DNA of 64,000 nt from Tragulus kanchil (taxonomy: Eukaryota; Chordata; Mammalia; Artiodactyla; Tragulidae), in contig JAIOJX010000001.1 of assembly GCA_022376925.1 (NCBI GenBank), positions 3,195,501 to 3,259,500 of the forward strand, written 5' to 3'. The stretch's first letter is position 1. Every line of letters starts with the position of its first letter. The notes beneath the pieces are model-generated. The model was not told the origin of the DNA, ran no database searches, and saw only the letters and a list, made by a program, of their open reading frames with translations. Below, piece after piece: positions 1-64,000 of this stretch. A program made the position numbers and the translations under genes.

Positions 1-66
1 CATGAATGAAAATAAATAAATAAAAAAACAATAAAGAGGCCAAAATTAAAAAAAAAAAAAAAAAGA
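1..66 (+). repeat. A-rich tract, probable retroposon tail
   Basis: The window opens with A-rich sequence containing AAATAAATAAATAAA and ending in a run of about 17 A. This looks like the poly-A tail of a LINE or SINE whose body lies left of the window. The family cannot be named. Confidence 0.5.
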
Positions 67-665
67 ATACTGGAAGACTTTCTGGAATTTAAGCAGGTTT
101 GATTTTGTCTTCAGGGTACGCTCTCAGCAGGCCAATGGCACAGTCAGATTTCCATTTGTATAAGCTCACCTAGTCTGCAGCTTGGAAAGTAGACTGGAAG
201 AGGGATGGATACTGGAGGCAGGGAGACTGGTTCAGAAGCTATTAGTTGCTCGGGAATGTGTTAATAGGGGTTAGTTTAGTGGGCATGGGGAGGAAAGACA
301 ACCAGAATGTGACTGCATCTAGAATGAAGGTGTTTCTCTCATTGACATTCAAAAAGCCCAGACCATCGCAACAAGTGCTCAAGCATCAGATTGGGGTTCC
401 AGGCTTCTTCCTTGCATCAACATGCCGAGGAGTCAGCCAGAGATGATGGAGTAGGAGCACAAGCAGAAGTGACAGGTCTCCATCTGCAGGACCCTGCACT
501 GCGCACTGAGGCTTTAATCATTATCAACGGATTCCAAGAGGCTGCCAACATGTCTGTTCTGTTCAGGGCCACAGCTTCCAATAGAAACCTGAAGTCTCTG
601 CAGAGCTGATCTCTTCAGCATCTCCAGTACAGTCAGTGATAAATCCAGGAGAGGTGGACTGACCC
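67..665. other. Unique sequence, no gene seen
   Basis: No repeat family, splice-flanked coding exon or RNA gene is recognised. Two overlapping short reading frames (66 and 72 codons) show no known domain and are treated as chance. Confidence 0.5.
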
Positions 666-870
666 CAAGCAGCCTCAGTTCAGTTCAGTTCCTCAGTCGT
701 GTCCAACTTTTTGTGACCCTTGGACTGCAGCACACCAGGCTTCCCTGTCCTTCACCATCTCCCGGAGCCCGCTCAAACTCATGTCCATTGACACAGTGAC
801 GTCATTCAAGCACCTCGACCTCTGTCGCCCCCTTCTCCTTTTGTGTTCTATTTTTCCCAACAAGCAGCCT
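666..870 (-). mobile_element. BovB 3' end fragment with target-site duplication
   Basis: Reverse-strand BovB LINE tail. It starts with the CAGTTCAGTTCAG terminus and continues through the complement of the C-terminal coding region (CTCAAACTCATGTCCATTGA, CTGTCGCCCCCTTCTCC). It is heavily 5'-truncated. The insertion is bounded by a perfect 9-bp direct repeat AAGCAGCCT at 666-674 and 862-870, which I read as the target-site duplication, so the element itself is 675-861. Confidence 0.85.
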
Positions 871-1674
871 TAGTCTGGATGAAATTCAGGGAAACAGCAT
901 AGACCCCTGAACATTTCTGTGGACACAGACCTTTACAACTTATTGGGCAAGACCACATCTAATACCCTAGAAATCTGTACCAGCACCTCTCCCACTCAAC
1001 TTCACAGCTAGAGCTTCAGGCTTTGCCTGTGTCTTGAGCAAGACAAGCACATGTGGGCCTGATCTCTTCTGTCTATGTGGAGCCCTCATTATTAGGCACA
1101 TGCTGGACTCTTGGAAATCAGCAGGCTCAATGTGCCCTCCAGGAATGCCTAACCAGCCAGAAAGATCACTTCACTCCTGAAGATGCTTTTGTCCATCTCT
1201 GCTCAGTGCCTGAGCACCTCTTTCCCTGGACATGATTCTTCACTGTACCTTGGCATCACTGCTTCCTTCCTAGAGGTGTCTTTCTCTGCAGTCAGGTCAG
1301 ACTGGAAGCTGATCCCCACAGGCTGAGGTCTCTTTTTCTAGATACTTCAGTTGTGCCTTGTGTTACATCTTGTCAATCTTTGAAACAGGCAGAAAAATAA
1401 TGGAACATTTTGGAGCATACTAGAGAAACACACACCAATCCACTGACCACTCAGAATAAGAACAAGAACATTCCCAGCAGCATAGCAACCATTTTGAGGC
1501 TTGCTCATTTCAGTCTCCCTTCCCGTTAACAGTGGCCATAAATGGAATCTTTGAGATTTTGGGCCCTTGTCTTTTATTTTCTAAATTTTGAAATATATAC
1601 TATGTATCCCTGCAGAATCTGTTTACTTTTATTTGCCTGCTTTCTAAAAATGGGATCATACTCAATATTATATG
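871..1674. other. Unique sequence, no gene seen
   Basis: No recognised repeat or gene. A 60-codon frame at 1053-1235 has no domain I recognise. Confidence 0.45.
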
Positions 1675-1746
1675 CCATATGAACAGAGTAAAGGACAAAA
1701 ACCACATGATCCTTTTAGCAATCACCAGAAAAAACCATTTGACAAA
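1675..1746 (+). mobile_element. L1 ORF2 fragment, left part
   Basis: The forward translation gives NRVKDKNHMI, matching the L1 reverse-transcriptase segment usually written NKLKDKNHMIISIDAEKAFDK. The fragment ends within that segment, at ACCATTTGACAAAA, where BovB sequence begins. The L1 resumes at about 2365. Confidence 0.7.
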
Positions 1747-2364
1747 AATGGAAACAGTGACAGACTTTATTTTCTTGGGCTCCAAAATCGCTGCTGATGG
1801 TGACTGCAGCCATGAAATCAAAAGACGCTTGCTCCTTGGAAGGAAAGCTATGACAAACCTAAGGTAGCGTTTTGAAAAACAGACATCTAACAAAGGTCTG
1901 CAGAGTCAAAGCTATGGTTTTTCCAGTAGTCATGCACAGATGTGAGAGTTGGATCATAAATCAGGCTGAGTGCCAAAGAATTGATTCTTTTGAATTGTGA
2001 TGTTGGAGAAGACTCTTGAGAGTCCATTCAGGTTGCAAGTAGATCGAACCAATTAGTCCTAAAGCAAATCAATTCTGAACATTCATTGGAAGGACTGATG
2101 CTGAAGCTGAAGCTCCAATACTTTGGCCACCTGGCTGCAAAGAGCTGACTCACTGGAAAAGATCCTCATGCTGGGAAAGATTGAGAGCAGGAGGAGAAGG
2201 GGGCAACAGAGGATGAGATGGTTGGATGCCATCATCAACTTAATGGACATCAGTTTGAGGCAACTCTGAGAGAGAGTGAATGACACGGAAGCCTGGAGTG
2301 CTGCAGTCCATGGGGTCACACAGAGTTGGACATAACTGAGTGACTGAAAAACAACAACAACAAA
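1747..2364 (+). mobile_element. 5'-truncated BovB LINE nested in L1
   Basis: The forward frame encodes the C-terminal part of the BovB polyprotein: METVTDFIFLGSK, then DGDCSHEIKRRLLLGRKAM, later RRRRGQQRMRWLDA and ending near AVHGVTQSWT-like residues. The reading frame is broken by stops and shifts, so this is a dead copy. The 3' end is the typical GACTGAAAAACAACAACAACAA at 2342-2364. It sits inside L1 ORF2 sequence on the same strand. BovB is a horizontally acquired LINE that is abundant in ruminants; that is family knowledge. Confidence 0.9.
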
Positions 2365-2835
2365 GGAACATAAGGAAACTTCCTCAACCTTATAAAGGAT
2401 TCTATGTAAAAAGCCAAAGCTAATATCATACAGAATAATGAAAAACTGAAAACTTTCCCCCTCAGATCAGGAACAAAATAAGAATGTTCCCTCTTAACTC
2501 TTCTCTTCAACATTGCACTGGAAGTTCTAGTCAGACCAATTAAAAACAAAATGAAATAAAAGGCATTCAGATTACAAAGGAAGAAGTGAAGTTGTCTGCA
2601 AAGTTATATGCAAAAAATTCTAAAAACCACAAAAATACTGTTTGAGCTAACAAATATTTTTTTAAAAAAATCTGCAGGATACAAGAGATCAACAAACACA
2701 CAAACATTAGTTGCATTTCTGTACAATAGCAATGGCCAATGCAAAAACAAAATTGCATCACACACAATGAAAGACTCAGAGGCAAATTAAACAAAAGAAG
2801 GATAAAACTTACTTTGAAAACTACAAAACAGGCAC
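2365..2835 (+). mobile_element. L1 ORF2 fragment, right part
   Basis: Degenerate forward translation follows L1 ORF2 past the catalytic region: RKLPQPYKGFYVKS, a run equivalent to the LSPLLFNI segment, then LYNSNGQCKNKIASH and FENYKT near 2810-2826. Many stops and frameshifts. It is the continuation of 1675-1746 with intervening L1 sequence missing. Confidence 0.7.
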
Positions 2836-2883
2836 CTAGGTGAGAGTAGTGTAGGTAGAAATAAGTGCACAGAACTGAGATAA

Positions 2884-5800
2884 AGTTTGACTTTTTTCAC
2901 CAATTTTTAGGTGATAAAATATGTATAACATAAAGCTTGTCATTTTTAACTATTTTAAGTATGCAATTCAGTGACTTTAGTCATATTTACAATATTCTAA
3001 AGCCATTATCATTATTTCTAAAACTTTTTCATCATCATAAACAGAAATTCTGTGATCATTAAGCATTATTCTTTCATTATTGCCTCATTAAAGTCTCTGG
3101 CAACCTCCACTTACATTTCTAACTCTGTGCATTTGTTTAGTTTAGGTACCTCACAGAAGTGAAATCATGTAACCTGTGCCCATTTTTGTCTGACTTATTC
3201 CGCTCAGCACAATGTTTTCCAGATTTACTGTAGCATATGTAAGAAATTTCATTTATTTTATGACTGAAGAATATTCCATTGTATGCATATTCCACATTTT
3301 ACTTATCCATTCATCTGTTGCTGGATGCTTGAGCTGTTCCCACTTTGAGGCTACTGTGAATAATCCTGTCATGAACATTGGACAAGTACAAGTAACTGAG
3401 TTATTTCTTCTCAGTTCTTTTACATAAATACACAGGAGTGGGATTTCTGGGTCACGTGGTAATTCTATCTTTAGCTGTTTGAGGAACTGCCAAAATGTTT
3501 TATACAGAAGCCACACCAAGTGACATTCCCACCAGCAGAGTACCAGTGCTGCAATTTCTCCACATTCTCACTAACATTTGTTATTCTCCTTTAAAAAAAA
3601 ATTATAGACATCCTAGCAGATATGAAATGATATCTCACTGGGCTTTGATTTGCATTTCCTTAATGACACAGATTCTGAACACCTTTTTGTATGCTCATTT
3701 CCCTTCGTATATATATTTTGAAAAAATGTATATTCAAGTCCTTTGCTCATTTTTTGGTGAGTTTCTGTCTTTTTGTTGTTGAATTTTAATTGTTCTTTAT
3801 AAACCCTTATCAGACATATGATTTGCAAATATGTTCTATCATTCTATATACTGTCTTTTAATTTTCATAAATACACATTGATGCATAAAAGTTGAATTTT
3901 GATGAAGTACACTTTGTTTATTTTTGTTGTTGTCATTGCTTGTGTTTTTTGTGCTACAGCTAAGTATCCACTGGCAAATCCGAGATCATGAAGATCCCTT
4001 CATGTTTTCTTCTCAGAGTTTTATGATTTAGCTCTTATATTTAGGTCACTGATCCATTTTGAGTTAATCTTTATGCAGGGTGTGATATAGGAGTCCAACT
4101 TTATTCTTTTGCCAATGGAAATCCAGTTGCTTCTGTACCACTTGTTGAAGACGCTATTCTTTCACTTATTAAATGATCTTGGCATCCTTGCCAAAAATCA
4201 ATTGCTATTGATGTGTAAGCCTAATTCTGGACCTCAGTTCTGTGTGGTCTTTATCTCTACCACACTGTTTTGTTTACTGCTGCTTTGCAGTAAGCTTTGA
4301 AATTGGGAAGTGTAAGCCCTTGAACTTTCTTCTTTTTCAAGATTGTTTTGACTATTTGGGGATGCTTTGTAGTTTCAAATTTGAAGTTGAGAGTACAGAT
4401 TTTCTATTTCTTGGAAAAAGCTGTTGCAATTTGTTTTTGGATCTGTAAGTCTCATCTTGACAAGTACAATGTAACATTGGACAAGTACAAGTAACTGAGT
4501 TATTTCTTCTCAGTTCTTTTACATAAATACACAGGAGTGGGATTTCTGGGTCACGTGGTAATTCTATCTTTAGCTGTTTGAGGAACTGCCAAAATGTTTT
4601 ATACAGAAGCCACACCAAGTGACATTCCCACCAGCAGAGTACCAGTGCTGCAATTTCTCCACATTCTCACTAACATTTGTTATTCTCCTTTAAAAAAAAA
4701 TTATAGACATCCTAGCAGATATGAAATGATATCTCACTGGGCTTTGATTTGCATTTCCTTAATGACACAGATTCTGAACACCTTTTTGTATGCTCATTTC
4801 CCTTCGTATATATATTTTGAAAAAATGTATATTCAAGTCCTTTGCTCATTTTTTGGTGAGTTTCTGTCTTTTTGTTGTTGAATTTTAATTGTTCTTTATA
4901 AACCCTTATCAGACATATGATTTGCAAATATGTTCTATCATTCTATATACTGTCTTTTAATTTTCATAAATACACATTGATGCATAAAAGTTGAATTTTG
5001 ATGAAGTACACTTTGTTTATTTTTGTTGTTGTCATTGCTTGTGTTTTTTGTGCTACAGCTAAGTATCCACTGGCAAATCCGAGATCATGAAGATCCCTTC
5101 ATGTTTTCTTCTCAGAGTTTTATGATTTAGCTCTTATATTTAGGTCACTGATCCATTTTGAGTTAATCTTTATGCAGGGTGTGATATAGGAGTCCAACTT
5201 TATTCTTTTGCCAATGGAAATCCAGTTGCTTCTGTACCACTTGTTGAAGACGCTATTCTTTCACTTATTAAATGATCTTGGCATCCTTGCCAAAAATCAA
5301 TTGCTATTGATGTGTAAGCCTAATTCTGGACCTCAGTTCTGTGTGGTCTTTATCTCTACCACACTGTTTTGTTTACTGCTGCTTTGCAGTAAGCTTTGAA
5401 ATTGGGGAAGTGTAAGCCCTTGAACTTTCTTCTTTTTTTCAAGATTGTTTTGACTATTTGGGGATGCTTTGTAGTTTCAAATTTGAAGTTGAGAGTACAG
5501 ATTTTCTATTTCTTGGAAAAAAGCTGTTGCAATTTTGATAAATATTATTTGGGATCTGTAAGTCTCATCTTGACAATATTACTCATTAACACAGGATGTC
5601 TTTCTAATTTTTTTTTTTTTTAGATTTTCTTTAATTTCTTTTGGCAATGTTTTCAGCATACAAGCATTTCACCTCCTTGGTTAAATTATTGTAGATGCTA
5701 TTTTTAACAATATTACTTTCTTAATTTCCTTTTTGAATTATTCATCATTGGTGCATAGAACACAACTGGTTTCTGTGTGATTTTATACCCTACAACTTTT

Positions 5801-5945
5801 CTGAATTTCTTTATTAGCTCTGGTAGCTTTCTTATAGAGTCTTCATAATTTTCATGTCAACTATGAATAGAGAAATAGTATTAGCTCTTCCTTTTCAATT
5901 TGGGTGCCTTTTATTTCTTTTTCTTGACTCATTTCCCCAGATAAA
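2884..5945 (-). mobile_element. Antisense L1 (L1M-type), inflated by a tandem duplication
   Basis: Read on the + strand this is the familiar complement of a mammalian L1 3' end: ATAAAATATGTATAACATAA, then ATATTCCATTGTATGCATAT, GATTTGCATTTCC, CCTTATCAGACATATGATTTG and onward into ORF2 complement. Order and orientation are colinear, apart from the 1.1-kb duplication at 3374-5574. No intact ORF remains. Confidence 0.85.
3374..5574. repeat. Tandem duplication 1 (unit about 1.10 kb)
   Basis: Copy 1 is 3374-4461 and copy 2 is 4473-5574. The offset is 1,099 for most of the length and 1,113 at the right end, so copy 1 has lost 14 bases near the seam, in homopolymers and in a GATAAATATTATT stretch present only in copy 2. 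Bases 4462-4472 are filler. The unit lies wholly inside antisense L1. Reading frames at 3495 and 4594 are identical as a result. Confidence 0.95.
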
Positions 5946-6249
5946 AGTTGAAAAAAATTCTAAAGAAGTAGTATTTGATAATCAAGCAGTGATGTCATAT
6001 TGACACCTGCAGTTCGGAGGAGAGATCCACTCTGGGGACATGATTTTGGGAGCCATAAGCTTACAGTCAATACTGAAAGCTGTAAGAATGAATAAGATCA
6101 TCAAGGGGTAGAGTAGAGAGAGAGGAGGAAAGGGAATGGAAGGAGAGGTAGTGGAGGGGATAGGAGAAAAGAGCTGCCATTTGTCTGATTGCTACAGGTT
6201 TGTCAACATTCAGAGCCTACCGAGCCCTTTGATGGAACTCTTTTTTTTT
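5946..6249. other. Unique sequence with purine-rich tract
   Basis: No gene. About 6111-6172 is almost all A and G (GAGAGAGAGGAGGAAAGGG and similar), a simple purine strand. Confidence 0.5.
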
Positions 6250-6400
6250 CCTTCTTTTACTAGCTAGGTGAATTCACTTCACTTCCCTGACTGTGTTAGC
6301 TCATCTTTAAAATGGGAAATTAATAATTTTTTCACCTTAGTTCTAATGAGTATATTTAGCTTTCAGACAAAGACATGGCTTTACCAGCACCTTGGAATAG
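6250..6400 (+). mobile_element. MIR SINE
   Basis: TACTAGCTAGGTGAATTCAC, then TTCCCTGACTGTGTTAGCTC and ATCTTTAAAATGGGAAA, match the core and right part of MIR in sense orientation. Confidence 0.65.
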
Positions 6401-7139
6401 GAACAGAATGTCACCCCAGTGGATTCCTGATATTACTTAGTCTTGGAAGAGCATGGCTCAGCAAGAGTACAAATGGGTTATGAGGTTCTAATTTACCGAC
6501 CTGTCTTTAAAATGCTGTGCCATTCTCCCACACACCCTAAAACCTATCATTTGAAAGACACAGAAAACCAGTCCAAATACATAGAGTAGGCTCCTGAACA
6601 TTGCAAAAGGCAGCAAGTTCCAGCATAAATGGAGTGCCGCATCATTCGCAGTCAGCATCCTCAAAAAGCCACAGCCGTGAAGCCGTCGTGACTGCCTGAG
6701 AATGGAGCTCATCCTGCTCTTTCCCTGACTAAGCCATCAGGAAGTGGGCCTTGGAGCCAGAAATGGTAAGAGGTAGAATGCACTTAAGGCCAGCCTGGAA
6801 GACTATTAGGTGCAGTGAGCCACAGAGATCTGAAAAGGTCACTTTGACCATTTCAACAACTGAATATCATTCCTCTTCCAGCAAATGGCCAGGAATTTCT
6901 TTCTGTAGACAAGGTGCTCCAATACAGCTTGAATTTCTCTAACGGAGCTTATACCTAGGCTCCGTCCCACACTTCTCCAGCCTCTCACGACACTCATATC
7001 AAGACAAGGTCATTAAAGCACATGCTTCAAGTGGTTTGCTACCTGTTCTAGGTCCCCAATGGATCTATATTGTTGATCAAGATGACATTAATGATGATAA
7101 TGGAACAATCCTACTTCTGCCAATAGCTCCTACTTTAAG
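6401..7139. other. Unique sequence, no gene seen
   Basis: No recognisable repeat or coding exon. The short frames here (63-74 codons) lack known domains. Confidence 0.45.
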
Positions 7140-7345
7140 AAGTCTACCTCGTTTCAGGCATTTTGTGAATTATATCTCAAATTTTCAATACAACCCTATG
7201 AAGGAGGTACTGTTATTATCTCCATTTTATAAATAAGGACAGTATGGATCAGAGAAGTGATTTTCATAAGGTACATAGCTAGTCAGTGGCATAATTTGAC
7301 CCGGTATCACCTGATTCCAAAGTCTAGGTTCCTTCCACTATTTCT
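7140..7345 (-). mobile_element. MIR SINE, antisense
   Basis: CAACCCTATGAAGGAGGTAC, CTCCATTTTATAAATAAGGA and GGTACATAGCTAGTCAGTGG follow the MIR reverse complement in order, with ordinary ancient divergence. Confidence 0.75.
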
Positions 7346-8109
7346 CACTGCCTTCCTTCACACTTTTTTCTGATCTGCAGGATCTTCCATCTTTCCAGGC
7401 CAAGTCCCTTTCTCCTAGCCTGTTGGTGCTATGAGAACAGGAGAGAAATGAGCAATGAACATCACTTCATTGCTGGGCATCCTGCAGTCCAAAGCCCAAG
7501 GCCAAGTGCCATGATGGGCTTCCAGAAGGTGACCACTGGCCTGGGGACATCCTTGCAGAACTTTGCAGCACACCTTGATCTGGGTCCTGGTACCAGCTGA
7601 AAATAACTCTGTGCCCTCTCTGGAATTCTGAGGATTTTAAACTGAATTAAAACCTTGTTTTTATTCATTAGAAGGTCAGTTAATCCTCAATCTTTATGAA
7701 GAAAGATCTTGAGATTGAAGAAGCAACCCCCTTTCTCCCTATAACAGACTTGCGTTTCAATTGTTAATTAGAGAAGGCAAGATGTTACTAGGCTGGGAGC
7801 AATGAGGCTCTAGCATCCGAGCAGTGCTCTGGTCAGCCCTGGGGAACCTTCTAGTAAAACAGATCCTGACCTGGACTAAAGATGCTGAGGAGCCCTCGTG
7901 GACAAGAAGGCTCTCACCTCCAACCCAGGGGGCATGATGAGGCCCCTGAGATCCTGCAATCCCCACTCCTCAGAGGGCTTAAGCCTCCTCCCTTCTCCCC
8001 AGAGCAACATGATCCGGGGTCAGCAGATGTGTAGGCAGAGGCTGGATCTCCCCTCCTGTAGTAATATCACCAGCACCTGTGTCCAGCTCCCTTGAAAGAC
8101 AGTGAGAGC
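7346..8109. other. Unique sequence, no gene seen
   Basis: Moderately GC-rich, no recognised repeat or domain. Overlapping frames on both strands of 60-70 codons near 7757-8095 are treated as chance. Confidence 0.45.
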
Positions 8110-8220
8110 CTTGTAACCCACTGGTCGCTGATTACTCACGGCAGCATCAGAGTGCTCAGCACCAGGCCAGGCGCAAAGTAAGAGCCTCATAAATACTCAT
8201 TGGTGTGAATGCTTTGAATA
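8110..8220 (+). mobile_element. L2 3' end-like fragment
   Basis: TGCTCAGCACCAGGCCAGGC followed by AGAGCCTCATAAATACTCAT and GTGTGAATG resembles the L2 terminus (AGTGCCTGGCACATAGTAGG, CTCAATAAATATTTGTTGAA). Short and diverged. Confidence 0.45.
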
Positions 8221-8765
8221 GATTTGGGGGGCTGTACACATCCTCAGTTCTTCACAGGCCCACTGAGTTTTGACTTGCAAGCAAAGGAAGAATATACTTT
8301 TCCTGAATTGACTACCAGTTACTGCCATTTTATATGCAGTCCCTAGCATGCAGGTAAGGCCCCACATGCTGCCTAAATTCTCCAGATTGCTTTCTTGGTT
8401 GGTGGATCTCAGACTCCACAGGCCCAGCACAGTTAAGATCTAGGCAGGAGTGTCCCTTCGAAAGGATTCGGGCTAGGGTCCCTGGAAAAGGTATCTGCAA
8501 TTAAAGAAAAATGCCCTCCAAGGAGCAAAGGCTTGGGCAAGTGGCGGGGGTGGGGTGTGGGGGGGAAGGAGCTACATGGAAGAGAGACAAGAGAAAAAAT
8601 AAAGGCTGATGCTTTGAGATCTGAGGGCTATGAACGTAAAATGGACACAAGTAGAATGGGACATCCAGATTCCCGCCTGCTTGAGCTCCTTCTTCTTTCT
8701 CTCCTCCTCTGCCACCAGCCTCTAAGACTAGTTCAAGACTTCCTGACCTTTAAGACACCTGACTT
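8221..8765. other. Unique sequence, no gene seen
   Basis: Includes a G-rich stretch at 8543-8567 (GGCGGGGGTGGGGTGTGGGG). No gene or repeat recognised. Confidence 0.4.
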
Positions 8766-8830
8766 ACAGGTCAAGATGAGAAAATTGAGGTTCAGAGAGG
8801 TATAGAAATTTTCTCCCAGTCATTCCCAGA
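8766..8830 (-). mobile_element. Short MIR fragment, antisense
   Basis: AGATGAGAAAATTGAGGTTC followed by AGAGAGGTATAG matches the antisense MIR tail (GATGAGGAAACTGAGGCACAGAGAGG). Confidence 0.5.
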
Positions 8831-8960
8831 AGGCAGGGACAAAGGGCATGAATGTGCAGCAGTTTCACAGGTATAATGTGCTGGGACATCCTGTCAGTAG
8901 GCTTATTGCTGTGGCCTTGCTGCTCAGGAATGATATTGGACCCACCATGATGAAAAAGAA

Positions 8961-8988
8961 GTATGTGTGTGTGTGTGTGTGTGTCTGT
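8961..8988. repeat. (TG)n microsatellite
   Basis: About twelve TG units with one interruption, directly next to an L1 3' UTR fragment. Confidence 0.9.
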
Positions 8989-9182
8989 ATAATTTATAAT
9001 GTGATGTTCATTTCAGGTGTACAGCACAGTGATTCTGCTGCCAGGCTCCTCTGTGTAAGGAATTTTCCAGGCAAGAATACTCCAGGGAATCTTCCTGATG
9101 CAGAAATCAAACCCAGGTCTCCTTCAGGACACGTGGATTCTTTACCGTCTGGGTCAGCAGGGAAGCCATATATATATGGGAT
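8989..9182 (-). mobile_element. Ruminant L1 3' UTR fragment split by Bov-tA
   Basis: ATTTATAATGTGATGTTCAT then TTCAGGTGTACAGCACAGTG is the complement of the ruminant L1 3' UTR. It breaks at about 9041 and resumes as ATATATATATGG after 9168, with a truncated antisense Bov-tA between. Confidence 0.75.
9041..9168 (-). mobile_element. Bov-tA SINE, antisense, truncated
   Basis: CTGCCAGGCTCCTCTGTGTA, CCAGGCAAGAATACTCC, GAAATCAAACCCAGGTCTCC and GGTCAGCAGGGAAGCC are the reverse complement of Bov-tA. The tRNA-derived head is at the right end. Confidence 0.9.
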
Positions 9183-9544
9183 TAGCAACTGTGGGAGAGT
9201 TTCCAAGTATAATACATGCGTCAGCCATAACACCTCACTCCTCAACTCCCTCCCTTCCCTCTCACTTAGGACAGAGGGCTTTGGCATTGCTCTCCCTCAC
9301 CTCTCAGGACAGAGCTGGCAGCCAGCTGCTCCAGGCCTTCTATGAGTATCCCTGTTCCTCTTTCATGCTTCTGTTCCTATATGGAGCTAGATGCTTTCTG
9401 CCTTGCAGAGAGTGACTGACCTGCTACTAGAAAGCTTTGGAAGTATCCGGTGAAAGGAAGCAGAAAGGACTTGCACATGTTGGGGGAAGAGTCTCCATGT
9501 GCATCTGGGCTTCCTCTGTCCATGATGCGCACTGAAACCACAGA
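9183..9544. other. Unique sequence, no gene seen
   Basis: No repeat or gene recognised. The 165-codon frame starting at 8848 runs through the TG repeat and the Bov-tA and is not a gene. Confidence 0.5.
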
Positions 9545-10450
9545 CAGAGCTGTTTACATCAGATGTATTGAGGAATAATTAACATAAAATGCATCCTTTT
9601 TAGGTGCACAATTTAACAATGTCTAACAAATGCCTCTCTGCCCATAACTACCACGGAAGTCAAGATACAGAACATTCCCATCATGCCAGAAAGGTCCGTC
9701 CCATCCGCTTGGAATCAGTCTAACCCCTAGCAAAAATTTATCTCCTTTCTGTAACTGTAGAGCAATGGTTATTTCCCAGGATTGTACACAATTGGAATCA
9801 TGGAGTAAGTGATCCTTTTTATTTGACTTCTTTTACTCAGCATAACATGGACTGATCCAGTTGTTGATGCTATCAGTAGTTTATTCCTTTATATTGCTGA
9901 GCAGCATCCTATATTATATATTATAGATATTATAGATATGCTAAATTTTGTTTGTCCATACACCAGTTTATAGGCAGCTAATCACCTCCAATTTTTGCCA
10001 TTATAAATAATGCTTCTATTAACATTCACTAGTCTTTGCATAGACTTATAGTTTCATTTTTTCTCGAGTAATTATCTAGAAAAGGAATGACTGGCTCACA
10101 TAATATGTACACAAATCACTACTCTTTAAAGAATCTGCTGACCTGCTGCTGCGCATGTGAGTTCTTTCTAGTTCTCAGTTCCTGTGAGTGAGGCTGCTAT
10201 GAACACTTATGTGGACATATGCTCTGATTTCTCTGTGGGAAATATTTACATGTAAAATTGCTGACTCACATGATAAATGTATCCTAAACATTATAAGTAA
10301 CTGGTCAACTCTTTCCCAAAGTGACTATGCCATTTACATTTCCACTTGCATTGCATAAAAACTCTAGTTGGTGCACATTCTCAACAGCATTTGGTGTGCT
10401 TGTCTTGGTACCTTCAGTCTTTTTTCAAGTCATTTTTTGGGGTATGTGCT

Positions 10451-10747
10451 ACTATCTTGTAATTTTTTTTTTGACTTCATGCCACAAACTCTTTCTTAGT
10501 TATTTATTTATTTTCATCCATCTTTATTCTTTGGCCTGTGTGGGCCTTGAATTTTAGTGGCCTCTCTCACTGCAGAGCACCGGCTCTGGGCGCATGCACT
10601 CCAGAGCGCTGGCTTGTCATTGGACACACCGGTCCAGATCGGCATGTGGGATCTTCCCGGGCCAGGGATCGAACCGGTGCCCCTTGCACTGCAAAAGGGA
10701 CTCTCTACCCACTGGACCACCAGGGAAGCCCACTATCTCGTAATTTT
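10451..10747 (-). mobile_element. CHR-type tRNA-Glu-derived SINE with 16-bp TSD
   Basis: Antisense SINE. The right end carries CCAGGGATCGAACCGGTGCC and CCACTGGACCACCAGGGAAG, the complement of the Pol III box B region and the SINE 5' end. The left end is T-rich. It is flanked by ACTATCTYGTAATTTT at 10451-10466 and 10732-10747 (one mismatch), so the insertion is 10467-10731. The CHR family is cetartiodactyl-specific (known). Confidence 0.8.
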
Positions 10748-10762
10748 AACTTGCATTTCCCT

Positions 10763-11009
10763 AATGACTGAGAGGGGCTTCCTCGATGGCTCAGCAGTAA
10801 AGAATCTGCCTGCAATGTAGGAGCCGCAGGAAACACAGATTCAATCCCTGGATCAGGAAGGTCCCCTGGAGGAGGACACCGCAACCCACCCCAGTATTGT
10901 TGCCTAGAAAATCCCATGGGCAGAGGACTGGCTGGCTACAGTCCATAGAGCTGCAGAGAGTCGAACATGACTGAAGCGACATAGCACAGCACAACACAGC
11001 AATGACTGA
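10763..11009 (+). mobile_element. Bov-tA SINE with 9-bp TSD
   Basis: Forward, nearly full length: GGGGCTTCCTCGATGGCTCA head, TTCAATCCCTGGATCAGGAA box B, ACCCCAGTATTGTTGCCTAG, and the AGTCGAACATGACTGAAGCG tail. Perfect TSD AATGACTGA at 10763-10771 and 11001-11009. Confidence 0.95.
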
Positions 11010-11028
11010 ACATCTTTTCAAGAACTTG

Positions 11029-11215
11029 CTTCCTTGGTGGCTCTGTAATAAAGACTTGCCTGCCAGTGCGGGAGACGCAGATTTGATCCCTGGATCAGGA
11101 AGATCCCCTGGAGGAGGAAATGGCAACCCACTCCAGTATTCTTGCCTGGAGAGTCCCATGGCAGGCCGTGGGGTCACAAAGGGTCGGAAACTACTGAGCA
11201 ACTAAACGGCATAGA
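11029..11215 (+). mobile_element. Bov-tA SINE
   Basis: Forward copy: TTGCTTCCTTGGTGGCTCTG, GATTTGATCCCTGGATCAGG, CCACTCCAGTATTCTTGCCT, ending GAGCAACTAAACGGC. It lies only 20 bp after the preceding Bov-tA TSD, inside the same L1. Confidence 0.93.
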
Positions 11216-11714
11216 CTCTTCATATATCTTTTTTTGTGACATGAGCTATTCAAATCTTTTATTCATTTATAATTGGATTGTTTTTATTATTAATATTGAA
11301 TTCTAAGAGTTATAGTCTCTAGATAAAAGTTTTGCATCAAATATTTGTGCTATGAACATCTGCTCCTACTCTGTAGCTTGTCTTTTCACTTTCTAAACAA
11401 TGTCTTTTGAAGAGCACATCATTTTAACTTTGATGAATTCCAAATTAGCAAATTTTCATAGCTTTTGGGTTCTGTGCCTTAATTAAGAAAACTGTGCATA
11501 ATCCAGGGTCAAAAAGATGTTTTCCCTAACTTTCATAGTTTCAGCGCTTGTGTTAAAGTCTATGATCCATGTCACGTTAATATTCATGACTGGCATCAGG
11601 TAAGGGGCAAGGTTAATTTTTTTCTGTATCAAACATATATCAGTTATTCTGGCAGCATTTGTTGAAAAAAAAAGTATCCTTTCCCAACTGAGTTAACCTG
11701 GTATTTATAAATCA

Positions 11715-12155
11715 TTAAATCATCTTTTAAATCATTAAAGAGAATGAAATAATGCCATTTGCAGCAACATAGATGGAGCTACAGATGATTATACTAACTG
11801 AAGTAAGTCAGATAGAGAAAGGCATCTATCATATAATATCGCTTATGTACAGCATCTTTTTTTTAAAAAAGTTATACAAATGAGCTTATTTACAAAATAG
11901 AAATAGACTTGCAGACCTTAGGATGAACTTACGGCTAGAGTTTGGGAGGGACATGTACACACTGTTGTACTTAAAATGGACCAGCAAGGACCTACTGTAC
12001 AGCACAAGGAGCTCTGCTCACTATTCTGTAATAATCTAAAAGGGAATTTGAAAAAAAAAGTGGATACATGTATAACTGCATCACTTTGCTATCCACCTGA
12101 AAATAGCACAGCACTGTTAATAAACTCTACTCCAATATAAAATAAAAAAATTTTT
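11715..12155 (+). mobile_element. Ruminant L1 3' UTR, forward
   Basis: GAATGAAATAATGCCATTTG, AGTAAGTCAGATAGAGAAAG, TTATTTACAAAATAGAAATA, CTACTGTACAGCACAAGGAG, GTATAACTGCATCACTTTGC and TCCAATATAAAATAAAAAAA follow the ruminant L1 3' UTR in order to its poly-A end. It is opposite in strand to the L1 on its left. Confidence 0.88.
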
Positions 12156-13535
<1,380 letters not shown>

Positions 13536-13770
13536 ACATAAGATCAACTGGAGGATGGTCTCCAGACTTCCAGACTAGATGAGACACTTCAATACAAAAT
13601 AGTTTGCCTCCACAAGACAGTACAGTTAGTTCCAGAGTAGGTGTTTATCATGGCAAACATTTAGGCTAGAAAACATTTGCTCCCCTCCTCCTCCTTCTCC
13701 TTGGAAACCGGTGGCCTCCTGACCAAGTCTGCCTGTTCATCTCTTTCATTCTCTAAGAGGCTATTTTGCT
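13536..13770. other. Non-L1 segment between L1 blocks
   Basis: Sequence not matching L1, including a pyrimidine-rich CTCCTCCTCCTTCTCCTTGG. No repeat or gene recognised. Confidence 0.4.
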
Positions 13771-16449
13771 TTTTCTTAAAGACGACTGGGTTTTAAACTG
13801 TATTGAATTAATTTCCTGCATCCATTTAGATAATTTATTTTTCTTTTTTACTCCAATAATATGGTGAATTATATGGATTGATAGTCAAATATTAAGCCAA
13901 CTTTGTATTCCCAGATAAACCCCACTTGGACATGATATATCACTTTTCCAATATATTGTTATATTTTGTAAACATGAATCTATGTTCATGAGAGATATTG
14001 GTCTATAGCTTTGCTTTCTTATAATATTTTCACTTATAGAATCAGGTTAATACTGAGTTCATAAAAAGTGTTGGGAAGTGTTTTCTCCTCCACTATTTTC
14101 TAGGAGTTGAAATAGCATTTGAATTCCTTCATTGAATGCTTGACAGACTTCATTAAGGAAACACCTGGGCTAGGGTTCTTATAGTGGGAAGGTTTTTAAT
14201 TATGAATTTAATTAGCATAAGTTTATGCATATTTTCTATTGTCTTTTTTTCCATTTTTGTAATGTGTATCTGTCAAATATTTTGTCTAAGTTGTCGAATT
14301 TATTGGCATAAAGTTGTTCATAACATTCTCTTATTATCTTTTTATCCTTTTAATATTTGGAGGGTCTGTAGCAGTCACCTTTTTCATTGTAATATCAGTA
14401 ATTGAGGTCTCATCTAATTTTTCTTGATTAATAGAACTAAAGGCTTATCAATTTTATTAATCTTGTAAAATTATCCTTTAATTGATTTTTTTCTGTTTTG
14501 TGTTCTTTTTCTAATTTACTGATTTTCACTCTTATCTTTACTAAAATCTGTGTTTAATAAAGTTTCCTCTCTCCCTACTCCTCCTCATCATTCCTCTTCT
14601 TTTCCTGAAATAAAAGGTGAAATGTAGCTGTTAGACCATTCCCTCTTGCTAATGTAAGTATTTGAAGCTATGGACTTCTCTGACAGCACTTCTTTAGAAC
14701 ACCACACATTTTTGATGTGCTGTGGTTTTGCTGTCATTGAGTCTGAAATGTTCAACAGTCTCTTACAGAATTTCTTTACTGTCCCATGAATCACTTGAAA
14801 TTTCCAAATAGTTGAACATTTAAGACTTCTTAGTTCTGCTTTGTGCACTCTAGATCTTCTTGAAAAATTTTTTTGGCTTTTTTTTTTAAAGACGACTGGG
14901 TTTTAAACTGTATTGAATTAATTTCCTGCATCCATTTAGATAATTTATTTTTCTTTTTTACTCCAATAATATGGTGAATTATATGGATTGATAGTCAAAT
15001 ATTAAGCCAACTTTGTATTCCCAGATAAACCCCACTTGGACATGATATATCACTTTTCCAATATATTGTTATATTTTGTAAACATGAATCTATGTTCATG
15101 AGAGATATTGGTCTATAGCTTTGCTTTCTTATAATATTTTCACTTATAGAATCAGGTTAATACTGAGTTCATAAAAAGTGTTGGGAAGTGTTTTCTCCTC
15201 CACTATTTTCTAGGAGTTGAAATAGCATTTGAATTCCTTCATTGAATGCTTGACAGACTTCATTAAGGAAACACCTGGGCTAGGGTTCTTATAGTGGGAA
15301 GGTTTTTAATTATGAATTTAATTAGCATAAGTTTATGCATATTTTCTATTGTCTTTTTTTCCATTTTTGTAATGTGTATCTGTCAAATATTTTGTCTAAG
15401 TTGTCGAATTTATTGGCATAAAGTTGTTCATAACATTCTCTTATTATCTTTTTATCCTTTTAATATTTGGAGGGTCTGTAGCAGTCCCTTTTTTCATTGT
15501 AATATCAGTAATTGAGGTCTCATCTAATTTTTCTTGATTAATAGAACTAAAGGCTTATCAATTTTATTAATCTTGTAAAATTATCCTTTAATTGATTTTT
15601 TTCTGTTTTGTGTTCTTTTTCTAATTTACTGATTTTCACTCTTATCTTTACTAAAATCTGTGTTTAATAAAGTTTCCTCTCTCCCTACTCCTCCTCATCA
15701 TTCCTCTTCTTTTCCTGAAATAAAAGGTGAAATGTAGCTGTTAGACCATTCCCTCTTGCTAATGTAAGTATTTGAAGCTATGGACTTCTCTGACAGCACT
15801 TCTTTAGAACACCACACATTTTTTGATGTGCTGTGGTTTTGCTGTCATTGAGTCTGAAATGTTCAACAGTCTCTTACAGAATTTCTTTACTGTCCCATGA
15901 ATCACTTGAAATTTCCAAATAGTTGAACATTTTTAAGACTTCTTTTAGTTCTTGATTTTTTAATTCCATTATGGTCAGAGAACACACTCTGAAATTTATT
16001 TAGACTTGATTTGTTGTGCCCCAGCGTATGGTCTTTCTTAGCAAACATACAATGCGTACTTGAGGAAAGTGTATATTCCATCAGCCAGTCTATCAGCTGG
16101 CTCTATCCTAGATGCATACACGTTAAGGATTATTGTGTCTTCTTGACTAATCAACAATGTTGTTGCTGTGGATATCCTTCTTTTACATGGAAATTTTTCT
16201 TATATTTAAGCCTACTCTGATAGGAATATAGTCATGCCAGCTTTATGTTTAGCAGTTGCATCGCTTATTTTTTTCTGCCCTATTACAGTCAACCAATCTG
16301 AGTTTTTAGATTTAAATTGTGTTTCTTACAAATAGCCTATTATTGGGTCTTTGTTTTTTGATCCATTATTACAATCTCTTGCTTTTCTGGGCAGTCTTTC
16401 AACTATTTACATTCAGAGCATTATTGATAGGATTATGTTTAAGTATTCC
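13771..16449 (-). mobile_element. Antisense L1 ORF2, inflated by a tandem duplication
   Basis: ATTGGTCTATAGCTTTGCTT, ATGGTCAGAGAACACACTCT and GATAGGAATATAGTCATGCC are complements of L1 ORF2 motifs in colinear order, apart from the duplicated 1.11-kb block. Confidence 0.78.
13777..15955. repeat. Tandem duplication 2 (unit 1.11 kb)
   Basis: Copy 1 is 13777-14840, copy 2 begins at 14887 (possibly 14868) and ends near 15955; offset 1,110. Bases 14841-14886 are filler not found in either copy. Inner differences are few: AGTCACCTTTTTC versus AGTCCCTTTTTTC near 14375/15485, and one extra T near 15823. Near the seam copy 1 lacks TT twice relative to copy 2. Confidence 0.95.
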
Positions 16450-16643
16450 TGCATACTAAGTTGCGTCAGTCATGTACGATTCTTTGTGAACCCATGGACT
16501 GTAGCCTATCGGGCTCCTCTGTCCATAAGATTCTCCAGGCCAGAATACTGGAGTGGGTTGCCGTTTCCTTTTCCAGGGAATCTTCCTGAGCTGGGTCTCC
16601 TGCATTTCAGGCAGATTCTTTATCAACTGAGCTATGAGGAAAA
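16450..16643 (-). mobile_element. Bov-tA SINE, antisense
   Basis: GTGAACCCATGGACTGTAGC, GGCTCCTCTGTCCATAAGAT, GCCAGAATACTGGAGTGGGT and GGCAGATTCTTTATCAACTG are the Bov-tA reverse complement. Confidence 0.93.
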
Positions 16644-17862
16644 CCCTCTTATAAGTATACCATATTGTTATCTCTTTTCTATCTATCTCATCTGCTCTTT
16701 CGGAAGAAACCATTCTCCTGCCTTTTTACAGGTTATTATTTTAATATCTCCATTATTGGCCATTTCCCAATACTTTATTGTGACTTTGAAAATAAACTTG
16801 TAGTAAAGTAGAAATAATTTTAGAATGAACATATATATTATCATCGTCTAGTTTCTACATTATAGTTTTACTGCATTTGTTTTGTCACATACCTATCCAT
16901 CACTCAATCCATTATTAATCCAAGGTTTTTGGAGGGAGCACAATGCAAAATTAATTATAGACATCAGTATCTTTCCCACAAAACACCAGCATTAAATAAT
17001 CAACTAAAAAATTTCAAGGGTTTTTATTTTTATATAAATATATATGAAATACTCAAATTACAGTATTCATTCTCTGGTTTTTAATAAATGAATACACATA
17101 GATAAAATAAATGCATATCAAAATATAAAATATCATCATTTTCCCAGGAAGTAATTCCCATACTATCTATCCAAATTTGATGTTTTTCTATAAAAATTAC
17201 TCTTGCTTGTTTGAGAGTTATATAATAAGAATCATGTAAGACTTCTTTCACTCAACATGCTATTTTGAGATTAATCCAAGTTATTGCGTGTGTCAGCAAT
17301 CCACTCCTTTTTAGTTCTGAGTAGTATTCCATTGTTTGACTGTATCACTGCTTTTTAAACCATTCTTCTTTTGAAAGGCACCCAGGTTGTTTCTGATTTT
17401 TAGCTATTATGAATAAAACTGCTATTATTAACTTTGTACAGGTTATTGTGTAGACAAATACTTTCAGTTTTCTTGGGGAGATTCCTAGAAGTTGAATTTC
17501 TGAATCAAAAGGCAGGTGTTATGTTTAGTCTTATAGGAAGCTAGTAGATTTTTTTCCCCAAAATAGTTTTACCGTTTTGCATTCCAAACGACAGTGTATG
17601 ATGTTTCTTTTTGTTCCACATCATCTCCGTACTTGGTGGCGTATCAGTCATTTTAGGTCAGCCATTTTGGTGAGTGTGTTTCTCACTGTGGTTTTAATTT
17701 GCACTGGCCTGATTACAGATAATGGGTAATACTTTTCAGGTGCCTTTTGACCATTCTTAGGTCTTCTTTTGTTAAGTGGGTGCTCAAATACTTTGTTCTT
17801 CACACAACTAGGTGGTCTGACTTCTTATTATTGAGCGGTAGGATTTCTTAATACATACTGGC
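16644..17862 (-). mobile_element. Antisense L1, diverged 3' part
   Basis: CTGAGTAGTATTCCATTGTT, GCACCCAGGTTGTTTCTGAT and GGTTTTAATTTGCACTGGCC are complements of an old L1 3' region. Very AT-rich stretches at 16980-17110 were not resolved. Confidence 0.65.
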
Positions 17863-17868
17863 TATGAG

Positions 17869-18074
17869 GGGCTTCCACGGTGGTTCAGATGGTAAAGAAT
17901 TTGCCTACAATGTAGGAGACTGTGTCAGGAAGATCCCCTGGAGAGGGGAATGGCTACCCACTCCAGTATTCTTGCCTGAAGTTTCAAATCCCATGGACAG
18001 AGAAGCCTGTCATTGGGTCCCAAAGAGTCAGATACAACTGAGCAACGAACACTCACACATATACACACCCTAGT
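17869..18074 (+). mobile_element. Bov-tA SINE with short putative TSD
   Basis: GGGCTTCCACGGTGGTTCAG, AATTTGCCTACAATGTAGGA, CCACTCCAGTATTCTTGCCT and AGAGTCAGATACAACTGAGC. A possible TSD TATGAG lies at 17863-17868 and 18075-18080. The box B portion is partly deleted. The right part also lies in tandem duplication 3. Confidence 0.9.
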
Positions 18075-18225
18075 TATGAGATCTTTTTTCATACAATTGT
18101 TCTGTGAATATATTTTCCTTATGTGGCTTGCATGCTTATTTGCTACGTTTTCCTTCTAATACTTTACTTATTTATTTGTGTGGCGATGCTGGGTCCTCAT
18201 TGGAGCATGTGGAATCTCTTTCCCT

Positions 18226-18969
18226 TCAGTTCAGTTCAATTGCTCAGTCACGTCCAACTCTTTGTTGTCAGGACTGACAGGAGGCCCCATGACCTCTGTC
18301 CTAGTTACCAAGGACTCATTCCCCTTGCGAAGGTTCCAGCCCTTCCTGGAAGATGACATACCTTTGTGCAAAAGGCCGATAAGGAGTAATAAATACTGTG
18401 TTTACGACCCCCTGTGGTGGTCAGACCAGTAGTTCAGGTGTCCCCACTGACCCAGGGCTCCCAGTTCCTGGTTCTGGAAAGGACCTGTCCCACCCAATAC
18501 CCCCGTGGTGGTCAGATCAGTAGTTCACGTGTCCCACTCCCACACCCCACAGTTCCGTCCAGCACGCCGCCGTTTTTTCCCGCCCAAGCCCAGGGTGTAT
18601 AACTTCTGTAACTAAATCTCTCAGGGGCTGCCCTCCTGAATAAGCTTCTGTTTATTCCCAGCTGTCCTTCTCTTCCTCTTTACTGCTGCCTTGCTCCCTT
18701 CAAACCTCACATTTTCTCTCTCTCTCTTTCCTCTCCCTTCCGTAGGGAATCTCCGCGAACAGGCAAGCAGCTGTGACCCCATGGACGGCAGCACCCAGAC
18801 TTCCCTGTCCTTCACTCTCTCCCGGAGCTGGCTCAAACTCATGTCCATTGACTCAGTGATGCCACCCAGCCATTTTGTCCTCTGTCGTCCCCTTCTCCTT
18901 TATCCTTCTATTTTTCTCAACATCAGGCTCTTTTCCAATGAGTCGTCTCTTCACGTCAAGTGGCCAAAG
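18226..18969 (-). mobile_element. BovB 3' end split by an LTR (copy 1)
   Basis: Left piece 18226-18265: CCTTCAGTTCAGTTCAATTG, CTCAGTCACGTCCAACTCTT. Right piece 18770-18969: TGTGACCCCATGGACGGCAG, CTCAAACTCATGTCCATTGA, AAGTGGCCAAAGT. Together they form one antisense BovB terminus with an LTR inserted at the conserved CTCTTTG-TGACCCC junction. The minus-strand frame at 18621-18848 starts with BovB residues MDMSLSQLRE and runs into the LTR; it is a chimera, not a gene. Copy 2 is at 19311-20054. Confidence 0.85.
18266..18769. mobile_element. Solo LTR of an endogenous retrovirus (copy 1)
   Basis: A 504-bp block starting TGTCAGGACTGACAGG and ending GCAAGCA (TG...CA), inserted cleanly into BovB. Near-duplicated flanks TTGT and CTGT may be the TSD. 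Inside are a direct repeat at 18409-18446 and 18501-18537 (GTGGTGGTCAGAYCAGTAG), a TATA-like GTGTATAAC at about 18595, an AATAAG polyadenylation-like motif near 18640 and a pyrimidine-rich right part. No gag, pol or env is adjacent. The orientation + is likely from TATA and poly-A order. The family was not identified with certainty. Confidence 0.75.
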
Positions 18970-19350
18970 TAGACTCTGGCCCCTAGCATTGGGAGTGTGG
19001 AGTCTTACCCACCGGGCCACCAGGGAAGTTCTCTCTCTATGGTTTCTTTTGATTAGGAAATTTTAATTTGGATGAAGTCTAATTCATTATTTTTCCAAGC
19101 CTGTCATTGGGTCCCAAAGAGTCAGATACAACTGACGAACACTCACATACACACCCTAGTTATGAGATCTTTTTCATACAATTGTTCTGTGAATATATTT
19201 TCCTTATGTGGCTTGCATGCTTATTTGCTACGTTTTCCTTCTAATACTTTACTTATTTATTTGTGTGGCGATGCTGGGTCCTCATTGGAGCATGTGGAAT
19301 CTCTTTCCCTTCAGTTCAGTTCAATTGCTCAGTCACGTCCAACTCTTTGT

Positions 19351-19854
19351 TGTCAGGACTGACAGGAGGCCCCATGACCTCTGTCCTAGTTACCAAGGAC
19401 TCATTCCCCTTGCGAAGGTTCCAGCCCTTCCTGGAAGATGACATACCTTTGTGCAAAAGGCCGATAAGGAGTAATAAATACTGTGTTTACGACCCCCTGT
19501 GGTGGTCAGACCAGTAGTTCAGGTGTCCCCACTGACCCAGGGCTCCCAGTTCCTGGTTCTGGAAAGGACCTGTCCCACCCAATACCCCCGTGGTGGTCAG
19601 ATCAGTAGTTCACGTGTCCCACTCCCACACCCCACAGTTCCGTCCAGCACGCCGCCGTTTTTTCCCGCCCAAGCCCAGGGTGTATAACTTCTGTAACTAA
19701 ATCTCTCAGGGGCTGCCCTCCTGAATAAGCTTCTGTTTATTCCCAGCTGTCCTTCTCTTCCTCTTTACTGCTGCCTTGCTCCCTTCAAACCTCACATTTT
19801 CTCTCTCTCTCTTTCCTCTCCCTTCCGTAGGGAATCTCCGCGAACAGGCAAGCA
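19351..19854. mobile_element. Solo LTR (copy 2, by tandem duplication)
   Basis: Same LTR as at 18266-18769 at an offset of exactly 1,085, with the same BovB and CHR flanks. The shared insertion site shows this is a copy made by duplication of the locus, not a second integration. Confidence 0.9.
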
Positions 19855-20479
19855 GCTGTGACCCCATGGACGGCAGCACCCAGACTTCCCTGTCCTTCAC
19901 TCTCTCCCGGAGCTGGCTCAAACTCATGTCCATTGACTCAGTGATGCCACCCAGCCATTTTGTCCTCTGTCGTCCCCTTCTCCTTTATCCTTCTATTTTT
20001 CTCAACATCAGGCTCTTTTCCAATGAGTCGTCTCTTCACGTCAAGTGGCCAAAGTAGACTCTGGCCCCTAGCATTGGGAGTGTGGAGTCTTACCCACCGG
20101 GCCACCAGGGAAGTTCTCTCTCTATGGTTTCTTTTGATTAGGAAATTTTAATTTGGATGAAGTCTAATTCATTATTTTTTCCTCTTTTCATAGCTTTGTT
20201 TTCTGTGACGTCTGTAAGAAACACTTGCCTTCCATTGAGTCACAGAAATGGTTTACTTTTTTCTTTTAAAAGTTTAAGGGTTTTAGCTTTTTTTATTTAG
20301 GTTAATAATTCATTTAAAGTTAAACTACTCAAATGACAATGTGGTGTGAGTCTGTTTCTCCACTGTCAGTTCTGTTCCATTGATCTATTTGCTAATATTT
20401 ATTCCAGTACCAAACTTTCATGGTTGCTATAGCCTTTATAGTAAATCTATAAATCAGGTCATAGTAGTGTCAACTACAA

Positions 20480-20935
20480 ATGGACAACAAGGGCATTTGC
20501 CATCTGCCTCTGCAGAGATTGAACGCTGTGCTGTTGGGAGCTGCTGACTCTCAGCACCCCCTGACGGAAATCAGCACTCTGTGCTCCAAGGAAGCCGGTG
20601 GGCAGGGCTTCGGATAGGCAAACGCTTTTAGGAACAGACTTTACCATCTCAATCCTTGCATCTTCTCACACCTAGTAAAGCGCTAAATTCCTTCCTGAAG
20701 ACGACATATCCTCATAATTAACCGGAAACCATTTGTAAAATAAAAACCCTTTGTTTAATATTATTTGAACTCGCCCTTCACCAAAATCTTATATATTGAT
20801 TTTCCTCCCACTGCCTCTTTGGAGCCATCTCTCAGAGCTATCTGGGATGCTGCCTCCTGGGCTGCAGTCCTAATTATGCCCCAAATAAAACTTAACCCAC
20901 AACTCTCAAGCTGTTTGGTTTTTTTGGGCGACAGG
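20480..20935 (+). mobile_element. LTR-like insertion in L1 (copy 1)
   Basis: L1 complement stops near 20475 and resumes near 20945 (AGAATTGTTTTTATC). The insert has LTR features: TGTTGGGAGCTGCTGACTC near 20532, AATAAA motifs near 20740 and 20885 (CCCCAAATAAAACTTAACCC) and a GCGACA right end. The exact left edge and TSD could not be fixed. It resembles beta-type (class II) ERV LTRs, an inference from its 3' part. Confidence 0.55.
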
Positions 20936-21559
20936 AGCTACTCTAGAATTGTTTTTATCAATATTTCTATAGATATACAACATCCTTTTCCTTTGCATGT
21001 TTTAGAATCAGTTTATCATTTTTATGCAAAAGCTGTGAATGAGATTTTGAACAGAATTGCATTGGATCCAAAAATCAATTTGAGGAAAATTGACATTTGT
21101 ACAAAATTGCATCTTCCGTTCCATAAATTGGCCAATATTTCTAATTATCTAGCTTTCATCTGTGTTTTTTTATTTTCAGAAATGTGATCTTTATGGCTTT
21201 GATGCTATTATAAATGGAATTTCAGGTTTTTCCTTTTTGCATAATAATTTTATATCCAATAATATTCCTAAATTCACTTCTTAAAGTAGATGCCTGTAGA
21301 TTCCTTAGCGTTTTAACATTAACAACCGTACCATCTGCAGATATAGACAGTCTTACTTGTTCCTTTCCAAATATTTGTCTTTTGTTTCTTTTTGCAGTTT
21401 TTCTGACTGGAACTGCCTGTACAATGTTGTATAAAATTAGTCTGTTTCTCCACTGTCAGCGTCAGTATTTGCTAATATTTATTCCAGTACCAAACTTTCA
21501 TGGTTGCTATAGCCTTTATAGTAAATCTATAAATCAGGTCATAGTAGTGTCAACTACAA

Positions 21560-22016
21560 ATGGACAACAAGGGCATTTGCCATCTGCCTCTGCAGAGATT
21601 GAACGCTGTGCTGTTGGGAGCTGCTGACTCTCAGCACCCCCTGACGGAAATCAGCACTCTGTGCTCCAAGGAAGCCGGTGGGCAGGGCTTCGGATAGGCA
21701 AACGCTTTTAGGAACAGACTTTACCATCTCAATCCTTGCATCTTCTCACACCTAGTAAAGCGCTAAATTCCTTCCTGAAGACGACATATCCTCATAATTA
21801 ACCGGAAACCATTTGTAAAATAAAAACCCTTTGTTTAATATTATTTGAACTCGCCCTTCACCAAAATCTTATATATTGATTTTCCTCCCACTGCCTCTTT
21901 GGAGCCATCTCTCAGAGCTATCTGGGATGCTGCCTCCTGGGCTGCAGTCCTAATTATGCCCCAAATAAAACTTAACCCACAACTCTCAAGCTGTTTGGTT
22001 TTTTTTGGTCGACAGG
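21560..22016 (+). mobile_element. LTR-like insertion (copy 2, by tandem duplication)
   Basis: Same sequence as 20480-20935 at offset 1,080, within the second copy of duplication 4. Confidence 0.6.
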
Positions 22017-23214
22017 AGCTACTCTAGAATTGTTTTTATCAATATTTCTATAGATATACAACATCCTTTTCCTTTGCATGTTTTAGAATCAGTTTATCAT
22101 TTTTATGCAAAAGCTGTGAATGAGATTTTGAACAGAATTGCATTGGATCCAAAAATCAATTTGAGGAAAATTGACATTTGTACAAAATTGCATCTTCCGT
22201 TCCATAAATTGGCCAATATTTCTAATTATCTAGCTTTCATCTGTGTTTTTTTATTTTCAGAAATGTGATCTTTATGGCTTTGATGCTATTATAAATGGAA
22301 TTTCAGGTTTTTCCTTTTTGCATAATAATTTTATATCCAATAATATTCCTAAATTCACTTCTTAAAGTAGATGCCTGTAGATTCCTTAGCGTTTTAACAT
22401 TAACAACCGTACCATCTGCAGATATAGACAGTCTTACTTGTTCCTTTCCAAATATTTGTCTTTTGTTTCTTTTTGCAGTTTTTCTGACTGGAACTGCCTG
22501 TACAATGTTGTATAAAATTAGCAAGCATGGGCATATTTCCTTTTTCCTGATCTTAGGTTGAAAGCATTCAATATATCACCATAAATATGATGTTAGTTGC
22601 AGGTTTTTCATTTATATCTTTTGTCTGATTTAGGATGGTCCTATGAAATGCTTATTTGCTGAGAGTTTATTAAAAATTAGTGCTGAATTTTGTCAAATAC
22701 TTTTCCCATGTTTATTGAAATTATAAAATACTGTTATTCTTATGTGTTAATATTGTGAACTGTATGGATTATTTTTCATGTATGAAGATAATCTTGTCTC
22801 CCAAGGATTAACTATTCTTGGTTGTGATGGATTATCATTTTTACATATTTTTAGATTAAATGAGAATAGTTGGTGTGTATCTTTATGTCTATGTTCATGA
22901 GAAATATTGTTCTGTAATTTTACTAATGGCTTATCTCATATTTTGTTGTCAGGGTTATGCCAGCCTTACTTTAAAAATCTGAAATTGTTCCCTTTGTGCC
23001 TATTTTCTGATAAGGCATTGTGTAAAACAGGTGTGGTTTTTTCTTTCCCTTAAATGATTGATAATATTCACCAATGAAACAACCTTTAACTTATTTAACA
23101 GACATAGGGTTATACAGTTTTTGAATATTTTGTCTTGTGTCTGTTTTGGTAAGTTGTGCTGTTCAGATAACTTGTCTAACATATAAGTTTTCAAATTATT
23201 GGCATAAATTTGTT

Positions 23215-23322
23215 CATGTGCATGTACATGCATGCTCAGTCCTGTCTGACTCTTTGAGAGCCCATGGACTCTAGCCCACCTGGCTCCTCTGTTCATGGGA
23301 TTTCCCAGGCAAGAACTGGAGT
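23215..23322 (-). mobile_element. Bov-tA fragment, antisense
   Basis: GCATGCTCAGTCCTGTCTGA, GCCCATGGACTCTAGCCCAC, GGCTCCTCTGTTCATGGGAT and CCCAGGCAAGAACTGGAGTG are the reverse of Bov-tA; the tRNA-derived part is missing. Confidence 0.85.
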
Positions 23323-24900
23323 GGCATTTGTTCAGAGCATTCCCTTACTATCCTTTTAATGTCTGTTAGACATGCAGTGATAAGCTCACTTTCACTCTTG
23401 ATCCTAGTAGCCTGTTTCTTTTCCCTTTTGTTCTTAATTAGGCACAAAAGACATTAATCAATTTCATTGATATTTTAGAAGAACTAGCTTTTGACATGAT
23501 TAATATTGTCTATTGTTTTTCTTTTCTTTTTATATCCTTTCTTCTACTTACTTTGGATTTCCTTTGTTGTTTTCACAGCTTCTTTAAAAAGCTGCATTAA
23601 TCAAATTTTGATTTCAGGGTGGTTGATAAGTTGTTTGTATCATCTATATTTTAATTTTTTCTTTAGTGCAGTTATTCTATCAATTATTTAGAAAAGACTG
23701 TTAATGTCTTGCTTCTCCTTTAATTTTGTTGATACCTCTCTTTGTCATTTTGAAACTCCTCTATTAAATGCATATACATTTATGATTGTTGTGCCTTTCT
23801 GATGCATTGAACCTTTCATATTTATGACATGTTACTCTTTATCTCTGATAATACACTTTGTCTTAAAGTTTATCTTGATTTTAATATAGCCACTCCATTC
23901 TTCTTTTGGTTACTTTGTGCATGGTATACATTTGTGTCTTTGCATTAAAATGCATCTTTTGTAGACCGTATATAGCTGAATCTTGTTTTTATATAGGCTA
24001 ACAATCTCTGCCTTTTAATTCATGTTTTTCAATTAAAACTTAATGTAATTGTTGATATTGATTTTACCCCTTATGCTCCCTTTCCCCAGGAAATTTAAAT
24101 GAAATCTTCTTATTTATCTGAATATTTTGTATGCTTTCATTTAAATGTATCTATTAGTTCTTTATGTATGCCTTTTATACTATGTTTTTAATTAATAAAT
24201 TTTATTTTTCAGAGCAGTTTTATAGCTCTGAATTTTTACATGTAATTCTATTATTCATTTTGAGTTAATTCTTGTGAAGTATGTAAGATCACTTACACAC
24301 TTCAAATTCAAAACTGAATCCAAAACTGGATTCCCTTTTTTTTTTTTTTTTGGCATATAGAGGCCCAAGTGTTCTAACACCATTTGTTGAAAAGGCTGTC
24401 TCTGCTCTATTATGCTGCTTTTGCTCTTTGTCAAAGATCGGTCACCTATATTTTCGAGAGTCTATTTCTGATGTCTCTATTCTGTTCCATTGATCTATTT
24501 GTCTACTCTTTCACCAATACCACACTGTCTTCATTACTGTAGCTTTATAGTAAGGCTTTTAGTCTAGTAGGGCCAGTCTTCCTTCAGTATCAAACTGTCT
24601 ATCTTGAGTCTTTCAGCTCTCATTTATTCTCTAGAAACAGCTTGTTGATATTCACAAAATAGCTTAGTGAGATTTTGACTGGAATTACACTGAATCTATA
24701 CATCAAGGCAGGAAGAACTGACATCTTGGAAAATTGTATCTCCTTATCCAAGAAAATGAACTTTCTCTCCATTCATGTAGTTTTTCCTTGATATCCCTCA
24801 TCAGAGTTTTGTAATTATCTTCAACTGTATCCCGTACATACAGTATTTCCCCAGTATACAAAAGTGGAAGTTCTTACGAAGCCTTTCACATGCTGTCACG

Positions 24901-25345
24901 GCAAAAAGTGGAGAAGCAGTTACCTTAGGACACATCTTGTTAATAAAGCAAGATAAAAGAACAGATAGATGCTCACAGATGCCATTCGAAGCTGCAGTGC
25001 ATGCTAACTTGCTTCAGTCGAGTCTGATTTTTTGCGACCCCATGAACAGTAGCCCGCCAGGCTCCTCTGCCCATGGAATTCTCCAGGCAAGAATACTGGC
25101 GTGGGTTGCCATGACCTCGTCCAGGGGACCTTCCTGACCTGGGGATCAAACCTGCGTCTCATGTTTTCTGCCTTGGCAACTGGAGTCTTTACCACTAGTA
25201 CCACCTGGGAAGACCAGAGCTGCAGTGACTTGATGCTGTGATGCCAAGTGCAGTTACCGGGGAAAGAGCTGGGAAGCGCCACTCTGGCTGCTTGGGGTAC
25301 GTGCTGCCTCTTTAGCAGCTCCCTGCAAAACAGACACTATATGAT
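24901..25345. other. Non-L1 insertion within L1, carrying a Bov-tA
   Basis: L1 sequence is interrupted by sequence such as CTTTCACATGCTGTCACGGC and GCTGCCTCTTTAGCAGCTCC that I cannot assign. It may be an old transposon or LTR piece. Confidence 0.35.
24990..25227 (-). mobile_element. Bov-tA SINE with 10-bp TSD
   Basis: Antisense, near full length: TTGCGACCCCATGAACAGTA, GGCTCCTCTGCCCATGGAAT, GCAAGAATACTGGCGTGGGT, GGGGATCAAACCTGCGTCTC, ACCACCTGGGAAGACC. Perfect TSD AGCTGCAGTG at 24990-24999 and 25218-25227, so the insertion is 25000-25217. Confidence 0.95.
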
Positions 25346-25385
25346 GTTTTCCCTTTGTTTTTTTTTTTGTTTTTTTTTTTGTAAA
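25346..25385. repeat. T-rich low complexity
   Basis: Two long T runs separated by single G residues (25360-25382). Confidence 0.85.
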
Positions 25386-26465
25386 AAATCCTGCTCAAAT
25401 TCTTTCAGTTAGTGGAAATATATACTAATGCAGGTCTTTCATAAAAATGAAGTGGTGTAAAGTGAACTTTTGAAAAGCAAAAAGGAAATTTCTGTACTTT
25501 TGTAGGTTTATACCTAAGTATTTCTTTTTGTATGTGTGCCAAAGTAAATAGTAGTGTGTTTTTTAAAAGTAAAATTCCACAAAAATTAAAGTAAAATTCC
25601 GTGTGTTCATTGCTGGTATATAGGAAAGTGATGAACTTTTGTATATTAACACTGTATCTTCCAACCTTGCTTTAATTCCTTATTAGTTCCAGGAGGATTT
25701 TTGGTAGATTCTTTCAGATTTTCTACTTAGATAATCATGTCATCTGTGAACAAAGACAGTTTTATTTCTATCTTCCCAATCTGTATATCTTTTCTTTTCT
25801 TTTCTTGTCTCATTACATTCGCCGAGACATAGTACAATGTTGAAAAGCACTTGTGAGAGGTGATCCAGTAACACTCATCTTGTTCCTGATGGCAGGAAGG
25901 CTTCAAGTTTCTCATCATTAAGTATGCTATGGGTGTTTTGCTGTGTTCCTTATTGATTTGAGGGAGCTTCCCTCTATTTCTAATTTCTTGGGAGTTCTCT
26001 TTTTATCATGAATGATTGTTGGATTTTATCAAATGTTTTTTCTGCATTTATTAAAATAGTCATGTAACTTTTTTTTCTTTAACTTGTTGATGCAGTGAAT
26101 TGCACTAATTGATCGCTGAATGCTGAACCAACCAGGCACATTTGGTGTAACTTTCACTTGGTCACAATGCATAATTCTTTTTCTACATCATTGGGTTTGA
26201 GTTTTCTAATGTTTTGTTCAGAACTTTTGCAACTCTGTTAAAAAGAGAGATTGCTGTGTAGTTCTCTGGCCTTCTAGAATGAGTTCCAAAGTAGTATTCT
26301 CTCTGCTTCTATCTTCTAAAAGTATTTTAGGAAATTTGCATAAATTCTTCTGAGCTTGGTGCTTTCTCTTTTGGAAGGTTGTTCATTATTTACTCATTAT
26401 TACTTTAATAGGTATAAATCTACTTAGATTGTCTATTTGTATTACTTTTTAATTATTGCTCTATG
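25386..26465 (-). mobile_element. Antisense L1 ORF2
   Basis: GTAGGTTTATACCTAAGTAT, TAGATAATCATGTCATCTGT (complement of the FADDMI catalytic motif region; minus-strand residues LSLFTDDMII) and GTTCTCTGGCCTTCTAGAAT. The TDDMII reading shows a changed first residue in the reverse transcriptase FADD box. Defective copy. Confidence 0.85.
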
Positions 26466-27254
26466 TGCTAAATCATAAGCTCAAATTTTAATTGCTTGCT
26501 TAGAGTTAATACTGTACATAAAATACTGTCATATAAACTGTAAAGTCTTTTATTTGTATAGGTCTATTTACTCCATCACCCTTTTATGCTTTACTTATTT
26601 CAGAAAGAGCGATAGAGAGAAATCTCTATATATAATCCCATGAGAAAATATATTTCTTTAGTCAGTATCCTATATTTTAGAGAAATAAGAGAATGAAAGA
26701 GACTTTTTAAACTTACCCTTCTATTTATTTCTAATGTTCTTCATTTGAACTCAGTCTATCTGACTCCAAGGACTATGCCCTATCCTAAATTTGTTGAACA
26801 GAGTTACTTGGGGAAGATTGTATGAAAGTGCCCATGTCTGTCTTATGAAATTATGGTCCCCAAATGACCTGATTCTTGACTGGACACAAACTGGGCTCCT
26901 CCTAAGCTTCTAAATAGGATGACAAACATTCTGGGGCTAGCTCACGTTTCTCACTTGCTCCCAGCTCATGTGGTGTCAAGTTATGGGTGGTTTTCTTATG
27001 TCTTTTAAAATTTTCTTTATTAAGTGTCAGTATCCCATTCTAATTCATAAATTCTGGCATTAGGAGACAATTTGGTCATTCTTTCTTTCAGCCTCTGTCT
27101 TGCCATCTGACTCCTCCTATGATGTACCCTTTGGCTCCCCAGCACTGTCTACTCACCCTAAGAAAATATTTCATCCTTTTCAAAAATGCATATTACTTCT
27201 GAACTTTACCCTGGGAATACCACAGTGACATGAGAGGTATGCAACATTATAGCA

Positions 27255-27482
27255 AATAGTGTGTTCCCTTAAGTCAGGGGGTCTGAGTTCAAAACTCAGC
27301 TTCTTCACTGATAAAATATATAACTGCAGAAAAGCTACTTAAGTTTCCCATTCATCAGTTTCTTCAGATGTAAAATGTGATTCATAGTAGTGTCAATCTC
27401 ATAAGGTTGTAGAGGAGTTTATATATACACCTTAGCACAATATCTGAAAGCTCAGATAAATAAATGGTAGGTAGTTATTAAG
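27255..27482 (+). mobile_element. MIR SINE (copy 1)
   Basis: GGGGTCTGAGTTCAAAACTC, AGCTTCTTCACTGATAAAAT, TTTCTTCAGATGTAAAATGT and TCATAAGGTTGTAGAGGAGT follow the MIR core and tail in sense order. Confidence 0.7.
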
Positions 27483-28381
27483 ATTATTAAGACAGACGTG
27501 ATCTCTTACCTCTACAGAGCTTACAATTCTGATACTCTAGGCCACTACTACTCAAAGTATGGGCCACATACTCATCTTTGACAGGATCAGGAGCTTGAAC
27601 CAGAATGGAAAGCAACGTATCACTAAGCACACTGTTCAATGTAGCTGAAATTTATTTCCTAGTAAGACCTTCTCAATGAGTGAAGCAGTGCCTTGATCTG
27701 CACTCTGCGTCCAACTCATCATTTTAGAGCCAATCAGTGCTTTGTGTAGCTCTTCCTCAGAGAAAAATTTTTTGAAATATTTCTTTAGTCAGTATCCTAT
27801 ATTTTAGAGAAATAAGAGAATGAAAGAGACTTTTTAAACTTACCCTTCTATTTATTTCTAATGTTCTTCATTTGAACTCAGTCTATCTGACTCCAAGGAC
27901 TATGCCCTATCCTAAATTTGTTGAACAGAGTTACTTGGGGAAGATTGTATGAAAGTGCCCATGTCTGTCTTATGAAATTATGGTCCCCAAATGACCTGAT
28001 TCTTGACTGGACACAAACTGGGCTCCTCCTAAGCTTCTAAATAGGATGACAAACATTCTGGGGCTAGCTCACGTTTCTCACTTGCTCCCAGCTCATGTGG
28101 TGTCAAGTTATGGGTGGTTTTCTTATGTCTTTTAAAATTTTCTTTATTAAGTGTCAGTATCCCATTCTAATTCATAAATTCTGGCATTAGGAGACAATTT
28201 GGTCATTCTTTCTTTCAGCCTCTGTCTTGCCATCTGACTCCTCCTATGATGTACCCTTTGGCTCCCCAGCACTGTCTACTCACCCTAAGAAAATATTTCA
28301 TCCTTTTCAAAAATGCATATTACTTCTGAACTTTACCCTGGGAATACCACAGTGACATGAGAGGTATGCAACATTATAGCA

Positions 28382-28609
28382 AATAGTGTGTTCCCTTAAG
28401 TCAGGGGGTCTGAGTTCAAAACTCAGCTTCTTCACTGATAAAATATATAACTGCAGAAAAGCTACTTAAGTTTCCCATTCATCAGTTTCTTCAGATGTAA
28501 AATGTGATTCATAGTAGTGTCAATCTCATAAGGTTGTAGAGGAGTTTATATATACACCTTAGCACAATATCTGAAAGCTCAGATAAATAAATGGTAGGTA
28601 GTTATTAAG
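28382..28609 (+). mobile_element. MIR SINE (copy 2, by tandem duplication)
   Basis: Same MIR as 27255-27482 at offset 1,127. Confidence 0.7.
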
Positions 28610-29204
28610 ATTATTAAGACAGACGTGATCTCTTACCTCTACAGAGCTTACAATTCTGATACTCTAGGCCACTACTACTCAAAGTATGGGCCACATACTC
28701 ATCTTTGACAGGATCAGGAGCTTGAACCAGAATGGAAAGCAACGTATCACTAAGCACACTGTTCAATGTAGCTGAAATTTATTTCCTAGTAAGACCTTCT
28801 CAATGAGTGAAGCAGTGCCTTGATCTGCACTCTGCGTCCAACTCATCATTTTAGAGCCAATCAGTGCTTTGTGTAGCTCTTCCTCAGAGAACACATAGAC
28901 TTCTCTGATGCAATCAGGGAGAAGTGGCTCTGAACTTGAAGGCAGAAACACTAATATCAGTTCTGTCTCTGACATTGACCAGCAAAGTGATGATTGATGG
29001 GTCCTTAAACTCTGATCTTTGCTTTATTCACTTCCTTCCCTCCCCCATGAGTATCATGTGCTCCGGAGGTCTAAAACAGTGCTGGGAGGTACTTAGGTGC
29101 CCCTGTGGCGGGGAGCAAGTCAGAGCAGCTTCTAGAAATGCATAAAGAAGGCAAATCTCCAGGGCTGCAAACAGCTCTGCAGCAGAGTTGAGAAGGAAGA
29201 GTCT

Positions 29205-29300
29205 TATTGAAGTATAATTGATACACCAAACATTGAACACATTTAATGCACATTTTTTGATGAGCTTGGAAATATGCACATACCTGTGATAGTACTGCCA
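29205..29300 (-). mobile_element. L1 3' end fragment, antisense (copy 1)
   Basis: CTTATTGAAGTATAATTGAT, ACACCAAACATTGAACACAT and ACATTTTTTGATGAGCTTGG resemble the complement of an L1M 3' terminus. Copy 2 is at 30283-30378. Confidence 0.55.
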
Positions 29301-29365
29301 TGTGAGTCAGTGACCCAAATAGTTGAAGTAAGTGTCTTAGAGATACCTTCACTTCCATGTTCAGA

Positions 29366-29790
29366 GGAGCACCAGTCACAATAGCCAAGACATGGAAACA
29401 GCCCAAATGTCCACTCACAGATGAGCAAAGAAAATACGTCTTATACATGTAATGGAATACTTTTCAGCCTTAAAAAATAAGGAAATTCTGCCACTTGTGA
29501 CAACATGGATGAACCTGGAGGACATTATGCTAAGTGAGATGAGCCAGTCACAGAAGGACAAAGACTACATGATTCCACTTCTATAAAGAATATAGAATAG
29601 TCAAACTCACAGAAGTAGAGTACAGAATTATCATTGCCAGAACAGATGATGGGGGAAAGGGAAAATTGTTGGTCAATGAGTATAAACTTAATATTATATC
29701 GTATTAATAAGCTCTAGAGATCCAGTGTACAACCAAGCACCAAGAGTTAACAATATAGTGTTGTACATGTAGAATTTGTTAAGAGGGTAG
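29366..29790 (+). mobile_element. L1M 3' end, forward (copy 1)
   Basis: ACAATAGCCAAGACATGGAA, CAGCCCAAATGTCCACTCAC, GACAACATGGATGAACCTGG, AGGACATTATGCTAAGTGAG and AAACTCACAGAAGTAGAGTA are the classic L1M 3' region in sense. Copy 2 is at 30444-30868. Confidence 0.88.
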
Positions 29791-30443
29791 ATCAGGAGCT
29801 TGAACCAGAATGGAAAGCAACGTATCACTAAGCACACTGTTCAATGTAGCTGAAATTTATTTCCTAGTAAGACCTTCTCAATGAGTGAAGCAGTGCCTTG
29901 ATCTGCACTCTGCGTCCAACTCATCATTTTAGAGCCAATCAGTGCTTTGTGTAGCTCTTCCTCAGAGAACACATAGACTTCTCTGATGCAATCAGGGAGA
30001 AGTGGCTCTGAACTTGAAGGCAGAAACACTAATATCAGTTCTGTCTCTGACATTGACCAGCAAAGTGATGATTGATGGGTCCTTAAACTCTGATCTTTGC
30101 TTTATTCACTTCCTTCCCTCCCCCATGAGTATCATGTGCTCCGGAGGTCTAAAACAGTGCTGGGAGGTACTTAGGTGCCCCTGTGGCGGGGAGCAAGTCA
30201 GAGCAGCTTCTAGAAATGCATAAAGAAGGCAAATCTCCAGGGCTGCAAACAGCTCTGCAGCAGAGTTGAGAAGGAAGAGTCTTATTGAAGTATAATTGAT
30301 ACACCAAACATTGAACACATTTAATGCACATTTTTTGATGAGCTTGGAAATATGCACATACCTGTGATAGTACTGCCATGTGAGTCAGTGACCCAAATAG
30401 TTGAAGTAAGTGTCTTAGAGATACCTTCACTTCCATGTTCAGA

Positions 30444-30868
30444 GGAGCACCAGTCACAATAGCCAAGACATGGAAACAGCCCAAATGTCCACTCACAGAT
30501 GAGCAAAGAAAATACGTCTTATACATGTAATGGAATACTTTTCAGCCTTAAAAAATAAGGAAATTCTGCCACTTGTGACAACATGGATGAACCTGGAGGA
30601 CATTATGCTAAGTGAGATGAGCCAGTCACAGAAGGACAAAGACTACATGATTCCACTTCTATAAAGAATATAGAATAGTCAAACTCACAGAAGTAGAGTA
30701 CAGAATTATCATTGCCAGAACAGATGATGGGGGAAAGGGAAAATTGTTGGTCAATGAGTATAAACTTAATATTATATCGTATTAATAAGCTCTAGAGATC
30801 CAGTGTACAACCAAGCACCAAGAGTTAACAATATAGTGTTGTACATGTAGAATTTGTTAAGAGGGTAG
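30444..30868 (+). mobile_element. L1M 3' end, forward (copy 2)
   Basis: Duplicate of 29366-29790 at offset 1,078; the genuine right junction with unique sequence is here. Confidence 0.88.
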
Positions 30869-31791
30869 ATCTCCTATTCAATGTTCTTGAAGCAAAGGAA
30901 TGAAAAGAGGGAAGTAGAGAGAGTGGGAGAGAGAAACAGGAGGAATAGTCTTGATAATAACTTCTTGAATACCAAAACCCAGAGCTGGCAACCCAAAAGC
31001 TATTAGGTTGTAGAGCGGTAACCAAAGGCAACCAAAGTCACCATCCATTGTCTCCCAAATGACATTTTATGTCAAAGGTAAGTGCTTTCCACTTAAAAGG
31101 TACTCTCTAATTTGGGGTTTGACAATGACATTGGCCATCACATTGCTTAAAATGTGCCCAAACATACAAGCATTATTAGTGCAAGCATGGAACAGATCAA
31201 AGTGGTACACGCAGCTGAATGGCTAATGGGGAGGACATTGAGTCTCAAAGTCCCAAGTGCATCTCCTCAATCAGCCAATCTAGCAAAACATTTGGTTCAT
31301 ACCCTCACCAGAGACCTAAAGTAGTCCTTCTCAGAATCAGTAATAGCCCAGCACTAATGGCTGCAAAGCGGACCGTATTGTCTGCCCAGTCATTAATTCC
31401 CAGAAAGAGCGCTGCACTGAACTGATTACTGCTTTAATACACTCATCAGATGAAATGTACAAGTTAACCTCCTCAGCGGGGTGTAGTATTCTGAGTACAT
31501 GAACTCAGCCGTCTCGCCAACCCCCAATGCCAGAAGTCCTCTGGCAACAACTGTCATTTCTTTGCTAGGAAGCTGCCTGGACCCACCTGACGACATCTCT
31601 GTATTGTTGCATTCTCTGTTCCCCGGTTGCTCACACACTCAGCTAGCTGAGGGGTAGACAGGCCAGAAAAGGGGAGGAGGAATTGGTATAAAGATGCTGC
31701 TGCTGCTTTTATTAGTACTAGTGAGAGAAAGAAGAGGTATTTTAATAACAGCAGCCAGTAAGCACTCATGGATTACGCATAGTATATCAGG
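30869..31791. other. Unique sequence, no gene seen
   Basis: No repeat recognised. Several 68-71 codon frames on both strands lack known domains. A stretch at 31400-31470 (TGATTACTGCTTTAATACAC) is AT-rich, with homeobox-like cores. Confidence 0.45.
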
Positions 31792-32096
31792 CTCTATGGA
31801 GGAATTTTTAAAAATTTTGGCCTCTTTTCATTGACTTTTTAATCTATTTATTTTCATCCATCTTTATTCATTGGCCTGTGTGAACCTCCCATCATAGTGG
31901 CCTCTCCCATTGCAGAGCACCAGCTCTGGGCGTATGTGCTCCAGAGTGCTGGCTTGTAATTGAAAACACTGGTCCAGCTGCTCCAGGGCGTGTGGGATCT
32001 TCCTGGGCCAGGGATCAAACCAGTACCCCTTGCACTGCAAGGCAGATTCTTTACCCACTGAACCACCAGGGAAGCCCATCTCTATTGAGGAATTTT
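31792..32096 (-). mobile_element. CHR-type SINE with 17-bp TSD
   Basis: Antisense: TTCATCCATCTTTATTCATT, GAGCACCAGCTCTGGGCG, GGGCCAGGGATCAAACCAGT, CTGAACCACCAGGGAAGCCC. Flanked by CTCTATKGAGGAATTTT at 31792-31808 and 32080-32096 (one mismatch). Confidence 0.85.
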
Positions 32097-32125
32097 AAAA
32101 CATATGATCTCATTTGATCCTAATC

Positions 32126-32272
32126 AAAATATTCTTTACTGTCTGAGCCACCAGTGAAACCAAAGAACACTGGAGTGGGTAGCCTATTCCTTCTCCAGGG
32201 GATCGTCCAGATCCAGAAATCCAACCAGGGTCTCCTGGATTCTTTACCAGCTGATTTACCAGGGAAGCCCCA
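32126..32272 (-). mobile_element. Bov-tA fragment, antisense (copy 1)
   Basis: ACACTGGAGTGGGTAGCCTA, TTCCTTCTCCAGGGGATCGT, GGGTCTCCTGGATTCTTTAC, GATTTACCAGGGAAGCCCC. Copy 2 is at 33254-33400. Confidence 0.85.
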
Positions 32273-32282
32273 AAATACTATT

Positions 32283-32422
32283 ACTAACCTCATTTGACAG
32301 AGTAGGAAACAGAGGCAAGGAAAGTAAATAAATTACCCAAGGTCACATAGCTAGTAAGTGGTTTGGCCAGAACTCAAATACAAATCCCTAACCCCAACTT
32401 CATGCCTCTTTCCACTGGAACA
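32283..32422 (-). mobile_element. MIR SINE, antisense (copy 1)
   Basis: CTCATTTGACAGAGTAGGAA, ACAGAGGCAAGGAAAGTAAA, ACCCAAGGTCACATAGCTAG and TAAGTGGTTTGGCCAGAACT match MIR in reverse. Copy 2 is at 33411-33550. Confidence 0.85.
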
Positions 32423-33253
32423 CAGCTATCAATATTTGCCCTATGTAGTGTCTGTGGACAAGACACAAGGACAATCATTATAGGTCTCATTGTATAAGTG
32501 CCATGCAGAGAGAAGGCCATTTTTCATAACCATGGTCTCAGGGCTTCCCTCTGCTCTTGCTTTGGAGATAAGTGCTATTGCCGGTGAGATGGCAAATCTT
32601 CTAGCGCCGGTATGACCCAAGAGACCCCCATCCTTCAGCCCCTCACTGGAAACTGCCTCTCTGCTTGTCTATCAGATGAATGTCTCTCTCTGCACTCCTT
32701 CCTCCACTGCTGGACCTTTGTCAGCAGCTGCAGTGGAAGAAGGAGTGCAGAGGAGCTGGGGCAGGGGAGGCGCTGTTGGAAGAGTACCTCACTATGGAAC
32801 CTTGGGAAATGGAAAGAGCTTTCCTTTGATCTGGGAAGTCAGGCTCACAGGAAGCCTTCACAGCCCCTGTGGCTCCCACATCATGGAGTTTAATTGCCTC
32901 AAATTGATTGCCTTTCAAAGTAGACCATCAGCTTCTGGAACGCGTTTCCTGTTTGTCACCCCAGCAAGCAACACAGATGTGACAGGCAACAAATGTTCAA
33001 TAAATGTGGTAGAACAAGCATATTGCTGCTGCCCCTGTCTTTCTTTGCTGCCTCAGATCAAAAAATGGCTCAAAAGGCCTCCCTTGCACCACCCCCAGAT
33101 TCTTTACCTGGTCCAGCTGCTCCAGGTGTGGGATCTTCCTGGGCCAGGGATCAAACCAGTACCTTGCACTGCAAGGCAGATCTACCACTGAACCACCAGA
33201 AGCCCATCTCTATTGAGGAATTTTAAAACATATGATCTCATTTGATCCTAATC

Positions 33254-33400
33254 AAAATATTCTTTACTGTCTGAGCCACCAGTGAAACCAAAGAACACTG
33301 GAGTGGGTAGCCTATTCCTTCTCCAGGGGATCGTCCAGATCCAGAAATCCAACCAGGGTCTCCTGGATTCTTTACCAGCTGATTTACCAGGGAAGCCCCA
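33254..33400 (-). mobile_element. Bov-tA fragment, antisense (copy 2)
   Basis: Duplicate of 32126-32272 at offset 1,128. Confidence 0.85.
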
Positions 33401-33410
33401 AAATACTATT

Positions 33411-33550
33411 ACTAACCTCATTTGACAGAGTAGGAAACAGAGGCAAGGAAAGTAAATAAATTACCCAAGGTCACATAGCTAGTAAGTGGTTTGGCCAGAA
33501 CTCAAATACAAATCCCTAACCCCAACTTCATGCCTCTTTCCACTGGAACA
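33411..33550 (-). mobile_element. MIR SINE, antisense (copy 2)
   Basis: Duplicate of 32283-32422 at offset 1,128. Confidence 0.85.
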
Positions 33551-34188
33551 CAGCTATCAATATTTGCCCTATGTAGTGTCTGTGGACAAGACACAAGGAC
33601 AATCATTATAGGTCTCATTGTATAAGTGCCATGCAGAGAGAAGGCCATTTTTCATAACCATGGTCTCAGGGCTTCCCTCTGCTCTTGCTTTGGAGATAAG
33701 TGCTATTGCCGGTGAGATGGCAAATCTTCTAGCGCCGGTATGACCCAAGAGACCCCCATCCTTCAGCCCCTCACTGGAAACTGCCTCTCTGCTTGTCTAT
33801 CAGATGAATGTCTCTCTCTGCACTCCTTCCTCCACTGCTGGACCTTTGTCAGCAGCTGCAGTGGAAGAAGGAGTGCAGAGGAGCTGGGGCAGGGGAGGCG
33901 CTGTTGGAAGAGTACCTCACTATGGAACCTTGGGAAATGGAAAGAGCTTTCCTTTGATCTGGGAAGTCAGGCTCACAGGAAGCCTTCACAGCCCCTGTGG
34001 CTCCCACATCATGGAGTTTAATTGCCTCAAATTGATTGCCTTTCAAAGTAGACCATCAGCTTCTGGAACGCGTTTCCTGTTTGTCACCCCAGCAAGCAAC
34101 ACAGATGTGACAGGCAACAAATGTTCAATAAATGTGGTAGAACAAGCATATTGCTGCTGCCCCTGTCTTTCTTTGCTGCCTCAGATCA

Positions 34189-34597
34189 CTGGCTCAGCAG
34201 AGGTAGTTTGGAAAGAAGACTGAGGTTTCACTGCAGAAAAAGCATCATAGATGACTGACATGGAGACAGTCTGTGCCAGACTTGTCTGTGTAAGGAACCT
34301 ACTGGGCAGACGTCCATCAGAGCACAATAGTCTGCCCCAGGCGATGGAGCCACACTACCCTATTAAAGCAATCCCTTCTGCGGGCCATCTGAAGAGTCGT
34401 GATCTCGTGTGCGTGCAGCCTCTGCCCAAGCACGGTTGGTTCCACCAGTGGCCCCAGCCTGAGAGGGCAGCCCTTCAGAGGAGACAGCAGGTACTGCCAC
34501 ACTTGGGCCTCAACTCCAGGGTCGACGGGTTGGGCCAGGTCCTGGAGGTTGAGTCACTAAGTATCTTAGGGACAAAAAGAAAATTGAACATGAACAG
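34189..34597. other. Unique sequence, no gene seen
   Basis: No repeat recognised. The 144-codon forward frame at 34251-34685 enters L1 3' UTR at its end and has no domain I recognise. Confidence 0.45.
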
Positions 34598-34669
34598 AGG
34601 CCTACAGTATAGGTCAGAGAACTATACTCAATATTTGGTAATTACCTATAGAGTAAGAGTATCTGAAGA

Positions 34670-34743
34670 ATATATATACATATAAATGTATTTATATATG
34701 TATGTATTATATGCATAGAATATATATGCATGTATACATATGT
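34670..34743. repeat. TA/TG-rich microsatellite in L1 3' UTR
   Basis: Irregular ATATATACATATAAATGT-type repeats, an expansion of the L1 3' UTR TA tract. Confidence 0.85.
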
Positions 34744-34955
34744 ATGGGCTTCTCTGGTGGCTCTGATGGTAAAGAATGCGCCTGCCATGCGGGAGACCTG
34801 GGTTCCATCCCTGGCTTGGGAAGATGCCCTGGAGTGGGCCTGGCCACCCGTTCCAGTTTTCTTGCCTGGAGACTCCCCATAGACAGAGGCCCCCAGGGGG
34901 TTACAGGCCATGGATCTCAGAGTCACAGCTGAGGGACTAAGCACAGTGCAGCATA
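34744..34955 (+). mobile_element. Bov-tA SINE
   Basis: GGGCTTCTCTGGTGGCTCTG, GGTTCCATCCCTGGCTTGGG, CCGTTCCAGTTTTCTTGCCT and GGGACTAAGCACAGTGCAGC. Near full length, inserted in the TA-rich segment of the L1 3' UTR. Confidence 0.93.
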
Positions 34956-34959
34956 CATG

Positions 34960-34986
34960 CGTGTGTGTGTGTTTGTGTGTGTGTGT
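34960..34986. repeat. (TG)n microsatellite
   Basis: GTGTGTGTGTGTTTGTGTGT and following TG units, directly after the Bov-tA. Confidence 0.85.
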
Positions 34987-35075
34987 AAACATGTGTATGT
35001 GTATAGTTGAATCACTGTGCTACATACCTGAAGCAAACACAATATTGTAAATCAACCATACTCCAAGATGCTTTT

Positions 35076-36064
35076 TTAAAGACTCTGTAGGATAAGACTT
35101 AGGTCTGAAAGTAGGGTGACTGAACGACAGCACAGTAAAAAGGTTCATCTTCAGCTCTCCAGACGCCACAATAGTTGTATTTCTACTGCAGTGTCAGGAA
35201 GAATTGTTGGTGTCTTTACTTCTCTCTGTCCTCTAAAAGCTTTTTAGAGCGCTGGGGGACAACACTCTAATGCACAAGGAAAAATTAAGGCACAATTGAT
35301 GACACTCTGTAATTAAGTGCTGCAGGAATCCAAAGGAGGGGCAGTCAATAAAGGCTGAGTAACGCGTGGGCAACTGGAGCTGTGACGTCTGAGAATGTGT
35401 GACTCTACTCAGTACAGATTTCCTGGAGGAGGAGGGACTGGCGCTGGGCCTCAAAGGATGGGGGGTATGGGGCTGTGGGAAGGGAGGGCCTCTGGATCAA
35501 GGCATGGGGGGTGGTGGAACACAGGTAAGGAGCCAGGTGGAGACTAGGCACAAGGGCAGGAGTCTGGCCTCATCGGGAGTGGGGTGCTGTGCAGGGGGCG
35601 TCGGGGAAGGCTACTGCAGGAGGGGAGCCGTGCAGTCCAGGCTCCGTGACTCTGGGCTATTGGGCTTTTGGGAAACTACCCAGCTGCTGCAGGCAGGTGA
35701 ATCTAGAGTCCAAAACAAATCCTTTTCAAAGGCGAATTTCTTGGGGGATCTACTGCATCGCTGTTTCAAAGGAGCTCCCATCTCTGCATAAGCCATGCCT
35801 CCTTGATGCCCATGATAGTCCTGGGAGGGAGGGCTTGTTAAGGAACCATAGGCTCCAAATAGACACAGGCTGAGTGGGAACAGTAGAGCAAGCTGGAAGG
35901 TCGCCTCCTTTCTAGGTTCCAATGCAGGCAATCTGGGAAGGGGCAGTGACAGCAGATGTCAAACTGAGCTTCCTGGAATCTAGATGCATCTTATACCCAG
36001 AATTCCTCATTTTGCTCCCTCCCTGAAAACATACACCTGCTTAATAAAGATGGTGCTGTCACTG
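35076..36064. other. Unique sequence, no gene seen
   Basis: No supported gene. 35230-35345 is an ATTA/TAAT-containing stretch that could be a conserved element (see findings). 35420-35640 is G-rich and includes GGAGGAGGGACTGGCGCTGG and CCTCAAAGGATGGGG, which resemble a common old mammalian repeat I cannot name with confidence. Confidence 0.4.
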
Positions 36065-36222
36065 ATTGAGTATACTGTGCTAAGTATTTTAAGGGGTGAA
36101 TTTGTATCTCCCTAACAACAATCTTCTCTATTGCAGATAAGGAAATTGAGGCACCTAGAGGTTAAGGAGTTGTCCAAGATCATATGGCTACTAAGTGATC
36201 CGCAAACAGGTAGCTTGGCACA
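36065..36222 (-). mobile_element. MIR SINE, antisense
   Basis: TACTGTGCTAAGTATTTTAA, GCAGATAAGGAAATTGAGGC, ACCTAGAGGTTAAGGAGTTG and ATGGCTACTAAGTGATCCGC follow MIR in reverse. Confidence 0.75.
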
Positions 36223-38654
36223 CCAGAAAACTTTCTGGGTCCATCCTCTAGACCTCCAATAGGAAATGGCTCATTCAATGCTGATGACAACCCTGGATGG
36301 GAGGGGACATTCAGGGACCCCAAGTTCCAAGCAAATGTGGTGTAGCTAGAGAGATCCGAGTGGGTAAGAAGGCCGTGGAGTCAAAGGATCGGGCTCAGAG
36401 CTGGTCTGCTTTCATTTCTGCACCTGCCGTCAGCAGCAGCAGAAACAAGCAATCCCAGCACCTTCCCGAAGCCTCAAGCGGAATTGCTGTAGGAGTCCGA
36501 CTGGAAGAGGCAGGGCACGGGTGGCACCACGGCCCCTCCTGGGCTAAGCTGTGGGCCGGCCAGGAGCCAGGAAGGAGGCGGAGCAGGGGCAATAGTGAAT
36601 CCAGTGAGCATGACCAAGAGCGAAGGAGGATGAGGTTGCACAGGCAGGGGAGGGAGAAGCCATGAGACGCCTGTATTTCAGCAGAACTTAGACTGAAGAG
36701 CGGATGGTGGGCACAGAAAGACCACGGTGAGATCAAAATAAGGCCTCAGCCCAGCCCTTGTGAGAAGAGCAAGCTGTTCTGATGTTGGACAATGAATAAC
36801 TTCCCGGCAGTTATCTTGTGTAGGGAGTGAGTAGGTGCCCGGAGTTGGGTCTAGTGAAAAGGAAAGCCTGCTTCTTCACCAGACTCAAAGCTCCACACTT
36901 TCCAAGACTTGGATGGGCCCTAGACTGCTGTGTTACACTTCTGTTGTGCTGTGGAGCCTTGGCATATGGGTGAGACGCACGAACCCCATTTCAGAATAAT
37001 AAGTGCATTAAAATGCATAAGATTATAAAAGAAACAAATTATACCAAAATAGTATAAACAAAGCCTGTATGAAATACTGTCATAAATGCTTCTTTATTAA
37101 CGCAAGAAATTAAAAAATTTAGTGGTGATTCTAGCAACTACTGGAATTTCAAAATAGTATAGATGGTAAAGACTATCTTGAGATCGCTCAATGATAATAA
37201 CACACTAGGAAAATAATCTGTGATTTTGGTTAGAGAAAAAGTCTCAGATTACTAATGTTGTTGTGGTTCATTGCCTACGAAATGAAATGAAATGAGAAAT
37301 TTCAATGACAAGTCAACAAAAATAGAAATTCAATTTTTCTCTCTCCTGACATCACAGGGGTCCTCACTGAGCGATACGTGTAGGGCAATGGGAATTTTCC
37401 TATTGATCGTGTGTCCTTGAAATTGGCCTCTGATTCTTGCCGGCCAGCTCACAAGATAGTTCTATTCTTTCCTCTCATAAATGTTTATGACAAGTAATGG
37501 CTGCTGAATTCTGTGCCCTGCTTCCAGAGACCAGGCAAAGGCAAGTAAGTCAACCTGCCAACGCAGAGCCTCTGTTCACAGACGCATTCTTGTTGGATAT
37601 GAAATTAGCTTCCTCCCGTCAACTGGTTCCAGGCCACAAGTGAAAAGGAATTCAGGCACAGGTCATGATTCTGTCTTTTGGAACAAGCCAGTGTCACCCC
37701 AGGGATTCCTCTGAAGCAAGCACACACATCTGGCGGCACAGAGTGTGGAATGTTTATTACAAAACCAGTTACACGTTTACAGTAAGCCCCAGGGAGTTTG
37801 GCAGCCAAAGCAAATGACAGCGTAAGACAGAGTGAGAGTAAGAGAGCAAAATGGAGCAAGAGAGTCAGAGGAAACACGTGAGAGGGAAAAGAAGAGGGAT
37901 GGATGATAATAAAAATTGGAAGCAGTCCCAGAGGCCCTCTCACCTAACTGCTGTCACTGTTGGGCACACCAAGGTCCAGAGAAGGGATGTCGCCTAGTGG
38001 GGCCACAGAGCAGTTCAGTTCTGAGCTCACTCTCTGGCCAGTTGCTTGCCTTGCTCATTCTGTAACTCTTGCCTGCCATGAGCCCACGAGACACGTGTGT
38101 GTGGAGCATGCTTCCTGAAGTACTGTTCAAAACGGACAACAGGTCCCACGCGTTTGCACGCACGGCTGTATCTCTGGTGGCAAGCACAGCCATCGATACC
38201 ACAATCTTGAGGAAGGGAGCAAAAGGCTGTGGTCATATTTTGGACACACTGTGCTCAGTCTGATGGCCCGTCCCATTGGCGGGAGGCCCACTATGATTCT
38301 GCCGGCAGGGTGAGGCCAGCAAGCGTATCAGCCAGGGACTTGAGGGCGGAAAGGAAAGTGGGAAGAAAGGAAGAAGGTGGATTTCCTGCTGCTGTTTCAG
38401 GATCAGGAGCAGGTGAGGAGGAGGGAGCCTGCAGTGGGCTCCCATCTTAGCCACAGGGCTTGGAGCGTGGGTGCAGCTCGGGCACCCCTACATGGGTGGT
38501 TCCCTACTCTGATCTCCACAGAAGTCCATGAAAAGTTGTTTACCAGCAGCAGCAGGATTTCATTACTGTCACCGTTATTATTCTGCCCTTTCCTTATTTA
38601 GGCAGATTTTATCCCCAGTTTGGTTGGCAGTTGAATCGCACTCAGGGCCAAGGG
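36223..38654. other. Long unique stretch, no gene supported
   Basis: 2.4 kb with no transposon I recognise. It is GC-richer than the left half at 36300-36680 and 38240-38480, and AT-rich at 37000-37330. Frames of 112-122 codons at 36297, 36395 and 37605 (minus) lack known domains, and the opposing frames overlap. I saw no convincing splice-bounded exon. The stretch could be regulatory or intronic. Confidence 0.4.
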
Positions 38655-38800
38655 TACAGGACTCTGAACTTCAGCTCAGATTTGAGGCATAACTTTGCCT
38701 CTTATTAGCTTGATTAGATGACTTGAGTGAGTTTCGAACCTTCTTGAGTCTACATCGCCAGTATGCAAAAGGGGGAATCCGACCTCTAACCCAGGTTGTT
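38655..38800 (+). mobile_element. MIR SINE
   Basis: CTCTGAACTTCAGCTCAGAT, GCCTCTTATTAGCTTGATTA, GACTTGAGTGAGTTTCGAAC and CTTGAGTCTACATCGCC follow the MIR core, with strong divergence. Confidence 0.6.
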
Positions 38801-39300
38801 GTCAAGGGGTGAGCACCATGAGCTGAGGGGACCAAGCGGTCGGATCAGTGTACAGCCCTCTCGCTCTGTATGCGGATTGCTGGGCTGTTCCCTCTAAGAA
38901 TGCCTTCTTCCTGTGGATCACTCTGCTTTTTTCCTTGCAAGTGGGAGCTATTGACAGAGGCACCAGCACATTCAAAAGTGAAATCTGAGAAAAAATGTAA
39001 TTTTCTACTTTTTCTCCAAGATTTACTACATTGCTCCTCAGAGCTCGATGTCAGCCAGCTATAGCCACCGCAAGATTAGGGAGTGACAAATCTGGAGCTC
39101 ACCATCAGAGCTTATGAACCATTTATGAGGCCAAAACATGCTTCAAGCTCTCACCTTTCAGGCCAGGATCTGAGGCCCAGGAAAGGCCGGAGATCACCTA
39201 GCCAGCCTCCTATCTTTGATCATTCACATTTCAGTTCTGTGCCAAGGCCAAACGGCCAGCAGCTGTAAACACCGGTAAAGAAAGAATCCACAAACCAACC
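38801..39300. other. Unique sequence, weak MIR-like trace
   Basis: CAGGATCTGAGGCCCAGGAA then CACCTAGCCAGCC near 39165-39210 faintly recalls an antisense MIR. Nothing else is recognised. Confidence 0.35.
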
Positions 39301-39450
39301 TCCACCCAGAGGTGGAACATTGCAGAGAAAGCACGGGCTCTGTCATTAGACAGGCCGAGTTCCTTGCTGCAGCCCTGCCTCTTACATCTATGCAGTTCTG
39401 TGTAAGTTCCTTCACTTGTCTGAGCAGAGGTTTCTGAGGTGACCTTCAAG
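39301..39450 (+). mobile_element. MIR SINE
   Basis: AAAGCACGGGCTCTGTCATT, AGACAGGCCGAGTTCCTTGC, CCTCTTACATCTATGCAGTT, TAAGTTCCTTCACTTGTCTG and AGGTTTCTGAGGTGAC track MIR from its A box-distal part to its tail. Confidence 0.75.
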
Positions 39451-39539
39451 TCCACCTACAGCTTTGACCTTTATCTTATTTCCTATCCTTCAGATACTTA
39501 CTAGAGACTGTTGTGTGGATTACTTCATACATACAAATC

Positions 39540-40065
39540 TAAGAATCAAATTCAAACTCTAGCGTGGTTTCTGCCTGCCTCACTTTCTGATATCAGTCTC
39601 TTACCAGTCTCCCACTCCTGCTTTGTAACTGGGAGGCACTCTTCTCTATTTGTTGCTCCTCAAACACACCAAGACTGTGCCTACCACAGGGCCTTTGCAT
39701 CTGCTGTTACTCTTCTGAGAGATCTGTAATGCTCTTATTGAAAATATTTGAATGGCTGGATTCTTTTTATTCAGGTCTCAGTTCAGATACTAACTGTTCA
39801 TCAAGGCCATCTCTGGTCATCTTGATAGAGCTGCTCAGTTCCTGTCACTGTCTGCATCACTATTTTAATTTCTCTCTGATACTTGTCAGAAGCCAAAATG
39901 ATGTCATTTAGTTATTTAGTTGCCATTGTCTGTTTCTCCAAGCAAAAAAATGCCTCCATGGGAGGAGGGACCCTGTCTTTACTGATCATGACTCTATCCC
40001 AAGCACGAGATCAATTCTGTCATAGAATGACACACAGTAAATATTTAGTAAATGAAGAAATGATT
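39540..40065 (+). mobile_element. L2 LINE 3' end
   Basis: TTGCTCCTCAAACACACCAA, CCACAGGGCCTTTGCATCTG, CTGTTACTCTTCTGAGAGAT, TTCAGGTCTCAGTTCAGATA, CATCAAGGCCATCTCTGGTC and the end ACACAGTAAATATTTAGTAA match the L2 3' region in order. Confidence 0.88.
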
Positions 40066-40084
40066 TCCATGCTTCTAGCTTGCT

Positions 40085-40345
40085 CCAATAATCATTTCTC
40101 TACACCAGAGTGATCTTTTAAGAATGCAAATTATATCATGGCACTAAAAATCCTTTAATAGCTTCCCACTGCCCTTCAAATATACAAAGCTCCAAGTACT
40201 TACGGTGGCTAACAAGACTTGCCGTAACCTGAGCCATCATGTCTGAAACAACAACTCTGCCCGTAGCCCACTGTCAGTCATGTTCATTTTCTATCAATTC
40301 CTCAGATTCATTGTGATCTTTCCTCCTTCTGACTTTGCTTGGCTG
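40085..40345 (+). mobile_element. L2 LINE fragment
   Basis: CACCAGAGTGATCTTTTAAG, AATGCAAATTATATCATGGC, AATCCTTTAATAGCTTCCCA and CTGCCCTTCAAATATACAAA match the L2 segment that lies upstream of the first L2's sequence. Two L2 pieces therefore sit in inverted order along the + strand, on the same strand. Confidence 0.75.
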
Positions 40346-42950
40346 GTATCTCTGTCCCCAGAATCCTTCCTCCACCTGCACCTCCACCTCCTCTACCTGC
40401 CGCGGCCCATGTGTAAGGTAGCAGTGCAGAGAGTAGAGACAGTGGCTGCTCTAGGAGCACCAGGATGACAAGGATCACCTCCCACTGGGCTGGCTGGAGG
40501 AGCTGGGAAGCCCTGCTGGTCCACAACTGACATTTCCAGGCTTGACCTACACAGAGGTCACCACCATCCTCTAAAGTCACACAAAGCAAAGACAAACAAA
40601 AATCAGGTCTCTCTCAGCAACAACTTTAAAAGAAGGTATCTACTTGGCTTGGGCCATCCCTTCCCTTTCCTGCACCAACTCAACTCTTTATCCAGTCTAA
40701 TCCAGCCACACTCCACTGAGGACCATTGCCGGGAGCCTCCACGGTACTAAATCCACTGGCTGTGGATCTTGCCTCCTTTGATCTGACCTTTTGAGATCAT
40801 GGGGAAGAGGAAAACACCAGCCTGTGTGTTGTCCCCCTTGTCTCTTAGGCTACTCCTTGTCAGTCTTCTTTGTTGGCCCTTCCTTCTCTACTTTACAGAA
40901 ACCTCTATCTCTAGCTCACACGTCATACCTGTATATTCAACTGTCTACTACCCATTTCCACGGAAAAGTCACAACAGCAGCCCAGGTGTCTCACCAGTCC
41001 TCGCTCTGAGGCTTTACCCTCACTAGAGCCCGTGTGTGCTCTTTCTTCCCACCGCTGAGCCCCTGCTCACCCTGTCGCTTGCTCTCAAGATGGCCTCCCC
41101 CTTCCTTCCATATGGCACACTCATACTTATTTTCTTGTTACCAGTTCAAAACGTCAACTGCTGTAAAGACTTTTTTGTCTCTGCACTCCCCTCCCTGTGT
41201 TTTCGCCAGGTCTGGGTTATGAGCTTTTCCTCTGGATTCCCACAGCCTCCTATGCTTCCTGATCATTCATCCTCATTACAGAGTATGCCGTCATCCAGAT
41301 CCATCTGTTCCCAGGATGGAGGAGGGGATCCTCAAAAGCAGGGCCCTTCTCCAAGGGGCTCCGTCATCTTTGCCTCCGGGAGGTGTGTCCTGTTTCTCCC
41401 CTTCCGTCCTCATAGTCCCAGTCAATCTACACTTCTGCCTTGCTGCACTTTCTCTCCTCTTACAACTTAGAATTTTGTTGTCAAAGCTCATCACTCAATT
41501 CCATATTCATGATTGTATCTCTTCCTGACATTGTTTTCAGTTGATGGCAGTGTTTTGTTGCTTTGTGCTGCGTTTTGTGTGACTTTTTTTTTATCTCAAG
41601 TGACATGGCTGCCAAACCTTGGAGGCTTAGTCCAAACCCCGGGAGGAGGTCTGTCACCAGCCAGCTGCATGGCAGCCTCTCTCTGCGGAGGCCTCCGAAG
41701 CTGACCCAGGAGAAAGCCGGAGAGAGATGGGCCCAGCAACAGAGCCACAGCCACGCACACGGTACCCGCCTAGCCCTCCAGTGTCAGAGGATCTTCCTTC
41801 ATCCTCCAGCCCGTCTTCCCTCCTAACCTTCTCTCATTTTCCTTGCCACTCAAGGATATCTAGAAGCCAAGGACTCCCTTTATTATAATTCAGCAAACGG
41901 GTAAACTAAGGCACTAAGAAGGGCCACTAATGTCTCTCAAAATGTTGCTTCCTGGACAGCAGGTCAGGTGTGAGCTGTGACAGCCTACCCCAGAGCACGG
42001 AATTTAAGGAGACACTTACTTTCGGCTTATGCAAGTTCAAAATGGACACCTGAGAGTGACAGCCTGTGGGTGGACAAGGCAGCTGGGGCTGTAGGCGCTG
42101 GGAGATCACTAAGAGATGAAATGGGCGATTTTCACGCAGCGTCCTCCCAGACTCTTAGGATGACGGTGGGGATGGGTTGGGGTGAAGAGAGGAGGGGACT
42201 GCAGCACTGAAGTCACCGATAGCAGCATCCTCAGAACCCACAGAGCTTGGGAGTGGATAGAACAGCCTGCACATCACCCTGACCCATCCTGGAAGACAAA
42301 GAAGAGGGGAACACAGAAAGGAAGGGGTCCACCAGGGCAAATGGCAACCCCCAGACAGTATATTGCCCACATACGCAGATGCCAGAATAGATCCATGGGG
42401 AAATAACCATTAGAAGGTTCTGAAGCACTCAGAAGGCAGTTGCCTGACTGGCTTTACCAGGTGCCTTTGGGTCAGTCTCTTCTCCTGGGGCTTCGGAGTC
42501 CCCATAGGTATATGGGACCTCGCAGTTTCTGTCTTGTCAGGTTGTTTTGGCTCCAGACTCTCTTCGTCGGTGACTCTGATCTCTGGTCCAGCCCCGGAGC
42601 CCAGAAGGTGGCCGGCGGCTCAAGCATCTGCTATCAGCGACTCCAAAGAGAAATACACTTTGTACGAGTCTGAGCAAACGGTTGTGCATGAAAGCCTTGA
42701 TTTAAGGCCATTTCAATAAGCCCCAATTCATCATCTTGAAGGTCTTTGAAGAAAAGACAAGTGCCATTTTCTAAATGCCATTATGCAATCAAGCCTTTCG
42801 CAGGCGGCCAGCAGGCTCACATGCCCACACGCGTGCTCTGACTACCACATCTCACAACGGCGCTCACTCAGTGTGCCGGGCCTCCCTTTGGCAGACAGCT
42901 GAAAAACAAGCGCGGGCTTCCCCTAGGCTGCGGGATGTGGGAGGAGCAGG
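40346..42950. other. Long unique stretch, no gene supported
   Basis: No confident transposon. 40800-41520 is pyrimidine-rich on the + strand and may be a very old LINE relic (CCTTGTCTCTTAGGCTACTC, TGTCTACTACCCATTTCCAC), but this is weak. The 144-codon frame at 41036-41470 has an unusual Ser/Pro-rich composition and no domain. 42640-42790 is a candidate conserved non-coding stretch. Confidence 0.35.
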
Positions 42951-43100
42951 CAAAGGCTCTAAACTGCTTAGAAAGGGAACTAAACACCTGGCTTCAGATC
43001 TTGGCTTCACTATTCACTGGCAATGAGATGTTCAGCAAGACTGGGTACCATCACGAGCCTGCTTCTCTGGCTCTGAAAGGATGGAGACTCCCTAGACCAT
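42951..43100 (+). mobile_element. MIR-like SINE
   Basis: ACCTGGCTTCAGATCTTGGC, TTCACTATTCACTGGCAATG and AGATGTTCAGCAAGACTGGG resemble the MIR core in sense. Confidence 0.5.
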
Positions 43101-43171
43101 CAGGCTATTCAAAAAGCTGATGAGGAGACACACAGGATACTGCTTTGTTCTCAGAAACCTATTTTGATATC

Positions 43172-43240
43172 ATCGAGGCCTGTGCTTCTCAGCGTGGTCC
43201 CCAGATCAGCATGACATTAGAGCAGGTTAGCTGTGGGGCA
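43172..43240 (+). mobile_element. MER5A DNA transposon, left half
   Basis: GCTTCTCAGCGTGGTCCCCA then GATCAGCATGACATTAGAGC matches the MER5A start (hAT-Charlie non-autonomous). It stops where a Bov-tA/L1 composite begins; the other half is at 44150-44250. Confidence 0.65.
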
Positions 43241-43261
43241 TATAGACAGTGGAGGATTACT

Positions 43262-43465
43262 TGGGCTTCCCCGGTGGCTCAGCAGGAAGAAATTGCCCGC
43301 AGTGCAGGAGCTGCAGGAGACTTGGGTTCGATCCCTGAGTCAGGAAGAGTCCCTGGGGGAGGGCATGGCAGCCCACTCCAGCCTCTTTGCCTGGAGAAGC
43401 CCATGGACAGAGGAGCCTGGGGGCCTAGCGCCCAGAGGGCTGCACACAACTGAAGTGACTTAGCA
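43262..43465 (+). mobile_element. Bov-tA SINE
   Basis: GGGCTTCCCCGGTGGCTCAG, GGGTTCGATCCCTGAGTCAG, AGCCCACTCCAGCCTCTTTG and AACTGAAGTGACTTAGCAC. Full-length forward copy immediately followed by an L1 3' end. Confidence 0.95.
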
Positions 43466-44148
43466 CATTATTCAGCCATAAAAAAGAAGAATGCAATTGT
43501 ACCATTTGTAGAGAGGTGGATGAACCGAGAGACTGTCATACACAGTGGAGTAAGTCAGAAAGAAAAAATAATATTGGATATTAACATTTATATATGGAAT
43601 CTGAAAGAATTTATTAGAGTATCTTATTTACAAAGCAGAAATAGAGTCATAGACATAGGGAACAGCTGTCTGGCCCCTGAGGCGGGGAGAGCGGGATGGG
43701 GTGAATTGAGAGACTGGGATTGATACATATAATTAGTGTGCTGTGTTTGTGTTTAGTCGCTCAGTTGTGTCCGACTCTGTGCGACCCCATGGCCTGTAGC
43801 CCCCCAGGCTCCTCTGGCCATGGGGATTCTCCAGGCAAGGAGACTGGAGTGGGCTGCCATGCCCTCCCCCAGGGGATTTCCCCAACCCGAGGAGTGAACC
43901 CAGGTCTCCCGCATTGCAGGAGGATTCTTTACTTTCTGAACCACCAGCGAGTGTATAAAACAGATAACTAATGAGAACTTCCTGTTTAATATGGGGAACT
44001 CTACTCAGTGTTCTGTGGTGACCTAAATGGGAAGGAAATCCAGAACAAGAGGGGCTATACATATACGTATAGTTGATTTACTTTGCTATATGGCAGAAAC
44101 TGACATAGCACTGTAAAGCAACTAAACTTCAATTTTTTTTAAAAAAGC
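43466..44148 (+). mobile_element. Ruminant L1 3' end split by Bov-tA
   Basis: ATTATTCAGCCATAAAAAAG, AGGTGGATGAACCGAGAGAC, GTAAGTCAGAAAGAAAAAAT, TATTTACAAAGCAGAAATAG, CAGATAACTAATGAGAACTT, AGTTGATTTACTTTGCTATA and AAACTTCAATTTTTTTTAAA. An antisense Bov-tA occupies 43738-43950. Confidence 0.92.
43738..43950 (-). mobile_element. Bov-tA SINE, antisense
   Basis: GTCGCTCAGTTGTGTCCGAC, CCCAGGCTCCTCTGGCCATG, GGCAAGGAGACTGGAGTGGG, AGGTCTCCCGCATTGCAGGA and TCTGAACCACCAGCGAG. Near full length; possible short TSD AGTGT on each side. Confidence 0.95.
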
Positions 44149-44149
44149 A

Positions 44150-44250
44150 TGTTAGAAACACAAGACCGAGTAAATCAGAAACTCCAGATGATGGGCCCAG
44201 TAAGTCATGTTTTAACAAGCGCTTCAGGGGAATCCAACACATGAAAGCAC
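44150..44250 (+). mobile_element. MER5A DNA transposon, right half
   Basis: AATCAGAAACTCCAGATGAT, GGGCCCAGTAAGTCATGTTT, TAACAAGCGCTTCAGGGGAA and AGCACTTGAGGACCA match the right part of MER5A, colinear with 43172-43240. Confidence 0.8.
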
Positions 44251-45557
44251 TTGAGGACCAGGCATCCAATTCAGACTCATAAAGTCAAAGAAATGGAAGA
44301 CCAGAGAAAGCCTAAGGACTGCATGTTCACAGGGAGCAAGGTGCTGGGTAGGGGGAAGCAATGGCTCCAAGGTAGCCCCGCAGGGTGTCCATGAGACCAG
44401 GGGCTCTTGGCTCCCATGCGGTGCTCTTGCCGGGACAGCAGTCTCAGCAGTGCTGAAGCCCCCTTCTCCTGGGCAGATACCCTCAAAAGTTCAGGTTGAA
44501 ATGGGACCCTGATGCTCGCTCCTTGCAAATTTGCAAATGGAGCATTTTTCGGTGCTAGTCCCATGGCTGAAAGAGAGACTGGTCCTCAGAGAAGAGCCTG
44601 TGAGCAGCGCTCAGGGGGTGACCTAGCAGGACCACCGCGTGGGAGGCAAGAGACCATGTTCTCACAGGAACCTTTCTGGACACTTTTCTATGAAATAGCC
44701 TCTCTTGTAGCCATGGATGCAGCACTCAGAAATAATCTTTTACCACATTTTTAAGGAGTAAGAAACAGGTCTTTGTGTTAGCCTGAGCTGTTTGGAGTAT
44801 TTGCCCAGGAGAAAGGATCTCAGGTGCTCGTGGTCGTCCTAGGGCGGAGGCCAGCCGCAGGGAAGCCCCGGCCTCTCTTTCCAGGGCTGAAGCTGGAGAC
44901 AGAGCCGGTGGGCAGGGCAGGCAGCGCTCGGAGTTCGCTGATGCCTGCAGCGAGCTAGAGGGCAGAGAAAGGGCTCAAGCTGGGGGCCCCACATTTGACC
45001 CTGTGGCTCTCCTGACTGCCTGTCTGCCTCGTAGGCTCTTGCCCTAGAACTTCTTTCTGCCCTTCCCCAAGTGCCCCCAATCCGATCTGTTCCTCTCCCC
45101 AGTGATAAAGGGCAAGAGAGTGTGGGAGGGGGGTCCCTGACTTCTGAGATTGCAGGGCCCTCTTGGCCGTCCTGATCCCCCGTATGGGGAAGTGCAGCGA
45201 TAGCAAGAGAGCCAGCCCCTCAGGCCCTCGCTCTGCTTCGGCAGATCGGCAAAAGCACGCCCAACCCCTCCACAGCCCACATCATGCTGGCAGGTCACGA
45301 CTCTCTTCCCCCAGACCAGCGCGGGGACTTCAGCGGCGCGTGGGCGCTTCTCCCCCTCCCCTTCCCAGCCGCTCGGCGCGGAGCTCTCCATCAGAAGGGG
45401 ATTAGATTTGGGGAGAGTTATTTCTTTTTCCAGATGTAATTGTTTCTTAATTCTTTTAATTTCATTCTCTTTAAAGATTACAAGCAAGAACCAGCACTTG
45501 ATAAACAATGAAGAACATTAGCAATTAATCGAGTTTTCAAGTGGCACTGCTTTCATG

Positions 45558-45558
<1 letters not shown>
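44251..45558. other. Unique GC-rich sequence, no gene supported
   Basis: No transposon recognised. Overlapping frames on both strands (80-154 codons) lack domains. It holds a small CpG cluster at 45226-45392 and an AT-rich, TAAT-containing stretch at 45418-45540. Confidence 0.45.
45226..45392. promoter_or_regulatory. Small CpG cluster, possible promoter or enhancer
   Basis: About 15 CpG dinucleotides in roughly 167 bp by eye, including AGCGGCGCGTGGGCGC and CGCTCGGCGCGGAG, against CpG-poor surroundings. No core promoter or transcript can be assigned. It is too short for a formal CpG island. Confidence 0.4.
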
Positions 45559-45606
<48 letters not shown>

Positions 45607-45638
45607 TGTTTATATATATATATAGAGAGAGAGAGAGT
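45559..45638. repeat. (TA)n and (GA)n compound microsatellite
   Basis: More than 20 uninterrupted AT units to about 45603, then GTATGTT, a second short TATA run and about seven GA units to 45638. Confidence 0.97.
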
Positions 45639-45740
45639 ATAATATAAAGTTGGAAAGTACATCATCCTTGGAGAAAGCCTATGGATGAAAGGAAAGGAAA
45701 TGAGATGAAAGGGAAGTACTTGATGCAATTTAAAATCTGA

Positions 45741-47903
45741 GGAAGCAAAGACCCTTCCAAACTCTTCCAAGATCCCTGCCAAGGGATCAGGAAGCCCAGA
45801 AAGCTACACAAGTTCCCCAAAGACAGAGGCTCATTTGCTTGTCCATTAAATTAGTGGTCACTGACTCACTCAGACATTCATTCATTCAGTGGCTTAGTCC
45901 TTTCCCTTCTTACTCACTAGCTCGCACATGGACCAGAACATTTCTTCTTTCTCTCCCTTGCACACTTCTTCATGCACACACTCTCACACATTGTCTTGCA
46001 CTGCACCACCCAGGGCTCCATGGTGACTTAAGTCTTGAGCTGAGTAGAGGCTTTCTTCAAACACATCTTAATGTGCAAAGAAAATGATGATATTGTCTTC
46101 CATAGTATTAGCTGGCTTGTTCTATAATCCTTTCATTCAATTATGGTATTTGAAACTTTACTTTGTGCAGGGAACAGAGAGATACAATTGACATTGACCA
46201 TACCCTCCCCTGACTTGCAGTCCACTCAGGGAGATAAGCATTTTCAGGAATTCCTATACTCGATCCAGGAATCCAAATAGGAATCACTTGACTCTGGCAG
46301 AAAGGCTGCATGCAGGCTTCCACTCATGAACTTCCCTGAGTGTTTTCTATAAAGGAGACCTTGGGAATGCAGAAAGGGCTAAGACATGGTCCTACCTTCA
46401 CAGAGTTCAATATCCAATGGAGCAAAAAGACACCAGACTAGACAATTGGCATAAAATACGAATAAGCTGAGTTGCTGCTCCCAGCAGCAACACAATGATG
46501 CAAGACCCAGGTAATGAATTCTGTTCATGAAAAGTTTATGAACCAGCATTAATTAGCTCTAGACCTTCAAGAAGGTGGAGTTTTTTGGGGATTTTTTTTT
46601 GACAAAGGTAGGTGAAACGAAAGTGCTTGATCCATGGCTAGAAAAGATGTGTTTGGAGAACAGTAAATAGTACTATTTTTCTAGAATGCATCTACCCTGC
46701 CTATCACCTTTGCCCTAGGGCTGCCTGGTAGCAGCTTACAGAGGAATTCAGACGGACCCAGAAGCGCAGGGTTAAATGTATCGCTCTTGCTGAGGAGAGG
46801 AGGGTCTTCCTTAGGGCTGCCAAAAAAGGAAGCAAAGACCCTTCCAAACTCTTCCAAGATCCCTGCCAAGGGATCAGGAAGCCCAGAAAGCTACACAAGT
46901 TCCCCAAAGACAGAGGCTCATTTGCTTGTCCATTAAATTAGTGGTCACTGACTCACTCAGACATTCATTCATTCAGTGGCTTAGTCCTTTCCCTTCTTAC
47001 TCACTAGCTCGCACATGGACCAGAACATTTCTTCTTTCTCTCCCTTGCACACTTCTTCATGCACACACTCTCACACATTGTCTTGCACTGCACCACCCAG
47101 GGCTCCATGGTGACTTAAGTCTTGAGCTGAGTAGAGGCTTTCTTCAAACACATCTTAATGTGCAAAGAAAATGATGATATTGTCTTCCATAGTATTAGCT
47201 GGCTTGTTCTATAATCCTTTCATTCAATTATGGTATTTGAAACTTTACTTTGTGCAGGGAACAGAGAGATACAATTGACATTGACCATACCCTCCCCTGA
47301 CTTGCAGTCCACTCAGGGAGATAAGCATTTTCAGGAATTCCTATACTCGATCCAGGAATCCAAATAGGAATCACTTGACTCTGGCAGAAAGGCTGCATGC
47401 AGGCTTCCACTCATGAACTTCCCTGAGTGTTTTCTATAAAGGAGACCTTGGGAATGCAGAAAGGGCTAAGACATGGTCCTACCTTCACAGAGTTCAATAT
47501 CCAATGGAGCAAAAAGACACCAGACTAGACAATTGGCATAAAATACGAATAAGCTGAGTTGCTGCTCCCAGCAGCAACACAATGATGCAAGACCCAGGTA
47601 ATGAATTCTGTTCATGAAAAGTTTATGAACCAGCATTAATTAGCTCTAGACCTTCAAGAAGGTGGAGTTTTTTGGGGATTTTTTTTTGACAAAGGTAGGT
47701 GAAACGAAAGTGCTTGATCCATGGCTAGAAAAGATGTGTTTGGAGAACAGTAAATAGTACTATTTTTCTAGAATGCATCTACCCTGCCTATCACCTTTGC
47801 CCTAGGGCTGCCTGGTAGCAGCTTACACAGAGGAATTCAGACGGACCCAGAAGCGCAGGGTTAAATGTATCGCTCTTGCTGAGGAGAGGAGGGTCTTCCT
47901 TAG
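45741..47903. repeat. Tandem duplication 8 (unit 1.087 kb)
   Basis: Copy 1 is 45741-46814 and copy 2 is 46828-47903, offset 1,087, with 13 bp of filler (46815-46827). The only inner difference noticed is GCTTACAGAGG versus GCTTACACAGAGG near 46740/47827, close to the right edge. The unit is unique DNA with weak old-repeat traces (TCCTACCTTCACAGAGTTCA). Confidence 0.96.
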
Positions 47904-48124
47904 CTCCAGAAGGAAGGAGACAGTGGGTGACAGGCAGGGTAGATTCAGAGAGAAGGGATGGAGGAGAAGGGAACTCAGTCAGAGGCAGGCGGCCATACCA
48001 AGATAATATGTGTGTGTGAGAGACCCGTGGAGGTAACCCGCGGCCCCAGGTCCACAGTACTCTGCAAATTTTCTCGCTCCTAGGAATGTGGATTCCTCAC
48101 AGAGTATAAGCCCCCTGCTGGTTC
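47904..48124. other. Unique sequence, no gene seen
   Basis: Purine-rich near 47905-47990. Nothing recognised. Confidence 0.4.
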
Positions 48125-48286
48125 TCTCACAGGGTCACTGCTTAGAGGCTCTGCTATTACGTAAGGGAGAATCAACTTTGAAGCAAACTGCTTAACTGTT
48201 CTCCACCTCAGTTTCTTTGTATGCAAAATGGTGCTAATGACATTTACCTTGACAAGGCATGGGAATTTAAAGAGGTGCATGCAAAG
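48125..48286 (+). mobile_element. MIR SINE
   Basis: AAACTGCTTAACTGTTCTCC, ACCTCAGTTTCTTTGTATGC and AAAATGGTGCTAATGACATT match the MIR sense tail. Confidence 0.75.
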
Positions 48287-48289
48287 CAA

Positions 48290-48832
48290 CTGTGTTTTTT
48301 TTTTTAAAAATGTATAAATTGAAGTATAGTTGATTTACAATTCTATCTTAATTTCAGGTATGCAGCAAAGTAAATAAATACAGGTATATATTATATAGGT
48401 ATATTGGCAATTCCCTCTGGTATTCTTGCCAGGGAAATCCCATGGATAGAGGAGCCTGGCAGGCTATAGTTCATGGGCCCACAAAAGAGTCTGACATGAC
48501 TTAGCGACTAAAACCAGCAAACAATGTATATATACGTATATATATATATATTTTTTTTTTTTTTTCAGATTCTTTTCCATTACGGTTTATCACAGGATAT
48601 TGAGTAGTGTTCCCTGTCTTAAACAGGACATCCCTGTTGATTGTCTATTTTATATGTAGTAGTGTAAATCTGTTACTCCCAAATTCCTAGTTTATGCTTC
48701 CTCTCCCTCCCCTCTTCGGTAACATAAGTCTGTTCTCTATGTCTGTGAGTCTGCTTCTGTTTTGTAGATAAGTTCATTCCTATCATTTTTAAGGTTCCAC
48801 ATATAAGCAATATCATATGATATTTGTGTTAA
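48290..48832 (-). mobile_element. Ruminant L1 3' UTR, antisense, split by Bov-tA
   Basis: Starts with a T run, then TTGAAGTATAGTTGATTTAC, TTCAGGTATGCAGCAAAGTA, a Bov-tA, a TA tract, TTCAGATTCTTTTCCATTAC, GATATTGAGTAGTGTTCCCT, GAGTCTGCTTCTGTTTTGTA and CCACATATAAGCAATATCAT. Complement of the L1 3' UTR in order. Confidence 0.92.
48417..48517 (+). mobile_element. Bov-tA fragment
   Basis: GGTATTCTTGCCAGGGAAAT, CCCATGGATAGAGGAGCCTG, GCAGGCTATAGTTCATGGGC and AAGAGTCTGACATGACTTAG. 5'-truncated forward copy without the tRNA head. Confidence 0.9.
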
Positions 48833-49606
48833 TTCTTCTCCTGGGGTCACTGGAATCTCTGGAGAGGGCACTAAGACCACAGCGTTTGATTCCCTCCAGC
48901 TTGGAACACAATGGATCGGAATATCTTATTAGGTATTCTCAATACAGTTTTATCCTCCGCGCACACACAATGGATGTTGTCTGACTTACAAGGAGAAATA
49001 TGCGACTTGCACTGACTGCCGATTTCTCTACACTCCATGGGGGATTCAGCATGTTTCATCTGTCCTGTAGGAGGACATCCAGCCTGCTTGTCCCTTACCC
49101 AGTATCTCCCATCGTGGCGCACTGTGGGTTACCGTGTTGAACACAAACCCCATATCACCACTGGCTGCCTGATTTGTGAGATCCAATGCAAAATAAAAAC
49201 AGGAGGCCCCTTCTTCAGAATTATTAAGAATTCGACAATAAAGGCAGCAGTGTGTCAAGCCCCATGTGAAGACACTGATCGCACATTCCTGAAGTGGTCC
49301 CCGCCCAAACTGACCCTCAGGGCCCTGACCTTGTTTGCAGGAGTGTGTGAATGAAGTCACACACTCATCCAAAAGACATTCGCACTGCAAGAGTCACTTC
49401 TGGACAAGGAGCTCCCTCCAGGTTGTTTCTCCAAAAAGCAGGCTGGGAGTTGCCTGGTGGTTTTGGAACTCAGAGTCAGAGTTCTGGCACTGCAGCCCTG
49501 GGGTACGTGGTCTCCAACTCTATAATCAACTAGAAACTGCCTTTCTTCCTGCTGTTGCTTTTTGTAATCACTCCAGGCAATTTCTGCTCTCTCAACCCAT
49601 CCACTG
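48833..49606. other. Mostly unique sequence, one possible old repeat
   Basis: 49165-49345 (CTGATTTGTGAGATCCAATG, CAAAATAAAAACAGGAGGCC) resembles a common old mammalian interspersed repeat that I cannot name. Frames of 98-116 codons on both strands overlap and lack domains. Confidence 0.35.
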
Positions 49607-49808
49607 GGCTTCCCTGATGGCTCAGTGCTAAAGCATCCACCCGCCAAGGCAGGAAACTCAGGTTCGATCCCTGGGTGGATGAGACCCCCTGGAGGAAGGC
49701 ACAGCAACCCACTCCAGTATTCTTGGCTTGGAGAATCCCATGGACAGAGGAACCTGGCGGGCTACAGTCCACAGGGTCACAAAGAGTCAGACTCGACTGA
49801 AACAAAAA
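49607..49808 (+). mobile_element. Bov-tA SINE
   Basis: GGGCTTCCCTGATGGCTCAG, AGGTTCGATCCCTGGGTGGA, CCACTCCAGTATTCTTGGCT, GCGGGCTACAGTCCACAGGG and AGAGTCAGACTCGACTGAAA. Full length. Its last 25 bases are also the left edge of duplication 9. Confidence 0.95.
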
Positions 49809-50364
49809 CAAACCCCTCCCCTGCACACGCCTGTCCCAGCATAGACATTCTCTAGGGAAGGTGCTGAGTGGCCCAAGGGTTCAGCTTGAGGGTAACCTTG
49901 AGCCTTAGTGGGTGGCTCTCTGACCACCTCTCAGGCAACACTAGACGGAGGGGTGCTTCCTCTGGGAAAAGGGGAGGGGAACGACAAGGACGGGAGGCCG
50001 AAAGGATGCACAGCATGACTGCAAATGTGCTCCATGGCTCGGAGCCAGACTGCAGGGAGGGAGGTTGAGAGGTAGAGAGTACGTTTTTGAAAACTTTTAT
50101 AGCAACTTCATAATGCCTATTAAATTTCATAATAAAAAATAATTTGTCTTAATTTTTGCCTTTCTAGTAATTCAGTTTTATTGTATTTTGTATTGGTCTA
50201 TGCAATTTGGAAATCTAAAAAGATAATTAAAAATACAACAAATGAAAGCAAAACAAAAAAAAATAGGTGCTTCACAACAAATGTTTGCCAGCTTTGCCAC
50301 GGCACCCCTGACTCTAGCGCAACAGCCAAAGCACTGAGGTAGACAAAAGATCAGACTTCTCGTC

Positions 50365-50568
50365 CATCCACTTTATATATAGTAGAGAACACTAGACTCA
50401 GTATCTTGTAATAACCTATGATGGAAAAGAATCTGAAAAAGAATAGGCAAGTGCGTATAACTGAATCACTTTGCTGTACACTTGAAGCTAACAGAACTTT
50501 ATAAATTAACTATAATTTAAAAAATAAAATGAGTCTCTTGTAGACAGCAAAAAAAAAAAAAAAAAAAA
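50365..50568 (+). mobile_element. Ruminant L1 3' UTR end with poly-A (copy 1)
   Basis: TTTATATATAGTAGAGAACA, CTCAGTATCTTGTAATAACC, GGAAAAGAATCTGAAAAAGA, CTGAATCACTTTGCTGTACA and CTTGAAGCTAACAGAACTTT, followed by a 20-A run at 50549-50568. Copy 2 is at 51545-51748. Confidence 0.88.
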
Positions 50569-50722
50569 TCAGACTTCTCATCCCAGTTCCTTCATCTCCT
50601 TGACAAGTCGTTTAACGTTTGAGCTTCATGTTTCCCATCTGTAAATGTCTCATGAGGACCACATGAAATCTTGGGTGAGAAGATGCATTGCACACTGTAA
50701 GGCGCCGTGCTGAAAGAGGGCT
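50569..50722 (+). mobile_element. MIR SINE (copy 1)
   Basis: CATCTCCTTGACAAGTCGTT, GAGCTTCATGTTTCCCATCT and GTAAATGTCTCATGAGGACC match MIR sense. Copy 2 is at 51749-51902. Confidence 0.7.
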
Positions 50723-51544
50723 AAGTGGCGAAGGTGCTACAGTTCTATGGCCACCCCCACCCCATGCCTGCCAAGTGGCCCTGGGTACTAGCACAGTGGA
50801 AAGAGCTCAAGACTGAGGTCAGCCTGGATTTGGACCCCACCTTCTTACCAATGAAGAAGGGATTTAAAAAAATACCAAGCTGGAGAAGCTGTGGTGAGGA
50901 TTAACTGGGAAGGACTTAGCACAAAGAAGTGGTAGTTAGTAGTGTGGTCTGAATTACTTATGCACGAGTCAGACTCGACTGAAACAAAAACAAACCCCTC
51001 CCTGCACACGCCTGTCCCAGCATAGACATTCTCTAGGGAAGGTGCTGAGTGGCCCAAGGGTTCAGCTTGAGGGTAACCTTGAGCCTTAGTGGGTGGCTCT
51101 CTGACCACCTCTCAGGCAACACTAGACGGAGGGGTGCTTCCTCTGGGAAAGGGGAGGGGAACGACAAGGACGGGAGGCCGAAAGGATGCACAGCATGACT
51201 GCAAATGTGCTCCATGGCTCGGAGCCAGACTGCAGGGAGGGAGGTTGAGAGGTAGAGAGTACGTTTTTGAAAACTTTTATAGCAACTTCATAATGCCTAT
51301 TAAATTTCATAATAAAAAATAATTTGTCTTAATTTTTGCCTTTCTAGTAATTCAGTTTTATTGTATTTTGTATTGGTCTATGCAATTTGGAAATCTAAAA
51401 AGATAATTAAAAATACAACAAATGAAAGCAAAACAAAAAAAAATAGGTGCTTCACAACAAATGTTTGCCAGCTTTGCCACGGCACCCCTGACTCTAGCGC
51501 AACAGCCAAAGCACTGAGGTAGACAAAAGATCAGACTTCTCGTC

Positions 51545-51748
51545 CATCCACTTTATATATAGTAGAGAACACTAGACTCAGTATCTTGTAATAACCTATG
51601 ATGGAAAAGAATCTGAAAAAGAATAGGCAAGTGCGTATAACTGAATCACTTTGCTGTACACTTGAAGCTAACAGAACTTTATAAATTAACTATAATTTAA
51701 AAAATAAAATGAGTCTCTTGTAGACAGCAAAAAAAAAAAAAAAAAAAA
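51545..51748 (+). mobile_element. Ruminant L1 3' UTR end with poly-A (copy 2)
   Basis: Duplicate of 50365-50568 at offset 1,180. Confidence 0.88.
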
Positions 51749-51902
51749 TCAGACTTCTCATCCCAGTTCCTTCATCTCCTTGACAAGTCGTTTAACGTTT
51801 GAGCTTCATGTTTCCCATCTGTAAATGTCTCATGAGGACCACATGAAATCTTGGGTGAGAAGATGCATTGCACACTGTAAGGCGCCGTGCTGAAAGAGGG
51901 CT
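51749..51902 (+). mobile_element. MIR SINE (copy 2)
   Basis: Duplicate of 50569-50722 at offset 1,180. Confidence 0.7.
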
Positions 51903-52185
51903 AAGTGGCGAAGGTGCTACAGTTCTATGGCCACCCCACCCCATGCCTGCCAAGTGGCCCTGGGTACTAGCACAGTGGAAAGAGCTCAAGACTGAGGTCA
52001 GCCTGGATTTGGACCCCACCTTCTTACCAATGAAGAAGGGATTTAAAAAAATACCAAGCTGGAGAAGCTGTGGTGAGGATTAACTGGGAAGGACTTAGCA
52101 CAAAGAAGTGGTAGTTAGTAGTGTGGTCTGATTACATCTTATTCTTATTGCTCTACATTACAACTTTGAGATCTGTCCATGTGCA

Positions 52186-52286
52186 TAGGCAAAGAATCCA
52201 CCTGCAATGCAGGAGACCCCCAGTTCAATTTCTGGGTCGGGAAGTTCCTCCGGAGAAGGGATAGGCTATCCACTCTTGTATTCTTG
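52186..52286 (+). mobile_element. Bov-tA SINE, 5' half
   Basis: AAAGAATCCACCTGCAATGC, GTTCAATTTCTGGGTCGGGA and CTATCCACTCTTGTATTCTT. It stops at TATTCTTG, where the next Bov-tA begins. Confidence 0.88.
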
Positions 52287-52470
52287 GGCTTCCCTGGGGG
52301 CTCAGAGGGTAAAGAATCCACCTGCAATGCGGGAGACCTGGGTTTGATTCTTGAGTTGGGAAGATCCCCTTGAGAAGGGAAAGGCTGCCCACTCCAGTAT
52401 TCGTGCCTGGAGAATCATGGCTCATCCATGGATCGCAAAGAGTCAGACATGACTCAGCAACTTGATGTGA
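52287..52470 (+). mobile_element. Bov-tA SINE
   Basis: GGGCTTCCCTGGGGGCTCAG, GGGTTTGATTCTTGAGTTGG, CCACTCCAGTATTCGTGCCT and AGTCAGACATGACTCAGCAA. Inserted head-to-tail into or beside the previous copy. Confidence 0.93.
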
Positions 52471-53574
52471 TGCAGCTCTTCCCCTTTAACTGCTGTTTAT
52501 CTCCATCACTTGCACCTTCTGTGTTTCCCGTATCCTACCCATATTGGTGCATTTCTATTTTCTAATTGGTTACTGCCAATGCAGAAGATCCTATTGCTGT
52601 TAGAGTATTGATGTTTCATCCAGTAAACAAGCAGAACTTTCTCATTGGTTCTAACAGTTGGTCTAATTTCTTGATCTTTCTATGTAAATGATCACATCAT
52701 TTTCAAACACACTCATTTTGTTTCTTCCTTAACAATCCTTATGCTTCTTAATTCTTTCTAGGGCTTCCTAGATGTGACAACAGAAACCTCATCTTGCTTC
52801 CTACCTTAAAGGGAATGTTTCCAAAGTTTATGTCCTCTATTAATTATAATACTTGCTGTGAATTTTTTTTTAAAGCATTTATTTTATTTATTTATCTTTT
52901 GGGGGGTGCGGTGGGGAGGGAGGGGTATGGGCGGGCCACTTCTATTGGTCTTTCATTTCTCTATTTTCATCTGTCTTTGCTGTTTGGCTCCTGTGGGCCT
53001 CCCATCGCGGTGGCCTCTGTGGTTGCAGAGCGCCAGCTCTGGGCGCATGCGTCCCAGAACTCCGGCTCGGTAATTGGACACATCAGTCCAGCCGCTCCGC
53101 AGTACGTGGGATCTTCCCAGGCCAGGGATCGAACCAGCGCCCCTTGCACTGCAAGGCGGTGTCCTTACCCACTGGACCACCAGGGGAAGCCCAGCTGTGG
53201 GGTTTTAACAGGTAGTCTTAATAGAGGTGAGGAGGATCCCTTTATTAATAATTTTAATGTTTTTTAACACAAATGCATGTTTACCTTTATAAAATGTTCT
53301 TATGCATCCACAAAGATTTTTTTCATTGTTTTCTCTGAATGCATCAATACGATAAAGGACATTGACAAATTTCCTGATGTTGAACCTTTCTTGCATCCTG
53401 GGGATAAACTGTACTTGACCATAGTGCAATATTTTGCTTGTGTGTTTGCTTTCTGTGTTTCGTTTTGTTGTTAATGCACTATCAGAGTTAGTAATATTCT
53501 GTTTGCCAATTTCTATCTATATTCTCAACAGACATTTCCTTTCAATGGTGTTTCTCTTTTTTTGTCCCTATGCA
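52471..53574 (-). mobile_element. Antisense L1 split by a CHR SINE
   Basis: Right part, 53240-53560, is clear L1 ORF2 complement (CATTGACAAATTTCCTGATG, TTGAACCTTTCTTGCATCCT, GGGGATAAACTGTACTTGAC). The left part (52471-52865) is more diverged. No intact ORF. Confidence 0.7.
52866..53193 (-). mobile_element. CHR-type SINE, antisense
   Basis: T-rich left end, then TTCATCTGTCTTTGCTGTTT, GAGCGCCAGCTCTGGGCGCA, GGCCAGGGATCGAACCAGCG and CACTGGACCACCAGGGGAAG. Third clear CHR copy in the window. A short GCTGTG on both sides (52854 and 53195) may be the TSD. Confidence 0.85.
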
Positions 53575-53703
53575 GATGTGTCAGAGGGCATGGGAAACCA
53601 CTCTGGTATTCTTGCCTGGAGAGTCCCAACCCCTGAGGAGCCTGGAAAGCTGCCCTCTGTAGGGTCACACAGAGCTGGACTGAAGAGTCTTAACACACAC
53701 AGG
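53575..53703 (+). mobile_element. Bov-tA fragment
   Basis: GGGAAACCACTCTGGTATTC, TTGCCTGGAGAGTCCCAACC and GTAGGGTCACACAGAGCTGG. 5'-truncated and diverged. Confidence 0.8.
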
Positions 53704-54237
53704 CAGATGTGGTGTCTCACTCGAGTAGGCACATTTCCCACTTTTTCTGATCTCTGGAACAGCATGTAAAGGAGAGAGACTATCTTTTCTTGTGAAGTTT
53801 GACAAAATAATCAACCCATAAAATTGTTTGGACCTAATTCTTCAGGGAGGAGATGAAACTGTAATCATCAACTACTGCAACTTTATGCAGTCACTGAAAG
53901 TCAGAGAAAAGAGGTAAATATCTTGATATTTTTTAATGCAAAAATTGTGCTTGGGAAAACTGAATGCATCTGGCCAGTGAGCGGCAGGCGGCTCTCCAGG
54001 TTGCTCTGACTCGTGGCTCGGCCACATCTTTCTTCACTTGGCCTCAGTGTTCGCGATTAAAGTTTCTTACACCATTCACTATCTGGATGGAAGTGAAATG
54101 TTCTCATCAGAAGAAATAGTGGACTGAGTCACTTATTGATCTGAACTCTGGTGGAAAGTCTGAAAAAGGCAATGTTCCATCCACAACTGATCCAAGTGCC
54201 CATAAATACCCAGGTGGGTAGCCTACTGGGCACCCCT
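53704..54237. other. Unique sequence, no gene seen
   Basis: No recognised repeat or coding exon. Confidence 0.4.
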
Positions 54238-54587
54238 GTAGGTGGACATTATAGTTTCCTCCAACACCAAGGTTGTTGGCTGGTGGGCAGTGTCATCATT
54301 TAGAAATAACTCAACTTAATTAGGAGCAAACATCACCTTCCAGAAGGACATGGAGGGAGAACATCTACTTGGGGAACAGCAGATAGCCTGACACAACCCC
54401 AAATCTGGAGCCTTGAAAAGTCTTTTCCCCCTTAGGAGTCTCAATGTCATCTGCCAGAAAAACTGTGACCTACTTGGCCTTTGGTCCTTTCTAACTGCCC
54501 TGAGAGATGTGAGTCTCACTACCTGCCTGGGGTTGCCTTGGATTTTAAGTTTTCTGCCTGAGAAATAGACTCTTTCCTATTGTGGCT

Positions 54588-54757
54588 GCTCTGGTGACTC
54601 AGACAGTAAAGAATCTGCCTGCAGTGCAGGAGACCTGGGTGGGGAAGGTCCCCTGAAGTAGGAAATGGCGACTCACTCCAGCATTCTTGCCTGGAGAATA
54701 CCATGGACTGTAGCCCACCTGTGTGGTCAGTCAGATACAACTGAGCAACTAACACAC
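54588..54757 (+). mobile_element. Bov-tA SINE (copy 1)
   Basis: GTGGCTGCTCTGGTGACTCA, AGAATCTGCCTGCAGTGCAG, CTCACTCCAGCATTCTTGCC and AGATACAACTGAGCAACTAA. The box B part is deleted (GACCTGGGTGGGGAAGGTCC). Confidence 0.92.
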
Positions 54758-55695
54758 TGCTGCTGATGACTGACAGTTGAAACTGCAGCTCCTCTGGACA
54801 TGCAGCCCCTGAACTCAGGGTATAGCTTTAGCCAGACCACTAGAGAAAAAGAACACACACAAACACTAGGAAGAGGAGGTCTTGTTTCCTTTCTGCACTG
54901 AGGGTCAGGAGACACAATCTTTGTTTCATTTTATGGGACTTGAAGTGACCTCAAGAGGGAAATTGTTAACATGATTCCAATAATTCATTGCGGACATGTG
55001 GCAGGCAAAATTCTAAGGATGGTTCCCCAAGACATCTGTTCCCAGGTTATTAAATTAAACAGTAATCTAGATAGTGCTGTAAAGGGATTTTGCCGATGTA
55101 GTTAAGGTTTCAAGTCAGTTGACTTTAAGATATGGAGATTATCCAGGCTGGTCTGATCTAATCACAGGAACCCTCTGAAAGCAGAATTTGCAGATTCTTC
55201 CCCAGAGTCTCAGATAAGAGCTTCGCTCAGCTTACATCTTGTTTCATGAGAAGCCAGCAAGCAGAGGACCCAGCAATCAGAGGACTCTTGACATGGAAAC
55301 AAGAAGAGAATAAATGGGTGCTATTTACAGCCAGTGACTAAAAATGTAGGTGGACATTATAGTTTCCTCCAACACCAAGGTTGTTGGCTGGTGGGCAGTG
55401 TCATCATTTAGAAATAACTCAACTTAATTAGGAGCAAACATCACCTTCCAGAAGGACATGGAGGGAGAACATCTACTTGGGGAACAGCAGATAGCCTGAC
55501 ACAACCCCAAATCTGGAGCCTTGAAAAGTCTTTTCCCCCTTAGGAGTCTCAATGTCATCTGCCAGAAAAACTGTGACCTACTTGGCCTTTGGTCCTTTCT
55601 AACTGCCCTGAGAGATGTGAGTCTCACTACCTGCCTGGGGTTGCCTTGGATTTTAAGTTTTCTGCCTGAGAAATAGACTCTTTCCTATTGTGGCT

Positions 55696-55865
55696 GCTCT
55701 GGTGACTCAGACAGTAAAGAATCTGCCTGCAGTGCAGGAGACCTGGGTGGGGAAGGTCCCCTGAAGTAGGAAATGGCGACTCACTCCAGCATTCTTGCCT
55801 GGAGAATACCATGGACTGTAGCCCACCTGTGTGGTCAGTCAGATACAACTGAGCAACTAACACAC
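55696..55865 (+). mobile_element. Bov-tA SINE (copy 2)
   Basis: Duplicate of 54588-54757 at offset 1,108, with the same box B deletion. Confidence 0.92.
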
Positions 55866-56099
55866 TGCTGCTGATGACTGACAGTTGAAACTGCAGCTCC
55901 TCTGGACATGCAGCCCCTGAACTCAGGGTATAGCTTTAGCCAGACCACTAGAGAAAAAGAACACACACAAACACTAGGAAGAGGAGGTCTTGTTTCCTTT
56001 CTGCACTGAGGGTCAGGAGACACAATCTTTGTTTCATTTTATGGGACTTGAAGTGACCTCAAGAGGGAAATTGTTAACATGATTCCAATAATTCATTGC

Positions 56100-56618
56100 G
56101 GACATGTGGCAGGCAAAATTCTAAGGATGGTTCCCCAAGACATCTGTTCCCAGGTTATTAAATTAAACAGTAATCTAGATAGTGCTGTAAAGGGATTTTG
56201 CCGATGTAGTTAAGGTTTCAAGTCAGTTGACTTTAAGATATGGAGATTATCCAGGCTGGTCTGATCTAATCACAGGAACCCTCTGAAAGCAGAATTTGCA
56301 GATTCTTCCCCAGAGTCTCAGATAAGAGCTTCGCTCAGCTTACATCTTGTTTCATGAGAAGCCAGCAAGCAGAGGACCCAGCAATCAGAGGACTCTTGAC
56401 ATGGAAACAAGAAGAGAATAAATGGGTGCTATTTACAGCCAGTGACTTTTAGTACTGGAGAAGAATATGGCAGCGTACTCCCATAGTCTGGCCTGGGAAA
56501 GCCCATGGACACAGGAGCCTGGGGGCTGCATTCCATGGGGTCGCAAGAGTCTGATACAACTCGGCGACTGAGCCCACAAACACAATCTGTAACACAGCAA
56601 CAGAAAACTAATACAGGA
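56100..56618 (+). mobile_element. MLT-like old repeat, split by Bov-tA
   Basis: ACATGTGGCAGGCAAAATTC, GATTTTGCCGATGTAGTTAA, AGATATGGAGATTATCCAGG, TGATCTAATCACAGGAACCC and, after a Bov-tA fragment, CAACAGAAAACTAATACAGG, the typical right end of this mammalian repeat group. The family name is uncertain (MaLR/MLT1-like). A partial copy from duplication 10 lies at 54992-55340. Confidence 0.55.
56450..56580 (+). mobile_element. Bov-tA fragment (copy 1)
   Basis: AGTACTGGAGAAGAATATGG, GGGAAAGCCCATGGACACAG, GGGGGCTGCATTCCATGGGG and CAACTCGGCGACTGAGC. 5'-truncated forward copy. Copy 2 is at 57529-57659. Confidence 0.85.
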
Positions 56619-57257
56619 CACCAAAGCAGTCCCCAAGAGTGTCAAGTCTATATCACAGCCCTCTGCATGCTCAAGATCAAGATGTCTGCACCCTACCCAC
56701 CTCTCCAGCCCTGAGTTGAACTCCTGTTGAAGAACACCTCTCACTAGGGGCCTGCTGGTTGCTGAGTGGCTGAGGACATGTTAACAACTGAGTCAATCTG
56801 ATCCGCTGGCAGGCAGGACATTTTGCAAGTCGTTAGGAACAATCCCTGCTCTTTTCAGAGAGCTAGGCATGAAGCACTTCTGTGGTCATTCGATCACGAG
56901 AACCTCATAGCAGCCCCCAGTGGGAGAAGCCATCATGGCCCCATGACCTGAATGAAAGAAAGTGGCTGGCTTAAAGTCACAGAGCTCGCATGGGCGAAGT
57001 CCCTGCTTCATAACAGAACTGACTTTTGGTAATGATTTGTGAATTCTTCTGTCAGCGGTTTACAATGCCTTGAACCTTTGGAATTGTAAGGTGAGCAGTG
57101 GTAAGACCTGACTCTCAAGGCTGCTTCTCCTCGTGCACCTGAGCTAATGGGAACCTAAGGACTGCAGATGTCTCTATCAGTCTTCTAAGTCATCATCTGC
57201 CCAAAGTCATTCCCTTGGCCAGCAAGGTGCTTAGTCCAGAGAGTCACATGGGTCTTG

Positions 57258-57454
57258 CGTTGATTTTACATGTCAATGGTACCAGGCCACAGGGTGCCTA
57301 GAGGATTTCTGGGTGGATCTGTGAGGGGTATTCCAGAAGAAATGAGCATTTAAATAGGAGAACTGAGTAAAGGAGATCGCACTCCTTTGTGTGGGCTGGC
57401 CTCCTCCAATTCACTGATTGCCTGAATAGGACAAAAAGGCAGGGGAGGCTTCTT
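57258..57454 (+). mobile_element. Old mammalian repeat (copy 1)
   Basis: TGATTTTACATGTCAATGGT, GGCCACAGGGTGCCTAGAGG, GCATTTAAATAGGAGAACTG and CCTGAATAGGACAAAAAGGC resemble a common mammalian repeat with GGGTTAATTTTATGTGTCAA start and TAGAACAAAAAGGC interior. The related copy at 61388 is the same family. Copy 2, with the true right continuation, starts at 58337. Confidence 0.55.
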
Positions 57455-57528
57455 ACCCAGCAATCAGAGGACTCTTGACATGGAAACAAGAAGAGAATAA
57501 ATGGGTGCTATTTACAGCCAGTGACTTT

Positions 57529-57659
57529 TAGTACTGGAGAAGAATATGGCAGCGTACTCCCATAGTCTGGCCTGGGAAAGCCCATGGACACAGGAGCCTG
57601 GGGGCTGCATTCCATGGGGTCGCAAGAGTCTGATACAACTCGGCGACTGAGCCCACAAA
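57529..57659 (+). mobile_element. Bov-tA fragment (copy 2)
   Basis: Duplicate of 56450-56580 at offset 1,079. Confidence 0.85.
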
Positions 57660-58336
57660 CACAATCTGTAACACAGCAACAGAAAACTAATACAGGACAC
57701 CAAAGCAGTCCCCAAGAGTGTCAAGTCTATATCTCAGCCCTCTGCATGCTCAAGATCAAGATGTCTGCACCCTACCCACCTCTCCAGCCCTGAGTTGAAC
57801 TCCTGTCGAAGAACACCTCTCACTAGGGGCCTGCTGGTTGCTGAGTGGCTGAGGACATGTTAACAACTGAGTCAATCTGATCCGCTGGCAGGCAGGACAT
57901 TTTGCAAGTCGTTAGGAACAATCCCTGCTCTTTTCAGAGAGCTAGGCATGAAGCACTTCTGTGGTCATTCGATCACGAGAACCTCATAGCAGCCCCCAGT
58001 GGGAGAAGCCATCATGGCCCCATGACCTGAATGAAAGAAAGTGGCTGGCTTAAAGTCACAGAGCTCGCATGGGCGAAGTCCCTGCTTCATAACAGAACTG
58101 ACTTTTGGTAATGATTTGTGAATTCTTCTGTCAGCGGTTTACAATGCCTTGAACCTTTGGAATTGTAAGGTGAGCAGTGGTAAGACCTGACTCTCAAGGC
58201 TGCTTCTCCTCGTGCACCTGAGCTAATGGGAACCTAAGGACTGCAGATGTCTCTATCAGTCTTCTAAGTCATCATCTGCCCAAAGTCATTCCCTTGGCCA
58301 GCAAGGTGCTTAGTCCAGAGAGTCACATGGGTCTTG

Positions 58337-58640
58337 CGTTGATTTTACATGTCAATGGTACCAGGCCACAGGGTGCCTAGAGGATTTCTGGGTGGATCTG
58401 TGAGGGGTATTCCAGAAGAAATGAGCATTTAAATAGGAGAACTGAGTAAAGGAGATCGCACTCCTTTGTGTGGGCTGGCCTCCTCCAATTCACTGATTGC
58501 CTGAATAGGACAAAAAGGCAGGGGAGGCTTCTTGGCTCCCTCCACTTGGCCCTGAATGGGGTCTTCTCCTACTCTCACATGGGGACCCCATGCCCTTGGT
58601 TCTCTGGAGAGCCAGGCTGCTCCTGGCCTAGACTCTCCAT
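58337..58640 (+). mobile_element. Old mammalian repeat (copy 2)
   Basis: Same as 57258-57454 and continuing past the duplication end into 58534-58640 (CTCCCTCCACTTGGCCCTGA). The right edge is uncertain. Confidence 0.5.
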
Positions 58641-59214
58641 TCTCTGACCCGGAACTGACTGCAGTGTCATCTGCTCTCTTTTGTTTATGGGAAGTCATTT
58701 CTCAAAGTGATGTCTGAGGCCCCAAGAGGAAAGATTTTATCTGCCTAATAAGCTGGGATTCATTGGTACCAAAGGAAGCAGAGCAAGAAATTAATTCTGT
58801 TGCCTGGAATTTATTTTTAAAAACTTGAACTGATCCTAATGTGAAAGAAGAAATGGTGCTGCTAACTAAAGCGGCTGAGACATATCAAGTCTGGGCCATG
58901 TCCCTGCGGCCAAAGCAGTCCCTTACGAACTAACTGTAACACCACTACCTGTGGGCAGAGCCTTCAGGACCAATCAACACAGCCCAGAGCTTCCCAACAG
59001 GGCCTGCCGAGTGCCTACGCAAGACTGTGCCCTGGAATCAGACCTGGGGAACCGATCTACAGCATGTGAGGCCTTTGACTAGCACAGGTCTGCAGCGTCT
59101 GAGACCCAGTTGGCAAAAAGGCAGGCTCACAGAAGGCAGACTAAGGAGACGCGCAGCATCGTGTGGGGAGTGGGATGGAGGTGCCCCTGGGAAGACACAT
59201 GATTGCTGGGCATG
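58641..59214. other. Unique sequence, no gene seen
   Basis: No repeat recognised. 58750-58860 is AT-rich with TAATAAGCTGGGATT and AAATTAATTCTG, a candidate conserved element. Confidence 0.4.
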
Positions 59215-59652
59215 CTTCAGTTCAGTTCAGTCTCAGTCGTGTCCGACTCTTGGCGACCTGGTGGCCTGCAGCACACCAGGCTTCCCTGTCCTTCACCAGC
59301 TCCCAGAGCTTTCTCAAACTCATGTCCATTGACTCAGTGATGCCATCCAACCATCTTGTCCTCTGTCATCCTCTTCTTTTGCCTTCTGTTTTTCTCAACA
59401 TCAGGCTCTTTTCCAATAGGTTGTCTCTTCGCATCAGGTGGCCAAAGTATTGGAGCTTCAGCCTCAGTCCTTCCAATGAATATTCAGGGTTGATTTCCTT
59501 TAGGATTGATTGGTTTGATCTCCTTGCAGTCCAAGGGACTCTCAAGAGTCTTCTCTAGCGCCACAGTTCAAAGGCATCAGTTCTTAGGCACTCGGCCTTC
59601 TTTATGGTCCAGCTCTCACATCCATACATGACTACTGGGAAAACGATAGTCA
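59215..59652 (-). mobile_element. BovB LINE 3' end, antisense
   Basis: TTCAGTTCAGTTCAGTCTCA, CCTGTCCTTCACCAGCTCCC, ACTCATGTCCATTGACTCAG, CATCAGGTGGCCAAAGTATT, GAGTCTTCTCTAGCGCCACA and CATCCATACATGACTACTGG. Complement of the BovB C-terminal coding region (VVMYGCESW-type residues at the right end). 5'-truncated, with frameshifts. Confidence 0.93.
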
Positions 59653-59817
59653 TGATTACCTCCTATTAAAACAGCTTACATGTTAAGGGTGTTTTTTATT
59701 TAGGAATGTCACAAAATGTCAAATACTACCCCTCAAATCAGAACCTTACCTACTATCATGTGCCTTGTCTGGATACCAACTTGTTCTGGCCTGCTTTCTG
59801 GTCTTTAACCTCATAAC

Positions 59818-59881
59818 ATACACACATGTGCATGCACACAAACATACCTACACACATGTGCACACACGTGCACACACACAC
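59818..59881. repeat. CA-rich microsatellite
   Basis: Imperfect CACACATGTGCA-type repeats, then CACACACACACT. Some segments are self-complementary (ACACATGTG). Confidence 0.85.
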
Positions 59882-60129
59882 TGCAGTTCCACCTTCCATC
59901 CTTGATCTCAGTTCTTGCCTTACCTCACATGATTCCAATTTGTGCCTTGAGTGTCTCCATTTGCCACCAAATATAAAGAGACAAGTTATTTTCCCCCACC
60001 AGGAAATGGAAATCCAAGCAGTGTTTGGATCTAGTAGTATTCTGGCTAGAAACCATGGCTAGAGAAGAGAATTAGGGCAACCCTTCACTTAAAGCAAGTC
60101 AGAGCTAGCCAAAATTAGAACCCAGACAC
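59882..60129. other. Unique sequence, no gene seen
   Basis: Nothing recognised. Confidence 0.4.
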
Positions 60130-60520
60130 AAGTAATTCATGCCCCATTATCCATAATATCAAGGAATTAGACAAAATCTAGATATCAGACAATATGGACA
60201 CAGTTAAGAAAACTGTTGTATATTATTGCCAAGTAACATTATACAACCATTAAAAATGATCATTATGAAGATAATGTTGCAACATGAAAAATGCTTACAA
60301 GTTAACAGTAAGTGGAGAAAACAATCTGTGCAAATACACAGTTACAGCAAAGTAAAAAAATAATACATGCAAGATGCTAAGGCCCAGAAGGCAATGTGAG
60401 ATAGAAAATAACCTCTTATGAACAAGGATACTGGAATTATGAGCTACTTTTTCCTTTGTAGATTTCCTGTTGTTTAATGGTGTTATAATATTGTTGCCAT
60501 AGCAAATAACAGTCAAGGAG
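60130..60520 (+). mobile_element. Old L1M 3' region
   Basis: TACAACCATTAAAAATGATC, ATTATGAAGATAATGTTGCA, ACATGAAAAATGCTTACAAG and GTGGAGAAAACAATCTGTGC match a diverged L1M 3' end in sense. Confidence 0.65.
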
Positions 60521-61221
60521 AACAAAGGCGAGTCTGAAGCCTTCAGTGAGCTTCAGCTGTCCAGACCACCACTGTCATAGAAAAAGAAGCCATCCTCACT
60601 GTATTTAAAGACAGTTTTAAGGACAAACACTGTGGAACACGGTCTGCATCCATGCCTCTCCTCTGTGCTTCTGTGCACACAACTATGGTGTCCTATGAAC
60701 TCCTCCAGGACAGAGCTTATGTCTGAATCGCCCTAGGTCAGGTGCAGCGTGAGTACTTTGGGAATGTTTGCCAAAGTGAAATCTCTGATAGAGTGGGGAC
60801 ACCTTGATTCCTATAGCCCCTGTGTGAGGGTCCTTGTGAGCGTATCTGGTAAAGCTATAGCTCTTGTTCCTGGCATTCAGCTAAAAGCTTCCTGGCGATT
60901 TCCTCAGTTTTTCCTCAGACCCTGAATGGCCTAGAGGCTGTTACAGGGAAACCAGCTCTCCTACTGAAGCCATGATCATTCCCACCACGTACCTGAGCAA
61001 GCAACTATTGAGAAAACCATGATGCCAGAGGAAAGAGCTATAGAAATGAGTCCCATTGGATTTCAAATGGAGATTTGTTTTCTTTTTGCAAAATCCCACA
61101 CAATATCTATCATTTGTTCTAGCAGGCTGGTGCTTGAAACACCAGTCTAGAATCATTTGAAAGACTGAGCATCTCAAGGAGCACCAAAGGACAGACTTTT
61201 GGTACCTCTGATCTCACAAGA
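60521..61221. other. Unique sequence, no gene seen
   Basis: No repeat or coding exon recognised; a 78-codon minus-strand frame lacks a domain. Confidence 0.4.
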
Positions 61222-61384
61222 AGCTGTAGAGTCCTGAAGACCTGAATTTTAATCCTTGCACAGTGATCCACAAGTCAGGTGGATTGGAGAAAATTAATTA
61301 GCTTGACTGAGCCTCAGTTTTCTCATCGGCACTGTAGACACAGTGACACTTTCCTCACAGAGTAGTAAAAGTTAAACTGCATGT
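61222..61384 (+). mobile_element. MIR SINE
   Basis: AGAGTCCTGAAGACCTGAAT, TTTAATCCTTGCACAGTGAT, GACTGAGCCTCAGTTTTCTC and TCACAGAGTAGTAAAAGTTA match MIR sense. Confidence 0.72.
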
Positions 61385-61387
61385 GAG

Positions 61388-61680
61388 GGTTGATTTTTTT
61401 GTGTAAACTTGGCTAGGCTCTGGAGCCTAAACATTTGGTCAAATACCAGTCACACGTTGCTGAGATTGTTTTTTTAGATGTGATAAAGATTGACAATCAG
61501 TAGACTTTGAGGAAAGCAGAGAACCCCATGTCATGTGAACAGGATTTATCCAATCAGTTGAAAGTTTTAACAGCAAAGTATTGAGGTTTACTGAAGAAGA
61601 AAGGATTCTGTTTTCATAACTGCAACACAGAGCTTCCTACCTGAGTTTCCTGCCCTGAAGAATGTGGACTTGCCAGTCCT
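61388..61680 (+). mobile_element. Old mammalian repeat, same family as 57258
   Basis: GGGTTGATTTTTTTGTGTAA, ACTTGGCTAGGCTCTGGAGC, AATCAGTAGACTTTGAGGAA, AGCAGAGAACCCCATGTCAT and TTATCCAATCAGTTGAAAG. The family name is not certain. Confidence 0.55.
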
Positions 61681-62485
61681 TGCGATGACACAAGTCAGTA
61701 TCTAGATAGACAGATAGATACTGGATACAAGGAACACAATACCTAGGAAGACGGGCTTGACTAAAACAGAAAAACTGACAAGGGGAATAAAGAAGACAAG
61801 GCTACAGAGGCGGAGGTGGAAGCAAGAGCAGAAAAGACATACCTGTCCAGTTGATTCAGGAGCCCATTCGGATTATTAAAGGCAAATGCTTTTGGAAGAT
61901 GAATCTAGCCCATGCGCCAGAATACAAGGAGTGGAGAGAACAAAAGGGGCAAGGGAGACATCTGGTGACTTTTAGACAATTGGCCAGTGATGGTAGGAAA
62001 GGAAGGAGGAGGAAGGGGGAGGGGTGTTCAAACTACCATGGCACCTACAGAAGTAGAAAGAGAGGGGTTCATCCTATGTGCTGGGTTATGTGCTGGGTTC
62101 AACAGGTAAAAGAGTTATGGTCTGTTCTTTGTAGAGCTTGTTAGCGGGAGAGACAGACATCAATCACATAGTCACAGAAATAAACGTCATTGCCAGCTGG
62201 GGTAAGCGCTAACTAGGAAATGGCAAGCTGCTCTGACAGTGAAGACCACAAGGACCAGACACTGCCCAGGGGCCAGGGAGGTTTCCCCAAGGAGTTGATG
62301 GGGGATCTGAGACCTGAGGTAGCAGGTACCAGTAGTGGTTGGGGGGTCACTCTACAGCTTGCACCCAGTCTTCCTTATCCTTGGAGGTCCTGAGGTAACT
62401 GTCTAAGACAGAGAGCAGACCTCTGGGCACATCTTGGGGTCAGCAAGGCTTACTCATTCTGGCACACGTGTCCTCAGCCTCCACT
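61681..62485. other. Unique sequence with weak old-repeat trace
   Basis: 62110-62330 (GTAGAGCTTGTTAGCGGGAG, AGACAGACATCAATCACATA, AGGGAGGTTTCCCCAAGGAG) resembles a common L2-era repeat. No gene. Confidence 0.35.
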
Positions 62486-62489
62486 AAAC

Positions 62490-64000
62490 CCTGGGTTGTT
62501 CGTAGCCAATCAGCACATTCACTCAACAAATCTATTGACTTGCCAGAAGGTTGAAGTGATTGCACTGAAGCCACATAGGGTGAGCCCATGAACACCACTG
62601 AAAGTGCTATTTTGGGACAGATTCCAGTTGGGAGTCAAGTAATCAATCAGGTCAGCGAACGGTCAATCAGCCTCAGCCATTAAGACAACACGTTGGCGGC
62701 ACCATTATTGACACAGGCACAGTGACTCAGAGACAAGCTGGGGAGCAAGGCCGTAGCTACACTGGTCAATAAAGCACTTTTTGTCCTGACAAAGCAAGCA
62801 ATTAAGACCAGCTGTGTTTCATTTTTCACCTCCTAAGCCATGATGTCCCTCTAGACACATCTATCAATGCAAGAAGGCAGGGCTGAGGGTTGAAGTTTAA
62901 GTCATTCCAGAGGAGAAGGAAAAAAGAAAGAGAATAGGCCAAGAAATTCCAGATCTTGAAAGTATAAGGAAATTGAAAGCAATCCTCCACAGAGCAAAAC
63001 ATCACTCAACACTAACTCTTATGAAACTGGACAGATTCAAAGGACCACTGCATGTTGAGAGTAAGGCTGGGACCTCTCTGTCTCCATGGGATAGGCTTAG
63101 GAAACTCACTGACTCTTCCCAGCTCCATGTGCATGGGAGCTTTTTCAGCTCACAGGCCTACTGAGGGTGTGACAATCTCCCAGTCTAGACCAGAAGATCC
63201 TTTAAGGAGAATAGGACGAGAGGATAGGATGAGAGGCACCTGGGTCATTCCTGTGTCTCCACTGCTTGCCCAGTGTCTGACACCAGATAGACACTCTGAT
63301 AATATTTTTCCCTCCCTGAACACACACAAAAAAGTTGAGTTTCTATCTGCTTTCCTAGAAATTCCTCAGCCCAAACTTAGCAGTCCCTGAATTCTGCCCA
63401 CAGGTTTACCCTGGACTAAATTCTACCTTTTATGTCATGCTTTTGGACTTCTCTACCCCCCACATTATCCACTGTTATCATCCTCTCTAAGCTAGAATAT
63501 CACAAAGCTATTTTGTTAAAAACCCCCTGGCCACTTCAGCGAAGTCATCCATCCACCTACAGGGAGAACTCTTGGCTCAAGTTTCTCCCAATCTCAGGAA
63601 AACCATAGCCCACATAAGTATAAGATCATTTTCATTTGGCCCCTCCTAAAAATTCAAGTTACCTGGGTTGTTCGTAGCCAATCAGACAACACTTGATTGC
63701 CAGAAGGTTGAAGTGATTGCACTGAAGCCACATAGGGTGAGCCCATGTAAAGTGCTATTTTGGGACAGATTCCAGTTGGGAGTCAAGTAATCAATCGGGT
63801 CGAACGGTCAATCAGCCTCAGCCATTAAGACAACACGTTGGCGGCACCATTATTGACACAGGCACAGTGACTCAGAGACAAGCTGGGGAGCAAGGCCAGC
63901 TACACTGGTCAATAAAGCACTTTTTGTCCTGACAAAGCAAGCAATTAAGACCAGCTGTGTTTCATTTTTCACCTCCTAAGCCATGATGTCCCTCTAGACA
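62490..64000. repeat. Tandem duplication 12 (unit up to 1.17 kb, runs off window)
   Basis: Copy 1 begins at 62490; copy 2 begins at 63662 and continues to the window end. The offset falls from 1,172 to 1,143, so the first 340 bases of copy 2 have lost 29 bases in at least six small deletions. Copy 1 presumably spans 62490-63661; its right edge cannot be verified inside the window. Confidence 0.93.
62630..62860. promoter_or_regulatory. Candidate conserved regulatory stretch
   Basis: Unique sequence with clustered TCAAT/ATTGA and ATTAAG motifs: GTAATCAATCAGG, CGGTCAATCAGCC, CAGCCATTAAGAC, CTGGTCAATAAAGC, GCAATTAAGACC. PBX- or homeodomain-like cores are an inference from the motifs only. It is present again, with deletions, in copy 2. 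Confidence 0.3.

Follow-up and report, generated by a model that had tools for sequence, protein, structure and literature searches.

Direct tandem duplications of near-constant length in a 64-kb window are probably unmerged overlaps between assembly pieces

The window (the whole stretch of DNA analysed here, 64 kb in length) contains eleven complete direct tandem duplications and a twelfth that is cut by the window edge. From the arrangement of the copies and their differences, we consider it highly probable (about 90%) that each of the 12 pairs is one stretch of DNA that the assembly has written twice, the overlap of two pieces having been left unmerged by whichever program was used. Most likely, each unit is present in a single copy in the animal itself.

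Results

Twelve direct pairs of nearly one length

Pairs were identified by a blastn self-comparison of the window (word 20, E 1e-20, plus strand) together with a repeat finder. The repeat finder returned the 11 complete pairs and blastn also the window-cut twelfth, which confirms the twelve direct tandem duplications of about 1.1 kb proposed in a first-pass annotation. Eleven pairs consist of two adjacent direct copies with differing flanks; the right flank of the twelfth lies beyond the window edge. A chance origin of the pairs is excluded. As shown in Table 1, the start-to-start offsets of the complete pairs lie between 1078 and 1182 bp (mean 1108, sd 30, n = 11), and the copies are 1068 to 1174 bp long (median 1087.5). 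Most unit sizes given in the annotation stand, since its values of 1099, 1085, 1080, 1128 and 1180 are in-register offsets taken past the end indels and agree with ours, but its 1172 for the twelfth unit should be corrected to 1158, decreasing to 1143 where the window edge cuts the pair. The pairs are direct, as it stated, but not all of them abut precisely, the seam gap ranging from -4 to +47 bp.

Added up, the offsets of the 11 complete pairs come to 12,192 bp, or about 19% of the window. The window contains no Ns and, apart from overlaps between neighbouring units, no further direct repeats spaced less than 6 kb were found in the blastn search. When each unit is counted once, the starts of successive units are 935 to 12632 bp apart, without clear pairing.

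Table 1. Tandem units in the window, with the position and polarity of the differences between copies.
Unit	Span	Copy 1	Copy 2	Offset (bp)	Seam gap	Differences between copies
1	3371..5576	3371-4463	4469-5576	1098	5 bp	4 of 6 indels are copy 1 tail deletions; 2 contrary
2	13770..15952	13770-14837	14880-15952	1110	42 bp	3 of 3 indels are copy 1 tail deletions
3	18003..20179	18003-19094	19097-20179	1094	2 bp	3 of 3 indels are copy 2 head deletions
4	20349..22521	20349-21440	21439-22521	1090	2 bp common to copies	5 indels are copy 2 head deletions; sixth in copy 1
5	26650..28891	26650-27764	27777-28891	1127	12 bp	Identical
6	28712..30871	28712-29793	29790-30871	1078	4 bp common to copies	Identical; starts with the final 180 bp of unit 5
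7	31969..34188	31969-33060	33108-34188	1139	47 bp	6 of 6 indels are copy 2 head deletions
8	45740..47903	45740-46814	46827-47903	1087	12 bp	1 indel, a copy 1 tail deletion
9	49784..52135	49784-50957	50966-52135	1182	8 bp	Seam-near copy shorter in 2 of 4 indels; 2 contrary
10	54237..56447	54237-55339	55345-56447	1108	5 bp	Identical
11	56376..58533	56376-57454	57455-58533	1079	None	Starts with the final 72 bp of unit 10; no indels, 2 substitutions off the ends
12 (window-cut)	62535..64000	62535-62857	63693-64000	1158, 1143 at cut end		5 of 5 indels are copy 2 head deletions

Bases are missing mainly on the seam side

The description of the copies as near-identical holds for the complete pairs (98.6-100%; 95% by blastn for the cut pair), but seven of these 11 pairs carry indels, mostly adjoining the seam. 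Three are identical, and about 12 kb of aligned copy holds seven substitutions in total. Among the complete pairs, 27 of the 36 differences fall within the outer 15% on either side, which is 30% of the unit length. Units 2, 4 and 11 together hold five substitutions that are not close to the tips, and these count against a piece-end artefact.

The seam-near copy (copy 1 at the tail of a unit, copy 2 at its head) was the shorter one in 25 of the 29 indels of the complete pairs, one of the 25 being the sixth indel of unit 4, which sits mid-unit (0.52) and is counted as seam-near, but barely. The four of contrary polarity are divided equally between units 1 and 9. Units 5, 6, 10 and 11 are without indels, so polarity is uninformative in four of the 11 complete pairs. 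With the cut pair included, seam-near copies lack 70 bases and seam-far copies 4, and single-base runs hold 17 of 34 indels. When copy labels were swapped pair by pair in the eight indel-bearing pairs of this larger set, the observed score was reached in 2 of 256 arrangements. Together, the loss of bases on the seam side and the crowding of differences at the ends argue for untrimmed ends of pieces rather than mutation following a real duplication. Unmerged overlap of neighbouring pieces had been suggested in the annotation, and it is supported here by evidence that the annotation did not use.

We also considered whether the seam gaps are degraded flank. The comparison covered seven of the eight positive gaps of complete pairs (those of at least 5 bp, the 2-bp gap being skipped), and the gaps showed no clear resemblance to flanking sequence beyond that of random window stretches (lowest share 0.10). 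This idea was dropped, and the lack of resemblance counts against the overlap reading.

Older relatives match the undamaged copy

Older relatives of the units within the window served as an outside reference, and they matched the undamaged copy better in all three units that could be scored (3, 4 and 7). Against relatives at 10.6 and 53.1 kb, copy 1 of unit 7 scored 67.8 and 64.9, and copy 2 scored 50.2 and 48.8. For unit 4, a relative at 24.46 kb gave 37.9 with copy 1 and 20.3 with copy 2; its alignment starts at the first base of copy 1, and in copy 2 only beyond the damage. A short relative (27 bp) at 54.7 kb gave 24.5 and 16.5 with copies 1 and 2 of unit 3. The interspersed repeats of the window are presumably of ruminant type (BovB / Bov-tA).

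A protein search with unit 7 returned two relatives, P0001 and P0002. P0001 is a predicted protein that comes from another source. In favour of the overlap reading, its alignment continues without a break through the end of copy 2 (34188) and into the right flank as far as 34373, while its alignment to copy 1 ends at 33089, slightly beyond the end of that copy (33060); it marks one right boundary only, and a recent real duplication with an unduplicated outgroup would look alike. P0002 fits both copies equally (88.6 bits each) and ends near the unit end. The unit 7 frame had no relative in genome contigs or viral contigs, the unit 6 frame none in viral contigs and the unit 7 DNA none in plasmids. 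Scans of the window for Rfam families (gathering scores) and for tRNAs were both empty.

Discussion

Our results would be explained if adjoining consensus pieces, probably from a long-read assembly, had been set end to end without merging their overlap. The pieces likely have a fixed segment of roughly 1 kb in common. In this reading, copy 1 would close the left piece and copy 2 would open the right one. Few reads may cover the outermost bases of a piece, which would lead to dropout of bases there, and a few junk bases might be left behind as the seam gap. Units of almost constant length speak for a single segment of fixed size in the assembly graph. A segment of this kind as the source of the length was not named in the first-pass annotation.

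Regarding the program, we see about an even chance that the duplicated segment is one vertex, comprising 1024 raw bases, in a fuzzy Bruijn graph of the wtdbg2/Redbean type. If the raw reads lack about 5-6% of their bases, 1024 raw bases would correspond to about 1080 finished ones; the observed copy lengths fit a 1024-bp segment only given such a loss. wtdbg2 allows neighbouring nodes to overlap by up to 256 bp, and its consensus step joins neighbouring units across the expected overlap; a slight overlap of neighbouring vertices would account for the 180 bp and 72 bp shared by successive units. Passages of a bacterial benchmark describe Redbean/wtdbg2 as using 1024-bp segments (PMC7730629), a fixed graph unit just above 1 kb and close to the unit length seen here, although the finished copies measure 1068-1174 bp and not 1024. 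According to the same passages, Redbean assemblies of simulated mediocre Nanopore reads were significantly larger than the references, but those of real reads did not differ from them, which counts against wtdbg2. Excerpts of a second benchmark report a higher deletion error rate in Nanopore data and a higher insertion error rate in PacBio data (PMC8590762). They also give 2226 structural errors in 2.97 Gb for a human wtdbg2 Nanopore assembly, which is far below 12 in 64 kb and therefore counts against wtdbg2, as does the share of collapses (88.9%) among structural errors larger than 1 kb across the assemblies tested. Two further excerpts speak against this program: in a moth, wtdbg2 gave fewer duplicated genes than either of two other assemblers (PMC9526047), and it reportedly removes branching nodes from the ends of contigs (PMC12037172). 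In the literature searched (titles, abstract starts and passages), no description of a tandem footprint of about 1.1 kb left by wtdbg2, or of its segments remaining unmerged, was found.

A variant of the same artefact, possible but with the odds against it, is that a scaffolder placed end-overlapping contigs side by side and kept the negative gap, the length then coming from the assembler's cutting of contig ends. The seam damage fits contig ends. Scaffolders normally leave Ns, though, and the window has none; overlaps above a minimum length are expected to spread widely, whereas the observed sd is 30 bp; and the pieces that link unit 5 to unit 6 and unit 10 to unit 11 would be only some 2 kb long, with overlaps that overlap each other, which is odd for scaffolded contigs. 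Negative gaps of this sort are known and are removed by BiSCoT, whose description, in the passages available, terms them artefactual tandem duplications; unlike the present pairs, they arise in optical-map scaffolding, and those passages state no fixed unit length (PMC8389630). Gap filling with long reads, in which a patch was inserted together with anchors of about 1 kb so that each anchor was doubled, is improbable: a fixed anchor length would yield a near-constant unit and the absence of Ns would fit, but paired seams are expected around filled gaps and the spacing of the unit starts shows no clear pairing.

It is very improbable that the copies are two parental haplotypes lying side by side, as one version of the annotation's overlap proposal held. 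In the vertebrate assemblies treated in excerpts of PMC9516828, false duplications stem chiefly from haplotype differences, which are also the cause considered in those of PMC2864568, and the substitutions that units 2, 4 and 11 hold at some distance from their tips would suit such an origin. Equal piece lengths would have no reason under a haplotype origin, however, and heterozygous variants throughout the copies, which a heterotype duplication requires, were not found; we dropped the idea on the number of identical pairs, the few substitutions and the kind of differences, which are mainly seam deletions. A real, length-constrained process that duplicates about 1.1 kb of any sequence at hand would account for differing sequences being duplicated at nearly one length, yet is hardly credible. 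Nothing would make mutation after duplication follow the seam, and differences in a true tandem duplication should be independent of it, but the loss of bases depends on the distance to the seam, and in each of the three units scored old relatives are closer to the seam-far copy; the process was discarded on these two grounds.

Unmerged overlap of consensus pieces has known counterparts, as far as the passages of the papers cited here describe them. Duplicated overlapping contigs (DOCs; Kelley and Salzberg 2010, PMC2864568), found in cow, chimpanzee, chicken and dog assemblies, are likewise end overlaps of nearby contigs kept twice, but DOCs lie on separate contigs and are ascribed to haplotype differences, whereas the pairs described here are gapless, have a near-constant unit and differ mainly by seam-side deletions. 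The homotype false duplications of the Vertebrate Genomes Project (PMC9516828) resemble them as under-collapsed copies that stem from read errors, not heterozygosity; those are defined by read depth and k-mers, whereas our pairs are known from the sequence alone.

Since the seam-side deletion test works without reads, it could help to tell such artefacts from true tandem duplications. We put it a little short of even odds that the offset of about 1.08 kb combined with seam-side deletions is the stamp of the assembler, one graph segment being kept twice at each badly met piece junction, which would name the program and allow the false fifth of such regions to be removed from finished public genomes without raw reads. 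If the pairs are an artefact, about 19% of the window is false sequence, and if the same pattern is repeated elsewhere in the assembly, any counts of recent duplications, gene copies and exon numbers that rely on it would be wrong, and so would the genome size.

Near-constant tandem pairs

Comparison of the window with itself yielded eleven complete direct tandem pairs plus a twelfth truncated at the window edge, and the same eleven were recovered by a second method. Offsets (start-to-start distances of the copies) in the complete pairs ranged from 1078 to 1182 bp with a mean of 1108 and a standard deviation of 30 bp, which bears out the first-pass annotation of twelve tandem duplications with a near-constant unit. 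Together these offsets amount to 12,192 bp, or 19% of the window. The median copy length was 1087.5 bp, and spacing of the copies varied from a mutual overlap of 4 bp to a separation of 47 bp. The window contains no Ns. Successive units overlap in two places, units 5 and 6 by 180 bp and units 10 and 11 by 72 bp; these overlaps aside, the self-comparison showed no other direct repeats spaced less than 6 kb apart. Complete tandem copies were 98.6-100% identical, whereas the units' repeat relatives within the window showed 68.9-96.3% identity (exact overlaps of neighbouring units omitted), so the earlier remark that old transposons lie inside near-identical copies stands.

Units and other features of the window, with indels in which the seam-near copy is the shorter
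Feature	Coordinates	Seam-near copy shorter	Remarks
Unit 1		4 of 6 indels	
Unit 2		3 of 3	
Unit 3		3 of 3	
Unit 4		6 of 6	one at mid-unit
Units 5, 6, 10, 11			0 indels
Unit 7	31969-33060 (copy 1); 33108-34188 (copy 2)	6 of 6	
Unit 8		1 of 1	
Unit 9		2 of 4	
Five substitutions away from tips	14377-14379, 20928, 56655-56728		units 2, 4, 11
P0001 match	33888-34373		crosses copy 2 end (34188) into right flank of unit 7
P0001 on unit 7 copy 1	stops at 33089		slightly beyond copy end (33060)
P0001 and P0002 matches	32589-34373		unit 7 frames and right flank, 42-49% identity
AT dinucleotide array	45561-45624		~31 copies, immediately ahead of unit 8
16-bp unit, two copies	55254-55285 and 56362-56393		across unit 11 start; present twice via unit 10 duplication

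Base loss near the seam

The copies of the eleven complete pairs differ at 36 places, by an indel in 29 and by a substitution in 7; 27 of the 36 fall in the outer 15% at either unit end. We defined the copy nearer the seam, the internal junction between the copies, as copy 2 in the first half of a unit and copy 1 in the second. This copy was the shorter in 25 of the 29 indels, a one-sided probability of 5e-5 if indel events were independent, which events within one pair are not. When whole pairs were flipped instead (eight pairs with indels, the cut pair included), the observed score was reached in 2 of 256 arrangements. With the cut pair counted, seam-near copies lacked 70 bases, compared to 4 for seam-far copies, and single-base runs contain 17 of 34 indels.

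As an outside standard, the damaged parts of the units were scored against their old repeat relatives from other parts of the window. Against two relatives, the damaged head of unit 7 scored 67.8 and 64.9 in copy 1 and 50.2 and 48.8 in copy 2; the corresponding values were 37.9 and 20.3 for unit 4 and 24.5 and 16.5 for unit 3, where the match spans just 27 bp. All three scored units thus point to the seam-near copy as the one that lost bases. For units 1, 2 and 8, in which the tail of copy 1 is damaged, none of the window relatives listed covers the damaged part.

A protein search with the unit 7 frame that exits copy 2 gave two relatives, P0001 and P0002, both predicted proteins from other sources. 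P0001 scored 94.4 bits with the copy 2 frame and 82.4 with that of copy 1, while P0002 did not distinguish the copies (88.6 bits each). Since P0001 crosses the end of copy 2, the right flank of that copy is the old neighbour of unit 7; the alignment gives the right boundary of the unit and not its copy number. The matches indicate a stretch common to other genomes, and no gene was identified from them.

Origin of the pairs

Unmerged overlap of assembly pieces, in the general sense, explains the pairs with a probability of roughly 0.9. The pattern of damage suggests that two overlapping consensus pieces, each poor at its own tip, would have been joined with their overlap retained twice. The first-pass view of the pairs as assembly artefacts is strengthened by base loss that tracks distance to the seam, in either copy on the side facing it. 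A real duplication process would collect differences anywhere, and we regard it as very improbable. Laying two haplotypes side by side is hardly more plausible, and gap filling is only slightly less doubtful. The joining of contig ends with a negative gap, itself a variant of unmerged overlap, is a tentative possibility well ahead of these. Poor piece ends do not explain the off-tip substitutions in units 2, 4 and 11, which are possibly heterozygous sites or polishing differences.

The nearest known kinds are duplicated overlapping contigs (PMC2864568), homotype false duplications (PMC9516828) and negative gaps (PMC8389630); the pairs here are set apart by the absence of a gap, by their nearly fixed unit and by their number, twelve within 64 kb. 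A literature search by titles and the starts of abstracts found no description of such a ~1.1-kb tandem footprint.

Overlaps subject only to a minimum are expected to spread widely, so a standard deviation of 30 bp calls for a fixed segment with slight jitter. Whether a common graph segment was the source of the overlap is close to a coin toss. Redbean/wtdbg2 is described as building its graph of 1024-bp segments (PMC7730629). Nanopore reads are more prone to deletion errors (PMC8590762), so 1024 raw bases can give ~1080 polished ones. Slight overlap of graph segments would also make the sharing between units 5/6 and 10/11 natural. Neighbouring wtdbg2 segments may overlap by up to 256 bp. Against this program stand far fewer structural errors for wtdbg2 in a human benchmark and, over the assemblies tested, errors >1 kb that were mostly collapses (PMC8590762), the fewest duplicated genes among three assemblers in a moth (PMC9526047), and reported trimming of branching nodes (PMC12037172); Redbean assemblies were larger than the references on simulated mediocre reads, though real reads gave no such excess (PMC7730629). 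Because the benchmark, moth, size and trimming evidence counts against it, we put wtdbg2 as the source program at about even odds.
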